NCBI RefSeq assembly: GCF_003207895.1
Contig: NZ_NKUB01000003.1
Coordinates: 186,001-250,000, forward strand
Direction: 5' to 3'
DNA from: Komagataeibacter swingsii
Lineage (GTDB): Bacteria > Pseudomonadota > Alphaproteobacteria > Acetobacterales > Acetobacteraceae
Length of the DNA: 64,000 nucleotides
Shown here one piece after another: positions 1 to 64,000 of this stretch; within the stretch, counting starts at the first letter, position 1, and each line of letters opens with the position of its first letter. Below the pieces are notes generated by a model that saw nothing but the letters and a program-made list of their open reading frames with translations, did no database searches and had not been told where the DNA came from. A program made the position numbers and the translations under genes.

Positions 1-353
1 CTCCGTTCAGGCAGGGCGCAGCCCATTACGGATACGGCCGTGCGCAGCACGTCCATCGGGTGGGTGGCGCAGGGCAGGCGCTCAAGCGTGGCGCGCACGA
101 TGTCGGGGATGTCGCGCAGGCCGGCCAGGTGGCGCCTGTAGCTGTCCAGTTCCGCGCTGCCCGGCAGGTAGCCGTGGATGAGCAGGTGCGCGACCTCCTC
201 GAACGTGCTGGCGCGCGCCAGGTCCCTGATGTCATAGCCACGGTAATGCAGGTCGTCCCCGCTGTGCCCGACGGTGCTCAGCGCCGTGTTGCCTGCAACC
301 GTTCCCGAAAGTGCGACGGATTTTTTTGCTTTTTTATGCAGTTCGGTTGTCAT
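1..353 (-). CDS. prpC: 2-methylcitrate synthase, 5' part only (runs off the left edge)
   Basis: Condenses propionyl-CoA with oxaloacetate to 2-methylcitrate, the first step of the methylcitrate cycle in the cytoplasm. About 117 N-terminal residues are visible, starting MTTELHKKAKKSVALSGTVA, with citrate-synthase-type segments (LSTVGHSGDDLHYRGYDI, EEVAHLLIHGYLP, ATHPMDVLRTAVSVMG). These fit the methylcitrate rather than the housekeeping citrate synthase subgroup. The ATG at 351-353 lies 52 bp downstream of the prpD stop, so the two genes are probably co-transcribed. The active-site half of the protein is outside the window, so the assignment rests on the N-terminus and the context. Confidence 0.85.
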   Translation of the reverse strand, partial: MTTELHKKAKKSVALSGTVAGNTALSTVGHSGDDLHYRGYDIRDLARASTFEEVAHLLIHGYLPGSAELDSYRRHLAGLRDIPDIVRATLERLPCATHPMDVLRTAVSVMGCALPER

Positions 354-405
354 GGTTCCTCTCCTTGATCGACGGGTCCGATCCTGGAAATCTGGTTGGT
401 CTGTT

Positions 406-1968
406 TCAGGACATCACTTCGGCGGATTGCCTGCCCATGCCTGTCGCGGCCTGCGCCTGGCCGAAATTGAAAATGCCCCCGGCCGTGTTCTGCTGAAGGT
501 CCTGGCGCGGGATCTGGATTTCGAGGTCATGCAGTTCCCCCGCCCTGAGGTCAGGCAGCGACTGCACGACCTGCACGAAGCGCTCGATCTCCGGACCGGG
601 TACGACACCGTCGGCCAGCATGCGGAATTTGCCGATGTAGTCGGCCCGTTTCCATGGCGTGGCCCCCAGCGTGTGCGCGTTGGCCACCGCCAGTTCATCC
701 GCGATGACCGAGCCATCCTTCATGCGGATGATGATCCGCCCGCCAAACGCCTTCCTGTCCGGGTCCGTCTCGTGGTAACGCGCGGTCCATTCCGGCGTTT
801 CGACCGTGTGGATCTTGCGCCACAGCCGCACCGTGTCGGGCCTGCGTGCCCGTTCGGGGGCGTAGGATGCGACCTGGTGCCATGCGCCGTCCTGCAGCGC
901 CACGGCCACGATATACATGATGGAGTGGTCCAGCGTCTCACGCGTGGCGTTGGGGTCGAACTTCTGCGGATCGTTGGAGCCGGTGCCAATCACGTAATGG
1001 GTGTGGTGGCTGGTCTCGATCAGCACATCCTCCACGTCATCCCAGTTGCCGACCCGCCTGCCCATGCGGAACGCAAGGTCAATTAGCGCCTGGCTCTGGT
1101 ATTCGGCCGAATGCTCCTTGGTAAAGGACGACAGGATGGCGCGCTTGGGTTCGCCCGCCCCGGGCAGTGCGACGCGGTACCGCGCGTCCTTGCCGTCCAG
1201 CATCCAGGCGATGACGCCATCCTCGCCTTCATAGATGGGGGTGGGCGAGGTCTCGCCCATCATGGCGCGGTCGACCGCCTCTATCGCCATCTTGCCCGCA
1301 TGGGCCGGGGCGTAGGCCTTCCAGGACGAAATTTCACCCTTGCGGCTCTGTCGCGTGGCCGTTGTCACGTGCAGCGCCTGGCCTATGGCCTGATAGACGA
1401 TGGCGGGCGGCAGGCGCAGGAGTGTGCCGATCCCCGCCGCCACCGACGGGCCGAGATGGGCGACATGGTCGATCTTGTGCCGGTGCAGGCATATCGCGCG
1501 CGCCAGGTCGATCTGGATTTCATACCCCGTGGCGATGCCCCGGATCAGGTCGGCCCCGCTGCGCCGGCATTGCTGGGCCACCGCGAGGATACCGGGTATA
1601 TTGTCCCCCGGATGCGAATATTCCGCTGCAAGGAAGGTGTCGTGGTAGTCCAGTTCACGCACGCAGGTCCCGTTGGCCCAGGCCGCCCATTCCGCGTGGA
1701 CCCGCACATTCGGCCCCATGCCGAACAGGGTCGCCCCGCCCGGGCGGGCATGGGCCAGCGCCTCGGCCCGCGCGCTCATGACCGGGTGGCGGTTCACCGA
1801 TGCCATGGCGACGGCCGCGTTGTCGATCATGCGGTTGATGATCATGTCGGTGATATCGTCTTCCACCCCGACAGGGTCCGTCGCAACCTGCGCGATTTTC
1901 CACGCCAGTTGTTCGGTGCGGGGCAGGCGATCGCTTTCAGGGTGTACGCGCACGTCATAATACTGCAT
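406..1968 (-). CDS. prpD: 2-methylcitrate dehydratase (MmgE/PrpD family)
   Basis: Dehydrates 2-methylcitrate to 2-methyl-cis-aconitate in propionate breakdown. The reading frame stays open upstream, but family homology begins at [16 protein letters not shown] (ATG 1966-1968). This gives 520 residues, about the usual length for PrpD. PrpD-type segments are visible, including [15 protein letters not shown] near the N-terminus and [19 protein letters not shown] in the middle. It is divergent from the ScfR-type regulator gene at 2099, with about 130 bp between them, and prpC follows it. The upstream extension to 2199 would overlap the divergent gene and looks non-coding. Confidence 0.93.
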
Positions 1969-2005
1969 TGAACCAACCCTTGTTCCATTAGGTGTGTGGG
2001 CTGAG

Positions 2006-2088
2006 TGTCGCAAAGTATTGTGTAGAACTGCACATGGATAAGAGTAGAAAGAAGCGAAGGGAATAATCCCGTTTGTATAGTTTGCGAA
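2006..2088. promoter_or_regulatory. prpD/regulator divergent promoter with two GCAAA-type half sites
   Basis: The 130-bp intergenic region is AT-rich and holds TGTCGCAAAG at 2006-2015 and TTTGCGAA at 2081-2088 in opposite orientation. The second reads TTCGCAAA on the other strand. Regulators of the RamB/PrpR (ScfR) group are reported to bind TTTGCAAA-like motifs. That these are the binding sites of the adjacent regulator is an inference. Confidence 0.35.
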
Positions 2089-2098
2089 GTCAGCCAGC

Positions 2099-3517
2099 AT
2101 GCCAAAATCAAAAACAAAACTTTTTGCCGGCCCCAGATTACGCCAGATCAGGCAGCGCGAGGGCCTGACCCAGGCGGCCCTTGCCGGCCTGCTTGACATC
2201 TCGCTCAGCTATCTCAACCAGATGGAGCGTGATCACCGTCCCCTGCCCGCGCACCTGCTCGTGGCCCTGTGCGAGCGCTTCGACCTGGGGCCGGCATGGT
2301 TCACCGACACGCGCGAGGCGCACAGGGTGCAGGCCCTGCGTGAGGTCCTGGCCGATCCCGTATTCAAGAACACGTCCCTGCCACTTGCAAAGATGGCTGA
2401 TGCGGCAAGGCATAACCCTGATCTATGCGAGGCCTTTCTGACCCTGTACCGCGCCTATGCGTTCGAGCAGGCCCGCACGGACCATGAAAAGGACAGCAGC
2501 CCGCCGCTGGAACCTTACGAGACGGTTGGCAACTGGGTGCAGGAACACAGGAACTATTTCCATGAACTGGACCAGGCGGCGGAGCAGTTCTACGAACAGC
2601 TTGATATCGACGATGGCGCGCTTGACCAAGCCCTGGCCAGCCACCTGCGCGCCCGGTACGGGCTGGAAATAGACCGCGACATTACAATGGAAGCGCGCGG
2701 ACTGGTCTGGCGCATAGACCGGCAAAGGCAGCGTATCCTGCTCCCCCCCAACCAGCCGCCCGAAAGCACGCTGTTCTGCCTGGCGCAGATCATCGGCCAG
2801 CTTGAATACAACCAGCTCATGACCCGGATATTGCGGCGCGAAGGCCCGCGTGACAGTAACGCCCAGGCGCTGGCCCGGGTATTCCTTGGCAATTATTTCG
2901 CAGGTGCGCTGCTGCTGCCCTATGACCGATTTTTACAGTGCGCCGGACAGACCCGCTATGATATCGACTGCATGCGCCGCCATTTTCGCGTCAGCTTCGA
3001 ACAGGTCAGCCACAGGCTGGGCACCCTGCAGCGCCCGGGACACGAAGGCATTCCCTTTTATTTCCTCAAGCTCGATATTGCCGGCAATATTTTGAAAAGC
3101 TTTTCCGCCAATCGCTTCTCGCAGTCCCGTTTCGGCGGCCCGTGCCCGTTGTGGAACGTGTTCCGCGCCTTCGCGACGCCGGGACAGGTCCAGATCCAGC
3201 TATCCCAGACCACGGACGATTCGATCTACCTGAACGTCGCGCGCACGGTCAGCCGTGAAGGGCTGGCCTATGGCGACAGGCCCCGGCAGACCGCGATTGT
3301 GCTGGGGTGCAGGCTTTCGGACGCCGCCGGGACGGTTTACGCCAGGGGGCTGGACCTGGAAGACAGGAGCCTGGTGGTGCCGATCGGTCCGGGCTGCCGG
3401 GCCTGCCTGCGTGACGATTGCAGCCATCGCTCCCTGCCCGTGTCCGGGCGCATGCTGGATACGGGCAATGACGCGCGCGGTGTCGTGCCCTATCGGGCGC
3501 TGCCCGAAAAAAGCTGA
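2099..3517 (+). CDS. Short-chain fatty acyl-CoA-responsive transcriptional regulator (XRE HTH + IrrE-like + DUF2083; ScfR/PrpR/RamB family)
   Basis: Probable regulator of the methylcitrate genes. The N-terminal HTH_3 domain spans about residues 9-65 ([32 protein letters not shown]). A central IrrE-like region follows, then a C-terminal DUF2083-type segment with a cysteine cluster (CRACLRDDC, about residues 439-447) and another Cys in [10 protein letters not shown]. In mycobacterial PrpR, cysteines of this domain bind an Fe-S cluster and the domain senses propionyl-CoA-type ligands; whether that holds here is inferred. At 472 residues it has the full family length. It is divergently oriented from prpD, the classic arrangement. 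Confidence 0.9.
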
Positions 3518-3542
3518 AAAACCACGGGTAAACATCCTGAAA

Positions 3543-3914
3543 TCATAAAGAAGTTTTTGGTGAAGCTTTTTGCAAAAGCTTCGAAAGAACGCCGCCTTTT
3601 TGAAAAAAAGGCAGCACCCAAAAACTTTTATTGTTTTTTATCAATGGGTTGTTTTCAAACAGTCTCTTATGCGCCAATATGGCAATCGGGCGCGGTGCAG
3701 CCCGGCGCATAAACATGCCATACAGCATCGCGGCACAGCCCCGCCGAATTGATCCCGCCCGCCACAGCAGCCAGATATCCAGCCCGATCATGACGATGTA
3801 AATGACGGGGCCGGCCCCGTCGACAAAATGGCGGATGACATCCATGCCGTGCCAGAATACCAGCGCCTGCACGACCCACAGCGTGATGAACGCCCCCCGG
3901 CCCATGGGCGCCAT
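3543..3914 (-). CDS. Small hypothetical membrane protein whose C-terminus runs into repeat A
   Basis: Not recognised. Residues 8-22 (FITLWVVQALVFWHG) and 36-52 (PVIYIVMIGLDIWLLW) are hydrophobic, suggesting two membrane segments. The last 40 or so residues are simply the translation of the dispersed repeat. The repeat probably inserted into or replaced the original 3' end, so this may be a truncated gene, or no gene at all. No clear family and no operon partner were found. Confidence 0.3.
   Translation of the reverse strand: MAPMGRGAFITLWVVQALVFWHGMDVIRHFVDGAGPVIYIVMIGLDIWLLWRAGSIRRGCAAMLYGMFMRRAAPRPIAILAHKRLFENNPLIKNNKSFWVLPFFQKGGVLSKLLQKASPKTSL
3548..3668 (+). repeat. Dispersed palindromic repeat, copy A (full length)
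   Basis: This element of about 120 bp consists of an AAGTTTTTGGTG arm, a GAAGCTTTT/AAAAGCTTC stem-loop, the link CGAAAGAAC, a GCCGCCTTTTT/AAAAAGGC(A)GC stem-loop, a matching CACCCAAAAACTT arm, and an AT-rich tail ending AAACAGTCTCTT. Related copies occur at 19490, 39136, 45370, 51880, 52223 (inverted) and 57862 (inverted, partial). It lies just after the ScfR-type gene, where its stems and T-rich tail could also act as a transcription terminator. Confidence 0.9.
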
Positions 3915-4055
3915 CAGGTCGCCCTGTCGAACGCCCTGCCCTGCCGCGCTACTGACCCGCCGCCAGCCGTCCGGGTGGCTGGTGCTTGCGCATGATCCCG
4001 CCCGTCATGTCACGGCTGCCTGCCGCACCCATGCGCTGGTGGCAGGCGGGTTGGA

Positions 4056-4520
4056 TCAGGGGCCAATGCGGATGGCGGACACGTCCACCGCATCGGGTGC
4101 CTGCCGTGCCGCGGGCAAGGCCGGCGGGGTAGCCGCCTGGCGGGATGGACGCCGTGCGCGTGTGGGGAAATCTGGCGGCATGCAGTCCCTTGGCATGTCA
4201 CGCCCGCCAGCCTGTCCCGGCATGAACGGGCCGCCGTCATCCATGGCTGGCCCCATGCCCGTCCCCATGCCCGTCGGCACGGGGCCGGGCATGCCGCCTG
4301 CCCCTGCCATGCCGCCGCCCATGGGGAAGCCACCCGCCATGCCGCGCCCGCCACCCACGCCAAAGCCGGTGGTTATGCTGCCATGCAGGCTGCTGTTGCG
4401 CGGCGATGGGGCGCGCCAGCATTTATCCGTATGGTCCGGGGCCTGCTGGCAGCCCGCCACCGCAGCCAGCAGGACCGGCAGGAGGAACGTGATGGCACGT
4501 CCAGTCATTCGCTTGGGCAT
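4056..4520 (-). CDS. Gly/Met/Pro-rich lipoprotein, unknown function
   Basis: The N-terminus MPKRMTGRAITFLLPVLL is a signal sequence ending in the lipobox LAAVAGC, so the mature protein should be a lipidated envelope protein with Cys about 24 residues in. The rest is low complexity: repeated GGG/GMGxGM and PMGGGM stretches, then a Pro/Arg/Ala-rich tail. There are no catalytic motifs. I chose the second of three in-frame ATGs because it gives a standard signal peptide; 4535 and 4508 are alternatives. It stands alone between the repeat and a small acidic protein. Function unknown. Confidence 0.6.
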   Translation of the reverse strand: MPKRMTGRAITFLLPVLLAAVAGCQQAPDHTDKCWRAPSPRNSSLHGSITTGFGVGGGRGMAGGFPMGGGMAGAGGMPGPVPTGMGTGMGPAMDDGGPFMPGQAGGRDMPRDCMPPDFPTRARRPSRQAATPPALPAARQAPDAVDVSAIRIGP

Positions 4521-4606
4521 GGACAGCGGCGGCATCTCACCTGTTGGGGCCTGGACCTTAGCCTGCCGCCGTGTCGTGCGCCCGTCACGAAATGTAAAGC
4601 CGTGGC

Positions 4607-4849
4607 CTACCAGTCATCGACCGTTCCGCTGTCTTTCTCGGCGGGTTCAAAGGGGTCAAGCGGTTGACCCGTGTCCGGATCAACCGGCCTGTCATCATTG
4701 TCCCAGTCCGGTACATCCGGCTCGGGGTCATCGAGCGGATCGTCATCCGGGTCGGGTCCGGGGTCCGCGATGGGTGTGGGGGGTGGCATGGGCGGCGGGT
4801 CGGATGGCACGGGGTTATGCGGATTGTCCTTTACCTGCGTCCTGAGCAT
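4607..4849 (-). CDS. Small acidic Pro/Asp-rich protein (80 aa)
   Basis: Not recognised. The ATG at 4847-4849 follows a GGAGG ribosome-binding site by six bases, which argues for a real gene and against the longer upstream reading frame. The product is extremely acidic and rich in Pro and Asp (PPPMPPPTPIADPGPDPDDD, then repeated DPxxPxxP and DxD units). It has no hydrophobic segment and is probably disordered and cytoplasmic. Similar low-complexity proteins occur in acetic acid bacteria as hypotheticals. Confidence 0.6.
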   Translation of the reverse strand: MLRTQVKDNPHNPVPSDPPPMPPPTPIADPGPDPDDDPLDDPEPDVPDWDNDDRPVDPDTGQPLDPFEPAEKDSGTVDDW

Positions 4850-5098
4850 GATGATCCTCCGCTGGTCGGTCTGCCTGCAACGGCAATGGCGGGCGGCAGG
4901 TTGCATCCATGCCCCTGCCGGCCCGCATGTTTTTCTACCGCGCGGCCAGACCGCGCGGCATCCGTGGATGCAGGGTCGGCCGGGGCGACATGCCGGGCCG
5001 ATGGCGCCCGCGCGCCGCGTGCGGTTCATGCGGCACGCCGGTCTTTACCCGGCCCGATATGACCCGGCCCGATATGACATGGACCCGGATGCTCGGCT

Positions 5099-6448
5099 TC
5101 AGGTCCCGTCGGACGAGCGTGCGATGTCGGGATCGGGAAAGGTGACGCAGGCGCCAAATCCCCTGTCCGATCCGGCCAGCGGGGACCGCAGGCGCAGGGT
5201 TACGTCCATCTGGGCTGCGATGTTGCTGGCGATGGCCAGGCCAAGGCCGTTGCCATGCGTGCCGCTGCCGCCGCGCACGAACGGGCTGGTCAGCCGCGCC
5301 AGGATGTCGGGCGGCAGGGCCGCGCAGTCGTTGGTGATGTCGATGCCGCCATCGGGCAGGACGGCCACCCGCACGGGCGTGTCAGGGCCGCCATGCAGCA
5401 GGGCGTTTTCAAGCAGGTTGCGCAGCATGATGCCGGTCGCGTCCATGTCGCCATGGACGAATATGTGGCTGGCCCCATCCGGTGTCATGACGATGCGCTG
5501 GCTGCTGCGCGGGTTCTGGCCCAGGTCATCGACCAGCACGTGCACGACGGTCAGCAGGTCAAAGCGGTTGCGCCGGAAGGCGACGCCGGAGGACGCGCGG
5601 GAAAACTGCAGCAGTTTTTCCACCGTGCGGCCCAGCCGGCGGGCACGCCCGGTTATGATGTCCACCCGCCTGGCCGCCTCCGACCCCGCTGGCACCATGC
5701 GGCCCAGCATCTGCACCTGCGCCAGCAGGGCGCCCAGCGGGTTGCGCAGTTCGTGCGCGGCACTCGCGGCAAAGGCCCGTTCGGTGGAAAGCGCCGTTTC
5801 CAGCCGCGACAGCAGGGTGTTGACGGCGTGCTGGATGGGGATCAGCTCAACCGGCAGGTCAAGTGCGCCGATGGGTTGCAGGTTGCCGCTGCCGCGTGCG
5901 TGCATTTCGTCCTGCAGGCGGTCCAGCGGGCGCAGGGCGCGCCGCACGATCAGGCGCACCAGCCACCAGATGACCGGCAGGGAAACCAGTATCGGCAGTA
6001 TCGCGATCGCCGTGGCGCGCCACGTGGCGCCCCGGCGGTGCAGTGTGGGTTCCCCCACCAGCACACGATAGGCCGTGGCCGTGGGCGCGGCGACATAGAC
6101 CCGGAAACGGGGCGTATTGGCAAACCCGGTACGGATGTCGGGCACGAAGGGCTGGACCGGCGCGTTCTGTGAGCGCAGCACGACATGCCCGGACTGGTCG
6201 ACCACCTGATAGGCAAGCGTCCGTGGCCCGACATCGGGCACCCATGCAACGGTGCCCCCCGGCCCGTGGGGCTGTGCCGCGATGGTGGCCTGCAGCCGTT
6301 CGGAGACTTCCTGCAGGGAATTGTCCAGCCGTTCCGTGATTTCGTAGCGGGTGAACCCCGCGATGGCGAGGCTGAGCGCCAGCAGGCTTAGGGTTACGGC
6401 CCCCAGCACGCCGCTGACGATCCGGGCGGCAAGGCTCCAGCTTTTCAT
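5099..6448 (-). CDS. Sensor histidine kinase of the metal-efflux operon
   Basis: Inner-membrane sensor kinase of the QseC/TctE/CusS kind, 449 aa. A membrane segment at about residues 9-31 is followed by a periplasmic sensor of about 115 residues and a second membrane segment (ILPILVSLPVIWWLV). Then come a HAMP-like linker and a HisKA box with the phospho-acceptor His in AAHELRNPLGALL (about residue 231). The N box is LRNLLENALLHG and the G box is GNGLGLAIASNI. The ATG overlaps the response-regulator stop by four bases (ATGA), so they are translationally coupled. Its position after czcCBA suggests it senses periplasmic metal. Confidence 0.93.
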   Translation of the reverse strand: MKSWSLAARIVSGVLGAVTLSLLALSLAIAGFTRYEITERLDNSLQEVSERLQATIAAQPHGPGGTVAWVPDVGPRTLAYQVVDQSGHVVLRSQNAPVQPFVPDIRTGFANTPRFRVYVAAPTATAYRVLVGEPTLHRRGATWRATAIAILPILVSLPVIWWLVRLIVRRALRPLDRLQDEMHARGSGNLQPIGALDLPVELIPIQHAVNTLLSRLETALSTERAFAASAAHELRNPLGALLAQVQMLGRMVPAGSEAARRVDIITGRARRLGRTVEKLLQFSRASSGVAFRRNRFDLLTVVHVLVDDLGQNPRSSQRIVMTPDGASHIFVHGDMDATGIMLRNLLENALLHGGPDTPVRVAVLPDGGIDITNDCAALPPDILARLTSPFVRGGSGTHGNGLGLAIASNIAAQMDVTLRLRSPLAGSDRGFGACVTFPDPDIARSSDGT

Positions 6449-7116
6449 GCGGCTTCCCCGTCGGCAAGGCAGTATCCCCGGCCCCGGATGGTCCTTATGA
6501 CCGCATTGCCGACCTTCTTGCGCAGGCGGCTGACAAAGACCTCGACCGTGTTGCTGTCCACGTCGCGGTCCAGCGCATACAGGACCGTGTCGATCTGCTG
6601 GCGGGAATAGATCCGGCCCGGATTGCGCGACAGCAGTTCCATGATGGCCCATTCGCGCGCGGTCAGGTCCAGCCCCTGCCCGTCGCGCGATATGGACTGG
6701 TTTTCCCGGTCGATCACGATATCGCCGATCCGGTAGCGCGCCTGCCGGCGCGGCGCGGCGTACCGCCGCGCCACGGCGGCGATCCGGGCGGCGAGTTCAT
6801 TCAGGTCATAGGGTTTGACGATATAATCATCCGCCCCGTCGGACAGGCCCGCGATACGGTCACTGATCTGGTCCTGCGCCGTGGTGATCAGGATGGCGAT
6901 ATCGGATGATGTCCGTCGGATTTCACGCAGCAGGTCGCGCCCGTTCCCGTCCGGCAGGCCAAGGTCGAGCAGCATGAAGTCGTAGTCCACCGTCGCCATG
7001 GCCGCGCGCGCATCTTCCAGCGTCGTGAACCAGTCCACCGCATGCCCGTCCAGCCGCACGCGTTCATGCACCGCCGTCCCGAGGTCATGTTCATCTTCCA
7101 CGATAAGGATGCGCAT
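6445..7116 (-). CDS. OmpR-family response regulator of the metal-efflux operon
   Basis: DNA-binding response regulator, 223 aa. The receiver domain (residues 1-115) has the acidic pair in VEDEHD, the phospho-acceptor Asp at about residue 51 (MLLDLGLPDG), Thr in LITTA and Lys in YIVKPYD. The C-terminal winged helix includes LTAREWAIMELL and VEVFVSRLRKKVG. Its ATG shares one base with the stop of the efflux pump gene upstream, and it overlaps the kinase gene by four bases. The probable target is the promoter of the same czc operon. Confidence 0.95.
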   Translation of the reverse strand: MRILIVEDEHDLGTAVHERVRLDGHAVDWFTTLEDARAAMATVDYDFMLLDLGLPDGNGRDLLREIRRTSSDIAILITTAQDQISDRIAGLSDGADDYIVKPYDLNELAARIAAVARRYAAPRRQARYRIGDIVIDRENQSISRDGQGLDLTAREWAIMELLSRNPGRIYSRQQIDTVLYALDRDVDSNTVEVFVSRLRKKVGNAVIRTIRGRGYCLADGEAA

Positions 7117-10100
7117 CAGTCCTGAACCTTCTCCCGCATGACCCGGGCATAGAGTGAGGGTAGCACCAGCAGCGTCAGCAGCGTGGACGAAACCAGCCCG
7201 CCAATGACCACGCTGGCCAGCGGGCGCTCGACTTCCGCCCCCGCGCTTTCGGAAAACGCCATGGGGAAAAAGCCAAGGCTGGCCACCAGCGCCGTGGCCA
7301 TGACCGGGCGGAAGCGGGATTCGGCCGCGGCAAACGCCGCCTGCGCCACCGCCATGCCGCCCGCGCGCAGGGCGGCGATTTCACTGACCAGCACCACGCC
7401 GTTGAGGATCGCCACCCCGAACAGCGCGATGAAGCCGATGCCTGCCGAAATGCTGAACGGCAGGCCGCGCAGCGTCAGCGCCACGATGCCGCCGGTCGCC
7501 GCCACCGGCAGGTTGACAAACACCAGCAGCGCGGGCCGGACCGCGCCAAACGCCACCACCAGCAGCGCAAAGATCAGCCCCAGCGCGATGGGCAGGACGA
7601 TTTCCAGCCGCAGCACCGCCGATTGCAGGTTACGGAACTGGCCATCCCACTGCATGGTGTAGCCCGTGGGCAGCCTGACATCATGGGCGACGCGGGCCTG
7701 TGCCTCCGCCACGTAGGATGCAAGGTCGCGCCCGCGCACATTGGCCTGCACCACCATGCGCCGGCGCACGCCGTCACGGCTTATGCGCGGCGGGCCATCG
7801 ACTTCATGCACGCGCGCCACCTGCGACAGCAGGACATTCCCCTGCCCGTCCATCCGCCGGACCTGCAGCGCGCCGATCGCGGCGGCGGAGGCCACGCGAC
7901 GCGGGTCAAGGCGCACCTGCGTGCTGATGATGGCGTTGTCCACGATCACCGGCCGGGCGCCGATATGGCCGCCGACCGCCTCCACCGTGTCCAGGATGTC
8001 CTGCACCGCCACGTTGCGGCTGGCGGCCTGCGTGCGGTCGATATCGGCCACGACCAGCGGCACGGTGCCATCGCCCGCCGCCGCCACGTCCGCCGCCCCT
8101 TTCACACCCGACATCGCGGCCACCACCCGGTCGCCCAGATCAGCCAGCGTGGCCAGGTCATCGCCAAAGATCGACACGGCGATTTGCGTGCGCACGCCCG
8201 ACAGCAGGTCGTCCATGCGCATCTGCACCGGCTGGCTCCATGAATATAGCGCATCGGGCAGTTCGCGCCGCAGGGTGTCGTCCATCGCGGCCACAAGCCC
8301 CGCCTGCGTGCGGGCGGTCTTCCATGTGGAGGGCGGGTTGAGGAAGATGAAGCTGTCGGTCTCGTTCACGCCCATCGGGTCGGTGGGAATGGCGGACGTG
8401 CCGGTATTGCTGACCACGGAACGGACTTCGGGGAAGCGGCGCAGGATCTGCTCCTGCTTCGTGACCGAGGCCAGCACGGTGTCGAGCGAGGCCGAGGGCA
8501 GCCGCGTGGTGGTGACCGCAAGCGCGCCTTCGTCAAGCTGGGGAATGAACTCGCCGCCCAGCCGCGTCGCAAGCCCCGCCGATACGGCCAGCACCGCGAT
8601 CGTGCCGCCAAACAGGATGCGCGGATGCGTCTCGCCCCATGTCACCATGCGGGTATAGGGGCGGCGCATGAAGGCGATCAGCCGCGTGTCACCCGTGGGC
8701 CGCACGCTCCCCAGCGCCAGGCTGGCCAGCACGGGTATGCAGATGAAGCAGTAGGCCAGCGAGGCCAGCAGCGCCATGATGACCGTCTGCGCCATGGGGC
8801 GGAACATGTGCCCCTCGATCCCCTGCAGGGTCAGGATGGGCAGATAGACCATGATGATGACCAGTATGGCGAACCCCACCGGGCGCATGACCTGCTGCAC
8901 GGACGAGACCACGAGCGGGATGAATTCCACCTCCGGCTCCTCCTCGCGCCGCGACAGCACATGTTCGATCACCACCAGCGAGCCATCGACGATCATGCCG
9001 AAATCGATCGCGCCAAGGCTGAGCAGGTTGGCCGATATGCCGAACTGCCGCATCCCCGCCATGGCGCAGACAAGCGCCACCGGAATGACGGAGGCGATGA
9101 CAAGTGCTGCCTGCCAGCTTCCGATCACCACCACTAGCACGCCCACCACCAGCACCGCCCCCATCAGCAGGTTGTCGCGCACCGTGGCGATGGTCTGCCC
9201 GGTCAGGGTGGCGCGGGTGTAATAGGGTTCCAGCGTAACGCCTGCGGGCAGCGCCTGCCTGATGCCCGGCAGGGCGCGGTTGATGGCGGCCAGCGTGGCG
9301 TTGGAACTGGCCCCGCTTTCCATCATCACCACGCCAATCACGATTTCCCCCTGCCCGTCGCGCGTCACCGCCCCCAGCCGGGTGCGCGCGCCCGTGGTGA
9401 CGCGCCCCAGGTCGCGCAGCCGCACGGCGGAGCCATCGGGGTTGGTGCGCACGGCGATGTTGCCGAAATCCGCCAGGCTGCCGACCAGCCCGCGTCCGAC
9501 CACGCTCTGCTGTTCGGCATGGTGGGTGATCCAGCCGCCGCCCGATGCCGCGTTGCTGGCGTCGACCGCGCGGTAGACCTCGCCCACCGAAAGGTTGCCG
9601 CCAATCAGTCGCGCGGGGTCCAGCGTGACCTCATAGGTTTCTTCCGCCCCGCCATTCACGTTCACGTCCACCACGCCGGGCACAAGCCGCATCTGCGGCA
9701 CCACGGTCCAGTTCATGATGCGGTTGAGGTCCATGAGCGAACGCCCTGTACCCCGGATCTGGAACTGCATGATCTCGCCCATGCCGGTGGCCAGCGGCCC
9801 CATGCTGACGGTGATGCCGGGCACGGATATGCTTGAACGCGCCTGCTGCATGCGCTCGTTCACGCGGGTGCGGTCGAGGTTGATGTCGGTGTCGTCGGCA
9901 AACTGCACGTACACCACCGACACCCCCCCGCGCGAGACGGAGCGCAGGTCGGTCATGCCGGGGATGCCGGTCATGCTGGCTTCAAGCGGGAAGGTGATGA
10001 GCTTTTCGACTTCCTCCGTCGCAAGGCCGGGGGCCACGACCGAGACAAGCACCTGCCTGGGTGAAATATCCGGCACCGCCTCCACCGGCAGGCCCAGCAC

Positions 10101-10190
10101 CGCCATGATGCCCGCCACCAGCAGCAGGCCAAGCGCGCCCAGCACCAGCATGCGCGCGCGTATCAGCGCCTCAAGGTACCTGCGCGCCAT
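7116..10190 (-). CDS. czcA: Heavy-metal efflux RND pump (CzcA/CusA family)
   Basis: Inner-membrane proton/metal antiporter of the HME-RND type, 1024 aa. It starts with a TM1 segment (LVLGALGLLLVAGIMAVLGL) and the motif EAVPDISPRQVLVSV. In TM4 it has AIDFGMIVDGSLVVIEH. In HME pumps the DFG-x-IVDG form is typical of divalent-cation exporters (Co/Zn/Cd/Ni), whereas Cu/Ag pumps carry a different signature. Co/Zn/Cd/Ni is therefore the likelier substrate, but this is inferred from one motif. The stop overlaps the response regulator start by one base and the start overlaps the adaptor gene stop by one base. Confidence 0.92.
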   Translation of the reverse strand: MARRYLEALIRARMLVLGALGLLLVAGIMAVLGLPVEAVPDISPRQVLVSVVAPGLATEEVEKLITFPLEASMTGIPGMTDLRSVSRGGVSVVYVQFADDTDINLDRTRVNERMQQARSSISVPGITVSMGPLATGMGEIMQFQIRGTGRSLMDLNRIMNWTVVPQMRLVPGVVDVNVNGGAEETYEVTLDPARLIGGNLSVGEVYRAVDASNAASGGGWITHHAEQQSVVGRGLVGSLADFGNIAVRTNPDGSAVRLRDLGRVTTGARTRLGAVTRDGQGEIVIGVVMMESGASSNATLAAINRALPGIRQALPAGVTLEPYYTRATLTGQTIATVRDNLLMGAVLVVGVLVVVIGSWQAALVIASVIPVALVCAMAGMRQFGISANLLSLGAIDFGMIVDGSLVVIEHVLSRREEEPEVEFIPLVVSSVQQVMRPVGFAILVIIMVYLPILTLQGIEGHMFRPMAQTVIMALLASLAYCFICIPVLASLALGSVRPTGDTRLIAFMRRPYTRMVTWGETHPRILFGGTIAVLAVSAGLATRLGGEFIPQLDEGALAVTTTRLPSASLDTVLASVTKQEQILRRFPEVRSVVSNTGTSAIPTDPMGVNETDSFIFLNPPSTWKTARTQAGLVAAMDDTLRRELPDALYSWSQPVQMRMDDLLSGVRTQIAVSIFGDDLATLADLGDRVVAAMSGVKGAADVAAAGDGTVPLVVADIDRTQAASRNVAVQDILDTVEAVGGHIGARPVIVDNAIISTQVRLDPRRVASAAAIGALQVRRMDGQGNVLLSQVARVHEVDGPPRISRDGVRRRMVVQANVRGRDLASYVAEAQARVAHDVRLPTGYTMQWDGQFRNLQSAVLRLEIVLPIALGLIFALLVVAFGAVRPALLVFVNLPVAATGGIVALTLRGLPFSISAGIGFIALFGVAILNGVVLVSEIAALRAGGMAVAQAAFAAAESRFRPVMATALVASLGFFPMAFSESAGAEVERPLASVVIGGLVSSTLLTLLVLPSLYARVMREKVQD

Positions 10191-11341
10191 CAGTCCGCAT
10201 CCATGCCGGCAAGGCTGATGACCGAACGCAGGGCGAAGCTGCCATGGGCCGCCACCGTCTCGCCGCCTTTCAGGCCGGAGCGGATGACCGCCCGCGTCCC
10301 GTCATCCAGCGCCACGTCGACCACCACGGGCCGGTAGTCCGTCTGGTCCACCCGCACGAACACGACCTGGTCGCCGCCGATGCGCTGGATGGCCTCGGAT
10401 GGCACGACAATGCCCGCAACACCATGGCGCTGCGCCAGCGTGGCGTCCAGCACCATGCCGGGCACCAGCGCGCCGGTGGGGTTGGCCACGCTGCTTATGA
10501 CCCGGACCAGCCCGGTCAGGGGGCTGGCCATTCCGTCCACCGTGTCGATACGGGACGTGAACGGGCCATCCGCCGTCCGTGTCACCTGCTGGCCCCCCGG
10601 CGCGACCTGCGCCGCCTGATCGGGCGGGATGTCGGAGACGAGCCATATGCTGGACAGGTCGGCCACGGTCGCCACATCCAGGGTCGGGTCCACGTCGCCC
10701 GCCACCGACGTATTGATCGCCTGCACCATGCCATCGACAGGGGAAATCAGGGTCGAGGTCTCATCCTCCGCGCCCTGGCTGTCCTGCTCGGATGATGAAT
10801 TGAACTCTTCGGCAAAGCGGTGGCCCAGCGTGTCCATGTCCGCCTGGCGGGCGCGCATGGTGGCGTCCGCCTGCGCCAGCGCATCCTGCCTGCGCCGCAG
10901 TTCGGCCATGGATATGCTTTCGCCCGCCAGCGCTTTTGCCCGCTGCACCGCGCCGGCCGCATCGTTGCGCGCCGCGATGGCGGCGGCAAGGGCTGCGCGC
11001 ATCTGCACCGCCTGCAGGCGCGCGACGTGCAGGGAATGGTCCTGGTAGCGCAGCAGCGCCTGCCCCCGCCGCACCGGCGTGCCGGGCTGGACCAGTACCG
11101 CCAGCACCTTGCCGCTGCCCGCCGGGTGGATATGCACGACCCGCGCCGTATCGGGCATGACCCGGCTCATGACCGGCAGCACGGGGGCGATGGTGCCCGG
11201 CATGGCCGTGGCGGTGGTGACGCCTTCATTGGCGACGGCCGCCGCATCCAGTTTCACGACCGGGGGCAGCGCGCTGTCCCCGGCATGGGCGGGCAGGGCC
11301 GGCAGGCCGAGCAGGAATACGATGGGGGCGATCCGCTTCAT
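10190..11341 (-). CDS. czcB: Periplasmic adaptor (membrane-fusion) subunit of the metal efflux system
   Basis: CzcB-type HlyD-family adaptor, 383 aa, linking the RND pump to the outer-membrane channel. The signal peptide is MKRIAPIVFLLGLPALPAHAG. A lipoyl/barrel half (AGSGKVLAVLVQPGTPVRRGQALLRY) precedes a helical hairpin rich in Ala/Gln/Arg (about residues 100-190), then the second lipoyl half and beta-barrel domain. No His-rich N-terminal metal-binding stretch is seen, unlike some CzcB proteins. It overlaps czcC by four bases and czcA by one. Confidence 0.9.
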   Translation of the reverse strand: MKRIAPIVFLLGLPALPAHAGDSALPPVVKLDAAAVANEGVTTATAMPGTIAPVLPVMSRVMPDTARVVHIHPAGSGKVLAVLVQPGTPVRRGQALLRYQDHSLHVARLQAVQMRAALAAAIAARNDAAGAVQRAKALAGESISMAELRRRQDALAQADATMRARQADMDTLGHRFAEEFNSSSEQDSQGAEDETSTLISPVDGMVQAINTSVAGDVDPTLDVATVADLSSIWLVSDIPPDQAAQVAPGGQQVTRTADGPFTSRIDTVDGMASPLTGLVRVISSVANPTGALVPGMVLDATLAQRHGVAGIVVPSEAIQRIGGDQVVFVRVDQTDYRPVVVDVALDDGTRAVIRSGLKGGETVAAHGSFALRSVISLAGMDAD

Positions 11342-12579
11342 GGCACGACACCAGTTGCAATCAGCATGCGGATGCTGGCGACATGCCAGTCCACCTCCGC
11401 CCGGGCGCTGGCCAGCCGGGCGCTGGCGGCCGCCTGCCGGGCGGCAAGTGCTGTGTCCAGGCTGGCCTCGCCAACCCGCCAGGACCGTTCCTGCGCCGCC
11501 GCGCGCTTTTCCATGCCTGCGGCGGCGGCCTGTGTCGCCTGTCGCGCCGTCGTGGCCGCGATCAGGCGTTCACGCACGCGCAGCATTTCCAGATGCACCA
11601 TGCGCCGCGCCTGCGTTTCCTGGCTGGTCGCGGTGGCCAGCCGGTTGCGGGCTTCGGACATGATGGGGGTATTGCGGACCTCGCTGGGCAGGGGGATGCT
11701 GAAATTCACCCCCACGCGGTCATCCCACGGGCTGCCGTACTGCTTTTCATGGATGGCGTCCACGCCGATTTCCGGGTTGGGCATGAAGGAACGGCGCGCC
11801 AGCTTCATGTTGGCCTCGGCGGCTTCCACGTTGCGGTGCGCCACTTTTATGCGGGGGTCGTTGTCTTCCATGTCGCGCGGGCTGACAAAACGGGCCTGGG
11901 TCACGTCGCCGCCGCCATAACGGGTCAGGTCGGGCATGGCCGGGCGCCCCAGCAGCACGTCCAGCGCCGCGGTGGCGTCCTGGGCTTCCTCCTGCGCCAG
12001 CGCCAGTTCATTGCGGGCGTTTTCCATCGCCGCCTGCGCCATCTGCCCGTCGGCCGAGGCCAGTTCGCCGCCATGCACCGCATGCGTGGCGCTGGCGGCC
12101 ATGCGCGCCGCCGCATCGTACAGGGCATGGGCCACGTCCACCCGGGCGCGGGCGATCAGGGCCGCGGCGCCGGCGTCAAGCACCCGGATGGACAGCGCCA
12201 TGTGTTCCACATTGAGTTGTTCATCAATCGACGCGGCTTCCGCGCTGGCGACCTGTTTCGTGGCGCTGCCCTGTCCCGGCAGCCACAGCGGCACCGATAC
12301 CCCGCCCTGATAGGTGGTATAGCCTTCGTTACTGCCCAGCATGTGGTCATCCATGTATTCACCTGAAAGGGTAGGCCCGCCGGCGAACCACGACCCCGCC
12401 GCGCTGGCCCGCGCCCTTGCGGAATGGTGGCCGACCTGCAGTTCGGTGCGGACGGGGTCGATGGCCCATGCCATGCTGACCGCATCATGGAATGACAGCC
12501 CGGGTTGGGGCGCCTGCGCCCGCAGGGGGAGCGCCCATGTCATGGCGCAGGCCATGGTTACGAATATGATGGGAAGCAT
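11338..12579 (-). CDS. czcC: Outer-membrane channel of the metal efflux system (TolC/CzcC family)
   Basis: TolC-type outer-membrane factor, 413 aa. The start at 12579 (MLPIIFVTMACAMTWALPLRAQ) gives a clean signal peptide; the longer upstream frame is Gly/Arg-rich and unlikely to be coding. The body has two Ala/Arg-rich coiled-coil repeats typical of the family, with the segment GVNFSIPLPSE in the second half. It is the first gene of the czcC-czcB-czcA-regulator-kinase operon, all junctions of which overlap. A Fur-type palindrome lies about 370 bp upstream. Confidence 0.88.
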   Translation of the reverse strand: MLPIIFVTMACAMTWALPLRAQAPQPGLSFHDAVSMAWAIDPVRTELQVGHHSARARASAAGSWFAGGPTLSGEYMDDHMLGSNEGYTTYQGGVSVPLWLPGQGSATKQVASAEAASIDEQLNVEHMALSIRVLDAGAAALIARARVDVAHALYDAAARMAASATHAVHGGELASADGQMAQAAMENARNELALAQEEAQDATAALDVLLGRPAMPDLTRYGGGDVTQARFVSPRDMEDNDPRIKVAHRNVEAAEANMKLARRSFMPNPEIGVDAIHEKQYGSPWDDRVGVNFSIPLPSEVRNTPIMSEARNRLATATSQETQARRMVHLEMLRVRERLIAATTARQATQAAAAGMEKRAAAQERSWRVGEASLDTALAARQAAASARLASARAEVDWHVASIRMLIATGVVP

Positions 12580-12949
12580 GGGGCGGTTCACGCCATGCCC
12601 GTCATGGAATGGCCGGGCCGTTTCGTGGCCGTGCGGGAACTGCCCCCTGCCGCCCCTGCCCCGTGGCATGCGGCCGCGCCGCGCCGGACGGGCTGGCCAC
12701 GCCCTGCCCTGTGGTCATGCATCGGCCTTGTGTTCCACTTTCCGCCCGGGTGGCCCGTACTGCCGGAATGACATGACAGGCTGCGTACAGGCTGGCCAGA
12801 AATATCCTTACGCATGGTGTGCGTCTGTTCCCCGGTATGCATAAAGCGGCTGTCACCACGATGATGACGCCGCACTGATAACAGGGAAACCTGACACGAA
12901 CCTGAATATCCGGGTTACGGGGGAAAATTCACATGGAATTCTATTATGA

Positions 12950-12964
12950 AAATGATTATCATTT
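12950..12964. promoter_or_regulatory. Perfect 7-1-7 palindrome resembling a Fur-family box
   Basis: AAATGAT-T-ATCATTT is a perfect inverted repeat in an AT-rich stretch (12939-12976). It resembles the Fur/Zur/Mur type of operator (overlapping ATGATN/NATCAT half sites). The only plausible downstream target is czcCBA on the minus strand, although it lies about 370 bp from the start codon. Binding by a Fur-family protein is an inference. Confidence 0.45.
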
Positions 12965-13093
12965 AAATAAAACATGACCCGCATCGCCGGTCATGGCCTG
13001 TAATTACTTTCCCGGACGGATTCCATATCCTGCAAAGGCCAGTCCCGCCACCGCATGGCGCGCCCCGGGTGATGAACCGGGCGGGTGGGCCTG

Positions 13094-13113
13094 CCGGGGC
13101 CATCATGCCCCGG
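13094..13113 (-). terminator. GC-rich hairpin after the N-demethylase alpha gene
   Basis: CCGGGGC and GCCCCGG arms of seven bases flank a six-base loop, starting 10 bp after the stop codon on the minus strand. There is no T-run, so it is a weak or factor-assisted terminator candidate. Confidence 0.4.
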
Positions 13114-13122
13114 GTGGCGGGG

Positions 13123-14193
13123 TTACGTACGGACAAGGGCATCCTGGTCCGGGCCTATGCCTTTTGATGTTGGTTCATTATTGTCAAACCGGGCCAGGTA
13201 ATGCACGGCATGGGCGCGGTACAGGTCCAGCCCCTTGTAGGCGGACAGCGCGGGATCAAGGTCGCGCAGGACGCGATGCAGGCGGATGCGCCATTTATGG
13301 ACCAGTGCAATATCGCGCAGCGGCAGGAGATAGCAGCGCACCGCGAACAGGATGGCATTGGAACGTGGCAGCCGGAATAACGCCTGCAGTTCCACCCGCA
13401 GGTGCACCAGGTCCCTTGCGTTATCGCCGGTTACGCCCGCCCGGTCCCTGCCCCAGATGGTGAAATTTTCGGGGGATGTGTCAAGGCGCGGGTTGACTGT
13501 CATGGTCCAGTTCAGGCGGCGCACCGGCCTGCCATGCTGCAGCATCAGCAAAAATCGCAGCCCCCGGTCGAATATGCCCATTTCCCCCGCCTTGGGCACG
13601 GGGGCATGCCATTGCCCGAACGACATGCCCAGGTCGAACTTCAGGGACCAGTCCGCCTGGGATGTGACCATGCCGCCATCCATCCACAGGTCGTTATCCC
13701 TCTGGTCCTGCAGGGTGAAATCGCCCTGCATCTGCCGGGCCATGAATTCGAACGGCGCATAAGGCAGCGTGCCCGCATCCCCGAACACAAAATGCTGGTC
13801 GATATTCAGGGGGCGGTTGATCCAGCGCCATCGCGTGCCGTCGCGGGAGAGGTGAAACAGGTCGGGATAGTCTTCCGACAGGCTGCCCATGGCCAGTTCG
13901 ACGAAATCCCACTCCGCCGCGCGCATATGGGGCAGCACGATGCACCGTCCGGGGTCTTCGGACAGGATACGGGCTTTTTCCCGGCATTCCACGACATAAT
14001 GCTCGTCCACGTCGAAGGTGCGGCGCAGGGAATCAACCGCGCCCGCCTTTACATGTGGCTCGATATTCATGGAGTACATGTAGTGATCTTCAGGAAACGG
14101 GAACGGAAAGCGCAGGATCGCGGCATCGCTGTTCTCCATATGATAGGGCGCACGGTAACTGCCTGCCGACCTGAACCTGGTGTCGATGCTCAT
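13123..14193 (-). CDS. Heme-dependent oxidative N-demethylase, alpha subunit (DUF3445 family; dimethylamine monooxygenase type)
   Basis: Matches the DUF3445/HODM alpha-subunit family (segments RAPYHMENSDAAILRFPFP, WRWINRPLNIDQHFVFGDA, LPRSNAILFAVRCYLLPL). The described member uses a PAS-fold heme to oxidise an N-methyl group of a secondary amine, releasing a one-carbon unit. The start at 14193 (MSIDTRFRSAG) gives 356 aa; upstream codons back to 14232 would overlap the reductase gene end. It is the last gene of the delta-beta-alpha operon on the minus strand and follows the reductase by 28 bp. The substrate is most likely dimethylamine, judged by the complete methylamine pathway nearby. Heme ligands cannot be assigned by eye. 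Confidence 0.85.
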   Translation of the reverse strand: MSIDTRFRSAGSYRAPYHMENSDAAILRFPFPFPEDHYMYSMNIEPHVKAGAVDSLRRTFDVDEHYVVECREKARILSEDPGRCIVLPHMRAAEWDFVELAMGSLSEDYPDLFHLSRDGTRWRWINRPLNIDQHFVFGDAGTLPYAPFEFMARQMQGDFTLQDQRDNDLWMDGGMVTSQADWSLKFDLGMSFGQWHAPVPKAGEMGIFDRGLRFLLMLQHGRPVRRLNWTMTVNPRLDTSPENFTIWGRDRAGVTGDNARDLVHLRVELQALFRLPRSNAILFAVRCYLLPLRDIALVHKWRIRLHRVLRDLDPALSAYKGLDLYRAHAVHYLARFDNNEPTSKGIGPDQDALVRT

Positions 14194-14221
14194 GTTTTCT
14201 GCTCGCTGTCCAATTCGTTCC

Positions 14222-15175
14222 CTACAGGTCAAGGGTCAGTGTGGGTGACAGGGAGCGTGAAACGCAGGTCAGCATGACATCGCCGCTGTCGCGCTCGGCC
14301 CCAGTCAGCACATGGTCCCTGTGGTCCGGCCTGCCATTGATCACCCCCACGCGGCACATGCCGCATGCCCCGCCCCGGCACAGGCAGGGAGCGTCGATCC
14401 CCGCGTTTTCCAGTGCTTCAAGCAGCGTTTCATCCGCCCCGACCGTAATGGTTTTCCCGCTGCGTGCCAGCATGACCTCAAACACGCGACCGCCAGCGGG
14501 TGAGATAAAGCGTTCGGAATGGATCTTTGTCGCGGCGTATCCGACCGTGGCGGCGGTCTGGCGGACCCATTCCATGAACCCCCCCGGCCCGCAGACATAC
14601 AGGTGGGACGCAACCGGTTCGCGCGCCAGCAGCATGCGTAACGATGCAACCGCTTCCTGCCGCCCTTCATGCACCCGCACCCTTGACGGGTCGCACGGTG
14701 ACAGCATTGCCCTGAACGCGTCGGCTTCCTCCGGGCGCGTGTAATGGTGCAGGGCGTAATCCATGCCGTCCTTGCGCATTTCCGTCATGTAGGACAGGAA
14801 AGGCGTGATCCCGATGCCGGCGGAAATCATGATATGCCTGCGCCCGGTCCGGACAATCGGGAACAGGTTGGAAATGCCCAGGACCGAAACATTCAGTCCC
14901 GGCCCGCCATGCCGGTATAGAAAATCGGACCCCCCACGGGTGGGTTCGGCCCGGCGGACAATGATTTCCAGCGCGCGGCCATCTTCGGACCGGTTTACGA
15001 TGGAATAGGCGTTTTTCCAGGTGCGCTGCCCATTCCCGAAGGCGAAGACGCCATGGCTGCCGGGGGATATGGCGGGAAACGCGCCTTTTGTGCGCGACAC
15101 CACAAAACGCCGCAATGCAGGCGCCACCACATCGACGGAAGATATCGTGGCGGCATATCCAGTAGCCGGATTCAT
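14222..15175 (-). CDS. N-demethylase beta subunit: PDR/VanB-type flavin reductase with C-terminal [2Fe-2S]
   Basis: Electron-transfer subunit, 317 aa, passing electrons from NAD(P)H through flavin and [2Fe-2S] to the heme subunit. The N-terminal FMN-binding barrel includes RTWKNAYSIVNRSEDG. The nucleotide-binding domain includes ISAGIGITPFLSYM and LYVCGPGGFMEWV. The plant-type ferredoxin end has CRGGACGMC (C-x4-C-x2-C) and a fourth Cys in VMLTC. This domain order is that of phthalate-dioxygenase-reductase proteins and of the HODM beta subunit. It lies between the GcvT-like and heme subunit genes, which fixes its partner. Confidence 0.88.
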   Translation of the reverse strand: MNPATGYAATISSVDVVAPALRRFVVSRTKGAFPAISPGSHGVFAFGNGQRTWKNAYSIVNRSEDGRALEIIVRRAEPTRGGSDFLYRHGGPGLNVSVLGISNLFPIVRTGRRHIMISAGIGITPFLSYMTEMRKDGMDYALHHYTRPEEADAFRAMLSPCDPSRVRVHEGRQEAVASLRMLLAREPVASHLYVCGPGGFMEWVRQTAATVGYAATKIHSERFISPAGGRVFEVMLARSGKTITVGADETLLEALENAGIDAPCLCRGGACGMCRVGVINGRPDHRDHVLTGAERDSGDVMLTCVSRSLSPTLTLDL

Positions 15176-15235
15176 GTTACGGTCCTGACAGGGGATATAT
15201 CATCTTCACCCGCGCGCCTGCATTCATCGGGCATG

Positions 15236-16375
15236 TCAGTCCTTCACGGTTCTTTTGGTTTTTTTCGGATCATCAAACGGGAGCGAATGGGTGACGCCCC
15301 TGAGAACCCTTTCACCGGAATGCACTTCCATGGCGATGCCCGCCTGCGCGCAGGACGGCTCAAGCCGCGCCAGCGCCATTGACCGGTTGGTAAGGCTGGA
15401 GAACATGCCGCAGGTCACGACGCCAATCTTCCTGCCCTGCGCGTAGACGCCGTCCCCACCCTGCGCCACGTCCCGCCCTTCCAGCAGCAGGCCATATATC
15501 CTGATGCGTTCATGTCCTTTCAGCGCATAATGCGCCGCAGCCCCGCGGAAATCGGTTTTGTTCGGGCTGACAGTAAAATCCAGCCCCAGTTCCCACAGGC
15601 TGTCGCCGGCGGGTTCGTGGTCGAATGGATATGTTTCGGAATTGTCATAGGGATAAAACAGCAGGTAGCTTTCCACCCGCAGCAGGTCGAGCGCCGTAAA
15701 GCTGGTTGCCACGATACCCAGCGACCTGCCTTCCGCAAGGATCGTGTCCCATATCCGTGGCGCATCCTCCCCCTTGCAGAAGATTTCGTACCCACGCTCC
15801 CCCGTATAGCCGGTCCGCGATATCATGACCGGCGCGCCGAACAGGACAGTCTGCATGTGGTGGAAATACCTCAACTGCCGGATGCCCGGGACATGCCGTT
15901 CCAGGAAGTCGATGGCGACAGGCCCCTGTAGCGACAGGTCATGCAGGTCATCATCAAACAGAAGGCTGGCGTTCCGGCCCACGACCATGGCCGCCAGCAC
16001 TTCATGCAGCGCGCCCGCACCATGGACCACCATCCAGCTATTCGGGCCGGTACGATACAGGATGCAGTCGTCAATGAACCTGCCCTGGTCGTTCAGCACC
16101 GTGGCATAGGCCGAACGCCCCGGTGTGATTTTCCGCACATCGCGGGTTGTGGCGTAATTCAGTATCGCCGATGCATGGGGGCCGACCAGGTGCAGTTTTT
16201 TCAGGCCGGATACATCCATCAGGCCCGCGCGGGTGCGGATGGCGACATGATCATCCTGCACATCGCCATCATAGGTCCACGCGGTCGCCATGCCGTTCCA
16301 GTCTTCCAGCGCGGAGCCAAGGGCGGAATGCCGACTGGAAAGAGCACTATGACGCCAGCTATATGCCATGTTCAT
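15236..16375 (-). CDS. N-demethylase delta subunit: GcvT-like tetrahydrofolate-binding aminomethyltransferase
   Basis: GcvT/DmdA-family protein, 379 aa, expected to capture the formaldehyde-level carbon on tetrahydrofolate as 5,10-methylene-THF. Family segments are IRTRAGLMDVSGLKKLHLVG near residue 50, GYTGERGYEIFCKGE, and a C-terminal barrel (GVYAQGRKIGVVTCGMFS). Three ATGs are possible. The one at 16375 (MNMAYSWRHSALS) has an AGGGA site five bases upstream. It is first in the operon with the beta and alpha genes. The 38-bp element it shares with mgsA lies about 170 bp upstream. Confidence 0.85.
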   Translation of the reverse strand: MNMAYSWRHSALSSRHSALGSALEDWNGMATAWTYDGDVQDDHVAIRTRAGLMDVSGLKKLHLVGPHASAILNYATTRDVRKITPGRSAYATVLNDQGRFIDDCILYRTGPNSWMVVHGAGALHEVLAAMVVGRNASLLFDDDLHDLSLQGPVAIDFLERHVPGIRQLRYFHHMQTVLFGAPVMISRTGYTGERGYEIFCKGEDAPRIWDTILAEGRSLGIVATSFTALDLLRVESYLLFYPYDNSETYPFDHEPAGDSLWELGLDFTVSPNKTDFRGAAAHYALKGHERIRIYGLLLEGRDVAQGGDGVYAQGRKIGVVTCGMFSSLTNRSMALARLEPSCAQAGIAMEVHSGERVLRGVTHSLPFDDPKKTKRTVKD

Positions 16376-16546
16376 GTTTCCCTGCATGGGTGATGTTTTG
16401 TGCATGTGTGCGTTATTTCAGGATACATTGCGGATTGACCTGAAATATTGTTCCCGCCGTACCGCAGGGGCCTGTCCGTTTTGGCATGCCCTTATGTTTT
16501 ACTTGTCAATAATTCGCTCGCATCATAGGCGGGGGAATGGTGGAGC

Positions 16547-16584
16547 GTCAACCTTAAAGAACATAACTTTCTCAAAAAGAAACT
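16547..16584 (-). promoter_or_regulatory. Promoter element shared with mgsA (site 2), upstream of the N-demethylase operon
   Basis: On the plus strand the element reads GTCAAC, then TTAAAGAACA, then AACTTTCT, then a GAAA seven bases beyond TTTC. The same order and spacing is found at 29667-29704 before mgsA; about 20 of the first 28 bases are identical. Read toward the operon it ends in TTGACG, and TATGAT follows after 18 bases, a plausible -35/-10 pair. The conserved part would then be an activator site abutting -35. Position relative to the start codon: about 170 bp upstream. Confidence 0.6.
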
Positions 16585-16633
16585 TTTGGCTTTCTGGCTG
16601 GTATCATCCGTCGCGTCCTTCTGGTATGCGTGC

Positions 16634-16666
16634 GAACAGGGCAAGGAAACGCTCCCCGCCCTGTTC
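16634..16666 (-). terminator. 9-bp inverted repeat after the TonB receptor gene
   Basis: GAACAGGGC and GCCCTGTTC pair perfectly around a 15-base loop, about 67 bp beyond the receptor stop on the minus strand and upstream of the N-demethylase promoter. There is no T-run, so it may be factor-assisted. It would insulate the receptor gene from the operon that follows. Confidence 0.45.
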
Positions 16667-16732
16667 CTGTCATGACGGTCCTATGCCGGTCGCCTGGCCA
16701 CTTCCCGTGTTTCCGCCTGTTGCGCAACCGCC

Positions 16733-19114
16733 CTAGAAATGGGCGCTGACCGTGCCGAAATACTGGCGTATCGCCCCGCGTTCCATCGAATACAGATCCC
16801 CCGACATGGGATTGCCATTTTCGCCCATCATGGAAATGTATTTGCTGTTGGCCAGGTTATAGACGCTGAAATCGAATGTCAGGTTCTTCATGGGGCCGTA
16901 ATCACCAAAGCGATAACGCGCGCCCAATGTCACCAGCCAGTATGCGGGTACCGATGTGTCATTGGTATAGCTGTACTGGCGGCGTGAATAGTAGTTTGCG
17001 TCGATATGCGCTTCCATGCCACGGAAAGCATATGTCAGGTTTGATTTATACATGACCTGCGGATAGTTGACGATATTCTTCTTGTTGACGGAATAAAGCC
17101 GGCCACCGGATTCCAGGTCGCTGCCATATGTCGCGTGGTTGTAGCTGACGCTGTTGAACATCGACAGTCCCTTCATGACACCATGCTGGAAGGGATGCAG
17201 GGTCAATGCGGCATCCACCCCATACATGGAAATATCCGTGGGGGCGACGGACAGGATCGGGTTGTTCTGGTTGCCGGCATTGATTTCAAGCAGGTGATGG
17301 TAATCATTGACATGATAGGCATCGACCGAGAAATTGGCGTATCTGTCATTATACCGATAACCAACAAGATAGACCCAGTCACGTTCGGCCGGCGTGCTGC
17401 CCTGCAGCCTGCGGAATACCGACTGGTCCTGCACGGCCCATAGCGATGCCTGCCCGGCGGACCCCCATGACTGCACGCCATAGCCGCGCATGTTTTCAGC
17501 AACGTCAAAATACAACTCATGCCCGGGCAGGAAGCGCCAGTTGACGCTGACATGGGGCAGGAAGGCCGCGGCTGCGGTCATGCTGCCATTGGCCAGGGCC
17601 GATGCGCCGGTATAGGCTTCGTTATTATACTGCACGCCACCCGACGTGGTGGTTATGAGCGATTTGAAGCCCGCATGTATGTCCAGGTTGCGTATGGGGC
17701 GGTATGTATCGGACAGGAAATACTGGAACGTATCGGTTGTCCATTTGAAATCATAGGATTCCATGAACGCGCGGCCATAGACGTCATAGGGGCCGATCGT
17801 CTTCAGCGGCGCCAGGCCGCTGGCCAGCGAGGGTTCGTTATAGAAAAACTGCCCCATTTCCTGATTGTTGTTTTCCAGCCAGATGCCACTCTGGATGGTG
17901 TGGTGCGCGATGTTGTACTTGACCGAGGAGGTCATGCCATAACGGGCCTGGTGGGACTGCCAGACCTCCTCCGACAGGGGGGCGGCTTCGGTCGCGCCGG
18001 GCAGCACCTGTGACGAGACGGCTGGGTCGGCATAGGTTCCGTAAAGCACCTGGCTATTGGCGTAGAACAGGGTTTTCCAATGCAGGTTCCTGGTCATCGC
18101 CATGTCGAATGTCAGGCCGCCAAGGTAATTGACCTGGTGCTGGCCACCATCATACAGGTCGGCGCCGCCACCATATTTCTGGGCTTCGCGGTAGGCTTTG
18201 CCGTAATTCGGGTAAAGGTATTCGCTGCTCCAGCCGCCGTTCTGCACTTCGGTCAACGAAAGGTCGTAATAGGACCACTGGGAATTGTTCGACCAGCTCA
18301 TGAACCCGGCAATGCGGCTGTCCTGCCCGATGGGCTGCACGATCTTGGCTTCCGCCTGCTGCTGTAGCTGGTCGCCTGCCCCCTTCCATTTGTGTGTGTC
18401 GGAACGGGCATAGGAAATGTACATTTTGGTGCCGGTCCGGTTCATGGCGCCGGTATCAAACCGTCCATATGTGCGGAATGACGCATTGCTGCCGAACATC
18501 TGCGACACATCCCCGCCCATCCTGTCCGACGGGTCGGCGCTTGAAATCTGTATGGAGCCGCCAAGGTTGGTGGTGGACATGGTATCGACCGCCCCCCCAC
18601 CCTGGGACACCGACATGCCGGCGATATTGTTGGTGATGATGGCCTGCGACAGGTTTTCACCATTCAGGGTGCCATAGGACTGGTCGTTCAGCGGAATGCC
18701 GTCAAGCGAGATCCCGACGCTGTTCCAGTAAAAGCCGCGCATGTACAGGCTGCTTGACCATGCATCCAGCCCCAGCGCGTCACCGGAGCTGAAGCTCAGC
18801 CCCGGCGTGCGCGCCGACAGGACCTTCAGGGGATTGGTGCCGGGCACGAACTGCTGCATGACCTTCTGGCCCATGCGCTGTTCCGTGCCGGTGGAAATGT
18901 TCCGGCTGGTGCTGACCGACAGCGTTTCCGCCCTGGCCGACCGGGGGGATGCGGCGGCCGTGCGCGCGCGTGTTTCCCGTGCGCGGCTGCTTTCCCCCGG
19001 GGCCTGATTATGCCCCGACTGCGCAAGGGGCGCGGCGGTCGCCGCATGGCAGTCAAGGGACGTGGCTGCGAGAAGCAAGCCACAGAGAGGCAATTTCCGG
19101 ACCATATATTTCAT
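16733..19114 (-). CDS. TonB-dependent outer-membrane receptor
   Basis: Outer-membrane active transporter, 793 aa. The signal peptide is MVRKLPLCGLLLAATSLDCHA. A Ser/Arg-rich linker is followed by the plug (about residues 60-200: VLSARTPGLSFSSG, LYMRGFYWNSVGISLDGIPL, NLGGSIQISSADP). The beta-barrel ends in FGTVSAHF with a terminal Phe. No substrate is evident from the sequence. It lies between the N-demethylase operon and the Amt/APC/flavoenzyme operon, and carries the region's GTTTC-N6-GAAAC palindrome 180 bp upstream. A role in uptake of a methylated amine compound or its complex is possible but unproven. Confidence 0.9.
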   Translation of the reverse strand: MKYMVRKLPLCGLLLAATSLDCHAATAAPLAQSGHNQAPGESSRARETRARTAAASPRSARAETLSVSTSRNISTGTEQRMGQKVMQQFVPGTNPLKVLSARTPGLSFSSGDALGLDAWSSSLYMRGFYWNSVGISLDGIPLNDQSYGTLNGENLSQAIITNNIAGMSVSQGGGAVDTMSTTNLGGSIQISSADPSDRMGGDVSQMFGSNASFRTYGRFDTGAMNRTGTKMYISYARSDTHKWKGAGDQLQQQAEAKIVQPIGQDSRIAGFMSWSNNSQWSYYDLSLTEVQNGGWSSEYLYPNYGKAYREAQKYGGGADLYDGGQHQVNYLGGLTFDMAMTRNLHWKTLFYANSQVLYGTYADPAVSSQVLPGATEAAPLSEEVWQSHQARYGMTSSVKYNIAHHTIQSGIWLENNNQEMGQFFYNEPSLASGLAPLKTIGPYDVYGRAFMESYDFKWTTDTFQYFLSDTYRPIRNLDIHAGFKSLITTTSGGVQYNNEAYTGASALANGSMTAAAAFLPHVSVNWRFLPGHELYFDVAENMRGYGVQSWGSAGQASLWAVQDQSVFRRLQGSTPAERDWVYLVGYRYNDRYANFSVDAYHVNDYHHLLEINAGNQNNPILSVAPTDISMYGVDAALTLHPFQHGVMKGLSMFNSVSYNHATYGSDLESGGRLYSVNKKNIVNYPQVMYKSNLTYAFRGMEAHIDANYYSRRQYSYTNDTSVPAYWLVTLGARYRFGDYGPMKNLTFDFSVYNLANSKYISMMGENGNPMSGDLYSMERGAIRQYFGTVSAHF

Positions 19115-19293
19115 TCCCGTTCCAGCTTACTGTTTCGGTGTCACATATATCCAACACGCAAAATAAAACGGTTTGCATGAATGATGCATTATTATGAAGT
19201 GTTGGTTTTATATTTGAAATAGTCAGGTGTTGTTATACTGGCGCGGCCTTGGGATGTCTGTCGTGGTCCATACGTCCACATGCACCAGAAAAC

Positions 19294-19309
19294 GTTTCAT
19301 CAACGAAAC
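19294..19309. promoter_or_regulatory. GTTTC-N6-GAAAC palindrome upstream of the TonB receptor gene
   Basis: GTTTC-ATCAAC-GAAAC lies about 180 bp before the receptor start codon. It is the same 5-6-5 palindrome as at 24847, 25065 and 31386. The spacer ends in AC, as it does at 25065. Probable operator of a dimeric regulator. Confidence 0.5.
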
Positions 19310-19489
19310 CATATGGCCAAAAAACTGGATTTACAAGAATTAAAATATCCTGTCAGGAAAAAATATTGCACCTGTCCGTGATGGACAGGCCAGTTGACTG
19401 TTTTTGAATAAAAATATGCGGTTTTATTTTTATCCCGGCCTGAATCCGTCGATCAGGGATTTGGACACTGTTTGAAAAGTCAGTTCATG

Positions 19490-19627
19490 ATAGCGCTTTA
19501 AAATTAAAGGAAGTTTTTGGTGAAGCTTTTTGCAGAAGCTTCGAAAGAACGCCGCCTTTTTGAAAAAAGGCAGCACCCAAAAACTTTTATTGTTTTTTAT
19601 CAATGGGTTGTTTTCAAACAGTCTCTT
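19490..19627 (+). repeat. Dispersed palindromic repeat, copy B (full length with 5' extension)
   Basis: Near-identical to copy A from the AAGTTTTTGGTG arm to AAACAGTCTCTT. It also carries the upstream extension ATAGCGCTTTAAAATTAAAG, which is found again, inverted, at the end of copy E. That defines the outer boundary of the longest form at about 138 bp. Confidence 0.9.
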
Positions 19628-19887
19628 GGACAGGGATACGTTTGACCTGATATTCAACAAATTGATGTGAAATGATATTCAGAATCAGCGCGGCGTGCGT
19701 GGCGGCATGGATGCATGGGGCCATGACCGGGGTCTTTACTTGCGGTCCCAATGGGCTGGCGCCCCTGTCCTGGCGCGCAACAGTCTATTCCGTCTGCACT
19801 TCAGAAATATTAATGTCCGATTCCTGTTCTATATAGTACATAAATTTTTCTTATTATTGATCGCGTGTCCTTTATGGCGTTTCACGC

Positions 19888-21222
19888 TCAGTCGCTGCCA
19901 ATCCTGTCTGTATGGTAGGCGACCTCGCCATGGGCGCCAAGGTCCAGCCCCATGGCCTCCTCATCTTCGTCGACCCGCAGCGGACAGACATGGCGCGTCA
20001 GCGCCAGGGACAGGTATGTCGTGACAGCCGATACCAGCACGCTGAAGGAAATGCCCAGTATCTGGATGCCCATCTGCCCCCATGGCGTGCGGCCGTGGGG
20101 ATAGCCCGTCCCCCCAAGAAAGGATGCGGCAAAGACAACGGTCAGCAGCCCGCCCGTGGCCGCGCCGACGCCATGGATTGAAAAGACATCGAAGGCATCA
20201 TCAAACCCGAAGCGTTTTTTCAGGTTGTTGACGGACCACAGGCAGGCCATACTTGTCATGGCGCCAATTGCCAGCGCCGCCATGGGGGCCACATAGCCGC
20301 ATGCCGGCGTAATCCCCACCAGCCCGGCTATGGTGCCGGAAATGATGCCCAGCGTACTCGGGCGGCCATGGCACCGCCATTCAGCCAGGCACCAGCCGAT
20401 CGCCCCGCCTGCCCCGCCGATCAGGGTATTGAGCATCAACAGGATGCCCAGCCCGTCGATCGCGTAATTGCAGCCGCCGCAGAAAGCCAGCCAGCCCACA
20501 AAAAGCAGGCATCCGCCCGTATAGGTCATGCTGACGTCATGGGGGGCCATATGCGTGGTGCCCAGTCCGTGCCGCCTGCCCAGCATGATGGCGGCGACCA
20601 GTCCGGCCACCCCGGCATTGAGGTGGACGACATTGCCCCCGGCAAAATCCTGTATGTCCAGCGGGGCGATCCATCCCCCGCCCCACGCCATATGGGCCAT
20701 GGGCACGTAATTGATGAAAAACCATATTGATATGAATATGACAAACGCGCTGAAGCGCATGCGTTCGGCAACCGACCCGACAATGATCCCGACCGTTATG
20801 GTCGCGAACAGGGCCATGAACAGGCAGTAAAGATATTCCGGCAGGCTGCCCGTGGCGCTTTCCACCGTAATGCCACGCAGGAACATCCTGCCAGACCCGC
20901 CTATGACCGGCTGCAACGGGCCTTTGCTGAATATGAGCGAGTAGCCGGCGATCATCCACAGGGCGATGATGAACACCCCGGATGAAAAGACCTGCGTCAG
21001 GACGGACAGCACATTCTTGCTACGCGCCATCCCCCCGTAAAACAGGGCCAGCCCCGGCAGCAGCATCAGCATGACGACAAGACTGCACATCGCAACGAAC
21101 GTGGTGTCAGCAAGGCTGTAGGCATGACCGGGCCGGGCGGTGCTGGCGTTCCCCACCGCCGGGAACAGGACGGGCGTAAGGAATACATGGAAAAGCAGAA
21201 TGATATATCGATGGTATGCCAT
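19888..21222 (-). CDS. amtB: Ammonium transporter (Amt family)
   Basis: Inner-membrane ammonium channel/transporter, 444 aa with a cleavable-looking N-terminus (ILLFHVFLTPVLFPAVGNAS) and eleven hydrophobic segments. Family marks include LPGLALFYGGMARSKNVLSV near residue 55, and the pore twin-His pair in NVVHLNAGVAGLVAA and DVFSIHGVGAATGG. The preceding Asp is in QDFAGG. It lies 29 bp after an APC permease and two genes after the TMADH-like enzyme, so it is likely expressed with methylamine catabolism. It could recapture ammonia or carry methylammonium, a known Amt substrate. No glnK gene is beside it. Confidence 0.93.
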   Translation of the reverse strand: MAYHRYIILLFHVFLTPVLFPAVGNASTARPGHAYSLADTTFVAMCSLVVMLMLLPGLALFYGGMARSKNVLSVLTQVFSSGVFIIALWMIAGYSLIFSKGPLQPVIGGSGRMFLRGITVESATGSLPEYLYCLFMALFATITVGIIVGSVAERMRFSAFVIFISIWFFINYVPMAHMAWGGGWIAPLDIQDFAGGNVVHLNAGVAGLVAAIMLGRRHGLGTTHMAPHDVSMTYTGGCLLFVGWLAFCGGCNYAIDGLGILLMLNTLIGGAGGAIGWCLAEWRCHGRPSTLGIISGTIAGLVGITPACGYVAPMAALAIGAMTSMACLWSVNNLKKRFGFDDAFDVFSIHGVGAATGGLLTVVFAASFLGGTGYPHGRTPWGQMGIQILGISFSVLVSAVTTYLSLALTRHVCPLRVDEDEEAMGLDLGAHGEVAYHTDRIGSD

Positions 21223-21251
21223 GTCGTGACCTGCATGTATGCCGGGTGCCG

Positions 21252-22700
21252 CTAGGCCTCGTTATGGGGCGAAACCGACAGGGCGGGTTCGGGGTCGCGT
21301 TCACGCAGCCGCAGGCCGCCCTTGTCCTGTATCCCGCGGCGGTACAGGCACATGAGCAGCGCCAGCACGATCGCCGACAGGGCGATAAGCTGCTCGCGTC
21401 GCCCGCCATACCCGACCAGCGACGGGTTGCAGAACCCGACGACAAGCATGGACATGTTGAACAGCGTCAGGACCCCGGCCACGCCAATCATGCGCCATGG
21501 CGGCGCGCCGCCCGCGCCGCGCCGGGCGTAATGCAGGCGGATGAAGCCGCTCAGCGCCAGGATGATGCACAGGATATACCCGACATTCCCCGCGAATATG
21601 ATGCCGGTTATGTCGGATATGAAAAACACGATGAACAGGTTGATGACCAGGTCGATGGTCATGGCGCGTCCCGGCACGCCCCGTTCGTTGATGGAATCCA
21701 GTTGCCGGACCGTCAGGCCCCGCGCGGCCAGCCCGTGCAGGGCGCGGCTGGAACCCGAAATGGCGGACCCCATGGCGACAAACTGCGCCAGGCACATGAC
21801 GGGAATGGCGATATTGGCAAGGCCAGGCCCGATAATCCGGTTGAGGATATCAACATAGAACCCGATCGGGTCGGCGTTGATCGCGGCCTCCCCTTCCGTC
21901 GCGGGCAGCATGACGCAGCTCAGGATGGTAATGCCGATCACCAGCATGGAGGAAACCAGCAGGGCAAGGCGGATATGGAAGCGGGGATTATGGTATTCAG
22001 GCGCGAAGGTGGCGCACAGTTCCGTGCCGTACGTTGTCCATGACGCAATGAACGACCACACCAGCATGGCCTGGAAGAACGTAAATGCCGATGTATGCGG
22101 CAGGTGCCAGTGCAGGTCATGGAAATTGAGCCTGACCGTAAAAAAAGGCCCGACAAGGCAGATCAGCGCCATGACCCCCAGCAGGCAGCTTGCAATACGG
22201 TTGATGGAGGCGACCAGCCGGACGCCGCGTATGTTGATCGTGAACACCACCACCATCATCAGGCCCGCGATACAGTGGGGCAGCCCGATTTCGTTTCCAA
22301 GCAGGCGGACCGTGCCGGTCCATGTCGGGAACCACTGCGCCTGCGCCAGCCGGCCGATCTGCAACCCGTTGACGGCCAGTGAAAAACTCCACCCCGTCCA
22401 GTAGCCGAAAATGGCAATCGCCCCCAGCGGGGTGGCGTCACGCCGCCATGCCTGATGCGCGAACGCCCCGATGCCGCCCGAACATCCGGGCAACGCCAGG
22501 GCCATGTCGGCGAAAATCATGTTCTGCGCCAGCGCGATCAGGCTGGTCATGCACCATATGGCCAGCGCGCCCCATGCCCCCAGCGGGCCGATTTCAAGAC
22601 CGATAAGGCAGAAGGTGGTAATCGGCGGACCAAGGGACAGCAGGACGCCGTCACTCCATTTCAGGGACTGGATATAGCCATTCGTCTTTGGTGAACTCAT
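21252..22700 (-). CDS. APC-superfamily amino acid/amine permease
   Basis: Inner-membrane transporter, 482 aa, with about 12 hydrophobic segments. APC features include the first helix start (LKWSDGVLLSLGPPITTFCL), a Gly-rich GCSGGIGAFAHQAW region and AMGSAISGSSRALHGLAARG in the second half. Substrate cannot be read from the sequence. It sits between the TMADH-like gene (65 bp upstream) and Amt, so an N-methylated amino acid, betaine or amine is the likely cargo. This is inferred from the neighbourhood. Confidence 0.85.
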   Translation of the reverse strand: MSSPKTNGYIQSLKWSDGVLLSLGPPITTFCLIGLEIGPLGAWGALAIWCMTSLIALAQNMIFADMALALPGCSGGIGAFAHQAWRRDATPLGAIAIFGYWTGWSFSLAVNGLQIGRLAQAQWFPTWTGTVRLLGNEIGLPHCIAGLMMVVVFTINIRGVRLVASINRIASCLLGVMALICLVGPFFTVRLNFHDLHWHLPHTSAFTFFQAMLVWSFIASWTTYGTELCATFAPEYHNPRFHIRLALLVSSMLVIGITILSCVMLPATEGEAAINADPIGFYVDILNRIIGPGLANIAIPVMCLAQFVAMGSAISGSSRALHGLAARGLTVRQLDSINERGVPGRAMTIDLVINLFIVFFISDITGIIFAGNVGYILCIILALSGFIRLHYARRGAGGAPPWRMIGVAGVLTLFNMSMLVVGFCNPSLVGYGGRREQLIALSAIVLALLMCLYRRGIQDKGGLRLRERDPEPALSVSPHNEA

Positions 22701-22765
22701 GCCGTTATTTTCCCAAGATGTCGTGACGGACCCGGTCCTGCATGCCAGTGGTCACCCGCGCGGGT

Positions 22766-24724
22766 TCAGATGGCCGCCCCCACGCGCAGGCCGTCGTAAA
22801 CCGCTTCTTCCGCGGTCCGGGGCGCCAGGCTGTCGCCAATGACACGGATATCGGGCACGATGCCCCGCGCCGCGCTTTCCAGTCCCGTCACGGATGCATG
22901 CCCGGTGGCGAGTACCAGCGTATCCACGTCGTTCACCATCACCGGCTCATTCGTGACGACATGCTGCAGGAACACCGTGCTGTCATCATGCCCGAACAGC
23001 CGGACCAATGGCATGACGCCGATTTCCTGGCGGGCAAGGACCCCCAGCAGGTCGTCACGCACATAGGGCGGCAACTGGGCGGCGGCATGATGGACCGTGG
23101 TGGCGAGACGGACATCATGGCCACGGGCCGCCAGGGCCTCGGCAATGCCCGGGCCGATCCAGTCGCCACGCCAGTCAACCACGACGACACGGCGGCCGGG
23201 ATTGATTTCGCGCCTGAGGATCTGCCACGCATCGGCAACCTGCATGTCGCCCGCTTCCTCATAAGGCGGCCGGAACGGAATGGCGCCCGTGGCGACGATA
23301 AGGGCGTCGGGACGCTCCGCCGCCAGCATCTCACCCGTAACCGGCGTATTCAGCACGACCTTCACGCCAGCCAGTTCGATCTCGCGCGCCAGATTGGTTA
23401 TGATGCCGCCAAACTCCGCCCGGCGCGGCAGTTCCTGGGCCAGGCGGGCCTGCCCGCCCAACTGCCCCGCCGCCTCGAACAGCGTCACGTCATGCCCGCG
23501 TTTTGCGGCCGTGACCGCAGCCTTCATGCCGGCAGGGCCGCCACCGGCGACAAACACGCGCCGGGGGTTTTCCACCGGGGCAAGGTTGCCATAAATCTCT
23601 TCACGGCCCGTTTCAGGGTGCTGGATGCACGAAATGGGCACGCCAAGCTGGAAATGCCCGATGCAGGCCTGGTTGCAGGCGATACAGGCGCGGATATCCC
23701 CGCTATGCCCCGACTGCGCCTTTTCGGGCATGCGCGGGTCACAGATCAGCGCGCGCGTCATGCCGCACACATCCGCGGCGCCTGACGCGATGATGGCGTC
23801 GGCTTCCTGCGGCTGGTTGATGCGGCCGGTCACAAAGACGGGAATGGACAGGTCCGCCCTGATGCGCGCCGCCGCCGGGGCGACGTAGCCCGGCGTCCAT
23901 GACATGGGGGCCACGATATGCACCGCCGCCCCGGCCGAGGCGGATGTCCCCGTCGTGACATTGACATAATCCAGCAGGGGTTCCAGTTCGCGGCAGATCG
24001 CGCGCACCTCGTCCGACGTCAGGCCTTCATCATCGCGTTCACTGTCGCTGATACGCATGCCGACGACAAAGTCGTCGCCTGTCGCAGCACGGATGGCGGC
24101 CAGGATTTCACGCGCGAAACGCAGGCGGTTTTCCCCTGACCCGCCATATTCATCATCGCGCAAATTGACGCGGGGGTTGAAGAACTGCGCGGGCAGGTAG
24201 CCGTGGCTTGCAACGAATTCGACCCCGTCCAGCCCCGCGCGCTGCAGGCGGATGGCGGCGGCGACGAACCCGTCGATGATTTCGCGTATCATGCCCGCGT
24301 CCAGCGCGCGCGGTATGACATGGAAGCGTTCGCTGGGCACGGCGGATGGCGCGTAGGCGACGGTCAGCAGCCCTTCGTGGCGTTCGCATATCTCGCGGCC
24401 AGGATGGAATATCTGCCCGAAAATGGTGCAGCCATGGGCATGGCAGGCATCGGCCAGCCGGGTATAGCCTTCCATGCAGCCATCGTCATTGGCCATCAGG
24501 ATATGGTTGGTGTAGCGCGCGCTTTCATGCACGCCCGCCACCTGGATCACGATCAGCCCCGCGCCGCCCGCCGCGCGCGCCGCCTGATAGGCGACCAGCC
24601 GGTCATTCACGGTGCCATCCGTCGGTATGGTCGTATCATGGCCGGTGGACATGATGCGGTTTTTAAGCGTTGCCCCCCGGATACGCAGCGGCTGGAAAAG
24701 ATGGGGAAAGCTGGCGGCCATCAT
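22766..24724 (-). CDS. TMADH/dimethylglycine-catabolism-like flavoenzyme (Old Yellow Enzyme barrel + 4Fe-4S + FAD/NAD domain)
   Basis: About 652 aa in the trimethylamine dehydrogenase/2,4-dienoyl-CoA reductase/DgcA architecture. The N-terminal TIM barrel binds FMN (LFQPLRIRGATLKNRIMSTG; the Arg/Asp segment FFNPRVNLRDDEYGGSGENR). A cluster motif CIACNQACIGHFQLGVPISC (C-x2-C-x3-C-x11-C) follows. The C-terminal dinucleotide domain has FVAGGGPAGMKAAVTAAKRG. The Cys that links FMN covalently in true TMADH is not present in the STGHDT segment. That favours a DgcA-like or other N-demethylase role over classical TMADH. The start was set at MMAASFPHLF because family homology begins there. It is first in an operon with the APC permease and Amt. 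Confidence 0.8.
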   Translation of the reverse strand: MMAASFPHLFQPLRIRGATLKNRIMSTGHDTTIPTDGTVNDRLVAYQAARAAGGAGLIVIQVAGVHESARYTNHILMANDDGCMEGYTRLADACHAHGCTIFGQIFHPGREICERHEGLLTVAYAPSAVPSERFHVIPRALDAGMIREIIDGFVAAAIRLQRAGLDGVEFVASHGYLPAQFFNPRVNLRDDEYGGSGENRLRFAREILAAIRAATGDDFVVGMRISDSERDDEGLTSDEVRAICRELEPLLDYVNVTTGTSASAGAAVHIVAPMSWTPGYVAPAAARIRADLSIPVFVTGRINQPQEADAIIASGAADVCGMTRALICDPRMPEKAQSGHSGDIRACIACNQACIGHFQLGVPISCIQHPETGREEIYGNLAPVENPRRVFVAGGGPAGMKAAVTAAKRGHDVTLFEAAGQLGGQARLAQELPRRAEFGGIITNLAREIELAGVKVVLNTPVTGEMLAAERPDALIVATGAIPFRPPYEEAGDMQVADAWQILRREINPGRRVVVVDWRGDWIGPGIAEALAARGHDVRLATTVHHAAAQLPPYVRDDLLGVLARQEIGVMPLVRLFGHDDSTVFLQHVVTNEPVMVNDVDTLVLATGHASVTGLESAARGIVPDIRVIGDSLAPRTAEEAVYDGLRVGAAI

Positions 24725-24846
24725 GCGGCGTCCCGATCGGTGGGCGCGGGCCTGTCCCATGTGGGCGGTTTTGGTGCGCCTGCTGTCCCGCAGGGGTGTT
24801 TCTGGAAAAGCGCTGACATCGCTGATTATAACCCTCTCCACATTTA

Positions 24847-24866
24847 ATGTTACTTGTATGAAACAT
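24847..24866. promoter_or_regulatory. ATGTTAC-N6-GAAACAT palindrome upstream of the TMADH-like operon
   Basis: Seven-base arms ATGTTAC and GAAACAT (one mismatch) around TTGTAT, about 120 bp before the chosen start codon. Same design as 19294, 25065 and 31386. Confidence 0.5.
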
Positions 24867-25064
24867 GTTTGCGGGCGGAACCGGAACAGGCAGGACATGC
24901 CGATGCTGCGTGACCGGGATGATCATTCCGGATTCGGCCATGATAGGATAATATTTCCTCAAGGGGAAATTTTATTCCTGCTGGTTGCGTCATCCGGGAA
25001 ATATCGCCATGTAACGTTGCCTGTCCCTTATTGTGGAACACCATGCAGTGTATCCGTACCGGCA

Positions 25065-25088
25065 CAATGTTTCTTAGACGAAACATTG
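25065..25088. promoter_or_regulatory. Perfect CAATGTTTC-N6-GAAACATTG palindrome
   Basis: Nine-base arms pair perfectly around TTAGAC, making this the strongest of the four copies and the best model of the operator. It lies about 340 bp before the TMADH-like start and about 190 bp past the gmaS stop. Confidence 0.6.
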
Positions 25089-25236
25089 CAGGCGTGCGTG
25101 TTGTCCGTATGTGCCCGAAACCGGCGCCCTTGCGGCCCTGACGGATTTTTTCCCGGCAAGGCGGGGTGGGCTGGAGCAGATCCGGTTTGAATGGACACAT
25201 TCGAACTGGTGAAGATGCTCGTTAAACAATGAGTTG

Positions 25237-25274
25237 GAGCCATTCCACTGGGCCAGAGTTCAGTGGAATGGCTC
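25237..25274 (-). terminator. 14-bp hairpin at the gmaS stop codon
   Basis: GAGCCATTCCACTG and CAGTGGAATGGCTC pair perfectly around a ten-base loop. The stem begins at the last base of the gmaS stop codon. No T-run follows on the minus strand, so it may protect the 3' end of the mRNA or act as a factor-assisted terminator. Confidence 0.6.
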
Positions 25275-26602
25275 TAGCAGTCCAGCGTGGCCTGTCGTTC
25301 CCATTCGGACAGATGACCACAATAGGCGTTCCATTCCGCCATTTTCAGGTGAATGTACGGATCGACCAGCCCATCGCCCAGCAGGCCGCGCATCGCGGTG
25401 CTTGCGTCCAGCGCCCGCACCGCATCCAGCAGGTTCAGGGGCAGCGTTCTGGCGTCCCGGACCGTGTGGCCTTCGGTATACATGTTGATATCAAGGGGCT
25501 TTCCCGGGTCCAGCCTGCGCTCCAGCCCATTCAGCCCCGCCGCCAGCAGCGATGCCTGCAGCAGGTACGGATTGGCCGCCCCGTCAGGCAGGCGCATTTC
25601 AAAGCGCCCCTTGCCCGGCACGCGGATCATATGGGTGCGGTTGTCGCCGGCATAGGTCACGGCATTGGGGGACCATGTCGCGCCCGAGACGGTGCGCGGC
25701 GCGTTGATGCGCTTGTAGGAATTCACGACGGGGTTGAGGAACGCGCACAGCGCGCGCGCATTTTCGATCAGGCCGCCGACAAAATGATACCCTTCCGCCG
25801 ACAGGCCCAGCGGGTCCGTGTCCGCCTGGCATATATTCGTATCCCCCTTCCACAGCGAGATATGGGCATGGCACCCGCTGCCGGTCAGGTCCATGAAGGG
25901 CTTGGGCATGAACGTCGCCCGCAGCCCGTGCTTTTCGGCGATGGCGCGCGCCATGAATTTGAAAAAGACGTGGCGGTCCGCCGTCACCAGGGCTTCATCG
26001 AACATCCAGTTCATCTCGAACTGGCCGTTCGCGTCCTCATGGTCGTTCTGGTACGGCTCCCAGCCCAGGTGCAGCATGGCGTCGCATATTTCGGTAATCA
26101 CGTCATAACGCCGCATGAGGGCGGATGCATCGTAACAGGACTTGGGCGCATTGTCGTGCGGGTCGCCAATGGCCTGCCCGTCGGGCGTCAGCAGGAAGAA
26201 CTCGCACTCGACCCCGGTCTTGACCGTAAGGCCCATTTTCGCGGCGCGGGCGATCATGCGGCGCAACGTGTTGCGTGGTCCCTGCGCGATCAGCCCACCA
26301 TGCATTTTCAGGTCGGATGCAAGCCAGCCGACTTCCGGTTTCCACGGCAACTGGACCAGGGTGGCGGGATCGGGCACGGCGACAAGGTCGGGGTCGGCGG
26401 GGGAAAGCTGGAACGCCGCCGCGAACCCGGCAAAGCCCGCCCCCCTTTCCTGCATGCCCCGTATGGCTGATGCCGGGACCAGCTTGGCCCGCTGCGCGCC
26501 GGACAGGTCGGTGTAGGAAATGAGGAAATAGCTTATGCCCCGCCTTTCGGCCTCGGCGGCAAGGTCAACAGGCGTGCATGCCTTGGTAACATCTTGGTCC
26601 AT
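25274..26602 (-). CDS. gmaS: Gamma-glutamylmethylamide synthetase (glutamate-methylamine ligase)
   Basis: Glutamine-synthetase-fold ligase, 442 aa, joining glutamate and methylamine with ATP: the entry step of the N-methylglutamate pathway. GS motifs include GVECEFFLLTPDG (metal Glu), HEDANGQFEMNW, TGSGCHAHISLW, NPVVNSYKRI and KGRFEMRLPDG. The length and motif wording fit the GmaS/GS-III-like group rather than GlnA. The start at 26602 (MDQDVTKACTPVDL) is preferred because the upstream frame is low complexity. It follows mgsC by 78 bp in the order mgsA-mgsB-mgsC-gmaS. The context makes GmaS far more likely than an ordinary glutamine synthetase. Confidence 0.92.
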   Translation of the reverse strand: MDQDVTKACTPVDLAAEAERRGISYFLISYTDLSGAQRAKLVPASAIRGMQERGAGFAGFAAAFQLSPADPDLVAVPDPATLVQLPWKPEVGWLASDLKMHGGLIAQGPRNTLRRMIARAAKMGLTVKTGVECEFFLLTPDGQAIGDPHDNAPKSCYDASALMRRYDVITEICDAMLHLGWEPYQNDHEDANGQFEMNWMFDEALVTADRHVFFKFMARAIAEKHGLRATFMPKPFMDLTGSGCHAHISLWKGDTNICQADTDPLGLSAEGYHFVGGLIENARALCAFLNPVVNSYKRINAPRTVSGATWSPNAVTYAGDNRTHMIRVPGKGRFEMRLPDGAANPYLLQASLLAAGLNGLERRLDPGKPLDINMYTEGHTVRDARTLPLNLLDAVRALDASTAMRGLLGDGLVDPYIHLKMAEWNAYCGHLSEWERQATLDC

Positions 26603-26679
26603 CACCACAATATCCGTATTCAGTATATTTGAAAAACACGAAGGGGGGCGCGCCCTGCGCGGCGTTGCTCCCTGTGGTT

Positions 26680-28017
26680 TCAGAACCCCTGCCGGCCCGG
26701 GTACCATTCCGTTCCCGCCAGCGGGATGCGGGTCATGGCGGCGGCTTCCATCGTCAGGGCGACAAGGTCTTCCGGCTCAAGGTTATGAAGGTGGCTCTTG
26801 CCGCATGCCCGCGCGATCGCCTGTGCCTCCATGGTCATGACGGACAGGTAATTGGCGATCCGCCGCCCACCCAGGATCGGGTCAAGGCGCGCGGCCAGCT
26901 CGGGGTCCTGCGTGGTGATGCCCGCGGGGTCGCGCCCGTCCTGCCAGTCATCATAGGCGCCGGGAACCGTGCCCAGCTTTGCGTATTCCTCCGCCAGGTC
27001 GGGACTCTGGTCGCCCAGCGCGATCAGGGCCGCGGTACCGATGGCCACGGCGTCCGCCCCCAGCGCCAGCGCCTTGGCCATGTCCGCGCCGCTGCGGATG
27101 CCGCCGGATACGATCAGCTGCACCTTGCGGTGCATGCCCAGGTCCTGCAACGCCTGCACGGCCGGGCGGATGGCGGCAAGGATGGGCAGGCCCACATGTT
27201 CGATGAACACTTCCTGTGTTGCCGCCGTGCCGCCCTGCATGCCATCCAGCACCACCACGTCCGCGCCCGCCTTTACCGCAAGCGAGACATCGTAATACGG
27301 GCGGCTGGCCCCGATCTTGATATAGATGGGCTTTTCCCACGCCGTGATCTCGCGCAGTTCCTCGATCTTGATTTCAAGGTCGTCCGGCCCGGTCCAGTCC
27401 GGGTGGCGGCAGGCGGAACGCTGGTCGATGCCTTCGGGCAGGTCGCGCATCTTCGCGACACGCTCGGAAATCTTCTGCCCCAGCAGCATGCCGCCGCCGC
27501 CGGGCTTGGCCCCCTGCCCCACCACCACCTCGATCGCATCCGCGCGGCGCAGGTCGTCGGGGTTCATGCCATAGCGCGAGGGCAGGTACTGGTAGACAAG
27601 GGTGGTGGAATGCCCGCGCTCCTCCGGCGTCATGCCGCCATCACCCGTTGTGGTGGACGTGCCCACCGCGCTTGCCCCGCGCCCCAGTGCCTCCTTGGCC
27701 TGCGCCGACAGCGCGCCAAAGGACATGCCCGCGATCGTGACCGGCGTTTTCAGGCGGATGGGCTTGCTGGCGAAGCGCGTGCCCAGCACGACATCCGTAT
27801 CGCAGCGTTCCCGGTACCCTTCCAGCGGATAACGGGACATGGAGGCGCCAAGGAAAAGCAGGTCGTCAAAATGGGGCAGCTTGCGCTTGGTGCCCGCGCC
27901 ACGGATGTCATAGATCCCGGTGGCGGCGGCGCGCTGGATCTCGGAAATGGTGAACGGGTCGAATGTCGCGGAAAAACGCGGCTTCGTACGCGGAATCTTT
28001 CTGGTGTTGTCTGTCAT
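26680..28017 (-). CDS. mgsC: N-methylglutamate synthase subunit C (FMN glutamate-synthase domain)
   Basis: Catalytic flavoprotein subunit, 445 aa, related to the FMN/Fe-S barrel of glutamate synthase. With MgsA and MgsB it converts gamma-glutamylmethylamide and glutamate to N-methylglutamate. Family segments are TIAGMSFGALSAQAKEALGR, TTTGDGGMTPEERGHST, VGQGAKPGGGGMLLGQKISE, VVLDGMQGGTAATQE and VSGGIRSGADMAKALALGA. The start was set at MTDNTRKIPRTKPRF, 7 bp after the mgsB stop. Confidence 0.92.
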   Translation of the reverse strand: MTDNTRKIPRTKPRFSATFDPFTISEIQRAAATGIYDIRGAGTKRKLPHFDDLLFLGASMSRYPLEGYRERCDTDVVLGTRFASKPIRLKTPVTIAGMSFGALSAQAKEALGRGASAVGTSTTTGDGGMTPEERGHSTTLVYQYLPSRYGMNPDDLRRADAIEVVVGQGAKPGGGGMLLGQKISERVAKMRDLPEGIDQRSACRHPDWTGPDDLEIKIEELREITAWEKPIYIKIGASRPYYDVSLAVKAGADVVVLDGMQGGTAATQEVFIEHVGLPILAAIRPAVQALQDLGMHRKVQLIVSGGIRSGADMAKALALGADAVAIGTAALIALGDQSPDLAEEYAKLGTVPGAYDDWQDGRDPAGITTQDPELAARLDPILGGRRIANYLSVMTMEAQAIARACGKSHLHNLEPEDLVALTMEAAAMTRIPLAGTEWYPGRQGF

Positions 28018-28024
28018 GGTGGCC

Positions 28025-28711
28025 TCAGTACGCCGCGGCGTTATCAACGTGGAAATGGTACAGGCGACGCGCTGACCCATAGAGGCGGAAGCTGCCGGCC
28101 GGGTATCCGGTGATGCCGGCGCTGTCCAGCAGGGATTGCAGCAGGACCGTGTCCTGCGCGGTCATGTCCTTTTCCTCGCAGTCCGCGCCCAGGCTCCTGA
28201 CTTCGCCGCGCACGAAGATTTTCGCTTCATACAGGCTGTCCCCCAGCGCCTCCCCCGCGTCGCCGCATACGACCAGCGTGCCGGACTGCGCCATGAAGGC
28301 GCTCATGTGCCCGACCGAACCGCGCACCACGATGTCGATGCCCTTCATCGATATGCCGCAGCGCGCCCCGGCATCCCCGTCGATCACCAGCAGCCCGCCA
28401 TGGCCGGTGGCGCCCGCCGCCATGCTGGCGTTGCCGCGCACGTGGGTGCGGCCGCTCATCATGTTTTCGGCCACGCCGGGGCCGGCATTGCCTTCGATGG
28501 TGATGGTGGCGCGCTGGTTCATGCCACCCGCGTAATACCCCGCCTGCCCGTCAATCAGCACATCGATCGGGGCGGTCAGGCCCACGGCCAGGGCGTGGCG
28601 GCCGCGCGGGTTGCGGATGGCCCATGCCCCGGTTGCGTCCTCGCTTTGCAACTGGCTGTTGGCCTCGCGCAGGGTGCATTGGGCCAGGTCGATTTCCTGC
28701 ATGTTGGTCAT
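28025..28711 (-). CDS. mgsB: N-methylglutamate synthase subunit B (GXGXG domain)
   Basis: Right-handed beta-helix GXGXG domain, 228 aa, corresponding to the C-terminal structural domain of glutamate synthase. The repeating Gly pattern is visible (ITIEGNAGPGVAENMMSG, HVRGNASMAAGATGHGG, LVIDGDAGARCGISMKG, VVRGSVGHMSAFMAQSG). It overlaps mgsA by four bases (ATGA), which supports a stoichiometric complex of MgsA, MgsB and MgsC. Confidence 0.92.
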   Translation of the reverse strand: MTNMQEIDLAQCTLREANSQLQSEDATGAWAIRNPRGRHALAVGLTAPIDVLIDGQAGYYAGGMNQRATITIEGNAGPGVAENMMSGRTHVRGNASMAAGATGHGGLLVIDGDAGARCGISMKGIDIVVRGSVGHMSAFMAQSGTLVVCGDAGEALGDSLYEAKIFVRGEVRSLGADCEEKDMTAQDTVLLQSLLDSAGITGYPAGSFRLYGSARRLYHFHVDNAAAY

Positions 28712-29607
28712 GCCGCGTGTTCCCAGTGATAGACGCGCTGCGGTTCGGGTTCAAAGACGGTTGCGGTCTCGATGCCCGGAAGCCGGGCGAAGGCGCGGTA
28801 TTCGGACGCGAAGGCGACGTAGTCATCCGTCTCGGCGATGACGGCGGGCTTGCACGCCACCGGGTCGCGCAGGACCGCAAACCCGTCCCGGGTGCCCACG
28901 ACAAAGGTGTAGAAGCCGTCAAGGTCGGCAAGGGCGGCCGTCAGGGCCTCATCCAGCCGCTCCCCGCGCGACAGCCGCCACGACAGATAGCCCGCCGCCA
29001 CTTCCGAATCATTTTCGGTGGCGAATTCCAGCCCTTCGCGCACCAGCTGGCGGCGCAGGGTGTTATGGTTGGACAGCGAGCCGTTATGCACCAGGCACTG
29101 GTCCGGCCCGGTTGAAAACGGGTGCGCGCCGGCGGTGGTCACGGCTGATTCCGTCGCCATGCGGGTGTGCCCGATGGCGTGGGTGCCGCTCATGCCCGCA
29201 AGGTCGAAGCGGGTCGCGACAGCTTCAGGCAGGCCCACGCCCTTGTACAGCTCGATGCTGTCGCCGCTGGACACGAACGCAACCCCGTGGCCGAAGGATG
29301 AAATGAACCGGCGCGCGGCCTTTTCATGTTCGCTCGGCACGGTAATGACCATGTGGTCATCGCGAAAGGCCACGGTCATGTCGGGACCGGCGATATCGGC
29401 CAGCCCCCTTTCAAAGGCCGCGCCGTGCGCCGGGGCAAGGTCGCGCACCGTGATCTTGGTCTGCCCGTGGCGCGCGCCCCCGTAAACGGCAAAACCGGCG
29501 CTGTCGGGGCCGCGCTCCGTCATGACCTTCAGCATCTGGGATGTCAGCCGCCCGAGTTCAGGCTGAAGCGCGGGATTTTTCAGAAATAACCCAACGATGC
29601 CACACAT
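28708..29607 (-). CDS. mgsA: N-methylglutamate synthase subunit A (class II glutamine amidotransferase domain)
   Basis: Ntn-hydrolase amidotransferase domain, 299 aa. The start at 29607 gives M-C-GIVGLFLKN, so Cys2 becomes the N-terminal nucleophile after Met removal. A GGAG site lies seven bases upstream of this ATG, supporting it over the ATG at 29613. Further motifs are GTHAIGHTRMATES, PDQCLVHNGSLSNHNTLRR, TENDSEVAAGYLSWRL. The domain would release methylamine from gamma-glutamylmethylamide and channel it to MgsC. First gene of mgsABC-gmaS; the shared 38-bp element lies 60 bp upstream. Confidence 0.93.
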   Translation of the reverse strand: MCGIVGLFLKNPALQPELGRLTSQMLKVMTERGPDSAGFAVYGGARHGQTKITVRDLAPAHGAAFERGLADIAGPDMTVAFRDDHMVITVPSEHEKAARRFISSFGHGVAFVSSGDSIELYKGVGLPEAVATRFDLAGMSGTHAIGHTRMATESAVTTAGAHPFSTGPDQCLVHNGSLSNHNTLRRQLVREGLEFATENDSEVAAGYLSWRLSRGERLDEALTAALADLDGFYTFVVGTRDGFAVLRDPVACKPAVIAETDDYVAFASEYRAFARLPGIETATVFEPEPQRVYHWEHAA

Positions 29608-29666
29608 CGTCATTCTCCGCCGAGATAGGAAAGGATGCGCCCATCAAGCGCCCATCCCGGCGGGGT

Positions 29667-29704
29667 GTCAACTTAAAAGAACAAAACTTTCTTTTAAGGA
29701 AATG
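29667..29704 (-). promoter_or_regulatory. Promoter element shared with the N-demethylase operon (site 1), upstream of mgsA
   Basis: On the plus strand: GTCAAC, then TTAAAAGAACA, then AACTTTCT, then GAAA seven bases beyond TTTC, as at 16547-16584. It includes an inverted repeat CTTAAAAG/CTTTTAAG. Read toward mgsA it ends in TTGACA, a perfect -35 hexamer, with a weaker CTTGAT 17 bases later. The stretch lies in the 100-bp gap between the XRE-cupin gene stop and mgsA. Confidence 0.6.
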
Positions 29705-29710
29705 ACGCAA

Positions 29711-30364
29711 TCAGTCGTCCTGGCGTGGGTAGACGATTATCGACAGGTAATTCATGGGTTTTTCGATCAGCACTTCCGGCCCGTGCGGCGCCTGGCAGTC
29801 AAACATCAGGGTATCGCCCGGCCCCATTTCATACGATTCGTTACCATGTCGGTACACAACGCGCCCGCTGAGCATGTAGATGATCTCCACCCCCTGGTGG
29901 CGGAAACTGGTATAGGGCCGGGCGTCCTCGTGCAGGGTGATCAGGTAGGGTTCGACCACCATGCTGCCCCCCAGCAGGTGCCCCAGCAACTGGTATTCAT
30001 GCCCCGCCTTCGTGCCCCGGCGTTCAATGACGACCCCCTTGCCCGCCTTGACGAAGGAACAGTCGCGCTGTTCCTCAAACGTGGCGAATAGCTGGCTTAG
30101 CGGCACGTTCAGCGCCCGGCCCACCGATTGCAGCGTGGAAAGCGAGGGGGAAATCTGCCCGTTTTCTATTTTCGACAGCATGCCCAGCGATATGCCCGCG
30201 CTGCTGGCCAGGTCCGCCCCCGTCAGCTCGGCCCGCCGCCGCAGCAGCCGGATCTGCGCGCCCAGCGATTCCTCCAGCGTCAGTTCGCGGACCGGCCCGG
30301 CCGACGACCCGGTGGTCAGTTCGGCCGGGGCCTTTTCGGTGCGGGACTTGCGGGGTGCGGCCAT
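29711..30364 (-). CDS. XRE-cupin transcriptional regulator
   Basis: 217 aa. The HTH domain (about residues 35-90: LGAQIRLLRRRAELTGADLA, GISLGMLSKIENGQISPSLS) is followed by a C-terminal cupin (about 145-210: YTSFRHQGVEIIYMLSGRVV, MGPGDTLMFDCQAPHGPE). Proteins of this layout sense small ligands and control amine, amino acid or sulfur catabolism (PuuR and SutR types). The start at 30364 (MAAPRKSRTE) fits family length. It lies 25 bp after the LysR gene and 103 bp before mgsA on the same strand. Likely a local regulator of the methylamine genes. Confidence 0.85.
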   Translation of the reverse strand: MAAPRKSRTEKAPAELTTGSSAGPVRELTLEESLGAQIRLLRRRAELTGADLASSAGISLGMLSKIENGQISPSLSTLQSVGRALNVPLSQLFATFEEQRDCSFVKAGKGVVIERRGTKAGHEYQLLGHLLGGSMVVEPYLITLHEDARPYTSFRHQGVEIIYMLSGRVVYRHGNESYEMGPGDTLMFDCQAPHGPEVLIEKPMNYLSIIVYPRQDD

Positions 30365-30389
30365 GCATGCTCTCCAGAAAACGCAAGAA

Positions 30390-31361
30390 TCAGGACAGGA
30401 CGTCCATCTGATCGGCAAAGGCGGGAAAATAGCCCGCCAGTTCGCCACGTGTCTGCTCCATAAGAACAGTCCGGAGTGATTTCGCAAAATCCAGCGGCAG
30501 GCGCCCGAATTCCCGCCGCCGCGCCACCAGCGTCAGCCGCCGCCGGAACGTGCCCACCGGCAGCCTGTGGCATGTCAGCCCGCAATGGCCGTCAAACCCC
30601 GCCTCATACAGGCATAGCGGCGTCGTGATGGCCACGCCCCCCAGCCTGCACGCGGCCAGGACCCCCTCGGGCCGGTCGAATTCCTGGCCATGGGGGATGT
30701 CCAGCTTCAGCCGCCGCAGGTAGCGTTCGATCTCGTTGCCCGTGCGTGAGCGCAGGGAAAAGCGCACGAACGGCCGTTCGGTGAAAAAGGCGGCCAGGTC
30801 CGCGGCCGATGCCGGGGGGCTTACGCCTGCGGGGCACAGCAGCATGTAGGGTTCCTCGAACAGCGGCCAGCGTTCGAGGTCGGCGATGTCTTCCAGGTCA
30901 TCGACGCTGAGGATGAAATCGATCTGGCGCGACAGCAGGGCGGCGGCGTGGGATTCGGTCAGGCCGGCATGCACCACCAGGCGGTCGACGCGCGCGCGCA
31001 TGAAGCTGGAGACTTCCCCCATCACGGCGCGCGACAGGGAATCGACCACGCCGATCCGCAGCAGGTGGACCCTTCCCGACTGCATTTCCTGCAGGCGGGC
31101 GGCGATCTGGCGCATCTCGACCATAAGCCCGGTGGCGTACTGGCGCAGCACCGTACCGGCGGTTGTCAGCGCCATGGGGCGCACCCCCCGGTCAAACAGT
31201 TGCGTGCCCACGCGTTTTTCCAGGTCGGCGATGGTCTGTGAAACGGCGGGCTGGGTTATGCCCAGCATGCGCCCGGCCGCCGCCATGCTGCCATTGTCGC
31301 ACACGGCCAGGAAGACATTCAGTGCGGAAAAATCGAACGGTGGAACATGAAGCGCCATCAT
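30390..31361 (-). CDS. LysR-family transcriptional regulator
   Basis: 323 aa. The winged-helix N-terminus (FDFSALNVFLAVCDNGSMAA, GITQPAVSQTIADLEKRVGT) precedes a LysR substrate-binding domain. The start at 31361 is one of two adjacent ATGs (MMALHVPPF). It is divergent from mgdA, with 82 bp between start codons, the usual layout of a LysR gene and its target. The palindrome at 31386-31406 lies exactly in that gap. Inducer unknown; an intermediate of the N-methylglutamate pathway is the natural guess. Confidence 0.9.
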   Translation of the reverse strand: MMALHVPPFDFSALNVFLAVCDNGSMAAAGRMLGITQPAVSQTIADLEKRVGTQLFDRGVRPMALTTAGTVLRQYATGLMVEMRQIAARLQEMQSGRVHLLRIGVVDSLSRAVMGEVSSFMRARVDRLVVHAGLTESHAAALLSRQIDFILSVDDLEDIADLERWPLFEEPYMLLCPAGVSPPASAADLAAFFTERPFVRFSLRSRTGNEIERYLRRLKLDIPHGQEFDRPEGVLAACRLGGVAITTPLCLYEAGFDGHCGLTCHRLPVGTFRRRLTLVARRREFGRLPLDFAKSLRTVLMEQTRGELAGYFPAFADQMDVLS

Positions 31362-31385
31362 ACCATACCATAAGAAAAATTTATA

Positions 31386-31406
31386 ATGTTCCTGTGCCGA
31401 AACCAT
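31386..31406. promoter_or_regulatory. ATGTTCC-N6-GAAAC operator in the LysR/mgdA divergent promoter
   Basis: ATGTTCC-TGTGCC-GAAAC followed by CAT. It matches the perfect copy at 25065 at 15 of 21 positions. It lies 38 bp before mgdA and 25 bp before the LysR start, a position suited to control of both. Confidence 0.5.
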
Positions 31407-31443
31407 CTAGCATGGATTTCAGTAACGGATTGAAGATTTCGTA

Positions 31444-32703
31444 ATGAAAAATGATCGTTATTCCATTTTTTCCCTGCTGCGGGAAACATTGCGCGGCCAG
31501 ACCGGCTGGAAACCCGCATGGCGCGACGCCACCCCCCAGCCCAGCTATGATGTCGTGATCGTGGGCGGCGGCGGCCATGGGCTGGCCACCGCCTACTACC
31601 TTGCGCGGCGTTATGGCGTCCGCCGGGTGGCGGTGGTCGAAAAGGGCTGGATCGGCAACGGCAACATCGGCCGCAATACGACAATCATCCGTTCGAATTA
31701 CCTGCTGCCGGGCAACGTGCCCTTTTACGAATGTTCCATGAAGCTGTGGGAAGGGCTGGAACAGGACATCAATTACAACGCCATGGTCAGCCAGCGCGGC
31801 GTGCTCAACCTTTTCCATAACGACGCCCAGCGCAACGCCTATATCCGCCGTGGCAACGCCATGCGGCTGCATGGTGTGGATGCGCAGCTTCTGGATGTGG
31901 ACGCCGTGCGCCGCAGGCTGCCGTTCCTGAATTATGACGCGGCGCGCTTTCCCATACGCGGCGGCCTGCTGCAAAAGCGCGGCGGCACGGTCCGCCACGA
32001 CGCGGTGGCGTGGGGATACGCGCGCGCGGCCGACCGGCTGGGCGTGGACATCATCCAGAACTGCGAGGCCACCGGCCTGCGCATGCGCGAGGGCCGTGTC
32101 GTGGGGGTCGAGACCACGCGCGGGTTCATCGGCGCGGGGCGCGTCGGGCTGTCCTGCGCGGGCAATTCGTCGCGGGTCGCGGCCATGGCCGGGCTGCGCC
32201 TGCCAATCGAAAGCCACGTGCTTCAGGCCTTTGTCAGCGAGGGGCTGAAACCCTTCATCGACTGCGTGGTGACGTTTGGCGCGGGGCATTTCTACATCAG
32301 CCAGTCCGACAAGGGCGGGCTGGTATTTGGTGGCGATATCGATGGCTACAATTCCTATGCCCAGCGCGGGAACATGCCGGTCATCGAGGATGTGTGCGAA
32401 GGCGGCATGGCGCTCATGCCCCGGATCGGTCGCGTGCGCCTGCTGCGCCACTGGGCGGGATTGATGGACATGACCATGGATGGCAGCCCCATCATCGACA
32501 GGACGCCGGTGGGCAACCTCTACCTCAACGCCGGGTGGTGTTACGGCGGGTTCAAGGCCACGCCCGCGTCAGGCCTGTGCTTCGCCCACCTGATCGCCCG
32601 CGACGAACCCCATCCGGTGGCCGCGGCCTACCGGCTGGACCGCTTTGGCCGCGGGGCCGTGATTGATGAAAAAGGCATGGGCGCGCAGCCCAATCTGCAC
32701 TGA
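31444..32703 (+). CDS. mgdA: N-methylglutamate dehydrogenase subunit A (sarcosine-oxidase beta-like)
   Basis: SoxB-type FAD/FMN subunit, 419 aa, oxidising the N-methyl group of N-methylglutamate. The FAD-binding motif DVVIVGGGGHGLATAYYLA spans about residues 37-55. Further SoxB segments are KGWIGNGNIGRNTTIIRSNY, RWAGLM-type LRHWAGLMDMTMDGSPIID, and LYLNAGWCYGGFKATPASG near the end. It is first of mgdABCD-purU-folD-gamma and follows the LysR/mgdA promoter. A sarcosine oxidase is the alternative reading, but gmaS and mgsABC next door decide for MgdA. Confidence 0.9.
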   Translation: MKNDRYSIFSLLRETLRGQTGWKPAWRDATPQPSYDVVIVGGGGHGLATAYYLARRYGVRRVAVVEKGWIGNGNIGRNTTIIRSNYLLPGNVPFYECSMKLWEGLEQDINYNAMVSQRGVLNLFHNDAQRNAYIRRGNAMRLHGVDAQLLDVDAVRRRLPFLNYDAARFPIRGGLLQKRGGTVRHDAVAWGYARAADRLGVDIIQNCEATGLRMREGRVVGVETTRGFIGAGRVGLSCAGNSSRVAAMAGLRLPIESHVLQAFVSEGLKPFIDCVVTFGAGHFYISQSDKGGLVFGGDIDGYNSYAQRGNMPVIEDVCEGGMALMPRIGRVRLLRHWAGLMDMTMDGSPIIDRTPVGNLYLNAGWCYGGFKATPASGLCFAHLIARDEPHPVAAAYRLDRFGRGAVIDEKGMGAQPNLH

Positions 32704-32710
32704 GGTTCCA

Positions 32711-32995
32711 ATGCGTCTGAACTGTCCCTGCTGCGGACCACGCGGCGTTGAAGAATTCACCTATCGGGGCGACGCCACACTCCGTCGCCCTGCCCCCGAT
32801 GCCGCAGCGCCGGACTGGGTGGACTATGTCTACCTGCGCGACAACCCGGCGGGCTGGCACCGTGAACTGTGGTACCACGGCGCGGGCTGCCATGCGTGGC
32901 TGGTCGTCACGCGCGACACCCGCACCCATGAAATCGCCGATGTGGCCCGTGCGGTCGATATCGCACGCCACGGCAGGGAGAATACGGGGTCATGA
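32711..32995 (+). CDS. mgdB: N-methylglutamate dehydrogenase subunit B (sarcosine-oxidase delta-like)
   Basis: Small zinc-binding subunit, 94 aa. The SoxD motif MRLNCPCCGPRGVEEFTYRG gives Cys5, Cys7 and Cys8, and HGAGCHAWLVV carries the later His/Cys ligands. The segment DYVYLRDNPAGWHRELWYH is typical. It lies 7 bp after mgdA and overlaps mgdC by four bases. Confidence 0.92.
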   Translation: MRLNCPCCGPRGVEEFTYRGDATLRRPAPDAAAPDWVDYVYLRDNPAGWHRELWYHGAGCHAWLVVTRDTRTHEIADVARAVDIARHGRENTGS

Positions 32996-35900
32996 CACTG
33001 TTTGGCAGGAAAACGGCAGCCGCCCCGCGCACGGGTGGCGGCAATGGCGTCGACCCGGCGCGGGTCATCCATTTCACCTTCGATGGCGTGCGCTATCCCG
33101 CCCATCCGGGCGATACGCTGGCATCGGCCCTGCTGGCCAACGGGCAGCGGCTTGCAGGCCGGTCGTTCAAGTACCACCGCCCCCGTGGCATCCTGTCGGC
33201 AGGACCGGAAGAACCCAACGCGCTGGTGGAACTGCGCACCGGCGCGCGGCGCGAACCCAACAGCCGCGCCACCGTGACCGAGGTGTATGACGGGCTGGTG
33301 GCCTGCAGCCAGAACCGCTGGCCATCGCTGCGCATGGATGCGCTGGGCGTAAACGGCCTGTTTTCGCCCATCTTTACGGCCGGGTTCTACTACAAGACCT
33401 TCATGTGGCCCGCCCCGTTCTGGGAAAAGGTGTACGAACCCCTGATCCGCCGCGCCGCCGGGTTGGGGCGTGCGGCGGATGAGGCCGACCCTGACCTGTA
33501 TGAAAAGGCCACCACATTCTGTGACGTGCTGGTGGTGGGCAGTGGCCCGGCAGGGCTTGCGGCCGCCCTTGCGGCGGGACGGTCGGGCGCGCGGGTCGTG
33601 CTGTGCGAACAGGACAGCGTGACCGGCGGCCGCCTGCGCGCGGAGCGGGGCGAACTGGACGGCGTGCCGGGCTGGCAATGGGCACGGCAGGCCATGGACA
33701 GCCTGCGCCAGATGCCCGAGGTGCGCATCATGACGCGCACCTGCGTTTTCGGGGCGTATGATGGCGGGACCTATGGCGCGCTGGAACGCGTGGCCGACCA
33801 TGTCGCCATGCCTGCGGCGGGGCAGCCGCGCCAGCGCCTGTGGCGTATCGTGGCGGGGCGCTGCATTGTCGCCAGCGGCGGGATCGAACGCCCCATGGTG
33901 TTTGTGGGCAATGACCGGCCGGGCATCATGCTGGCGGGCGCGGTGCGCACCTACATCAACCGCTTTGGCGTGGTGCCGGGACGGCGCGCCGTCATCTACA
34001 CCAATAACGATGATGGCCTGCGCACGGCAACGGACCTGGCCCATGCCGGCGCGGTGGTCGCCGCCATTGTCGATACGCGCGCCACGCAGACCGCGCGCGC
34101 CACGCAGGTTGCGCGGGAAACCGGGGCGAAGCTGTTCACCGGCGGGGCGATTGCCGCCACATACGGGCGGCTGGGGGTGCAGGCCGCCGCCATCCGCGAC
34201 CGTTCGGGCCGGGTACAGCACATTGCATGCGACCTGATCGCCATGTCGGGCGGATGGAACCCCGAACTGAGCCTGACGACGCATCATGGCGCGAAGCCGT
34301 CCTACAACGCGGCGCTGTGCGCGTTCGTCCCCACCACCTTCCCGCCCGGCATGCAGGCGGCGGGTGTCGCCAACGGGGCCTTCACGACGGCTGCCTGCCT
34401 GCGCGAAGGCGCGGAACAGGGGCAGGCGGCCGCGGCCGCCTGCGGGTTCGCCGCCGACCTGCCGGCCCTGCCCGCGGCGGACGCGGAAAGCTACGGCATT
34501 GAATCCCTTCAGCCCCTGCCGCGCGACCGCTCGGTCAAGGATGGCAAGGCCTTCATCGATTTCCAGAACGACGTGACGGCCAGGGATGTGCGGCTGGCGG
34601 CGCAGGAAGGCTTCCGCAGTGTCGAGCACCTCAAGCGCTACACCACGCTTGGCATGGCGACTGACCAGGGCAAGACGGCCAATGTCAACGGTATCGTGCA
34701 ACTGGCGCAGCAGACCGGCCGCGACATTGCCAGTACGGGCACGACCATGTTCCGCCCCCCCGTGCAGCCCGTGGCCATTGGCGCCATCGCGGGCGCGCAT
34801 ACCGGCACGCATTTCAAGCCCACCCGCCTGACGCCCACCCATGAATGGGCGCGCCAGCAGGGCGCGGCCTTTACGGCCAACGGTCTGTGGCAGCGCGCGC
34901 AGTGGTTCGCGCAACCGGGAGAAAGCCACTGGCGCGACACCGTCAACCGGGAAGTCCGCACCGTCCGCACCGCTGTCGGGTTCTGTGATGTCACCACGCT
35001 GGGCAAGATCGACATCCAGGGGCCGGACGCCGCGACCTTCCTTGAACGGCTGTATGTCAACGCATGGCGGAAGCTGCCGGTCGGCCGCGCGCGCTACGGC
35101 CTGATGCTGCGGGAGGACGGCTTCGTCTTTGACGATGGCACCACCGCGCGGCTGGGGCCACAGCATTATGTCATGACCACGACTACCGCGCATGCGGGCG
35201 CTGTCATGCAGCATATGGAACTGTGCCACCAGTGGCTGTGGCCGGAACTGGATGTCCACTTCATATCCGTGACCGACGAATGGGCGCAGTTCGCCATTGC
35301 CGGGCCGCGCGCGCGCGATGTGCTGCGCCATGTCGTCGATCCGGATTTCGACCTGTCGCATGAAGCCTTCGGGTATATGGGTGCGGCGGAGGTCACGATA
35401 TGTGGCGGGCAGGCGGCGCGGCTGTTCCGCCTGTCCTTCTCCGGGGAACTGGCGTTCGAGCTTGCGGTGCCCGCGCGTTATGGCGACGCGCTGGCCCGCC
35501 TGCTGATGAAGGTGGGCGCGCCGTATGGCATCGCCCCTTACGGCACCGAGGCGCTGGGGGTGATGCGCATTGAAAAGGGCCATCCCGCCGGACCCGAGCT
35601 GAACGGCCAGACCACGGCGCATGACCTGGGCATGGGGCGGATGCTGTCCGGCAAAAAGGACTTCATCGGCCGCGCCATGGCCGCGCGCCCTGCGCTGACG
35701 GATGCATCCCGTCCCACGCTGGTCGGCCTGCGGCCGGTCAGCCCGTCCGATGAACTGGTGGCCGGCAGCCACCTGCTGCCCCGTGGCGCCGAAGCCACGG
35801 GCGCGCATGACCAGGGATGGATATCGTCCGCCGCATGGTCGCCCACGCTGGATGGCTGGATCGCGCTGGGCTTCCTGTCGGATGGCCCGGCGCGCCATGG

Positions 35901-36003
35901 CGAGACGGTCATGGTCCACAACCCGCTGGCCGGCAGCGTCGTCGCGGCGACGGTAGGCCCGCCCGTATTCCTTGATCCTGAGGGAGCACGCCTGCATGTC
36001 TGA
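32992..36003 (+). CDS. mgdC: N-methylglutamate dehydrogenase subunit C (sarcosine-oxidase alpha-like)
   Basis: Large subunit, 1003 aa. The N-terminal ferredoxin-like domain (LASALLANGQ, SFKYHRPRGILSAGPEEPN) precedes an NAD/FAD domain with LVVGSGPAGLAAALAAGRSG (about residue 180). A second dinucleotide site lies further on (GRRAVIYTNNDDGLRTATDL). The C-terminal third is GcvT-like (GKIDIQGPDAATFLERLYVN, FIGRAMAARP), which would pass the methyl carbon to THF as 5,10-methylene-THF. Length and domain order match heterotetrameric sarcosine oxidase alpha. It overlaps mgdB by four bases and mgdD by eight. Confidence 0.92.
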   Translation: MTLFGRKTAAAPRTGGGNGVDPARVIHFTFDGVRYPAHPGDTLASALLANGQRLAGRSFKYHRPRGILSAGPEEPNALVELRTGARREPNSRATVTEVYDGLVACSQNRWPSLRMDALGVNGLFSPIFTAGFYYKTFMWPAPFWEKVYEPLIRRAAGLGRAADEADPDLYEKATTFCDVLVVGSGPAGLAAALAAGRSGARVVLCEQDSVTGGRLRAERGELDGVPGWQWARQAMDSLRQMPEVRIMTRTCVFGAYDGGTYGALERVADHVAMPAAGQPRQRLWRIVAGRCIVASGGIERPMVFVGNDRPGIMLAGAVRTYINRFGVVPGRRAVIYTNNDDGLRTATDLAHAGAVVAAIVDTRATQTARATQVARETGAKLFTGGAIAATYGRLGVQAAAIRDRSGRVQHIACDLIAMSGGWNPELSLTTHHGAKPSYNAALCAFVPTTFPPGMQAAGVANGAFTTAACLREGAEQGQAAAAACGFAADLPALPAADAESYGIESLQPLPRDRSVKDGKAFIDFQNDVTARDVRLAAQEGFRSVEHLKRYTTLGMATDQGKTANVNGIVQLAQQTGRDIASTGTTMFRPPVQPVAIGAIAGAHTGTHFKPTRLTPTHEWARQQGAAFTANGLWQRAQWFAQPGESHWRDTVNREVRTVRTAVGFCDVTTLGKIDIQGPDAATFLERLYVNAWRKLPVGRARYGLMLREDGFVFDDGTTARLGPQHYVMTTTTAHAGAVMQHMELCHQWLWPELDVHFISVTDEWAQFAIAGPRARDVLRHVVDPDFDLSHEAFGYMGAAEVTICGGQAARLFRLSFSGELAFELAVPARYGDALARLLMKVGAPYGIAPYGTEALGVMRIEKGHPAGPELNGQTTAHDLGMGRMLSGKKDFIGRAMAARPALTDASRPTLVGLRPVSPSDELVAGSHLLPRGAEATGAHDQGWISSAAWSPTLDGWIALGFLSDGPARHGETVMVHNPLAGSVVAATVGPPVFLDPEGARLHV

Positions 36004-36601
36004 TCTCCTGCCTGCCACCGCCCCCTTTCCGCCAGCCGCCTTTACGCCGCCCCCGGGCGCGCAGGCTGCCCGTGTCACCATCGCGCCCGCGCCGTCGCGC
36101 CAGCTTGTCAGCCTGCAATGCGCCCCCGGCGCGCGCACGGCGGTCCAGGCGGCCCTGAAGGCGGCCTACGGCGTGGAGTTGCCCGTGACCCCCGCCGCCA
36201 TGACCGGCCGCGACGGGGTGTGCTTCATATGGTCGGGGCTGGACCAGTGGCTGGCCAGCGCCCCGGATGGCGCGCCCGACCTCGCCACCGCCCTGCGCGA
36301 TGTCACCCACCCCCACGCGGCCATTACGCGGCAGGGCGACGGGCGCGCCACGGTGCGGGTCAGCGGCCCGGATGCGCGCGCGATCCTGTGCAAGCTCGTG
36401 CCCATCGACCTGCATCCGCGCGCATTCGGGCCGGGCAGTACGGCGCTGACCCTTGCGGGCCATGTCCCGGTCCAGATCCTGCGGCAGGACATGGCGCCCA
36501 CATACGATATTTTCGTTTTCCGCAGCCTTGCGCACAGCCTTCACCACGACCTTTGCCACGCGGCATGTGGCGGCGTGCCTTTATCGGAAATGTCCACATG
36601 A
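35996..36601 (+). CDS. mgdD: N-methylglutamate dehydrogenase subunit D (sarcosine-oxidase gamma-like)
   Basis: SoxG-type small subunit, 201 aa. The first 30 residues are Pro/Ala-rich. Family segments follow: [73 protein letters not shown]. It begins eight bases inside mgdC and overlaps purU by four, so all six genes from mgdB to purU are tightly coupled. Confidence 0.88.
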
Positions 36602-37470
36602 CCAGTAACGTCAATACAACCTACATCGTGACCATAAGCTGTCCCAACCGGCCCGGCATTGTCGCGGGTATCAGCCACGGCCTGGCCGAACTGGGGGCGA
36701 ACATTACCGAAGCCCAGCAGTTTGACGAGACCGAAAGCCGGCGGTTTTTCATGCGTATCGTCTTTGACATACCGCAGGGCGCGACGGACAGGCCGGTACT
36801 CGAAAACGAATTCAGCCGCCTGGCCCGCGAATTTTCAATGGCGTGGTCGCTGACGACCACGAGTGTGCGGCCAAAAGTCCTGATACTGGTTTCCCGGTTT
36901 GACCACTGCCTGGTGGACCTGCTGTACCGCTGGCGCATCGGGGAACTGGCGATTGACCCGGTGGGGATCATTTCCAACCACCCGCGTGAGATCTACAGGC
37001 ATCTGGACCTTGATGGCATACCCTTCCATTACCTGCCCATAACCCCCGCGACCAAGCCGGAACAGGAAGCCCGCATCATCCGGATCATGGAAGAAAGCGA
37101 TGCCGAACTGGTCGTGCTGGCGCGTTACATGCAGATCCTGTCCAACGAACTATCGCGCAAACTGTCGGGGCGGTGCATCAACATCCATCACTCCTTCCTG
37201 CCGGGGTTCAAGGGCGCGCGGCCCTATCACCAGGCTTTTGCCCGTGGCGTCAAGCTGATCGGGGCAACAGCGCATTACGTGACAAGCGACCTGGATGAAG
37301 GGCCGATCATCGAACAGGATGTCGAACGCATTTCCCATGCCGACACCCCCGATGACCTTGTGCGCAAGGGGCGTGACATCGAACGCCGCGTCCTGGCGCG
37401 CGCCGTCCGCTACCATATCGAACGGCGCGCCATCATGAACGGGCACAAGACAATCGTATTCACATCCTGA
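36598..37470 (+). CDS. purU: Formyltetrahydrofolate deformylase
   Basis: Hydrolyses 10-formyl-THF to formate and THF, 290 aa. The N-terminal ACT domain (residues 8-85: [20 protein letters not shown]) precedes a formyltransferase-fold domain with [20 protein letters not shown]. The catalytic set is Asn and His in [20 protein letters not shown] and Asp in [16 protein letters not shown]. In this operon it would release the one-carbon unit as formate and recycle THF for the demethylases. Confidence 0.95.
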
Positions 37471-37487
37471 ACCCGTGACGCCCTGAT

Positions 37488-38396
37488 ATGGAACACCATG
37501 ACATGCCCGTGCGCACAGCACCGGGAAAACTGATTGACGGCCGGGCCTTCGCGGCTGGCATCTGCACCGAAATCGCGCGCGAAGTCAGCGACCTGCACGC
37601 CCGGCATGACCGCGTGCCGGGCCTTGCGGTGATCCTGGTGGGGGACGACCCGGCCAGTGACATCTATGTGCGCAGCAAGGTGCGCAGGACCATGGCGGTG
37701 GGCATGCGCTCCTTCGCCCATCGCCTGCCTGCCGCGACATCGCAGGTGGCGCTGCTGGACCTGGTCGCCACGCTGAACGCGGATGGCGACGTGCATGGCA
37801 TACTGCTCCAGCTTCCGCTGCCCGGCCATATCGACGTAAAGGCGGTTCTGGACGCCATTGACCCGGCCAAGGATGTCGATGGCTTCCATATCGTCAACGT
37901 GGGCAAGCTGGGCGTGGGGCGCGATGACGGGTTCATCCCGTGCACGCCGCTGGGGTGCCTCATGCTGCTCAGGGCCGAACTGGGCGACCTGTCGGGGCTG
38001 CATGCGGTGGTCATCGGGTGTTCCAATATTGTCGGCCGGCCCATGGCGCAGCTTCTGCTGCGGGAAAACTGCACGGTTGTCGTCACCCACATCAATACCC
38101 GCGATGTCGCGGCGGAAACCCGTCGGGCCGATATTGTCATTGTCGCCGCCGGCCATCCCGGCCTTGTGCGCGGGTCATGGATCAGGCCGGGCGCGACAGT
38201 AATTGACGTGGGGATCAACCGTATCCATGATGATGCGGGCAGCCATGTTGTGGGGGATGTCGCCTTTTCCGAAGTCCGCGCCGTCGCGGGCGCGGTGACG
38301 CCCGTTCCCGGCGGGGTGGGACCGATGACCATCGCCTGCCTGCTGCACAATACGCTGCGCGCGGCACGGGCCGTAATCGAGAATGCGAAAACCTGA
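37488..38396 (+). CDS. folD: Methylenetetrahydrofolate dehydrogenase/methenyl-THF cyclohydrolase
   Basis: Bifunctional enzyme, 302 aa, oxidising 5,10-methylene-THF to 10-formyl-THF. Motifs: [16 protein letters not shown] (catalytic Tyr and Lys), [13 protein letters not shown], the dinucleotide loop [16 protein letters not shown] and [11 protein letters not shown]. It starts 17 bp after purU. Its place beside mgd and purU suggests a dedicated copy for methylamine carbon; a housekeeping folD elsewhere in the genome would confirm that. Confidence 0.94.
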
Positions 38397-38476
38397 ACCG
38401 CACGTTCCTGCCGTGACCTGCCTGTCAGGTCGGCCATGGCAGGGGTAATGTGACCGTACCGGGGGAGAATGCGCAC

Positions 38477-38992
38477 ATGACGGATAGTAGCCTTCCATGC
38501 CGGCGACTGCGTTTTGACATGACGGGAACACGTCATCTCTTTATCAGGCAGGACCCGGACTGCCCCCTGCCCGATGGCGGGGTTCCGGCGGCTTTTGCAA
38601 TCTGGACCGTCCGGCGGCAATGTGACGTGCTGCCCGACGGGCAGGCGCGGGAGGGGTTTTTCCGCTCCGTTTCCCACATGCTGGAACAGCTTGCCTGCCG
38701 GCTGGAAACCGAACGGGTCGGATTGCGGGTCTATGCCGCGGGCAGCATCCAGTTCATGGGCGATGTCGCGCGGGTTACGGATGGCGCGGGGCTGGGCGCG
38801 GCGGAGGTCTTTCTGGATACGCCCCGCTCCCCTGCCCGCCGGGTCATGTGCATTCACTGCGACACCATGCACGAAAACGTGACCCGTGATGAACTGACCT
38901 GCCATGGCTGCCGGGCGGCCCTGTCGGTCCGTACGCATTTTTCACGTCGTATCGGCGCGTATATGGCGGTGTCCGAAACCGGGGCCTGTTGA
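38477..38992 (+). CDS. Probable N-demethylase gamma subunit (DmmA-like, C-terminal zinc ribbon)
   Basis: 171 aa. The C-terminal half has CIHCDTMHENVTRDELTCHG with a following Cys (C-x2-C and C-x2-C), then VRTHFSRRIGAYMAV. This resembles the DmmA-like small subunit of dimethylamine monooxygenase/HODM. The N-terminal half is unremarkable. The start at 38477 follows a GGGGGAG site. It lies 80 bp after folD in the mgd operon, while the alpha, beta and delta genes are 22 kb away. The call rests on the zinc-ribbon motif plus genomic company. Confidence 0.7.
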   Translation: MTDSSLPCRRLRFDMTGTRHLFIRQDPDCPLPDGGVPAAFAIWTVRRQCDVLPDGQAREGFFRSVSHMLEQLACRLETERVGLRVYAAGSIQFMGDVARVTDGAGLGAAEVFLDTPRSPARRVMCIHCDTMHENVTRDELTCHGCRAALSVRTHFSRRIGAYMAVSETGAC

Positions 38993-39135
38993 TCGCGCGG
39001 CCTGCTGGCAATTCCGGGTTGATGTCTTGTGCCGGCTGAATATCATTACTGTAAAATAACGAAACTGGCCGGGAATTTTCATGCAGAAGACCGTCTGAAA
39101 AGCCAGCCCGGCAGGCCGCCTGCAATCATCGGGAC

Positions 39136-39216
39136 GTTTCCGGAAGCTTTTTGAAAACAGGTGGCATCCGAAAACCTTTATGTTTTATCAATGGGCTGTT
39201 TCCAGACAGTCTTTGG
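39136..39216 (+). repeat. Dispersed palindromic repeat, copy C (degenerate)
   Basis: Retains GGAAGCTTTTTGAAAA, the AAAACCTTTA arm, TTTTATCAATGGG and CAGACAGTCTTT in the same order as copies A and B, but has lost the central GC stem. It ends 17 bp before the next gene, so the reading frame upstream of 39233 is repeat-derived. Confidence 0.7.
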
Positions 39217-39232
39217 GGCACGGATCGCGTTG

Positions 39233-40678
39233 ATGATCAGAATTGCATGGAACAACACCACACTGCATGCCAGCCCCGGTGATACCGTCGCCGCCGCCCT
39301 GTACCGGCATGGCATCACCACCATCGCCAGCACACGCAAGCTGCATGAACCGATGGGTTATTCCGGCAGTTACGTGGGCGGCGTGCTGGCGCGCGTGGAC
39401 GGGCGGCCCAATGTGCGCCTTGACCAGCAGCCCGTGCGCGAGGGCATGCGGGTGGAAAGCCAGAACCGCTGGCCCGGCGCGTCGTGCGACCTTCTTTCCC
39501 TTGCCCGTTTCCTGCCGCCCCGCTGGGTCCATGGCGGGTTTGAACATGGCCGCTTCACGCCCCGGCGCGGCCGGGCCTACCTGCTGTGGGAAAGGCTGCT
39601 GGCGCATCTGGCGGGGGTTGGCCGCCCGCCGCCGCGTCTGCCTTCCGCCAGTGAACGCCCGGCCCGTAAACTGTGTGTTGACGTGCTGGTTGTTGGCGGC
39701 GGCCCGGCGGGACAGCGGGCCGCGAATGACCTTGCCCGCAGCGGGCGCACGGTCGCCCTTGTTTCCCGTGGCGCGACGCTGGGCCGTTACGCGCAGGCCA
39801 TGGGCATCGCGCCCGCTGCCTTGCATGGGGATGTCACCGTCCTTTCGGGCATGGAGCTGTGCGGCAGCTATCGTTGCGGCAGGCTGATGATCGCCGCGCC
39901 AGTGGACCCTGAACGCGGTGCCGTGGCGATCGAAGCCGGGCGCCTTGTACTGGCCACCGGCAAGTCATCCATGCCGCCGATGGTGCGCAACAGCCACCTG
40001 CCCGGCGTGATGGACGCGCATGCCGCCGTGCTGCTGGGCCATTTCCATGCCGTGCCGGCCGGCACGGCGGTTGCCGTTGTCGGCACCGGGGCCGAAACCA
40101 TGGTGGCGCGGCGGCTGGCGCGTCTGGGTTCGGGTATCGCCTATTGCGGCGATGTAAGCGGGCTGGCCCGCATCCATGGCCATTCGCGGGTCACGGGCAT
40201 TGATATCGGGAACAGGCGCATCCGGTGCGACGCCGTGGTGCATGCGGGCGCGTGGCGCAGCGACCCTGCTTTGGCGTTCCAGGCGCGGGCCGAAGGGGTG
40301 TTGCAGGTTTCCGACGTGATGGCGGCGGATGCCGATATAAGCAGCGTCGGGTTCTGCCATGAACCGGATCAGGATATCCACGTGCCCGACAGGATGGACC
40401 CCGCGCTGCGTATCTGCCCGTGCATGGATGTGACGGCGGGTGAACTGATGGGCCTGATCGACCGCGCGGTCACGGACCCGGAAATCCTGAAGCGGCTGAC
40501 ATCGTGCGGCATGGGGCCGTGCCAGGGCTTTCCCTGCTGGGAAAGCATGCTCGCCCTGCTGGCGAAACGGACGGGCCAGCCCGTGGGCCGCCTTGTCCGC
40601 CCCAGTCACAGGCCGCCGCGCCGCGCCCTTACGGTTGCGCAGGCGGCGGGGCTGTGTGATGTGGTGGAACCACTATGA
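39233..40678 (+). CDS. Sarcosine-oxidase-alpha-like FAD protein with C-terminal BFD-type [2Fe-2S], no GcvT domain
   Basis: 481 aa. The N-terminal ferredoxin-like domain (TLHASPGDTVAAALYRHG, then SQNRWPG) precedes an FAD domain with VLVVGGGPAGQRAANDLARS (about residue 152). It ends in a BFD-type Fe-S domain: CPCMD, then CGMGPCQGFPC. This layout is that of octopine/hydroxyproline/cyanide-synthase-type dehydrogenase alpha subunits, not of sarcosine oxidase. The start is MIRIAWNNTT; upstream codons lie in repeat C. It overlaps the next gene by four bases. Substrate unknown; an N-alkyl amino acid or D-amino acid is plausible. Confidence 0.8.
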   Translation: MIRIAWNNTTLHASPGDTVAAALYRHGITTIASTRKLHEPMGYSGSYVGGVLARVDGRPNVRLDQQPVREGMRVESQNRWPGASCDLLSLARFLPPRWVHGGFEHGRFTPRRGRAYLLWERLLAHLAGVGRPPPRLPSASERPARKLCVDVLVVGGGPAGQRAANDLARSGRTVALVSRGATLGRYAQAMGIAPAALHGDVTVLSGMELCGSYRCGRLMIAAPVDPERGAVAIEAGRLVLATGKSSMPPMVRNSHLPGVMDAHAAVLLGHFHAVPAGTAVAVVGTGAETMVARRLARLGSGIAYCGDVSGLARIHGHSRVTGIDIGNRRIRCDAVVHAGAWRSDPALAFQARAEGVLQVSDVMAADADISSVGFCHEPDQDIHVPDRMDPALRICPCMDVTAGELMGLIDRAVTDPEILKRLTSCGMGPCQGFPCWESMLALLAKRTGQPVGRLVRPSHRPPRRALTVAQAAGLCDVVEPL

Positions 40679-41838
40679 CGGACCGCGCCCTGCCGAAATC
40701 CGCATCGGTTGTGATCGTGGGTGGTGGCATGCAGGGGTTAAGCTGCGCCGTCAACCTTGCGCTGCTGGGTATCCGTGACATCGTCGTGCTGGATGCCGGT
40801 TACTGGCAGGGCGGCGCATCGGGCAGGAATGGCTGCCTGATCCGCCCCGGTTTCGGGGGGCATGAGTGGACCCGCCTGTTTGAACTGTCGTGGCGGGAAT
40901 GGACGACGCTGTCGCGCAAACTTGGCCATAATGTCATGTTTACCGAACGTGGGTACACCATGATCGCGGAAACGGGGCCAAGCGCCGACATGCTGCGCAA
41001 CGCCAGCCGCCTGCACCGCGAGTACGGCATCACGTCGGAAATCCTGACCCCTCGCCAGTTGTCAGGCGTGCTGCCCGCCATAAACCAGGCATGCGTGACG
41101 GCGGCCCTGCACCAGCCCCGTGGCGGCATGGCCCCCCATCACAGCGTGATGAAGGGGTACCTGCATGCCTGCCGGAAAAAAGGCATCGACGTGCGTTACC
41201 GGACCGCCATGACGGGGTTTGACATGCACGATCGCAGCGTGCGCGGGGTGTATGTCAAGGACCACCTGATCCGCTGCGATACGGTCGTGATTGCGGCAGG
41301 CCCCCAGTCGCCCGGGCTGGCCCGGCAGGCGCAGGCGGAAATTGACGGCTACATGATGCGGATCGAGGCAATGGCGCTGGAACCCATGCGGCCGCTTATC
41401 GGCCCGGCGCTGGCGCTGATCGACAGCCTGGCCTATTTTCACCAGACGGCGCGCGGCGAAGTGGTGGGCGGGACGGAAGTGCCCGAAACACCGCAGGAAA
41501 ACCTGCGCGCCGACGTGCCGGCCATGGCGGCCATGGCCCGTGTCTATACCCGGCTGTTTCCCCAGCTTGCGGATATACGCATCCTGCGGCAATGGGCCGG
41601 GCTGCTCCATATCTCGTCCGACCTTGCGCCCCTGCTGGGGCAGCACCCACGGGTGCGGGACCTGTGGTTCAGCGCGGGCTGGTCCTATGGCTTTGCCGGC
41701 GCGCCGGGGGCCGGGCTGCTTATGGCGAAAGCCATCGCCAGGGGAAAGGTGGACGAAATCATGCGGCCATTCGCGCTGGATCGGTTCGAGAAGGGCAATC
41801 CCATAGAGGAAGCGGGCGTGGTGATGATAAAAAACTGA
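40675..41838 (+). CDS. D-amino-acid/sarcosine-oxidase-family FAD dehydrogenase (beta subunit)
   Basis: DAO-family subunit, 387 aa, catalytic partner of the preceding gene. The FAD motif SVVIVGGGMQGLSCAVNLAL covers about residues 11-30; GYWQGGASGRNGCLIRPGFG and WAGLLHISSDLAPLLGQ are family-typical, and FSAGWSYGFAGAPGAGLLMA closes the FAD site. The ATGA overlap supports a heteromeric amine dehydrogenase. The nearest relatives are probably sarcosine oxidase beta or hydroxyproline dehydrogenase subunits. Confidence 0.82.
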   Translation: MTDRALPKSASVVIVGGGMQGLSCAVNLALLGIRDIVVLDAGYWQGGASGRNGCLIRPGFGGHEWTRLFELSWREWTTLSRKLGHNVMFTERGYTMIAETGPSADMLRNASRLHREYGITSEILTPRQLSGVLPAINQACVTAALHQPRGGMAPHHSVMKGYLHACRKKGIDVRYRTAMTGFDMHDRSVRGVYVKDHLIRCDTVVIAAGPQSPGLARQAQAEIDGYMMRIEAMALEPMRPLIGPALALIDSLAYFHQTARGEVVGGTEVPETPQENLRADVPAMAAMARVYTRLFPQLADIRILRQWAGLLHISSDLAPLLGQHPRVRDLWFSAGWSYGFAGAPGAGLLMAKAIARGKVDEIMRPFALDRFEKGNPIEEAGVVMIKN

Positions 41839-41972
41839 CAGCACGGCACGGCCGCGCCGGGGCTGGCCCGCCGGGGCCTGCGCGATATCCACGCCGCCCG
41901 GCAACCACTGGCGCGCCGCGCGGTTGGGTGTCCATGTGTCTGGACAGGCACTTTCCCCTGGGGATGGAACCC

Positions 41973-43439
41973 ATGTCGAAGCCCGTTCTTGTCGTTGGCG
42001 CGGGGCCGGTTGGCCTGACCCTGGCTGCCGAACTGGCGCGGTACCGCATACCGGTCAGGCTGATCGACAGCGCCCCCGCGCGCAGCGACAGGTCCAAGGC
42101 CCTTGCCGTCTGGCCCCGGACCCTTGAGCTGCTGGACGCCGCGGGCTGTGCCGGCGCCTTTGTCGCGACCGGCCTGCGGGCGCGGGCGATTGGCATCCGT
42201 TCGGGCCATGACATGCTGGCCCGCATCACGTTCGGGCAGGTCGCATCGCCATTTTGTTACCTGCTGATGATCCCGCAGCCGGAAACCGAACGGCTGCTGG
42301 AAGAACATTTCCGGACCCTTGGCGGCCGGGTCGAACGCAATACGGAACTGGTGGATTTTGTGGATACGGGGGATGGGGTGTCCTGCACCGTCAGGCTGCC
42401 CGGTGGCGAACGCGCGTGTGTGGAGGCAGGCTGGCTGGTCGGGTGTGATGGCGCCCATTCCCTTGTCCGCCACAGGCTTGGGCTGGCATTTGGCGGGGAT
42501 ACGATGGCGGTGGGCTTCATCATTGCCGACGTGCATGTCGCGGGCCTTGCCATGGCCCCGGACGAACTGGCCATCTTCTGGCATCCCGAAGGCGCCGTCA
42601 TGTTCTTCCCGGTCATGCCCGGTCGCTACCGCGTCATTGCCGATGCCGGTCCGCCTCCCGTGCCCGTGCCGGAGCTTGCGATGGTGCAGGCGATTGTGGA
42701 CCGGCGCGGGCCGGGGGGCGTTACCCTGTCCGATCCGGCGTGGCTGTCGGGGTTCGGGGTCAATGAACGCAGGGTGCGCAGGTACCGGGCGGGCCGGGTG
42801 TTCGTGGCGGGTGACGCGGCCCATGTCCACAGCCCCGCCGGTGGGCAGGGCATGAATGCGGGCATGCAGGATGCCTTCAACCTTGCATGGAAACTGGCGC
42901 TTGTTGAACGGCGGGCGGCCAGCGTGGACCTGCTGGACAGCTACGGCATTGAACGTGCGGCGGCCGCACGCCGTATCCTGTCCGATTCCGGGCGCATGAC
43001 GCGGATTGTCCTGCTGCGCAATCCCCTCGCCCGCCTGCTGCGCGGGCTGGTGGTGCGGGGGATGTTCCGCATCCCGGCGGTCCGCCGCGCCATCGCCAGC
43101 AGGCTTTCGGGGATCACGGCGGGTTATGATGAGACACCCCTCAACGCCGGTTTCGCCCCGCGGCTGCGGGGACCACGGCCGGGACAGCGGTTTGCTCCCA
43201 GTTGCGTGACCGGCATGGGCAATGCCCCCCGCTTTACGCTGGCCGCGCCCGATGATGCCGCGGCCCGTGCCATGACCATGCGCCATGCCAGCGTGCTCGG
43301 CCCCGAAATCCGCCAGCCGCCGGATGAAAACGGCATCTGGCTGGTGCGGCCCGATGGCTATGTCGCCGCCACCGCGCGCAAGGGGGACTGGCCGGTGATT
43401 GATGCGGCGCTGGCGGCCCTGGCCCTGCCCCGGCCCTGA
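41973..43439 (+). CDS. FAD-dependent aromatic-ring-type monooxygenase (PheA/TfdB family)
   Basis: 488 aa flavoprotein monooxygenase. The N-terminal GXGXXG motif (PVLVVGAGPVGLTLAAELAR), the DG motif (AGWLVGCDGAHSLVRHRLGL), and the GD motif (RVFVAGDAAHVHSPAGGQGM) are all present. A C-terminal thioredoxin-like part is visible. The start at 41973 (MSKPVLVVG) avoids a long low-complexity extension. It lies 134 bp after the amine dehydrogenase pair on the same strand, possibly one transcript. Substrate cannot be read from the sequence. Confidence 0.82.
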   Translation: MSKPVLVVGAGPVGLTLAAELARYRIPVRLIDSAPARSDRSKALAVWPRTLELLDAAGCAGAFVATGLRARAIGIRSGHDMLARITFGQVASPFCYLLMIPQPETERLLEEHFRTLGGRVERNTELVDFVDTGDGVSCTVRLPGGERACVEAGWLVGCDGAHSLVRHRLGLAFGGDTMAVGFIIADVHVAGLAMAPDELAIFWHPEGAVMFFPVMPGRYRVIADAGPPPVPVPELAMVQAIVDRRGPGGVTLSDPAWLSGFGVNERRVRRYRAGRVFVAGDAAHVHSPAGGQGMNAGMQDAFNLAWKLALVERRAASVDLLDSYGIERAAAARRILSDSGRMTRIVLLRNPLARLLRGLVVRGMFRIPAVRRAIASRLSGITAGYDETPLNAGFAPRLRGPRPGQRFAPSCVTGMGNAPRFTLAAPDDAAARAMTMRHASVLGPEIRQPPDENGIWLVRPDGYVAATARKGDWPVIDAALAALALPRP

Positions 43440-43642
43440 TCGCGCGGGCCATGGTCAGCCCACCGGCGTGCCGGGCCGGGCAATCTGGTGACGCGGGCGC
43501 AGCCGCGATGGCGATGGTGAACGCGCCGCGCTGGCCGGCCAGCCATCGTTGCCCGCATGCTGGCGGCGCGGGGCGTCCTGATCTGGTGGCGCGCACGTCC
43601 CTGCCGGTGCGGCGGTTGCGGTCGACAAATGCGGCGTGTTCG

Positions 43643-43864
43643 TCATGCATGCTGGTATTGTGACCGATCACCCCGGCCTGGCTGTAAGCCCGACAGTTTT
43701 TCGACCGCCGCATTGGAAAGGACGATCCGGTTCAGTCCATCAAGCACCGCCCCGCCATCACGGACGCCATGCATGAGCCGCAGGGTATTCGTTGTGTAAA
43801 AAAAATGATTGGGCGGGAGACGCATGATGCGTTCCGCGTCATATCCATGACTGTCCACCGGCAA
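43643..43864 (-). CDS. Small hypothetical protein with a PAS-like start
   Basis: 73 aa. The middle part, GGAVLDGLNRIVLSNAAVEK, resembles the opening strand and helix of a PAS domain, then the frame stops. It may be a truncated PAS protein or an unrelated small gene. It starts 12 bp after the preceding hypothetical gene on the same strand, so the two could be co-transcribed. Confidence 0.35.
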   Translation of the reverse strand: MPVDSHGYDAERIMRLPPNHFFYTTNTLRLMHGVRDGGAVLDGLNRIVLSNAAVEKLSGLQPGRGDRSQYQHA

Positions 43865-43876
43865 TACCGGGTCGTC

Positions 43877-44524
43877 CTATTTCTTGACGGTAATGCGGAT
43901 TTCTTTTGTATCCCCGGCCAGGTATTGGCGGATGTACAGGCTGGTCTGGCCGTTATCGCCTGCAATGGACCGGCTGTTTCCCTCATTCAGGCCACAGGCA
44001 TTGCCCCGCAGCCTGACGACCGCCCATGCATTGCAGTCAAGTTCGGTTGGCGCGCCGCTCAACAGGCCGATCAGGGTGATGTCCGTATCGACATCGTATG
44101 TGGCGGCCACGCTGCCGGCATCCCTGAACACGATGGATACAGTGACGTTGTCATCCACGCTCAGGTCAAGCAGCAGCAGGCCGGAATTGGCCGTTTTCGG
44201 GCCGAATGCCAGCGTGCCCCCGCCCGTCGCCGCCGTAACGCGCACCCATATGGCATGGAGCGCGCCCATGCTGTCGAATTCCATCGTGCCGCCGCGCAGG
44301 ACGTAATCGCGCAGGCAGGTCCGGGCCATGTCAGCGAGCGAATGGCGCGGATCGTCGCCCGGCCCCACCACCTGTCGTTCCGGACTGCCGGGCATGCTGC
44401 CGAACAGGGACGCATCGCGCGCGACTTCAATCAGGCCGTGCCGCAGGACAGACAGGCCGCCACGAATGTCCCGGTCCAACGGCTTGCCGGGCAGGTCGTG
44501 AAGTCTGTCTGTTCGACGGCGCAT
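43877..44524 (-). CDS. Hypothetical protein (215 aa), not recognised
   Basis: No family recognised. No signal peptide or membrane segment. The N-terminal third is basic (MRRRTDRLHDLPGKPLDRD). The C-terminal two thirds alternate hydrophobic and polar residues (LLLLDLSVDDNVTVSIVF, YDVDTDITLIGLL, TSLYIRQYLAGDTKEIRITV), suggesting a beta-rich domain. It is less GC-rich than the neighbouring catabolic genes and faces an AT-rich 264-bp gap shared with a serine recombinase. Function unknown; acquisition by transfer is possible. Confidence 0.6.
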   Translation of the reverse strand: MRRRTDRLHDLPGKPLDRDIRGGLSVLRHGLIEVARDASLFGSMPGSPERQVVGPGDDPRHSLADMARTCLRDYVLRGGTMEFDSMGALHAIWVRVTAATGGGTLAFGPKTANSGLLLLDLSVDDNVTVSIVFRDAGSVAATYDVDTDITLIGLLSGAPTELDCNAWAVVRLRGNACGLNEGNSRSIAGDNGQTSLYIRQYLAGDTKEIRITVKK

Positions 44525-44788
44525 GAAATCTGAATCCAGTTTCGCAAAAGTCTTAGGGTTTTGATAAGTTGTATTCCGAATACTATTTACTTTTCATTAA
44601 CGCAACATATTTCATCGCATATAAATAAATGCATTTTTAGTTGAATGATGGGAATATATTCCTTAATCCTGTATTGTTCTATGCAAAAAGAAAACAGACT
44701 TATGCAGTATCGCAATATAACGCCTGTTCAGTTTGGCTGTTTTTTGATTACATGGCCGACTGAAATTCAATTCTGATTTGATGATAGA
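44525..44788. other. AT-rich gap between the hypothetical gene and the recombinase
   Basis: 264 bp, strikingly AT-rich for this genome, with divergent promoters likely. Recombination (res-type) sites often sit directly upstream of serine resolvase genes, but no clear subsite repeats could be made out by eye. Confidence 0.4.
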
Positions 44789-45370
44789 ATGCTGATCGGT
44801 TATGCGCGGGTAAGTACGGATGAATGCACCCTTGACGTTCAAGTATGGCATTTGCGTGACGTAGGCTGTGAAGCGATCCATGAAGATTCCCTTCTGGAGG
44901 ATGAAAAGGCGCGGCCGGCGCTGCGCCGCCTCCTGCAGGAGGTGGAAAAAGGCGATATCGTAATCGTGTATCGGCTTGACCGCCTTGCGCGTTCCACGCA
45001 GCACCTGCTGAAAATCGCGGAATCCCTGCGGCACAAGGATGTTGGCCTGCGGTCCATCAGTGAACCGTGGATGGATACGACATCACCCGAAGGCCGCATC
45101 GTCATGACGGTATTCGCGGGGATCGCTGATTTTGAACGTGCCCTGATACGTGAACGCACGGCGGCGGGCCGCCTGAATGCCCGCCAGCGCGGCATACATA
45201 TGGGACGCCCCGCCAAGCTGGGACCGGCGGAAAACGCACGGATATATCAAATGGTCACACAGGGTGGCCTGAGCGTGGCCGACGCCGCCGGGCAGTTCAA
45301 CGTACACAAGGCGACCATTTACCGCATCATTTCCAAATGCCGGAGCATGGAAAGAAGCAGGGAAAGCTGA
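44789..45370 (+). CDS. Serine recombinase (resolvase/invertase family)
   Basis: 193 aa, full-length small serine recombinase. The catalytic Ser is in MLIGYARVSTDE (residue 9); the conserved Arg set is in IVYRLDRLARSTQHLL; GRIVMTVFAGIADFERALIRERTAAG forms the long E-helix. The C-terminal HTH is in the Hin/Tn3 style (GGLSVADAAGQFNVHKATIYRI). No transposase is adjacent, so it is an orphan: a remnant of a Tn3-type element or a site-specific invertase. Confidence 0.9.
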   Translation: MLIGYARVSTDECTLDVQVWHLRDVGCEAIHEDSLLEDEKARPALRRLLQEVEKGDIVIVYRLDRLARSTQHLLKIAESLRHKDVGLRSISEPWMDTTSPEGRIVMTVFAGIADFERALIRERTAAGRLNARQRGIHMGRPAKLGPAENARIYQMVTQGGLSVADAAGQFNVHKATIYRIISKCRSMERSRES

Positions 45371-45413
45371 AAGTTTCAGCGAACGCCGCCTTTATGGAAA
45401 AAGGCGGCGTCCG
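45370..45413 (+). repeat. Dispersed palindromic repeat, copy G (partial)
   Basis: Begins at the recombinase stop codon with GAACGCCGCCTTTATGGAAA and the matching AAAGGCGGCGTCC arm. Only the GC stem-loop half of the element is kept, a perfect position for a terminator of the recombinase gene. Confidence 0.55.
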
Positions 45414-45427
45414 GAACGCATGTCCGC

Positions 45428-47014
45428 TTACTGCCCCATGCCGGGGGACAGCACGGGCCGTGTCAGGTTGTCATCCGGGTCGGGGCCGTGGCTGTGCGGC
45501 GCGGGCACGTCGCCCACGGGGGGCGCGTTATGCAGGCCCGAATACTGCAACGGGTCAACCCCGAACAGGCTGTTGGGCGCGGGCAGGCTGGCCGCGTCCC
45601 ATCCCCCGCCACAGGCACGGATCATGCCAACCTGCGCCTGCAGGTAGCGGGTCTGGATTTCGGCCTGCTGTATGCGCGCATCCAGCGTGCTGACCTGCGC
45701 GATGAGCACGTCCAGATAGGCCGCAAGCCCGCCCTTGTACAGGTTCATGGTAATGTCCTGTGTCTGGCTGGCCGCGCCGACTGCGGCGCGCAGGCGGCTG
45801 TTTTCGCCATCCAGCCGGCTGGTGCGCGACAGCCCGTCCTCCACATCGCGGAAGGCGTTGAGGATGGTGACACGGTAATGGTCGCGGGTTTCACGGTAGG
45901 CGGACCAGCTCTGCTGCAACTGCGCGCGGCGCAGGCCGCCTTCGAACACCGGCATGGTCACGGTCGCGCCGTAGGACCACATGGAGTTGGCGAGGTTGGC
46001 GAGGTTGAAGCCGTTATCATCAAACCCCCCGTTCATCTGGAACGATACATGCGGGTAGAACGCGGCGCGCGCGATGCCGATGGCCCGGTTGGCCTGCGCC
46101 ATCTGGCGTTCGGCCATGGCGATGTCGGGCCTGCGCTGCAACAGGTCCGATGGCATGGGCGCGCGCAGCGCGAAGCGGGTTGCGTTCAGGTGCGCATCCG
46201 CCGCGATATGGAAGGATGACGGGGCCACGTTGACCAGCACGGCCACCGCATGTTCCATCACCTCGCGCTGGGCCTGGATGTCCAGCAGGCGGGCCTGCGT
46301 GGTGTAAAGCTGGTTCTGCGCGCGCGCCACGTCCAGCCGTGAATCCGCCTGGTCCTGCAGCCGCGTCTGGGTCACGCGCAGGGATTCCTGGTAATACCGG
46401 ATCGACTGGGTATAGATCGCCGCCTGCGCGTCCAGCCCGCGCAGGGTGAAATAGTCGCTGGCCAGTTCGGCCTGCAAGCTCAGCCGGGCCGCGGCGTATT
46501 CCGCCGCCTGTTCCTGCGCATAGTCTTTTTGCAGGCGCACCCGGTTGCGGATGGCGGACCAGAAATCCGGCTCCCACGACGCCATGCCGCCATAGAATTC
46601 GTCTGAATCCGTAATGGGTCCCTTGTAGCGGAACAGCCGTTCGGCCGAGCTTTTGTTGTTGCTGCCGCCAAAGGCCACGCCAAAATGCGGCAGCAGGTCG
46701 GCCCGCGCCTCGCTTACGATCGCGCGCGCCTGCAAGAAGCGCTCGCTGGCGGCCTGCAGGTCGCCGTTATGGGCCATGGCGGCGGTTTCCAGGTCATCAA
46801 GCCGTGGGTCGGCAAAGCTTTTCCACCACTGCGCGGGAATGGTGTCGTCCATGGGGCGGGCCACGCCAAACGGGGCCTGCCCCTGCCACGTGGCGGGAAT
46901 GACGTAATGCGGCGCGTGATAGGCGGGGGCAAGGTCGCACCCCGCCAGCGACAGCAGCGACACGGCGCACATGCCGCCCCTGCCCATGGCGCGGCGGATG
47001 GTACGGGCCATCAT
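45428..47014 (-). CDS. Outer-membrane lipoprotein channel of an RND efflux system (NodT family)
   Basis: 528 aa TolC-like outer-membrane factor with a lipobox (AVSLLSLAGC), so it is anchored by a lipid, as in NodT/OprM proteins. Internal repeats rich in Ala/Gln/Arg form the coiled coil; LQRRPDIAMAERQMAQANRAIGIARA is split across the repeat centre. The C-terminal tail is Pro/His-rich. It overlaps the adaptor gene by four bases (ATGA) and is last in the pump-adaptor-channel operon. Confidence 0.9.
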   Translation of the reverse strand: MMARTIRRAMGRGGMCAVSLLSLAGCDLAPAYHAPHYVIPATWQGQAPFGVARPMDDTIPAQWWKSFADPRLDDLETAAMAHNGDLQAASERFLQARAIVSEARADLLPHFGVAFGGSNNKSSAERLFRYKGPITDSDEFYGGMASWEPDFWSAIRNRVRLQKDYAQEQAAEYAAARLSLQAELASDYFTLRGLDAQAAIYTQSIRYYQESLRVTQTRLQDQADSRLDVARAQNQLYTTQARLLDIQAQREVMEHAVAVLVNVAPSSFHIAADAHLNATRFALRAPMPSDLLQRRPDIAMAERQMAQANRAIGIARAAFYPHVSFQMNGGFDDNGFNLANLANSMWSYGATVTMPVFEGGLRRAQLQQSWSAYRETRDHYRVTILNAFRDVEDGLSRTSRLDGENSRLRAAVGAASQTQDITMNLYKGGLAAYLDVLIAQVSTLDARIQQAEIQTRYLQAQVGMIRACGGGWDAASLPAPNSLFGVDPLQYSGLHNAPPVGDVPAPHSHGPDPDDNLTRPVLSPGMGQ

Positions 47015-48198
47015 TCATCGTCCTTTTCATCGGTGTCGTTGCTGTATCCGGCCGCGGGCTGGACCACGCGCACGCTCTCGCCTTCCAGCAGGTCGGCGGG
47101 CGGGTTGTCGATGATCCGGTCATCGGGTGCTATGCCTGAGAGCACCTGCGTCGCCCCATCGCCCATGCGGCCCACGGTTATGGCGTGGAAATGCGCGTGG
47201 TTCTGTCCGTCCACCACCGCCACCTGCATGCCGTGTTCCTGAAACACCAGCGCGCCGGTGGGGATGGTCAGGTGTGTGGCCTGCTCCGGTGCTGTCAGGG
47301 TGACGGCGGCAAAGGTTCCGGGCCACAGGGCGTGGTCGGTGTTGTCGATCACGAACTCGCTCACGCTGGTACGGGTGTCGGGGTCGTAGCCGCCCGATAC
47401 GGTCAGGAACTTCGCCTCGAACCGCCGGTCGGGGAACTGCGGCACCTGCACGCTGGCCTGCAGCCCGGGCTGGAGGATGTAGGACATGTTTTCGGGGATG
47501 GAGACGAACAGCCGCATCTGGTGCGTGTCCGCCACGCTGAACAGTTCGCTGGCCGCACCCGTGGCGTTCAGGTTGCCGCCGCCTTCATGCACGTAGTCGC
47601 CCACGTTGATGTCGCGTTCCGTCACCACGCCATCAAACGGGGCGACAATGACCTTGAAGCGTTCAAGGGCGGCATAGCGGTCAAGGTTGTGGCGCGCGGC
47701 CTCAAGGTCGGCGGCAGCCGATTTCTCGTTCGCATCCTGCACCGATACCGACTGGCCGGAAACAGCCTGTGATTTGCCCATCAGCCGCCAGCGCTGCGCG
47801 GTCACCACCGCGAGGTCATATTTTGCCTGCGAGGATTGCAGGTCGGCCTGCGCCTGCGCGAACTGGGCGTCAAGGCCGGGGGTGTTGATCTCGGCCAGTA
47901 CGTCGCCTGCCGCCACCCGCGCGCCGTAATCCTTATACCACATCCGCACATAGCCCGATGCCTGCGGGTAGATGGGGGCCTGGTACCAGGCATCGATGGT
48001 GCCGGGCAGGTCAAGGCTGACATGGCGCGCCTCCCTGCGTGGCGCGATGACCATGACATCGGGCACGGCGGCAATGGCGGCCTCGCGCCGCAGGGCGGCG
48101 GCATGCTGCACGCGCCCGACCAGCAGGTACCCGCACCACCCCGCGACAATGGCGGCACCGGCCAGCATGATGATTTTTCTGTTGTTCTGGGTGGGCAT
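47011..48198 (-). CDS. Periplasmic adaptor subunit of an RND efflux system (HlyD/AcrA family)
   Basis: 395 aa membrane-fusion protein. An N-terminal anchor (IIMLAGAAIVAGWCGYLLVG) is followed by the lipoyl halves (PGTIDAWYQAPIYPQASGYV, FKVIVAPFDGVVTERDINVG), a short coiled coil and the barrel domain. The start at 48198 (MPTQNNRKIIM) shares one base with the pump stop. The sequence is AcrA-like rather than metal-type. Confidence 0.9.
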   Translation of the reverse strand: MPTQNNRKIIMLAGAAIVAGWCGYLLVGRVQHAAALRREAAIAAVPDVMVIAPRREARHVSLDLPGTIDAWYQAPIYPQASGYVRMWYKDYGARVAAGDVLAEINTPGLDAQFAQAQADLQSSQAKYDLAVVTAQRWRLMGKSQAVSGQSVSVQDANEKSAAADLEAARHNLDRYAALERFKVIVAPFDGVVTERDINVGDYVHEGGGNLNATGAASELFSVADTHQMRLFVSIPENMSYILQPGLQASVQVPQFPDRRFEAKFLTVSGGYDPDTRTSVSEFVIDNTDHALWPGTFAAVTLTAPEQATHLTIPTGALVFQEHGMQVAVVDGQNHAHFHAITVGRMGDGATQVLSGIAPDDRIIDNPPADLLEGESVRVVQPAAGYSNDTDEKDDE

Positions 48199-51100
48199 CA
48201 CTTCATTTCCTCCCGGACACGGGACGGACGGTTGTGCAGGATTGCGTAAACACACGGCACGAACAAAAGCGTGGAGACAGTTGCCACCAGCAGCCCGCCA
48301 ATGACGGCGCGGCCCAGCGGCGCGTTCTGGGAATTGCTCATGGCCATGGGCACCATGCCGATCACCATGGCCAGTGCGGTCATCAGCACCGGGCGGATGC
48401 GGCCGTAGCCTGCCTCCAGTGCCGCGCGCAGGGCGTCGCCATGTTCCTCGATCCGTTCCCGCGCGAATGACACGACAAGGATGGAATTGGCGGTCGCCGT
48501 GCCCATGCACATGATCGCCCCCGTCAGCGCGGGGACCGACAGCCGCGTATGCGTCAGGAACAGCGCCCACGCGATGCCGGCCAATGCACCGGGCAGCGCG
48601 GTGATGATGATGAACGGGTCCAGCCATGACTGGAAATTGACCACGATCAGCAGGTAGATCAGCAGCACCGACACCACCAGACCGAACACCAGTTCGACAT
48701 AGGCATGGCGCATGGTTTCGGTCTGCCCGCGCACCACCACGGCGGCGGTGGAGGGCACCTGCCCCCGCGTCTGGTCCAGCACGCGCTGCACGCCGGTTGT
48801 CACCTGCCCCAGATCAGCACCCTCGGCCGAGACATAGATGTCCACTTCCGGCATGGAGTTGAAGTGCGAGACCTGCCCCGGCGTGCCGGTGGCGCTGACA
48901 TTGCTGATACCGCCCAGAAGCTGCATGTGCCGCCCCTGCGGGTCGCCATCGCCCTTGTCCACCGGAATGGTCATGAGGTTGTTGAAATGCGTCAATTGGT
49001 CCTGTGACACATACACGTTCAGCGGGAAGGTGATGCCCGTGGCCGGGTCCAGCCAGTATTGCGGGTCCACCGTCTGGCTGCCTGACAGCGTCATGAGTTC
49101 GTTGTTGGCAAGGTCGGCTTCCGTCATGCCGGTGGCCTGCCCGAAGGTGCGGTTGCCCTGCACGAACAGGGTGGGCGTTTTCATGGTCTGCTGGATCACG
49201 ACATCGGCCGCGCCGGGGACGGCGCGCAGGCGGTTTACCAGCAGGCGGGCGTAATCATAGTTGTCGCGCAGGTCCGGCCCCGAAATCTGGATGTCGATGG
49301 GCGCGGGTGAGCCGAAGTTCAGGATCTTCGCCGTCAGGTCGGCGGGCTGGAAGGTGAAGACCGTGCCGGGAAACCTTGCGGAAAGGTCATGGCGCAGGAT
49401 GGCGCGGTCATCCCATACCGGCGTTTCCTCATCCTTCAGGGCAATGGTGATGTCACAGTCCTGCGTGCCGATGGTGGGCGTGGGAATGAAGGCCTGGTTA
49501 TGGGCGCCTTCAGGCAGGCCACAGTTTTCGATCATGGTGTCCACCTTGCCGGGGAACAGTGCGTTGATCCGGTCTTCCACCAGCGAGGCCTCGCGGCCCG
49601 CCACCTCGATCCGGGTGCCCAATGGTGCGCGCATGTGCATCTGGATGGTGCCGGATTTGGTCTCGGGAAAGAAATCCCGCCCCGCGACCAGGTACAGCCC
49701 CAGCGAGCAGACCGAAACGCCAAGGAATACCCCCACAAACCGCCTGCGCCCCGCGATCGCGCGTTTCAGCACGCCCGCATAGCTTTCGCGGAACGTGTTG
49801 AACCCGCGTTCGAACGCCTGCTGGAAGCGTTCGGGCAGCCGCTTCGGGTATTGCAGGTTGTGCACCTGCGGTTCGCAATGGTGGGAATCCCCATGCCCCG
49901 CAACACTGTGCCCGGCCAGCAGGTATTTGGCCATGGTCGGCACCAGCGTACGCGACAGGATGAAGGATGCGATCATGGCGAAGATGATCGCCTCCGCCAT
50001 CGGCATGAACAGCCAGCCCGCAACGCCGCTCAGGCCAAACAGCGGCAGCCAGACAATGCAGATGCAGGTGGTGGCGACAAAGGTGGGGATGACGATCTGG
50101 TTGGCCGCGTCGATGATCGCGGGTTCCAGCGTCTTGCCCATTTCCAGATGCGCATCGATGTTCTCGATCATCACCGTGGCGTCATCCACCAGGATGCCCA
50201 CCGCCAGCGCAAGCCCGCCCAGCGTCATGACATTGATCGTCTGCCCCGCCCAGTGCAGCCCGATGATGGCGCACAAAATCGCCAGCGGGATGGAGGTCGC
50301 GATGATGACCGTGGGCCGCCACGACCCCAGGAACAGAAGCACCACCATGCCGGTCAGGGCGGCGGCCGTCAGCATTTCGCGCACCACGTCGAAGATGGAA
50401 TCCTTCACGAAGACCGAGGCATCGCCCAGTATGCTGACCTTCACATCCGGCGGCAGCAGTTTCTGGATACGCGGCAGCAGCGCCTTCGCACCCGCCACGA
50501 CATCCAGCGTCGAGGCGTCGCCGCTTTTCATCACGACGATTTCCACCCCCTGCTTGCCCTTGACCAGCACAAGGTTGGTCTGCGGGTGGCCGCCGCGATA
50601 GACTTCCGCCACGTCATGCACATAGATCACGGCGTTGCCCACGCGCTTGACCGGAATATCACCCAGTTCCTTCATGGATCGCGGGGTGGCGTTGGTCTGC
50701 ACCATCCAGTCGGTGGCCGAGATTTTCTGGTCGCCCGCCGGCAGCACGATATTCTGCCCGCGCAGGGCGTTCTGCACGTCCATGGCCGAGAGGTGGTGCG
50801 CCTGTAGCTGCTGCTGGTTCAGCGCCACCATGACAAAGCTGTCCATTCCGCCATAGGCCTGTGGCACCACCGCGCCGGGCACGGTGACCAGCAGCGGGCG
50901 CACGCGGATCATCGCCAGCTTGAACAGGTCGGATGGCGTCTGCTTGTCGGACGTGACCTGAAGGGTCAGCACCGGCACGGATGAGGCGTCAAGGCTCATC
51001 ACCATGGGTGACGGGATGTTTTCGGGCAACTGTTTTATGACCGTCTGGGATATGGCGGTCACTTCCGCTTCCGCCTTGCCAATATCGGTGCCGGGCTGGA

Positions 51101-51389
51101 AGTATATGTTGACGATGCCGCGCCCGTAATACGAACTGCTTTCCATATGTTCAATGCCCTCGACGGTCGAGGTCACCATCAGTTCGTAATTATAGATGAT
51201 ACGGCCCGCGAATTCCTCCGGCAGCATGCCGCCATAGGTCCAGACAACGGACACGACCGGTATCTTGATATTGGGGAACACGTCCGTCGGCGTACGCAAT
51301 ACCGACATGATGCCAAAGACCACGATAAGGATCGACAGCACCACAAAGGTATAGGGCCGACGTAGTGCGGTGACTACGATGGCGTTCAT
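48198..51389 (-). CDS. RND efflux pump (HAE/AcrB-like)
   Basis: 1063 aa inner-membrane pump driven by proton flux. Typical marks: N-terminal TM1 (LRRPYTFVVLSILIVVFGIM), PTDVFPNIKIPVVSVVWTY, and the TM4 proton-relay motif GGLALAVGILVDDATVMIEN with Asp-Asp. A second relay-type half contains LTGAIMCMGTATANSILVVS. The start at 51389 (MNAIVVTALRRP) is standard; the longer frame is not conserved-looking. Its TM4 motif lacks the DFG signature of the czcA above, so organic substrates are more likely. Confidence 0.92.
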   Translation of the reverse strand: MNAIVVTALRRPYTFVVLSILIVVFGIMSVLRTPTDVFPNIKIPVVSVVWTYGGMLPEEFAGRIIYNYELMVTSTVEGIEHMESSSYYGRGIVNIYFQPGTDIGKAEAEVTAISQTVIKQLPENIPSPMVMSLDASSVPVLTLQVTSDKQTPSDLFKLAMIRVRPLLVTVPGAVVPQAYGGMDSFVMVALNQQQLQAHHLSAMDVQNALRGQNIVLPAGDQKISATDWMVQTNATPRSMKELGDIPVKRVGNAVIYVHDVAEVYRGGHPQTNLVLVKGKQGVEIVVMKSGDASTLDVVAGAKALLPRIQKLLPPDVKVSILGDASVFVKDSIFDVVREMLTAAALTGMVVLLFLGSWRPTVIIATSIPLAILCAIIGLHWAGQTINVMTLGGLALAVGILVDDATVMIENIDAHLEMGKTLEPAIIDAANQIVIPTFVATTCICIVWLPLFGLSGVAGWLFMPMAEAIIFAMIASFILSRTLVPTMAKYLLAGHSVAGHGDSHHCEPQVHNLQYPKRLPERFQQAFERGFNTFRESYAGVLKRAIAGRRRFVGVFLGVSVCSLGLYLVAGRDFFPETKSGTIQMHMRAPLGTRIEVAGREASLVEDRINALFPGKVDTMIENCGLPEGAHNQAFIPTPTIGTQDCDITIALKDEETPVWDDRAILRHDLSARFPGTVFTFQPADLTAKILNFGSPAPIDIQISGPDLRDNYDYARLLVNRLRAVPGAADVVIQQTMKTPTLFVQGNRTFGQATGMTEADLANNELMTLSGSQTVDPQYWLDPATGITFPLNVYVSQDQLTHFNNLMTIPVDKGDGDPQGRHMQLLGGISNVSATGTPGQVSHFNSMPEVDIYVSAEGADLGQVTTGVQRVLDQTRGQVPSTAAVVVRGQTETMRHAYVELVFGLVVSVLLIYLLIVVNFQSWLDPFIIITALPGALAGIAWALFLTHTRLSVPALTGAIMCMGTATANSILVVSFARERIEEHGDALRAALEAGYGRIRPVLMTALAMVIGMVPMAMSNSQNAPLGRAVIGGLLVATVSTLLFVPCVYAILHNRPSRVREEMK

Positions 51390-51879
51390 GGGATGAATGA
51401 TTCCCTGTAGTACGAAGAACCGCGCAGCACCGTGGGCGCGCGCCACAGTAATGTGTGCGGTTTTTACTGTATGGATGGGTTGGCCGCGCCCGGCGCGGTG
51501 GCGTGCAGGCCCTAGGGTTTACGGGTCATGGTGATGGACATGGGACGATGCTCCGGCATGATCGGTAACGGGCGGGCCGGCATGGGGCATGCGGCATCTG
51601 CCTGGAACGACAGATACAGTGTTTTTTTACAAAGTATGAACAGATAAGATTTAAAATAATCTTCATTACCGGAAATGCCTGTAATTATTTCCAATAATTT
51701 ATGAAGTATAATTTATTGTTTTTCGTGATTTCATAAATAAAAAATCCGTCATCGGGGAACTGTTGCCCATTACGGATCGGTTCCCGCCCCGCAGGCATTT
51801 TAAAATAAAAATTACCCGGTTCATGCCTGTGTCATGTAACGGCGCGTGCAGGAAAGAAAACTGCCTGAAAACCAGAAAG

Positions 51880-51984
51880 GAGTTTTTGGTGAAGCTTTTT
51901 TCAAAAAGCTTCAGGGAACGCTGCCCTTTTGAAAAAAAGCGGCGCCCGAAAACTTCCATCTTTATTTATGAAACGGCTATTCCG
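51880..51984 (+). repeat. Dispersed palindromic repeat, copy D
   Basis: AGTTTTTGGTGAAGC arm, AAGCTTTTTTCAAAAAGCTT stem-loop, then a GCCCTTTT/AAAAAGC-type second stem, GCCCGAAAACTT arm, and a diverged tail. Same orientation as copies A and B. Confidence 0.75.
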
Positions 51985-52222
51985 GGACAACGCCCAGGCG
52001 GCCATCCGTCCCTGCAACCCGACCGGCCCGCTTGCGACCAGTGCTGCCCGGCGGGTCCATGGCAGGGCGGTTTCCGCCGCGATCAGCGCCATGCCCCGGC
52101 CGAAAATTCGGGCTGGCGCAGGTAATCCCCCGCCTGCCCCGCCCGCGCGGATGGCGGCACGGTCATGCCGGTCAGGTCGCATTGCCCCGTGCCCGCGCCC
52201 TGCGCATGCCGCCTAGCCCGCC

Positions 52223-52363
52223 GAAGAGGCTGCTTGAAAACAAATCATTGATAAAAAACAATAAAAGTTTTTGGGTGCCGCCTTTTTTCAAAAAGGCGGC
52301 GTTCTTTCGAAGCTTTTGCAAAAAGCTTCACCAAAAACTTTCTTTAATTTTAAAGCGCTATGC
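52223..52363 (-). repeat. Dispersed palindromic repeat, copy E (full length, inverted)
   Basis: Reverse-complement orientation: AAGAGGCTGCTTGAAAACAA, the AT tail, AAAGTTTTTGGGTGCC, the second stem (GCCGCCTTTTTT with AAAAGGCGGC), CGAAGCTTTTGC, the CACCAAAAACTT arm and AATTTTAAAGCGCTAT. Ends in the same extension as copy B, so the full element has defined ends. Confidence 0.88.
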
Positions 52364-52617
52364 GGTCTCGTAGCGGAAAATGAACCGGCCGGGCAGAATC
52401 CACGCCCTGCCCGCCCGCCGGCACAAACAGTGCCGGTGGGCTGCTGGTTCCCTGCGCGGTGTTGCAATCGGGCGGGTGCGCGTGGCGTGCGTGCCGGTCA
52501 GGGGCTAAGGGCTAGGGGGCCGGCGCTTTTCATGGCGTGGCGCATGTGCCAGTGTTTTGGCAACAGGCGGGACGCTGCCATCATGCCCCCGCCGGACCCA
52601 GACGGAAGGCCGTTGCA

Positions 52618-53229
52618 ATGAAGCTGTATTACACGCCGGGCGCGTGCTCGCTCGCCGCGCATATCATCCTGAATGAAACCGGGCTGCCGCACAGCCTGGA
52701 ACGGGTGGACCTGAAGACCAGGCAGACCGCCAGCGGGGATGACTACCTGAAGGTCAACCCGCGCGGGGCCGTGCCCGCGCTGGAAATCGCACCGGGCACG
52801 GTGCTGACGCAGAACGTGGCGGTGCTGACCTATATCGGCCAGCAGTCGGGCCATGCCGCCTTCCACCCCGCCCCTGATTCGCTTGCGTTTTTCCGCCTGC
52901 TTGAAGCCATCGGCTTCTGCGAGGACGTGCATTCCGCGCTTGGCGCGTTGTTCGCCCCCGACCTGCCCGATGTCACGCGCGAGCGGCTGCTGGGCACGCT
53001 CATCCCGCGCCGCCTGAACCAGGCGGAGGCCATGCTGGCGGCATGCGGCAATGGCCACGTGCTGCCTGCGGGCTTCACGCAGGCGGATGCGCTGCTGGCC
53101 GTGATCCTGAGCTGGGCCACCCCGCTGGGGATCGACCTTTCCCCCTGGCCCCGCGCCTGCGCCCTGCGTGATGCGGTGTTTGCCCGCCCGGCGGCGCAGC
53201 AGGCCCGGCGTGAGGAAGGGCTGGACTGA
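52618..53229 (+). CDS. Glutathione S-transferase (beta-class-like)
   Basis: 203 aa. The N-terminal thioredoxin-fold start MKLYYTPGACSLAAHIILNE carries the Cys10 typical of bacterial beta-class GSTs. KVNPRGAVPALEI and LTQNVAVLTYIGQQ are the glutathione-site segments. A mostly helical C-terminal domain follows. ATG 52618 is the only sensible start. Convergent with hsp20, with a strong hairpin between them. Confidence 0.88.
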   Translation: MKLYYTPGACSLAAHIILNETGLPHSLERVDLKTRQTASGDDYLKVNPRGAVPALEIAPGTVLTQNVAVLTYIGQQSGHAAFHPAPDSLAFFRLLEAIGFCEDVHSALGALFAPDLPDVTRERLLGTLIPRRLNQAEAMLAACGNGHVLPAGFTQADALLAVILSWATPLGIDLSPWPRACALRDAVFARPAAQQARREEGLD

Positions 53230-53252
53230 AAACCATCCGGACCGTACACGCG

Positions 53253-53285
53253 CATGGCCCGGATACCAGCGGTACCCGGGCCATG
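53253..53285. terminator. Bidirectional hairpin between the GST and Hsp20 genes
   Basis: CATGGCCCGG and CCGGGCCATG pair perfectly over ten bases, and the interior adds TACC/GGTA around a three-base loop. It lies 23 bp past both convergent stop codons. No T-run on either side. Confidence 0.6.
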
Positions 53286-53308
53286 TCACCGTATAGTGGA
53301 TGCCGCGA

Positions 53309-53782
53309 TCAGCCGGGCTGGATCTCGATCTTGCGTTCGGTGGGCTTGGCCGGTTCGCGGCGTGGCAGGGTCACCTGCAGCACCCCGTCCTTGATGCGGG
53401 CGCTGATCCTGTCCTCGTCCACGCCATCGGGCAGGCTGAAATGCTCGGAAAACGCGCCGAAGCTGCGGGTGGTGACGTGCTGCTTCTGCTCGGGCGCCAC
53501 GGGGCTTTTCTTCTCGCCCGAGATGCTCAGCACGCCGTTGCTGGCGTTCAGGGTAATGTCCTTTTCCGAACAGCCGGGCACTTCGATATAGATGTGGTAG
53601 CCGGTTGCGTCCTCGGTAATGTCCGTGGCCCCGATCCGGCCGGAGCCGAACGTGTCGGGCGCGCGGTAGTCGTCGATCAGTCGCCCCACCTGGCGCTGCA
53701 GCACCGCGAACGGGTCGGCCACCCGCGCCGTAGCCGTGGCCGTACGAACCGGGGTTGCGACAAATGTCGGTCGTGCAATCAT
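53309..53782 (-). CDS. Small heat-shock protein (Hsp20/IbpA family)
   Basis: Cytoplasmic holdase chaperone, 157 aa. The alpha-crystallin domain is at about residues 50-140 (ATGYHIYIEVPGCSEKDITL, NGVLSISGEKK, FGAFSEHFSLPDGVDEDRIS, IKDGVLQVTLPRREPAK) and a C-terminal I-x-I motif is in RKIEIQPG. Of two ATGs, 53782 (MIARPTF) is eight bases from a GAGGAG site and preferred over 53788. No sigma-32 promoter was found in the 300 bp upstream. Confidence 0.93.
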   Translation of the reverse strand: MIARPTFVATPVRTATATARVADPFAVLQRQVGRLIDDYRAPDTFGSGRIGATDITEDATGYHIYIEVPGCSEKDITLNASNGVLSISGEKKSPVAPEQKQHVTTRSFGAFSEHFSLPDGVDEDRISARIKDGVLQVTLPRREPAKPTERKIEIQPG

Positions 53783-53788
53783 GGTCAT

Positions 53789-54114
53789 TGCTCCTCAATA
53801 CATACCATTGAGCGGTCTGTTTTGGGTCATTTCCGCCCTGCACCATGGATGCTGGGGCCAATATCCGCCCCCGACCGTGATACAGATCAATCCTGCCATG
53901 CGGCCCGTTCCATGCAGGGCTGTCCTTTACTTTATCGCAACGACACGATGCCGGATTTATGCCATGCCGCGCCGGAATCTGCGCGATGCAGGGCAGTATT
54001 GCAGCAATAAATTGCCTCCGCCGCTTCTGCATGCGGCCAGAAAGGCTATACCCTGCGCGGTCCGTTATAACATGCGGCGACCCGTATCGGGTTCAACCAG
54101 AATGGAAAACATGC
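53789..54114. other. 326-bp divergent intergenic region
   Basis: Lies between the divergent Hsp20 and hypothetical (54115) genes, so it should hold both promoters. No heat-shock promoter match, operator palindrome or small gene was seen. Confidence 0.5.
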
Positions 54115-54420
54115 ATGTCAGTTGAAAACACGCTTCGTGACGCCATCCAGAAGAAGTCCGTGGTCGGCTTCACCTTCGATGGCAAGACCTATACCGGTTC
54201 CCCCCACGCGCTGGGCGAACGCGACGGCACGCCGCATGTGCTGATCTGTCGCGGCGAGGACGCCCACGAAAAGCGCGTGCCCCCCATGGGTGAATGGAGC
54301 GTGCTGCCGCTGTCCGACATCACCGGCATCCGCCTGCTGCCCGCCGAACCCTTCCATGCGGGCCACCCCGATGCGAAGGTGAAGGCGGAACTGCACAAGG
54401 TCAGCGTCAGCGTCGGCTGA
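54115..54420 (+). CDS. Small hypothetical protein (101 aa)
   Basis: Not recognised. A soluble, mixed alpha/beta-looking sequence: LRDAIQKKSVVGFTFDGKTY, then TPHVLICRGEDAHEKRVPPM and LPLSDITGIRLLPAE. The opening resembles domains that bind or modify nucleic acids through a WYL-like strand (VVGFTFDGKTYTG), but the match is too weak to assign. Single gene, convergent with the cio operon. Confidence 0.65.
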   Translation: MSVENTLRDAIQKKSVVGFTFDGKTYTGSPHALGERDGTPHVLICRGEDAHEKRVPPMGEWSVLPLSDITGIRLLPAEPFHAGHPDAKVKAELHKVSVSVG

Positions 54421-54430
54421 ACCGCTGTGG

Positions 54431-54455
54431 TGCCCCGCCCGGCAGGAGCGGGGTA
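54431..54455. terminator. Hairpin between the hypothetical gene and the cio operon
   Basis: CCCCGC and GCGGGG pair around a nine-base loop, 10 bp past the plus-strand stop and 27 bp past the minus-strand stop. Candidate bidirectional terminator without a long T-run. Confidence 0.4.
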
Positions 54456-54481
54456 CCGGACAAAGGTTTCTGAATCCGTGC

Positions 54482-54631
54482 CTAATGCGGCACGATCAGG
54501 TGCAGCAGGCTGGCCGCGCCGAAGAACACCGCCGTACTGGCCGACCAGATGGCGATGAACCATACGATCCGCACGCCCGCATGGCGGGGCGCATCGTCCC
54601 CGTTCCCTGCGACAATATCAGTGATAGCCAT
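54482..54631 (-). CDS. Small third subunit of the bd-type oxidase (DUF2474/CydX-like)
   Basis: 49 aa, one membrane helix. The segment VRIVWFIAIWSASTAVFFGA followed by LLHLIV matches the pattern of DUF2474 proteins found after cioB. It starts 14 bp inside the 3' end of cioB. In other bd oxidases a tiny subunit of this kind stabilises the hemes. Short enough to be missed by automatic annotation. Confidence 0.75.
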   Translation of the reverse strand: MAITDIVAGNGDDAPRHAGVRIVWFIAIWSASTAVFFGAASLLHLIVPH

Positions 54632-55637
54632 CGGTTTCAGTCACCTTTCCACGAAACACACGATAGGAATGGATGGTATAGGCCAGGATGATGGGCAACA
54701 TGATGGCGGTGCCGACAAGCTGGAAAAACTGGCTGGAGGGCGGTGATGACACATCCCACACTGTCAGCCCCGGCGGCACGGCATAGGGCCAGAGTGTAAT
54801 CCCCAGCCCCGACAGGCACAGCCCGAACCAGCCCAGCGCGCAGGCGAATGGCGCCCGCGTCCGCCCGCGGCGCAGGGCGCGCGCCAGTACGATACCCAGC
54901 ACGACCACCAGCACCGGCACCGGGGCCACAAGGGCGATGTTGGGCCAGTCGGTCCAGCGCCGCAGGTAGGGCGCGTGCAGCAGCGGCGTCCATGCGCTGA
55001 CCGCCACGATGCCCACGAACAGCCCGATGGCCAGCCACCCCGCCCACCGGCGGCACGCCGCTTCCAGCCCGCCCGTGGTGCGCCATACCAGCCACGTCGC
55101 CCCCAGCAGAGCGTAGCCGCACATGACCGCCACCCCGCACAGGATGCTGAACGGCGTCAGCCAGTCCAGCGCGTTGCCCGCGAACGCGCCGTCAACAACC
55201 CGGACCCCCTGCACCACGCCGCCCACGATCACGCCCTGGCAGAACGCGGCAAGGGCGGAACCGGCCATGAACCCGCCCTCCCACAGCCGTTCACGCGGGG
55301 TATCGCGGGTCAGGATGCGGAATTCGAACGCCACGCCGCGAAAGATCAGCGCCAGCAGCATCACCACGATCGGCATGTAGAACGCGGGCAGCAGCGTGGC
55401 ATAGGCACCGGGGAACACGCCATACAGCACCGCGCCCCCCAGCACCATCCACGTCTCGTTCCCGTCCCATACGGGGGCGATGGTGTTGATCATCACATCG
55501 CGGCAACCCCGGTCGCGTTCCAGCGCGAACAACATGCCGATGCCAAGGTCGAACCCGTCAAGGATGACGTATATCGAGATCGCAGCCACAAGGATCACCG
55601 CCCAGATGACCGGCAGCCAGTAGGAAACGTCCATCAT
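54618..55637 (-). CDS. cioB: Cyanide-insensitive quinol oxidase subunit II
   Basis: Inner-membrane CydB-family subunit, 339 aa, about eight to nine helices. Signature segments: ISIYVILDGFDLGIGMLFAL, IAPVWDGNETWMVLGGAVLY, GVAFEFRILTRD. Partners CioA; together they oxidise ubiquinol and reduce O2 to water. Starts 3 bp after the cioA stop. Confidence 0.93.
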   Translation of the reverse strand: MMDVSYWLPVIWAVILVAAISIYVILDGFDLGIGMLFALERDRGCRDVMINTIAPVWDGNETWMVLGGAVLYGVFPGAYATLLPAFYMPIVVMLLALIFRGVAFEFRILTRDTPRERLWEGGFMAGSALAAFCQGVIVGGVVQGVRVVDGAFAGNALDWLTPFSILCGVAVMCGYALLGATWLVWRTTGGLEAACRRWAGWLAIGLFVGIVAVSAWTPLLHAPYLRRWTDWPNIALVAPVPVLVVVLGIVLARALRRGRTRAPFACALGWFGLCLSGLGITLWPYAVPPGLTVWDVSSPPSSQFFQLVGTAIMLPIILAYTIHSYRVFRGKVTETDGYH

Positions 55638-55640
55638 GTC

Positions 55641-57074
55641 TCAGGCTCCTTCGCCATGGGTGGGGTCAATCACCGCCGGGTGGCTGCGCGCGGCCAGTAT
55701 GTCGGGGGCATGGTCGGGGCTGGTGCCGTGTTCGCCCGCATGCGGCGCATGGCTCAGCAGGCGCACCAGCATCCCGATCCCGGACCCGAACACCAGCACG
55801 TACACCACCACGAACGCCGTCATCGACACCGCCATGGACGACAGGGCATTGGGCGCCACGCTGTCGGACGTGCGCAGCAGGCCATAGACCGTCCAGGGCT
55901 GGCGGCCGACCTCCGTCGTGATCCAGCCGCACAGCAGCGCAAGGAACCCCGCGGGCGCCATGCATAGCGCCACGCGATGGAAAAGCGGCGTGTCATACAG
56001 CCGGCCCCGGCGGCGCAGCCACAGCGACCACATCCCCACCGCCACCATCAGCATGCCAAGGGCGACCATGATGCGGAAGGTGAAGAAGATGACATAGGAC
56101 GGCGGCCGCTGGTCAGGGGGAAAATCCTTCATCCCCGGCACCCTGCCGTTCACGCTGTGGGTCAGGATCAGCGATCCGGCCAGCGGCAGCCTTATGGCGT
56201 AATCCGTGCGTTCGGTCTTCATGTTGGGAATGCCGAACAGCAGTTCGGGCGCGTGGTCTTCCGATACCCAGTCCCCTTCCATGGCCGCGATCTTGGCGGG
56301 CTGGTATTTCAGCGTGTTCAGCCCGTGCGCGTCGCCTGCCATGACCTGGATGGGGGCGACGATGGCGGCCATCCACATCGCCATGGAAAACATCACCCGC
56401 ACGGGTTCGCTGGCCGCCTGCCCCCGCCTGCGCGCCCCCAGCATGTGCCATGCCCCCGTGGCCCCCACGATGAAGGCCACCGACAGGAAGGCCGCCAGCC
56501 CCATATGCACCAGCCGGAAGGGAAAGGACGGGTTGAAGATGATCGCCAGCCAGTCAGCCGGCATGAACCGCCCCGTGGCGGGGTCGATGGCGTAGCCACG
56601 CGGGGTCTGCATCCATGAATTGGACGACAGGATCCATGTCATGGAAATCAGGGTGCCGACGGAGACACAGCACGTCGCGGCGAAATGCAGCCCGCGCCCG
56701 ACCCGGTTCATGCCGAACAGCATGACGCCAAGGAAGCCTGCCTCAAGAAAAAACGCGGTCATGACCTCGTAGGACAGCAGCACGCCGGTAATCGGCCCGG
56801 CCTTGCGGGCAAAGACCGACCAGTTGGTGCCGAATTCGTACGACATGACCAGCCCCGACACCACGCCCATGGCGAACACGATCGAGAATACCTTGATCCA
56901 GTATCGGTACAGGTCAAGGAAGACCGCCCTGCCCGTTCGCAGCCACAGCCCCTCCAGCACGGCGAGGTAGGCTGCAAGCCCGATCGAAAACGCCGGGAAG
57001 ATGATATGCACGCCTACGGTAAAGGCGAACTGGAAGCGCGCCAGCAACAGCGCGGGATCATGGACGGTCTGCAT
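55641..57074 (-). CDS. cioA: Cyanide-insensitive quinol oxidase subunit I
   Basis: CydA-family heme subunit, 477 aa. His in RFQFAFTVGVHIIFPAFSIG, the Glu pair in SYEVMTAFFLEAGFLGVMLF, and the second His in RLVHMGLAAFL are visible. The Q-loop region (PAKIAAMEGDW and after) is short, as in the Cio branch. The start at 57074 (MQTVHDPALLLARF) matches the family; the longer frame is unrelated. This oxidase is common in acetic acid bacteria, which respire quinols from periplasmic dehydrogenases. Confidence 0.94.
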   Translation of the reverse strand: MQTVHDPALLLARFQFAFTVGVHIIFPAFSIGLAAYLAVLEGLWLRTGRAVFLDLYRYWIKVFSIVFAMGVVSGLVMSYEFGTNWSVFARKAGPITGVLLSYEVMTAFFLEAGFLGVMLFGMNRVGRGLHFAATCCVSVGTLISMTWILSSNSWMQTPRGYAIDPATGRFMPADWLAIIFNPSFPFRLVHMGLAAFLSVAFIVGATGAWHMLGARRRGQAASEPVRVMFSMAMWMAAIVAPIQVMAGDAHGLNTLKYQPAKIAAMEGDWVSEDHAPELLFGIPNMKTERTDYAIRLPLAGSLILTHSVNGRVPGMKDFPPDQRPPSYVIFFTFRIMVALGMLMVAVGMWSLWLRRRGRLYDTPLFHRVALCMAPAGFLALLCGWITTEVGRQPWTVYGLLRTSDSVAPNALSSMAVSMTAFVVVYVLVFGSGIGMLVRLLSHAPHAGEHGTSPDHAPDILAARSHPAVIDPTHGEGA

Positions 57075-57461
57075 TGATAACTTTCCCAAACCTGAAAACA
57101 GGGATATCGCCGCGCAAAGGCGGGGCCATGCCCGGCCCCCCGTCACGCGACTGTCGCGGCATGAACCACAACGCGTCAGGCACCGTGCTAGATCAGTGGA
57201 AAGATGCGCGTCCAAGACCTTCTGCGCATGTCATGATAATCGTGGCTTATCAGGCAGCGGCCGCGCGCCTGCCGCCCATTGATACCGGGGCATGGGTTTT
57301 CCATGTCTGCTGCCGGGATGTGCCCGATGCGCATGGCAGCCGCCGCGTGGGGGCGCGACTGCCATGCCCCCCGTTGCGGGTGACGGGGGGGACGGGATTA
57401 CGCTATGTCTGGTGCGCGACAGTCGGGCCACGCGCCCCGCCTTTGGTCAATTTATAAGGAT
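57075..57461. other. 387-bp intergenic region before a small stress-type gene
   Basis: Promoters of cioA (minus) and of the gene at 57468 (plus) must lie here. GC-rich; short frames only, none with family features. Confidence 0.5.
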
Positions 57462-57467
57462 ATGAAC

Positions 57468-57800
57468 ATGGTCAACCCACTGGAAACCACCCCCCAGACC
57501 GAGGCCCGCATCACCGCGAAGGCAAAGGAATTGTGGGAAGCCGACGGCAGGCCGGGCTGCGGGCCGGAAGCCTACAGGGAAAATGCGTCGGAACTGATCG
57601 GGATGGAAAGCAATCCCGACGCGGGGCAGATCCCCGTGGACTCCCCCGTGCCGCTTGACGCGAACGGCCAGCCGATCGAGGAGGCGTTCCTGGAAGAAAA
57701 CCTCGGCAATTCCGGCGGCAGCATGGACGAACTGGACGACAGGCAGGAAGTCCCCTTCGCCACGCGGCAGGAAGAAGCGGACGCGCTGAAAAACCAGTAA
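57468..57800 (+). CDS. DUF2934-like small soluble protein
   Basis: 110 aa, acidic and probably disordered in its second half (EEAFLEENLGNSGGSMDELD). The N-terminal RITAKAKELWEADGRPGCG, ending in a conserved Trp-x-x-x-G-x-P pattern, resembles the DUF2934 motif seen in small proteins of rhizobia and acetic acid bacteria. The second ATG (57468) sits seven bases after AAGGA and is preferred over 57462. Function unknown. Confidence 0.7.
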   Translation: MVNPLETTPQTEARITAKAKELWEADGRPGCGPEAYRENASELIGMESNPDAGQIPVDSPVPLDANGQPIEEAFLEENLGNSGGSMDELDDRQEVPFATRQEEADALKNQ

Positions 57801-57861
57801 TCCCGAAAACCGGCAGGCGGGCGGCCCTTCATGCGGGTTGCCCGCCTGCTGTCCTGCTGGT

Positions 57862-57912
57862 GCCGTCTTTTTTCGAAGCTTTTTGAAAAAAGCTTCACCA
57901 AAAACCTTTTCA
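57862..57912 (-). repeat. Dispersed palindromic repeat, copy F (partial, inverted)
   Basis: GCCGTCTTTTTTCGAAGC, then the CTTTTTGAAAAAAG stem-loop and the CACCAAAAACC arm. Only one half of the element. It lies 62 bp past a plus-strand stop and may terminate transcription before the DUF262 genes. Confidence 0.65.
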
Positions 57913-58075
57913 TAATCCGCACGACGTTCCAACGGGGTTCCCTACCCTGTCTTGCGGTTTCCCGACAGGGCGATCAGCCCATGGGCGTTGCGTGTCCGGG
58001 TACGGCTTGCCATTCAGGTCATGCCTTCCTATCATGACAGAATGAATTCATGATTTTATCGGATGTATTTCATAT

Positions 58076-59515
58076 ATGTTGAATAATACGGAATCCGTAC
58101 CTGATAATGGTGCGGAGCGTGTCAGGTTCAGTTCCTGTATTGATGCCATACCGACCACGCTCAAGGATGTTTTTGGGGGCCAGGTAAAAGACCTGAAGGG
58201 AAAGCTGAACCTGCCCGTCTACCAGCGCCCCTATTGCTGGGGAGAAAAGCAGGTCAGGCAACTGGTTGGGGATCTGGATGCCTATTTCAGCTTGAATTCG
58301 GACGTTGCCTTCTATCTTGGCAGTATTGTCCTGCACCAGCATGAAAATGATCAGGGCGAAGTGGTATTGGATATCATTGACGGCCAGCAGCGCCTGACCA
58401 CCATGGCGATCCTATGCAAGGCGTGGGGTCAGCAGCCCATACTGGACCTGACCTATCGCGCACCGGCCAGCCATGAACGGATACGGCGCAATTTTTCCAT
58501 TGTGGAAAAAATGAACCATATCCGTGGGTTGGGTCCGAATCTGGGCAGGATCAACGTCACCCTGATCGTGACCCGGTCGGAAGATGACGCGTGGCGTTTT
58601 TTCCAGACGATGAATACCGGCGGCCGGCGGCTGTCGGGAACGGATATCATCAAGGCCCATCACCTGCGCGCCATTGCGTCGGGGCAGCGGGACCATTACG
58701 CACGGTTATGGGAAAAGACGGGTACGTCACTGGATGATGTCATCAAGCTGCTGATCGCCGGGCGGTTCTGGACCGACCTGAATGTCAGGAAGTTCTACTG
58801 GTCGGAACTGCGTAATGAAATCATTGCCGAATTCGGGGATGATACGCAGCCGTCGGATCAGGACCCGGCGTACCGGCTGAGCGTATGCCAGAACCTGCCC
58901 TCGGGGTTGTGGCAACAGTTTATGCCGGAATGTGGCTATGCCATGCGCCAGCCCCTGAACAGCGGGGTCAATACCATTAATTACCTGCTGTATTTCTGCA
59001 CGCTGCATCACGACCTGTTTCCGCGCGAAAACCCCGATGGCGGCGCCGTGGCGGAAAACGCGCATGAACAGCTTGAGGCGACCATCATAAATGCCGCGGA
59101 AAGCCGGTATCTGCGCGCGCTGTACGAAACCGCGATCCTGCTTTATGCCAGCCGGTTCGGGCAATGCAACCTGGCGGAAGCGCGGTTGTGGCTGCTGCGT
59201 TTTGTCTTCAGCCTGCGCCTGACGAAGCTGCGTGTATTTGAACAGGGCGTGCAGAAGCTCTGCCTGGATCACCGGATTCTGGACCATATCGCCAGCAGCT
59301 TCAACCATGCGCAGCTTATGCAATACCTGCGTGCCTATACTTATGACATTGATACGGATGGGCTGGACGGGGGTGGTGTCCGGGCGCGGTATGTCCGCAG
59401 CGTGTATGGCGTGATGGGCCAGCCATGCCCTGATAAAGAACCGTTAAAAAATAGGTTTGATGATGACCTGATAAAGCATTTTGGGAAATTGACAGATTCC
59501 GGACGGGCCGCCTGA
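58076..59515 (+). CDS. DUF262 (GmrS-like) NTPase-fold protein, first gene of a paired module
   Basis: 479 aa. The ParB-like DUF262 core has YQRPYCWGEKQV (about residue 49), DIIDGQQRLTTMAI (about 100) and MNTGGRRLSGTDIIKAHHL (about 178). No HNH/DUF1524 motif follows; the second half is helical and unassigned. In GmrSD-type systems DUF262 binds and hydrolyses NTP and governs a nuclease. Base composition is less GC-rich than the operons around it, a sign of transfer. It stops 1 bp before the next gene. Confidence 0.85.
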   Translation: MLNNTESVPDNGAERVRFSSCIDAIPTTLKDVFGGQVKDLKGKLNLPVYQRPYCWGEKQVRQLVGDLDAYFSLNSDVAFYLGSIVLHQHENDQGEVVLDIIDGQQRLTTMAILCKAWGQQPILDLTYRAPASHERIRRNFSIVEKMNHIRGLGPNLGRINVTLIVTRSEDDAWRFFQTMNTGGRRLSGTDIIKAHHLRAIASGQRDHYARLWEKTGTSLDDVIKLLIAGRFWTDLNVRKFYWSELRNEIIAEFGDDTQPSDQDPAYRLSVCQNLPSGLWQQFMPECGYAMRQPLNSGVNTINYLLYFCTLHHDLFPRENPDGGAVAENAHEQLEATIINAAESRYLRALYETAILLYASRFGQCNLAEARLWLLRFVFSLRLTKLRVFEQGVQKLCLDHRILDHIASSFNHAQLMQYLRAYTYDIDTDGLDGGGVRARYVRSVYGVMGQPCPDKEPLKNRFDDDLIKHFGKLTDSGRAA

Positions 59516-59516
59516 C

Positions 59517-61673
59517 ATGAAAATGGTAGATGCGAAAGTACAGACGGCGCAAGACCTGCGGGAACAGAAGGCGCGTCTGGACATACCCAGCTACCAGCGC
59601 CCGTATGTCTGGCAGCCCGAAGATGTAAGGAAATTCCTGCAGGACATAGAAAATGCCATGAAGGCGGCCCAGCCGCATTATTTCATCGGCACGCTGATTA
59701 CGACAAATACGGCGGCAACGGATGTCGACCCCCCCTGTTACGAACTGATTGACGGGCAGCAGCGCCTGACAACGCTGATGCTGATTTTCCTGGCTTTCAT
59801 CCGGGTGCCTGAGCCAAAAAAATCGGACAGGCGGCTGGCGCTGCTGCATGATGGATTGAAGGAATTTCTTTACGATCCAACAGAATGCGATGAACCCCGC
59901 CTGCATTTCGCCATTCGTGAACAGGTACGCGACCTGTTTCGCGCCTGGCTGTCCGGGCAGTCCGAAGCCGGTTCAGGGGATGCGTACGTAAAGGACCTGT
60001 CGGGTGGCCTGAAGACCGCGCAAGACCTTTTAAAAAGTAAAACAGATGATGAACTGTGTAATTTCGGAAGCTATCTGTTCAACAGGGTAAGCTGGGTCAA
60101 CAACATCGTGCCACAGGGCACGGATTTCAACCGCCTGTTTACCGCGCTGAATACCAGCGGCGTACAGTTGGAGGCATCCGACATCATCAAGGCGCGTCTG
60201 CTGGAACTGATTCCGGATCGCCGGATGGATTATGACGCCATCTGGCAGGCCTGTGAAAACATGAACGGCTTTTTTGAACGCAACCTGCGCGATGTGTTCC
60301 CCCATGCCGCGTGGGAAGACTATTCTTATGATGACCTGAAAACTTTCAATCCTGACAAATTCTATCTTGAAGGCTGTGAACCCGGCCAGACAGCCGCCAT
60401 GACCCTGTCAGACATTGTGGCGCAGGAAAGCGTACCGGGCACGCAGGACCGGGAACCTGAACAGGATGAGAGGGAGGATGAGAATGTCCTGACCCATGCC
60501 ACGTCCATCCTGACCTTTCCCCAGCTATTGCTGCACACATTGCGCATTTACCGCCATCAGCAGGGCCAGGAAGACATTGCCAGCGTCGATCCCGCCCACC
60601 TGAATAAATGTTTTGCGGATTTTCTGGAGGAATGCGCGGCTGCCCCGGCGGAAGGGAAGACGGGGGCTGACAGGGCGCGCGCATTTATCGAATGCCTGTG
60701 GACCGTGCGCCACCAGTTTGACCAGTGGGTGATGAAGCGGGTTACGGACCCGCAATCCGGCCAGACCATCATGTTTCGTGCGCAGGTCAAGGATGCAAAA
60801 AGTGGTAAAAAACGCCTCTCCCGCGCCGCCCCTGCGGCGGGTGGCCGGGTTGGCGCACTGGAACAACTGCAGAGCGTACGATATTTTACGGGTAGCCATG
60901 GCGCGCAGTACTGGCTGACCCCGTTTCTGGGCCGACTGGCAATGGGCCGGTGGAACGAGGGCCGATGGGTAGCAGACTGGTTCCCGACGGATACGCATGT
61001 ACTGGACCTGCTGGAAACGCTGGATAACCGGCTGTCATGCAGTGCGCCCCGAAAAGGGAAAGATGAGCAGAAATTCGCCAGTTTCGACCTGTTATCCGCT
61101 GACCTGTCCGGTTCCGGCACGCCCATCTATGAAACGGCGGAGAACGCTATCGCCGGGCTGATGCAGCATGAATATCCCGCTATCACGCATTACTGGTTCC
61201 AGAAGCTGGACTATATCCTGTGGAAAAAGGCGCGTGACGGGATGGTCCCGGCCCTGCCGGACAGGGATGTGAAAGACAGGTTCAGGCGCTACCGGATCGT
61301 GTCCAGGAATTCGGTTGAACACGTCTATCCGCAGACGCCGCGCAACCTGCTGCCGCTGCCTGCGGAAATCCTGCATTGTTTCGGCAATCTCGCCCTGCTG
61401 AATGCGGGTGAGAACAGCGCCTATGGCAACCAGAGTCTGACCGACAAGGAAAATGAGTTCTTTGAAAAAGGCGGCAGAACGGGTCGGTATGATTCGCTGA
61501 AACTGGCCTGGCTGTTTTCCATTACGAAGGATATGAAAATTGATGGCAGCCTCGAAACCGTGAAACGGATGGAAGCCGTGATACAGCACCACCAGGACCG
61601 GATGCAGGCGTTTTTTATTGAATATTACGAAGCGGATCGCCCATTGCCGGTCCGCCAGCAGTGCCATTTGTGA
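59517..61673 (+). CDS. DUF262 + DUF1524 (HNH) nuclease protein, second gene of the paired module
   Basis: 718 aa. Its own DUF262 core has SYQRPYVWQPEDV (about residue 25), YELIDGQQRLTTLML (about 76) and LNTSGVQLEASDIIKARLL (about 206). The C-terminal DUF1524 domain carries the HNH-type motif NSVEHVYPQTPRN (His about 602) and FGNLALLNAGENSAYGNQS (about 621). Proteins with this layout belong to modification-dependent (type IV) restriction and related phage defence. Translationally linked to the DUF262-only gene by a 1-bp gap, so the two products probably act together. Confidence 0.87.
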   Translation: MKMVDAKVQTAQDLREQKARLDIPSYQRPYVWQPEDVRKFLQDIENAMKAAQPHYFIGTLITTNTAATDVDPPCYELIDGQQRLTTLMLIFLAFIRVPEPKKSDRRLALLHDGLKEFLYDPTECDEPRLHFAIREQVRDLFRAWLSGQSEAGSGDAYVKDLSGGLKTAQDLLKSKTDDELCNFGSYLFNRVSWVNNIVPQGTDFNRLFTALNTSGVQLEASDIIKARLLELIPDRRMDYDAIWQACENMNGFFERNLRDVFPHAAWEDYSYDDLKTFNPDKFYLEGCEPGQTAAMTLSDIVAQESVPGTQDREPEQDEREDENVLTHATSILTFPQLLLHTLRIYRHQQGQEDIASVDPAHLNKCFADFLEECAAAPAEGKTGADRARAFIECLWTVRHQFDQWVMKRVTDPQSGQTIMFRAQVKDAKSGKKRLSRAAPAAGGRVGALEQLQSVRYFTGSHGAQYWLTPFLGRLAMGRWNEGRWVADWFPTDTHVLDLLETLDNRLSCSAPRKGKDEQKFASFDLLSADLSGSGTPIYETAENAIAGLMQHEYPAITHYWFQKLDYILWKKARDGMVPALPDRDVKDRFRRYRIVSRNSVEHVYPQTPRNLLPLPAEILHCFGNLALLNAGENSAYGNQSLTDKENEFFEKGGRTGRYDSLKLAWLFSITKDMKIDGSLETVKRMEAVIQHHQDRMQAFFIEYYEADRPLPVRQQCHL

Positions 61674-62147
61674 AGGCGGCCTGAAAAACAGGCGTGTTCG
61701 GGCGGCGGCCACGATTTCATCACGCGCGCCTGCCCGATGCCCCGGCCTGCTTGATGACCGATGCGGCATCCATGCCGTTGCACATCTGGAATGGAAGTAA
61801 TGATGCCACACGCCGGGGACATTCCCTGTAATTCCCGTCGCCCGTTGGATCGAGGGCGAAAACGAAGCGGCTCCGGCCCCCCTACCCGACTGCGGATATG
61901 ACAGGCGGGCGGGAATTATAAAGTATCCGGTCTTAATTATATTATGAAACCGGCCTGTTTTGTGTCTGTATAAAGTATGTCGCCTCCCTGTTTATTTTAT
62001 ATGGTGGATGCGGAACCGCCGCGATGATGTGCCGTTGATCTTCCCACAGCGCGCATTTTCGGGGTCGCTTCCCCACGGGTGCCCGACCGGGCGCCGGGGA
62101 AAAACAAGGACCTTCTGTAGCCGCTGTGATATGGAAAGGTGAGGATC
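61674..62147. other. 474-bp intergenic region after the DUF262 pair
   Basis: No gene seen. The first 120 bp are GC-rich with a weak GCCTG/CAGGC hairpin just after the stop. The part around 61910-61990 is AT-rich and probably holds the promoter of the KGG-repeat gene. Confidence 0.5.
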
Positions 62148-62528
62148 ATGAGTTATCATATCTCCCTGCACGCACGTACCAGCCAGCCCGTATTCGCACC
62201 GGCCGACAGCCGTGGTGGTGGGGGGGCCGCACACAATCCCGGCAACTTTGCCAACGACCCCGCCCGCGCGGCCGAAGCCGGGCACAAGGGCGGGCAGCAC
62301 AGTTCCGGCAACTTCGCCAATAATCCGGAACGTGCAGCCGAGGCCGGCCGCAAGGGTGGCCAGCACAGCCATGGCGGGCACACGGCGGAAAAACCGGCAT
62401 CCGCCACGACCCGCGCCGCTGGCGCCAACAAGGCCACGCAGCACGGTTCGGGCAACTTTGCGGATGATCCCGAACGCGCGGCGGAAGCCGGGCGCAAGGG
62501 CGGCCAGCACAGTCATGGCAAGTCGTAA
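62148..62528 (+). CDS. KGG-repeat general stress protein (YciG/GsiB type)
   Basis: 126 aa, hydrophilic and Gly-rich. Three KGG units are visible, each as an RAAEAG(R/H)KGGQHS segment preceded by GNFA(N/D)(N/D)PxRA. Proteins with this repeat are hydrophilin-like stress proteins. The start at 62148 (MSYHISLHARTSQP) follows a GTGAGG site. A 10-bp hairpin follows the stop. Confidence 0.9.
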   Translation: MSYHISLHARTSQPVFAPADSRGGGGAAHNPGNFANDPARAAEAGHKGGQHSSGNFANNPERAAEAGRKGGQHSHGGHTAEKPASATTRAAGANKATQHGSGNFADDPERAAEAGRKGGQHSHGKS

Positions 62529-62538
62529 GTAACCGGGT

Positions 62539-62566
62539 GGGCGGGACCTGCAACCGGGTCCCGCCC
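62539..62566 (+). terminator. GC hairpin after the KGG-repeat gene
   Basis: GGGCGGGACC and GGTCCCGCCC pair perfectly around an eight-base loop, 10 bp after the stop. No T-run follows. Confidence 0.5.
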
Positions 62567-62657
62567 TGCCTGCCCGTCCCGCATGGGTGCGCGCCATCAC
62601 CCGGCGCGATCATGCCCCGGCGGTGGCGGGCCTTCATGATACGCAAGGAGAAGCATC

Positions 62658-63062
62658 ATGTCTGCTTCAATGACAAACAATACGGCAGGCGGCGGCATGT
62701 CCCCCAACATGACCTGCAAGCATGACCTGATTTCCTCCGACAGGGTCGAGGGCACGTCCGTGTACTCCCCGTCGGGCGAAAAACTCGGCACGGTCAAGTA
62801 TTTCATGGTGGACAAGGCCAGTGGCGACGTCGCCTATGTCGTCATGAGTTTTGGCGGTTTCCTGGGCATGGGCAACAGTTTCCATCCCCTGCCATGGAAA
62901 ACCCTGCATTACGACAAGGAGCGCGGCGGCTACATTGTCGCCCTGACGCGCGAACAGCTTGAAGCCGCCCCGGCCTATGCCGAGGACATGTCCCCCGACT
63001 GGACCAGCAGCCAGTATGGCAGCCAGGTCGATACCTATTACGGTGGCCTGCCGAAAATGTAG
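62658..63062 (+). CDS. PRC-barrel domain protein
   Basis: 134 aa. The PRC barrel spans about residues 22-105: LISSDRVEGTSVYSPSGEKL, VKYFMVDKASGDVAYVVMSF and GYIVALTREQLEAAPAY are typical. Such stand-alone PRC-barrel proteins are small cytoplasmic stress-associated proteins in alphaproteobacteria. It follows AAGGAG by eight bases. The first 20 residues are low complexity. Confidence 0.9.
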   Translation: MSASMTNNTAGGGMSPNMTCKHDLISSDRVEGTSVYSPSGEKLGTVKYFMVDKASGDVAYVVMSFGGFLGMGNSFHPLPWKTLHYDKERGGYIVALTREQLEAAPAYAEDMSPDWTSSQYGSQVDTYYGGLPKM

Positions 63063-63388
63063 GCTGGCCAGAGCCATGGCGGATGCAACCGCAGGCCACG
63101 GATTCATGCCGTGGGCTGCGGTTTTTTTCGGGCTGGCATGAAAAATAAAGGGAGCCGGTTCCCTGCGGCGGCGCCCGCCGGGCCTGCCTTGCGGATGTGG
63201 CGCCATGGCCAGGGGTGCGATGAATCCGGCCGGGACCAGCCGTTAGCACCCGGTCGTCAGCACCCGGCCGTCAGCATCCTGCCGTTTGCATATGGCCCGG
63301 CATGGATGGGGAACGGAACCGGAAATCATGGCGGGCGTTACACTGCACCGCCGCCTGTCGCGATGCGACCGTACAAGGATGAACGACA
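63063..63388. other. 326-bp intergenic region after the PRC-barrel gene
   Basis: Starts with the strong terminator at 63087-63128. Three imperfect tandem units of about 14 bp, of the form CCGTCAGCACCCGG, lie at about 63239-63283. No gene seen. Confidence 0.5.
63087..63128 (+). terminator. Rho-independent terminator of the PRC-barrel gene
   Basis: A 15-bp stem (AACCGCAGGCCACGG against CCGTGGGCTGCGGTT, one mismatch) with a seven-base loop is followed by seven Ts. The clearest intrinsic terminator in the window. Confidence 0.9.
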
Positions 63389-63691
63389 ATGACCGCACGC
63401 CCCCTTCGCATCGCATCGCTTGTGGTGCTTGCGCTCTGCATGGACACGGCAGCCCATGCACAGGGCAACACGCCCCCCAGGATGCCGGTCGAAACCATGC
63501 CCGAACATGGCGCGACCTCCACATCCACTACGCCGGAAAGCCAGTGCCGGACACAGGATACCGCACACGGGCATTCGCATCCCTGCCCGCGCAAGGACCC
63601 GAGCAACCCCGCCATACCCGGCACCCGGCATGGCGGCGGGGCCGCGCCCTCCTCCTCATCCACGCCGCCTACGGGCAACATGGATGAATGA
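63389..63691 (+). CDS. Small secreted Pro/His/Ser-rich protein
   Basis: 100 aa. The signal peptide is MTARPLRIASLVVLALCMDT followed by AAHAQG, with cleavage likely after HAQ. The mature part is low complexity with two Cys (SQCRTQD, SHPCPRK) and several His, so weak metal binding is conceivable. Convergent with the SMR gene, 2 bp apart. No family recognised. Confidence 0.6.
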   Translation: MTARPLRIASLVVLALCMDTAAHAQGNTPPRMPVETMPEHGATSTSTTPESQCRTQDTAHGHSHPCPRKDPSNPAIPGTRHGGGAAPSSSSTPPTGNMDE

Positions 63692-63693
63692 AT

Positions 63694-64000
63694 TCACGCG
63701 GTGGCGGATTTCATGATGACCAGCCCGGCCAGGATCAGCAGCGCCGCGATGATGCGGGCCGGGCTGGCGGCCTCGCCAAACAGCGCGATACCGGCAAGGA
63801 AGGCCCCGACCGCCCCGATCCCCGTCCACACCGCATAGGCCGTGCCCAGCGGCAGGGTGCGCATGGACCACAGCAGCAGGCCAAAGCTGATCGTCACCGC
63901 CACCAGCGTGACCACCGTGGGCCACAGGCGGGTAAAGCCTTCCGACTGTTTCATGGCGGTCGCCCATACGACCTCGAACACGCCTGCTACGATCAGGGCA
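63694..64000 (-). CDS. gdx: SMR-family guanidinium exporter (SugE/Gdx), start cut by the right edge
   Basis: Visible part about 101 aa of four membrane helices, lacking only the first few residues. GVFEVVWATAMKQSEGFTRL carries the essential membrane Glu; GTAYAVWTGIGAVGAFLAGI is the Gdx/SugE signature rather than the QacE/EmrE one. Gdx proteins export guanidinium in exchange for protons. A guanidine (ykkC) riboswitch, if present, would be outside the window to the right. Confidence 0.88.
   Translation of the reverse strand, partial: ALIVAGVFEVVWATAMKQSEGFTRLWPTVVTLVAVTISFGLLLWSMRTLPLGTAYAVWTGIGAVGAFLAGIALFGEAASPARIIAALLILAGLVIMKSATA

Follow-up and report, generated by a model that had tools for sequence, protein, structure and literature searches.

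A predicted dimethylamine and methylamine catabolic locus with separated dmm genes in Komagataeibacter swingsii

Could the industrial bacteria that make vinegar and cellulose use dimethylamine and methylamine as nitrogen? This prediction is raised by a block of about 26 kb (positions 13123-38992) in the window, that is, the whole 64,000-nucleotide stretch of DNA analysed here. A sequence-only reading had proposed that the block converts dimethylamine to methylamine and then to glutamate. In profile searches of the frames, every enzyme family named in that reading was found as an intact frame: GmaS, MgsABC, MgdABCD, PurU, and FolD, together with 4/4 of the DmmDABC subunits. Family membership, gene linkage, the active-site residues of GmaS, the cysteines of DmmA, and purifying selection all back the pathway, and it is thus highly probable that the locus is catabolic for dimethylamine and methylamine. 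Nitrogen would be kept and would end up in glutamate, so that the amines would probably serve as nitrogen sources. The enzymes belong to known kinds; for the predicted trait in a vinegar-type bacterium, we found no report of a test. The earlier reading was not aware of such a trait in acetic acid bacteria, which is consistent with our search: no description appeared among the literature matches listed, most subscription journals being beyond its reach.

The N-methylglutamate pathway and the fate of the one-carbon unit

The methylamine half of the block, with purU and folD, comprises the following genes.

25274..26707, minus strand: gmaS, gamma-glutamylmethylamide synthetase (TIGR03105 628.8 bits, cut-off 469.6; 7cql 602.6 bits)
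26680..28080, minus strand: mgsC, N-methylglutamate synthase subunit (PF01645 305.6 bits)
28025..28711, minus strand: mgsB, N-methylglutamate synthase subunit, GXGXG (PF01493 44.5 bits, cut-off 32.5)
28708..29613, minus strand: mgsA, N-methylglutamate synthase glutamine-amidotransferase subunit (PF13522 and PF13537 over cut-off)
31444..32703, plus strand: mgdB (soxB-like), N-methylglutamate dehydrogenase subunit (TIGR01373 702.1 bits, cut-off 529.45)
32663..32995, plus strand: mgdD (soxD-like) subunit, start approximate (PF04267 109.2 bits, over cut-off; TIGR01374 103.8, under cut-off 116.5)
32992..36003, plus strand: mgdA (soxA-like) subunit with tetrahydrofolate (THF)-binding GcvT part (TIGR01372 1356.4 bits, cut-off 1164)
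35972..36601, plus strand: mgdC (soxG-like) subunit (PF04268 31.5, cut-off 21; TIGR01375 92.4, under cut-off 143.95)
36118..37470, plus strand: purU, formyl-THF deformylase (TIGR00655 324.6 bits, cut-off 285.95)
37488..38396, plus strand: folD, methylene-THF dehydrogenase/cyclohydrolase (NF010785 426.4 bits, cut-off 396)

Besides exceeding the TIGR03105 cut-off, GmaS carries the residues of its own type rather than those of GS. At 14/14 positions named in the available text of the crystal-structure paper (PMC7948447), it is identical to 7cql: K30, A48, E122, E124, Y147, Y174, D177, E179, E186, H235, W300, R312, R317, and E325 (positions converted to the 7cql alignment by adding an offset of 20 that accounts for the tag). 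According to the same text, D177, E186, and R312 are catalytic, and W300 and A48 replace the Glu and Asp of GS (PMC7948447). Translation of gmaS probably begins at Met codon 36 (about 26602), because the extended frame is interrupted in K. diospyri by a stop at codon 12. Similarly, purU would start near 36600, since its family match begins at residue 166-170 of the frame.

The sets mgsABC and mgdABCD are complete and linked to gmaS, with the soxD- and soxG-like parts falling under the NCBIfam but over the Pfam cut-offs. N-methylglutamate dehydrogenase and sarcosine oxidase cannot be told apart by the sox-type models, and it is the linkage to gmaS-mgs that identifies Mgd as the former.

From these genes we infer the activity, substrates, transport, and regulation at the locus. 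DmmABC would demethylate dimethylamine oxidatively to methylamine and a one-carbon (C1) unit at the formaldehyde level, which DmmD would load onto THF. GmaS would then join methylamine to glutamate, MgsABC would turn the product into N-methylglutamate, and MgdABCD would regenerate glutamate and release methylene-THF, with FolD and PurU taking the C1 unit to formate. A second folD copy, 59% identical, lies elsewhere in the genome. As regards C1 assimilation, a PF01268 search of the genome for formate-THF ligase gave 0 matches. With the single model tried for formate dehydrogenase, TIGR01591, no protein of the genome exceeded the cut-off; the best match, an FdhF/YdeP-family protein, was rejected as a candidate. 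Nitrogen use is therefore likelier than carbon use, and nitrogen remains the safest inference from the earlier reading.

The four dmm genes and their separation

The dimethylamine half consists of four genes.

13123..14232, minus strand: dmmC, alpha subunit of dimethylamine monooxygenase (HODM alpha), predicted to contain heme (PF11927 218 bits; 92% to K. diospyri; dN/dS 0.066)
14222..15175, minus strand: dmmB, reductase subunit with 2Fe-2S domain (PF00111 and PF22290 over cut-off; dN/dS 0.145)
15236..16405, minus strand: dmmD, GcvT-like THF-binding subunit, predicted to capture formaldehyde (PF01571 201 bits; dN/dS 0.073)
38450..38992, plus strand: dmmA, fourth dimethylamine monooxygenase subunit (NF041259 88.1 bits, cut-off 60; dN/dS 0.285)

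The PF11927 protein, DmmC, is homologous to a solved heme enzyme: its residues 19-351 of 369 align to the heme-dependent N-demethylase 5lte (430.7 bits), which we take to come from Pseudomonas mendocina. Its translation probably begins slightly downstream of the frame's first codon, because the K. diospyri match starts at residue 12. The partners DmmB, the GcvT-like DmmD (79% identical to that of Gluconacetobacter tumulisoli), and DmmA are all present. DmmA matches PF22289 (66.6 bits, cut-off 27.4) and falls just under the cut-off of PF22290 (31.1 against 33), and its CxxC...CxxC is kept in 9/9 aligned sequences. For homologous DmmABC, conversion of dimethylamine to methylamine is reported in the available text of the sources; on the extent to which DmmD is needed, the literature disagrees. 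The range marked in the sequence-only reading ends exactly at the end of dmmA, 38992, the gene that completes the monooxygenase.

The four genes do not form the single dmmDABC operon that is usual, if not required. Instead, dmmA lies 22 kb from dmmDBC (13123-16405), on the opposite strand and past the gmaS-mgd core, and the same arrangement is found in K. diospyri. As dmmA is on the other strand, joint expression with dmmDBC would not be assured. In Gluconacetobacter tumulisoli, dmmDABC comes immediately after gmaS. In Nguyenibacter vanlangensis, the operon is also split, with an intact dmmC frame elsewhere, so that related bacteria may tolerate such a separation. Repeats at 19.6 and 39.2 kb were rejected as the cause of the displacement: they fall in gaps of the alignment with K. 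diospyri, where gene order is the same.

Compared with K. diospyri, 23 block genes, some with overlapping frames, have dN/dS values of 0.039-0.322 and are under purifying selection, dmmA being among the less constrained. For another two genes, from outside the block, the values were 0.449 and 0.254. Among 200 genomes of the family, DmmA occurs in 5, and 5/5 of these have GmaS over its cut-off, against 23/200 overall. PF11927 was discarded as a marker of dimethylamine use: it is found in 55/200 of these genomes, yet DmmA in only 5.

Neighbouring genes, relatives, and other readings

Eight other genes lie within or beside the block, the first four of them (16733-24898) between dmmD and gmaS.

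16733..19114, minus strand: TonB-dependent outer-membrane receptor (PF07715 30.5 bits, cut-off 23.9; 95% to K. diospyri)
19888..21222, minus strand: Amt/AmtB-family ammonium (possibly methylammonium) transporter (TIGR00836 379.6 bits, cut-off 343.3)
21252..22700, minus strand: APC-family permease, distantly TMAO-permease-like (PF13520 over cut-off; NF053774 116.1 bits, cut-off 690)
22766..24898, minus strand: OYE/2,4-dienoyl-CoA-reductase-family Fe-S flavoprotein (PF00724 and PF07992 over cut-off)
29711..30487, minus strand: XRE-cupin regulator (PF01381 and PF07883 over cut-off)
30390..31406, minus strand: LysR-family regulator (PF00126 and PF03466 over cut-off)
39161..40678, plus strand: 2Fe-2S/FAD oxidoreductase, soxA-N-terminus-like (PF13510 and PF07992 over cut-off; 87% to K. 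diospyri)
40675..41838, plus strand: DAO-family FAD oxidoreductase, soxB-like (PF01266 195.4 bits; TIGR01373 222.5, under cut-off 529.45)

The Amt protein and the APC permease are likely uptake proteins. An amt gene (product 42-61% identical) starts at most 0.5 kb after gmaS in 6/80 gmaS loci, all of Acetobacter, and one at 25% identity in a seventh. Among the same 80 loci, XRE-cupin homologues occur in 62, in 48 of which they lie at most 2.5 kb upstream of mgsA on the same strand, and LysR homologues in 13, 11 of these in acetic acid bacteria. The two FAD genes come right after dmmA; the DAO-family product is possibly the partner of the other, whose start is probably later than the listed GTG, which stands just before a repeat copy.

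The OYE-like flavoprotein was considered as a trimethylamine or dimethylamine dehydrogenase and rejected. It can be aligned with trimethylamine dehydrogenase over its two domains, but two signatures fail: the flavin-binding cysteine, which we take to be the covalent flavin carrier, is replaced by Asp, and the spacing CxxCxxxC is that of 2,4-dienoyl-CoA reductase, not CxxCxxC, presumably the cluster motif of trimethylamine dehydrogenase. Trimethylamine monooxygenase (tmm, FMO family) was not recognised in the genome, where its search gave only two short matches of FMO type, at 35.8 bits over 201 bases (cut-off 22) and 18.6 bits; dimethylamine would therefore have to come from outside or by another route.

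The relatives by GmaS agree with the proposed acetic acid bacterium: the nearest named one is Komagataeibacter diospyri MSKU 9 (91%), followed by K. intermedius, K. oboediens, K. saccharivorans, and Acetobacter. As the sequence-only reading had suggested, the block was sought in other Acetobacteraceae; the gmaS core does recur in relatives, and this genome is not alone in having the methylamine part. The GmaS sequences from Komagataeibacter, Acetobacter, Gluconacetobacter, and Nguyenibacter fall into one clade of 17 rows (support 100/96; the placement of the Nguyenibacter row, a long branch, is unsure), which suggests that the methylamine core is an old, patchy trait of acetic acid bacteria. 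A plasmid origin was rejected, as no single place in any record of the plasmid collection accounted for 80% of the block and the best listed match covered 13% at 75% identity. Several Komagataeibacter genomes carry at least two copies of the cytochrome bd genes.

Might the block instead be a recent import from a methylotroph, perhaps ill-adapted or silent? Its patchy distribution (GmaS in 5/19 Komagataeibacter genomes), the resolvase gene and dispersed repeats nearby, and flanks unlike those of K. diospyri would fit, but the GmaS tree, in which the five Komagataeibacter sequences group together within the clade (99/96), weakens import from outside the acetic acid bacteria. The core DNA is also 82.8% identical to K. 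intermedius, close to the 82.3% of a cytochrome bd operon, a weak yardstick because the window's operon copy is closer to two gmaS-free genomes. We regard such an import as very unlikely. It is also quite improbable that the methylamine half alone works, on methylamine from other N-methyl compounds, the split having disabled or starved the monooxygenase. The distance and opposite strand of dmmA would agree with this, as would 3/5 gmaS-bearing Komagataeibacter without dmm at the locus (only K. diospyri, among the four relatives compared, shares it); the dN/dS values of the four dmm genes listed above, the four conserved DmmA cysteines, and the split Nguyenibacter operon with its intact dmmC frame argue otherwise.

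Somewhat less remote, although still unlikely, is that the locus mainly serves a different N-methylated amine, handled by the APC permease, the OYE-like flavoprotein, and the FAD pair after dmmA, with Mgd and Dmm finishing the products. These accessory genes too are common only to K. diospyri among the four Komagataeibacter relatives; in 3/5 plasmid neighbourhoods examined (partly in a fourth, not in the fifth), OYE relatives have an FAD oxidoreductase, a small cupin, and an ABC transporter close by; and homarine breakdown also involves Mgd, according to the available text of a 2026 paper (PMC13390433). Against it stand the missing flavin cysteine and the cluster spacing of the OYE-like protein. 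In a related and equally tentative scheme, the methylamine pathway could serve this Komagataeibacter lineage as a hub for several N-methyl compounds from fruit or fermentations, the same accessory proteins being a second, as yet undescribed N-demethylating or amine-oxidising branch, and the dmm split a rewiring by which DmmA is made with N-methylglutamate dehydrogenase.

The reading we prefer remains dimethylamine and methylamine catabolism. If it is true, acetic acid bacteria would count among the sinks for amines from food and plants, and the dmm split is a case in which a four-subunit oxygenase tolerates separated genes. Several named strains of Acetobacter, Komagataeibacter, Gluconacetobacter, and Nguyenibacter carry gmaS, which puts the prediction within reach of tests on strains from culture collections.

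Comparison with known systems

All 4/4 subunit families of the DmmDABC of Ruegeria pomeroyi, Methylocella silvestris, and Paracoccus aminophilus are also present here. However, whereas dmmD, dmmA, and dmmB lie contiguously in that order in 10/10 dmmA-bearing loci of other genera, here dmmA stands apart, beyond gmaS-mgd. Regulation would also differ: the regulator in R. pomeroyi is the AraC-type TmaR, according to the available text of PMC13390433, in contrast to the XRE-cupin and LysR regulators of this locus. All eight genes of the N-methylglutamate pathway of alphaproteobacterial methylotrophs and Roseobacters are found here, in a genome that differs in being without formate-THF ligase. The folD and purU genes are likewise carried by P. 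aminophilus, as folD-purU pairs, as given in the available text of PMC4543880.

Gene content and integrity of the pathway

All four subunits of dimethylamine monooxygenase (Dmm) are encoded in the window, according to scans against NCBIfam and Pfam, which also supplied the calls below for the block (dmmC to dmmA and the adjoining FAD genes). The dmmDABC names follow PMC5520151, in which dmmD carries a GcvT domain and dmmC is the best-conserved subunit between species.

From 13123, minus strand, leftmost, in order: dmmC, dmmB, dmmD, TonB receptor, Amt transporter, APC permease
Next after the APC permease, minus strand, in order: OYE-like flavoprotein, gmaS, mgsC, mgsB, mgsA
After mgsA, minus strand: XRE-cupin regulator, LysR regulator
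Right part, plus strand, in order: mgdB, mgdD, mgdA, mgdC, purU, folD, dmmA (to 38992), two FAD genes

DmmC is assigned as the heme subunit because it matches the solved heme-dependent oxidative N-demethylase 5lte. In the Greek-letter naming of the subunits, dmmC corresponds to HODM alpha. The CxxC...CxxC motif of DmmA is kept in 9/9 aligned sequences, taken from 12 dmmA genes. GmaS scores above its family cut-off. PMC7948447 names D177, E186, and R312 as catalytic, places Lys30 in the methylamine site, has W300 and A48 replacing the Glu and Asp of ordinary glutamine synthetase, and lists E122, E124, Y147, Y174, E179, H235, R317, and E325; all 14 of these positions are identical in the window's protein (alignment to 7cql, numbering offset 20). 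With MgsABC and MgdABCD also present, MgdD and MgdC lying under the NCBIfam subfamily cut-offs and above those of Pfam, the region is complete, as the sequence-only reading had held. Against K. diospyri, the dN/dS of 23 block genes spans 0.039–0.322, the top two values belonging to the FAD monooxygenase (41592-43439; 0.322) and dmmA (0.285).

In the 3.73-Mb genome, a genome-wide search found no formate–THF ligase and no formate dehydrogenase above the TIGR01591 cut-off, the best match to the latter being an FdhF/YdeP-family protein. A second folD copy (59% identical) and two FMO-like matches, both short, are present. This complement favors methylated amines as a predicted nitrogen source, the minimum use proposed earlier and the better-supported reading of the locus; growth on their carbon is not supported.

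Distribution among acetic acid bacteria

All of 19 Komagataeibacter genomes give a match to GmaS by way of one glutamine synthetase or another, and true GmaS matches (85–100% identity) occur in five: the window's genome and four deduced to be K. diospyri, K. intermedius, K. oboediens, and K. saccharivorans. The host, earlier called a probable acetic acid bacterium, thus belongs to Komagataeibacter. Internal stops were reported in three of the five matches; in K. diospyri, the one examined, the stop is codon 12 of an extended frame, before the common Met at codon 36.

Across 200 family genomes (window's genome included in each count), 55 have PF11927, 23 have a GmaS that exceeds its cut-off, and five have the C-terminal domain of DmmA. 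All five DmmA-bearing genomes have GmaS (chance about 1e-5, calculated by hand for independent draws, though the genomes are related). In a wider scan, limited to the best 80 loci of 375 confirmed candidates, gmaS is accompanied by mgsABC in 78 and by an XRE homologue in 62; a LysR homologue occurs in 13, 11 of them from acetic acid bacteria. By their labels, 17 of the loci come from Komagataeibacter (4), Acetobacter (10, of which one A. estunensis strain supplies two), Gluconacetobacter (1), Nguyenibacter (1), and a MAG of Asaia (1).

In a GmaS tree of 81 rows, the window and the 16 of these sequences other than that of Asaia form a single 17-row clade (100/96), within which the five Komagataeibacter sequences group together (99/96). 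The Asaia sequence falls outside and may be wrongly labelled; the Nguyenibacter sequence sits on a long branch, and the tree tool flagged its position as unsure. Two contigs of Acetobacter estunensis LMG 1626 each carry a gmaS locus (L032 and L036), and the products are placed in different parts of the clade. The gmaS part is widespread yet patchy in acetic acid bacteria.

The literature search is consistent with the earlier remark, which knew of no description of the trait in these bacteria: no description appeared in titles or abstract openings among the matches listed. Subscription journals fall mostly outside its coverage, and it could have missed a growth test of earlier date.

Companion genes and chromosomal surroundings

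The nearest PDB entries to the OYE-like protein are NCR (2-naphthoyl-CoA reductase) and 2,4-dienoyl-CoA reductase, with trimethylamine dehydrogenase at a lower score. This last identity was rejected, with Asp where that enzyme has its flavin cysteine and a cluster spacing of CxxCxxxC. Five plasmid neighborhoods of relatives of the OYE-like protein were compared. In three of them, genes for a small cupin, an FAD oxidoreductase, and an ABC transporter are nearby; that of Rhodococcus combines succinate-semialdehyde dehydrogenase with a cupin and an FAD oxidoreductase, and that of Paracoccus has a cupin and proline-racemase-type genes. Shinella relatives of the gene after dmmA lie with an ABC transporter, an FAD oxidoreductase, and an aldehyde dehydrogenase (one neighborhood). 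These neighborhoods give a hint, and no more, of another amine substrate. Separately, K. intermedius carries a second glutamine-synthetase-like gene and a Rieske oxygenase gene (L109:17011-19775) less than 8 kb from gmaS, on the side where the window has the OYE-to-dmm genes; the pair is possibly a different amine branch.

Cytochrome bd oxidase genes could mark one shared chromosomal site:

54618-57215: cytochrome bd oxidase genes (PF02322, PF01654)

They lie 17 kb beyond purU in the window and about 3 kb beyond it in K. intermedius and K. oboediens. We do not rely on this marker, because at the protein level the window's copy resembles those in two genomes that lack gmaS (96 and 94%) more than it does that of K. 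intermedius (89%), and because a further copy (84%) exists in the window's genome. Two or more copies are present in several members of the genus. A dispersed repeat with a 27-base core occurs at 3639-3665, 19598-19624, and 39186-39212, two of the three copies inside the block region. The core has 20 matches with at most two mismatches in the window's genome and matches in 13 of the 19 genus members searched, with none in K. diospyri, K. oboediens, or K. saccharivorans.

Also outside the block are a resolvase gene just past it (44789-45370), found in K. diospyri about 12 kb further from the block end, two adjoining GmrSD-type restriction-endonuclease-like genes in a lower-G+C stretch (58076-61673; phage defence is possible), and a regulator with HTH, IrrE-like peptidase, and short-chain fatty acyl-CoA regulator domains (2099-3517).

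Arrangement of the dmm genes

Inside the block, K. intermedius and K. oboediens align at the DNA level only over 25276-37468 (gmaS to purU), and K. saccharivorans aligns, with gaps, from gmaS to folD. The alignment to K. diospyri spans 13123-43436, interrupted by small gaps. Therefore, dmmDBC, the four intervening genes, and dmmA with its two neighbors are shared, among these four relatives, only with K. diospyri. PF11927 and DmmA are absent from G060 and G135, the two genomes examined of 14 gmaS-free Komagataeibacter.

D-A-B is contiguous in all ten dmmA loci from other genera (L033, L046, L053, L054, L061, L079, L118-L121), and dmmC follows dmmB in eight, four of which are truncated at the edge of the locus; L054 stops within dmmB. 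In Nguyenibacter vanlangensis (L053), dmmDAB lies behind gmaS and dmmC elsewhere (G215:C8:16473-17489, L136), and in Gluconacetobacter tumulisoli gmaS is followed directly by dmmDABC. In contrast, the Komagataeibacter order places four genes between gmaS and dmmD, and dmmA behind folD. Set against these arrangements, it looks derived, and with a different split in each of two genera, a single-operon order seems not to be strictly required. The original observation and its main interpretation hold up. The enzymes of the locus are already known, and what is new is the trait's apparent absence from the searched literature, the unexplained companion genes, and the split dmm operon.
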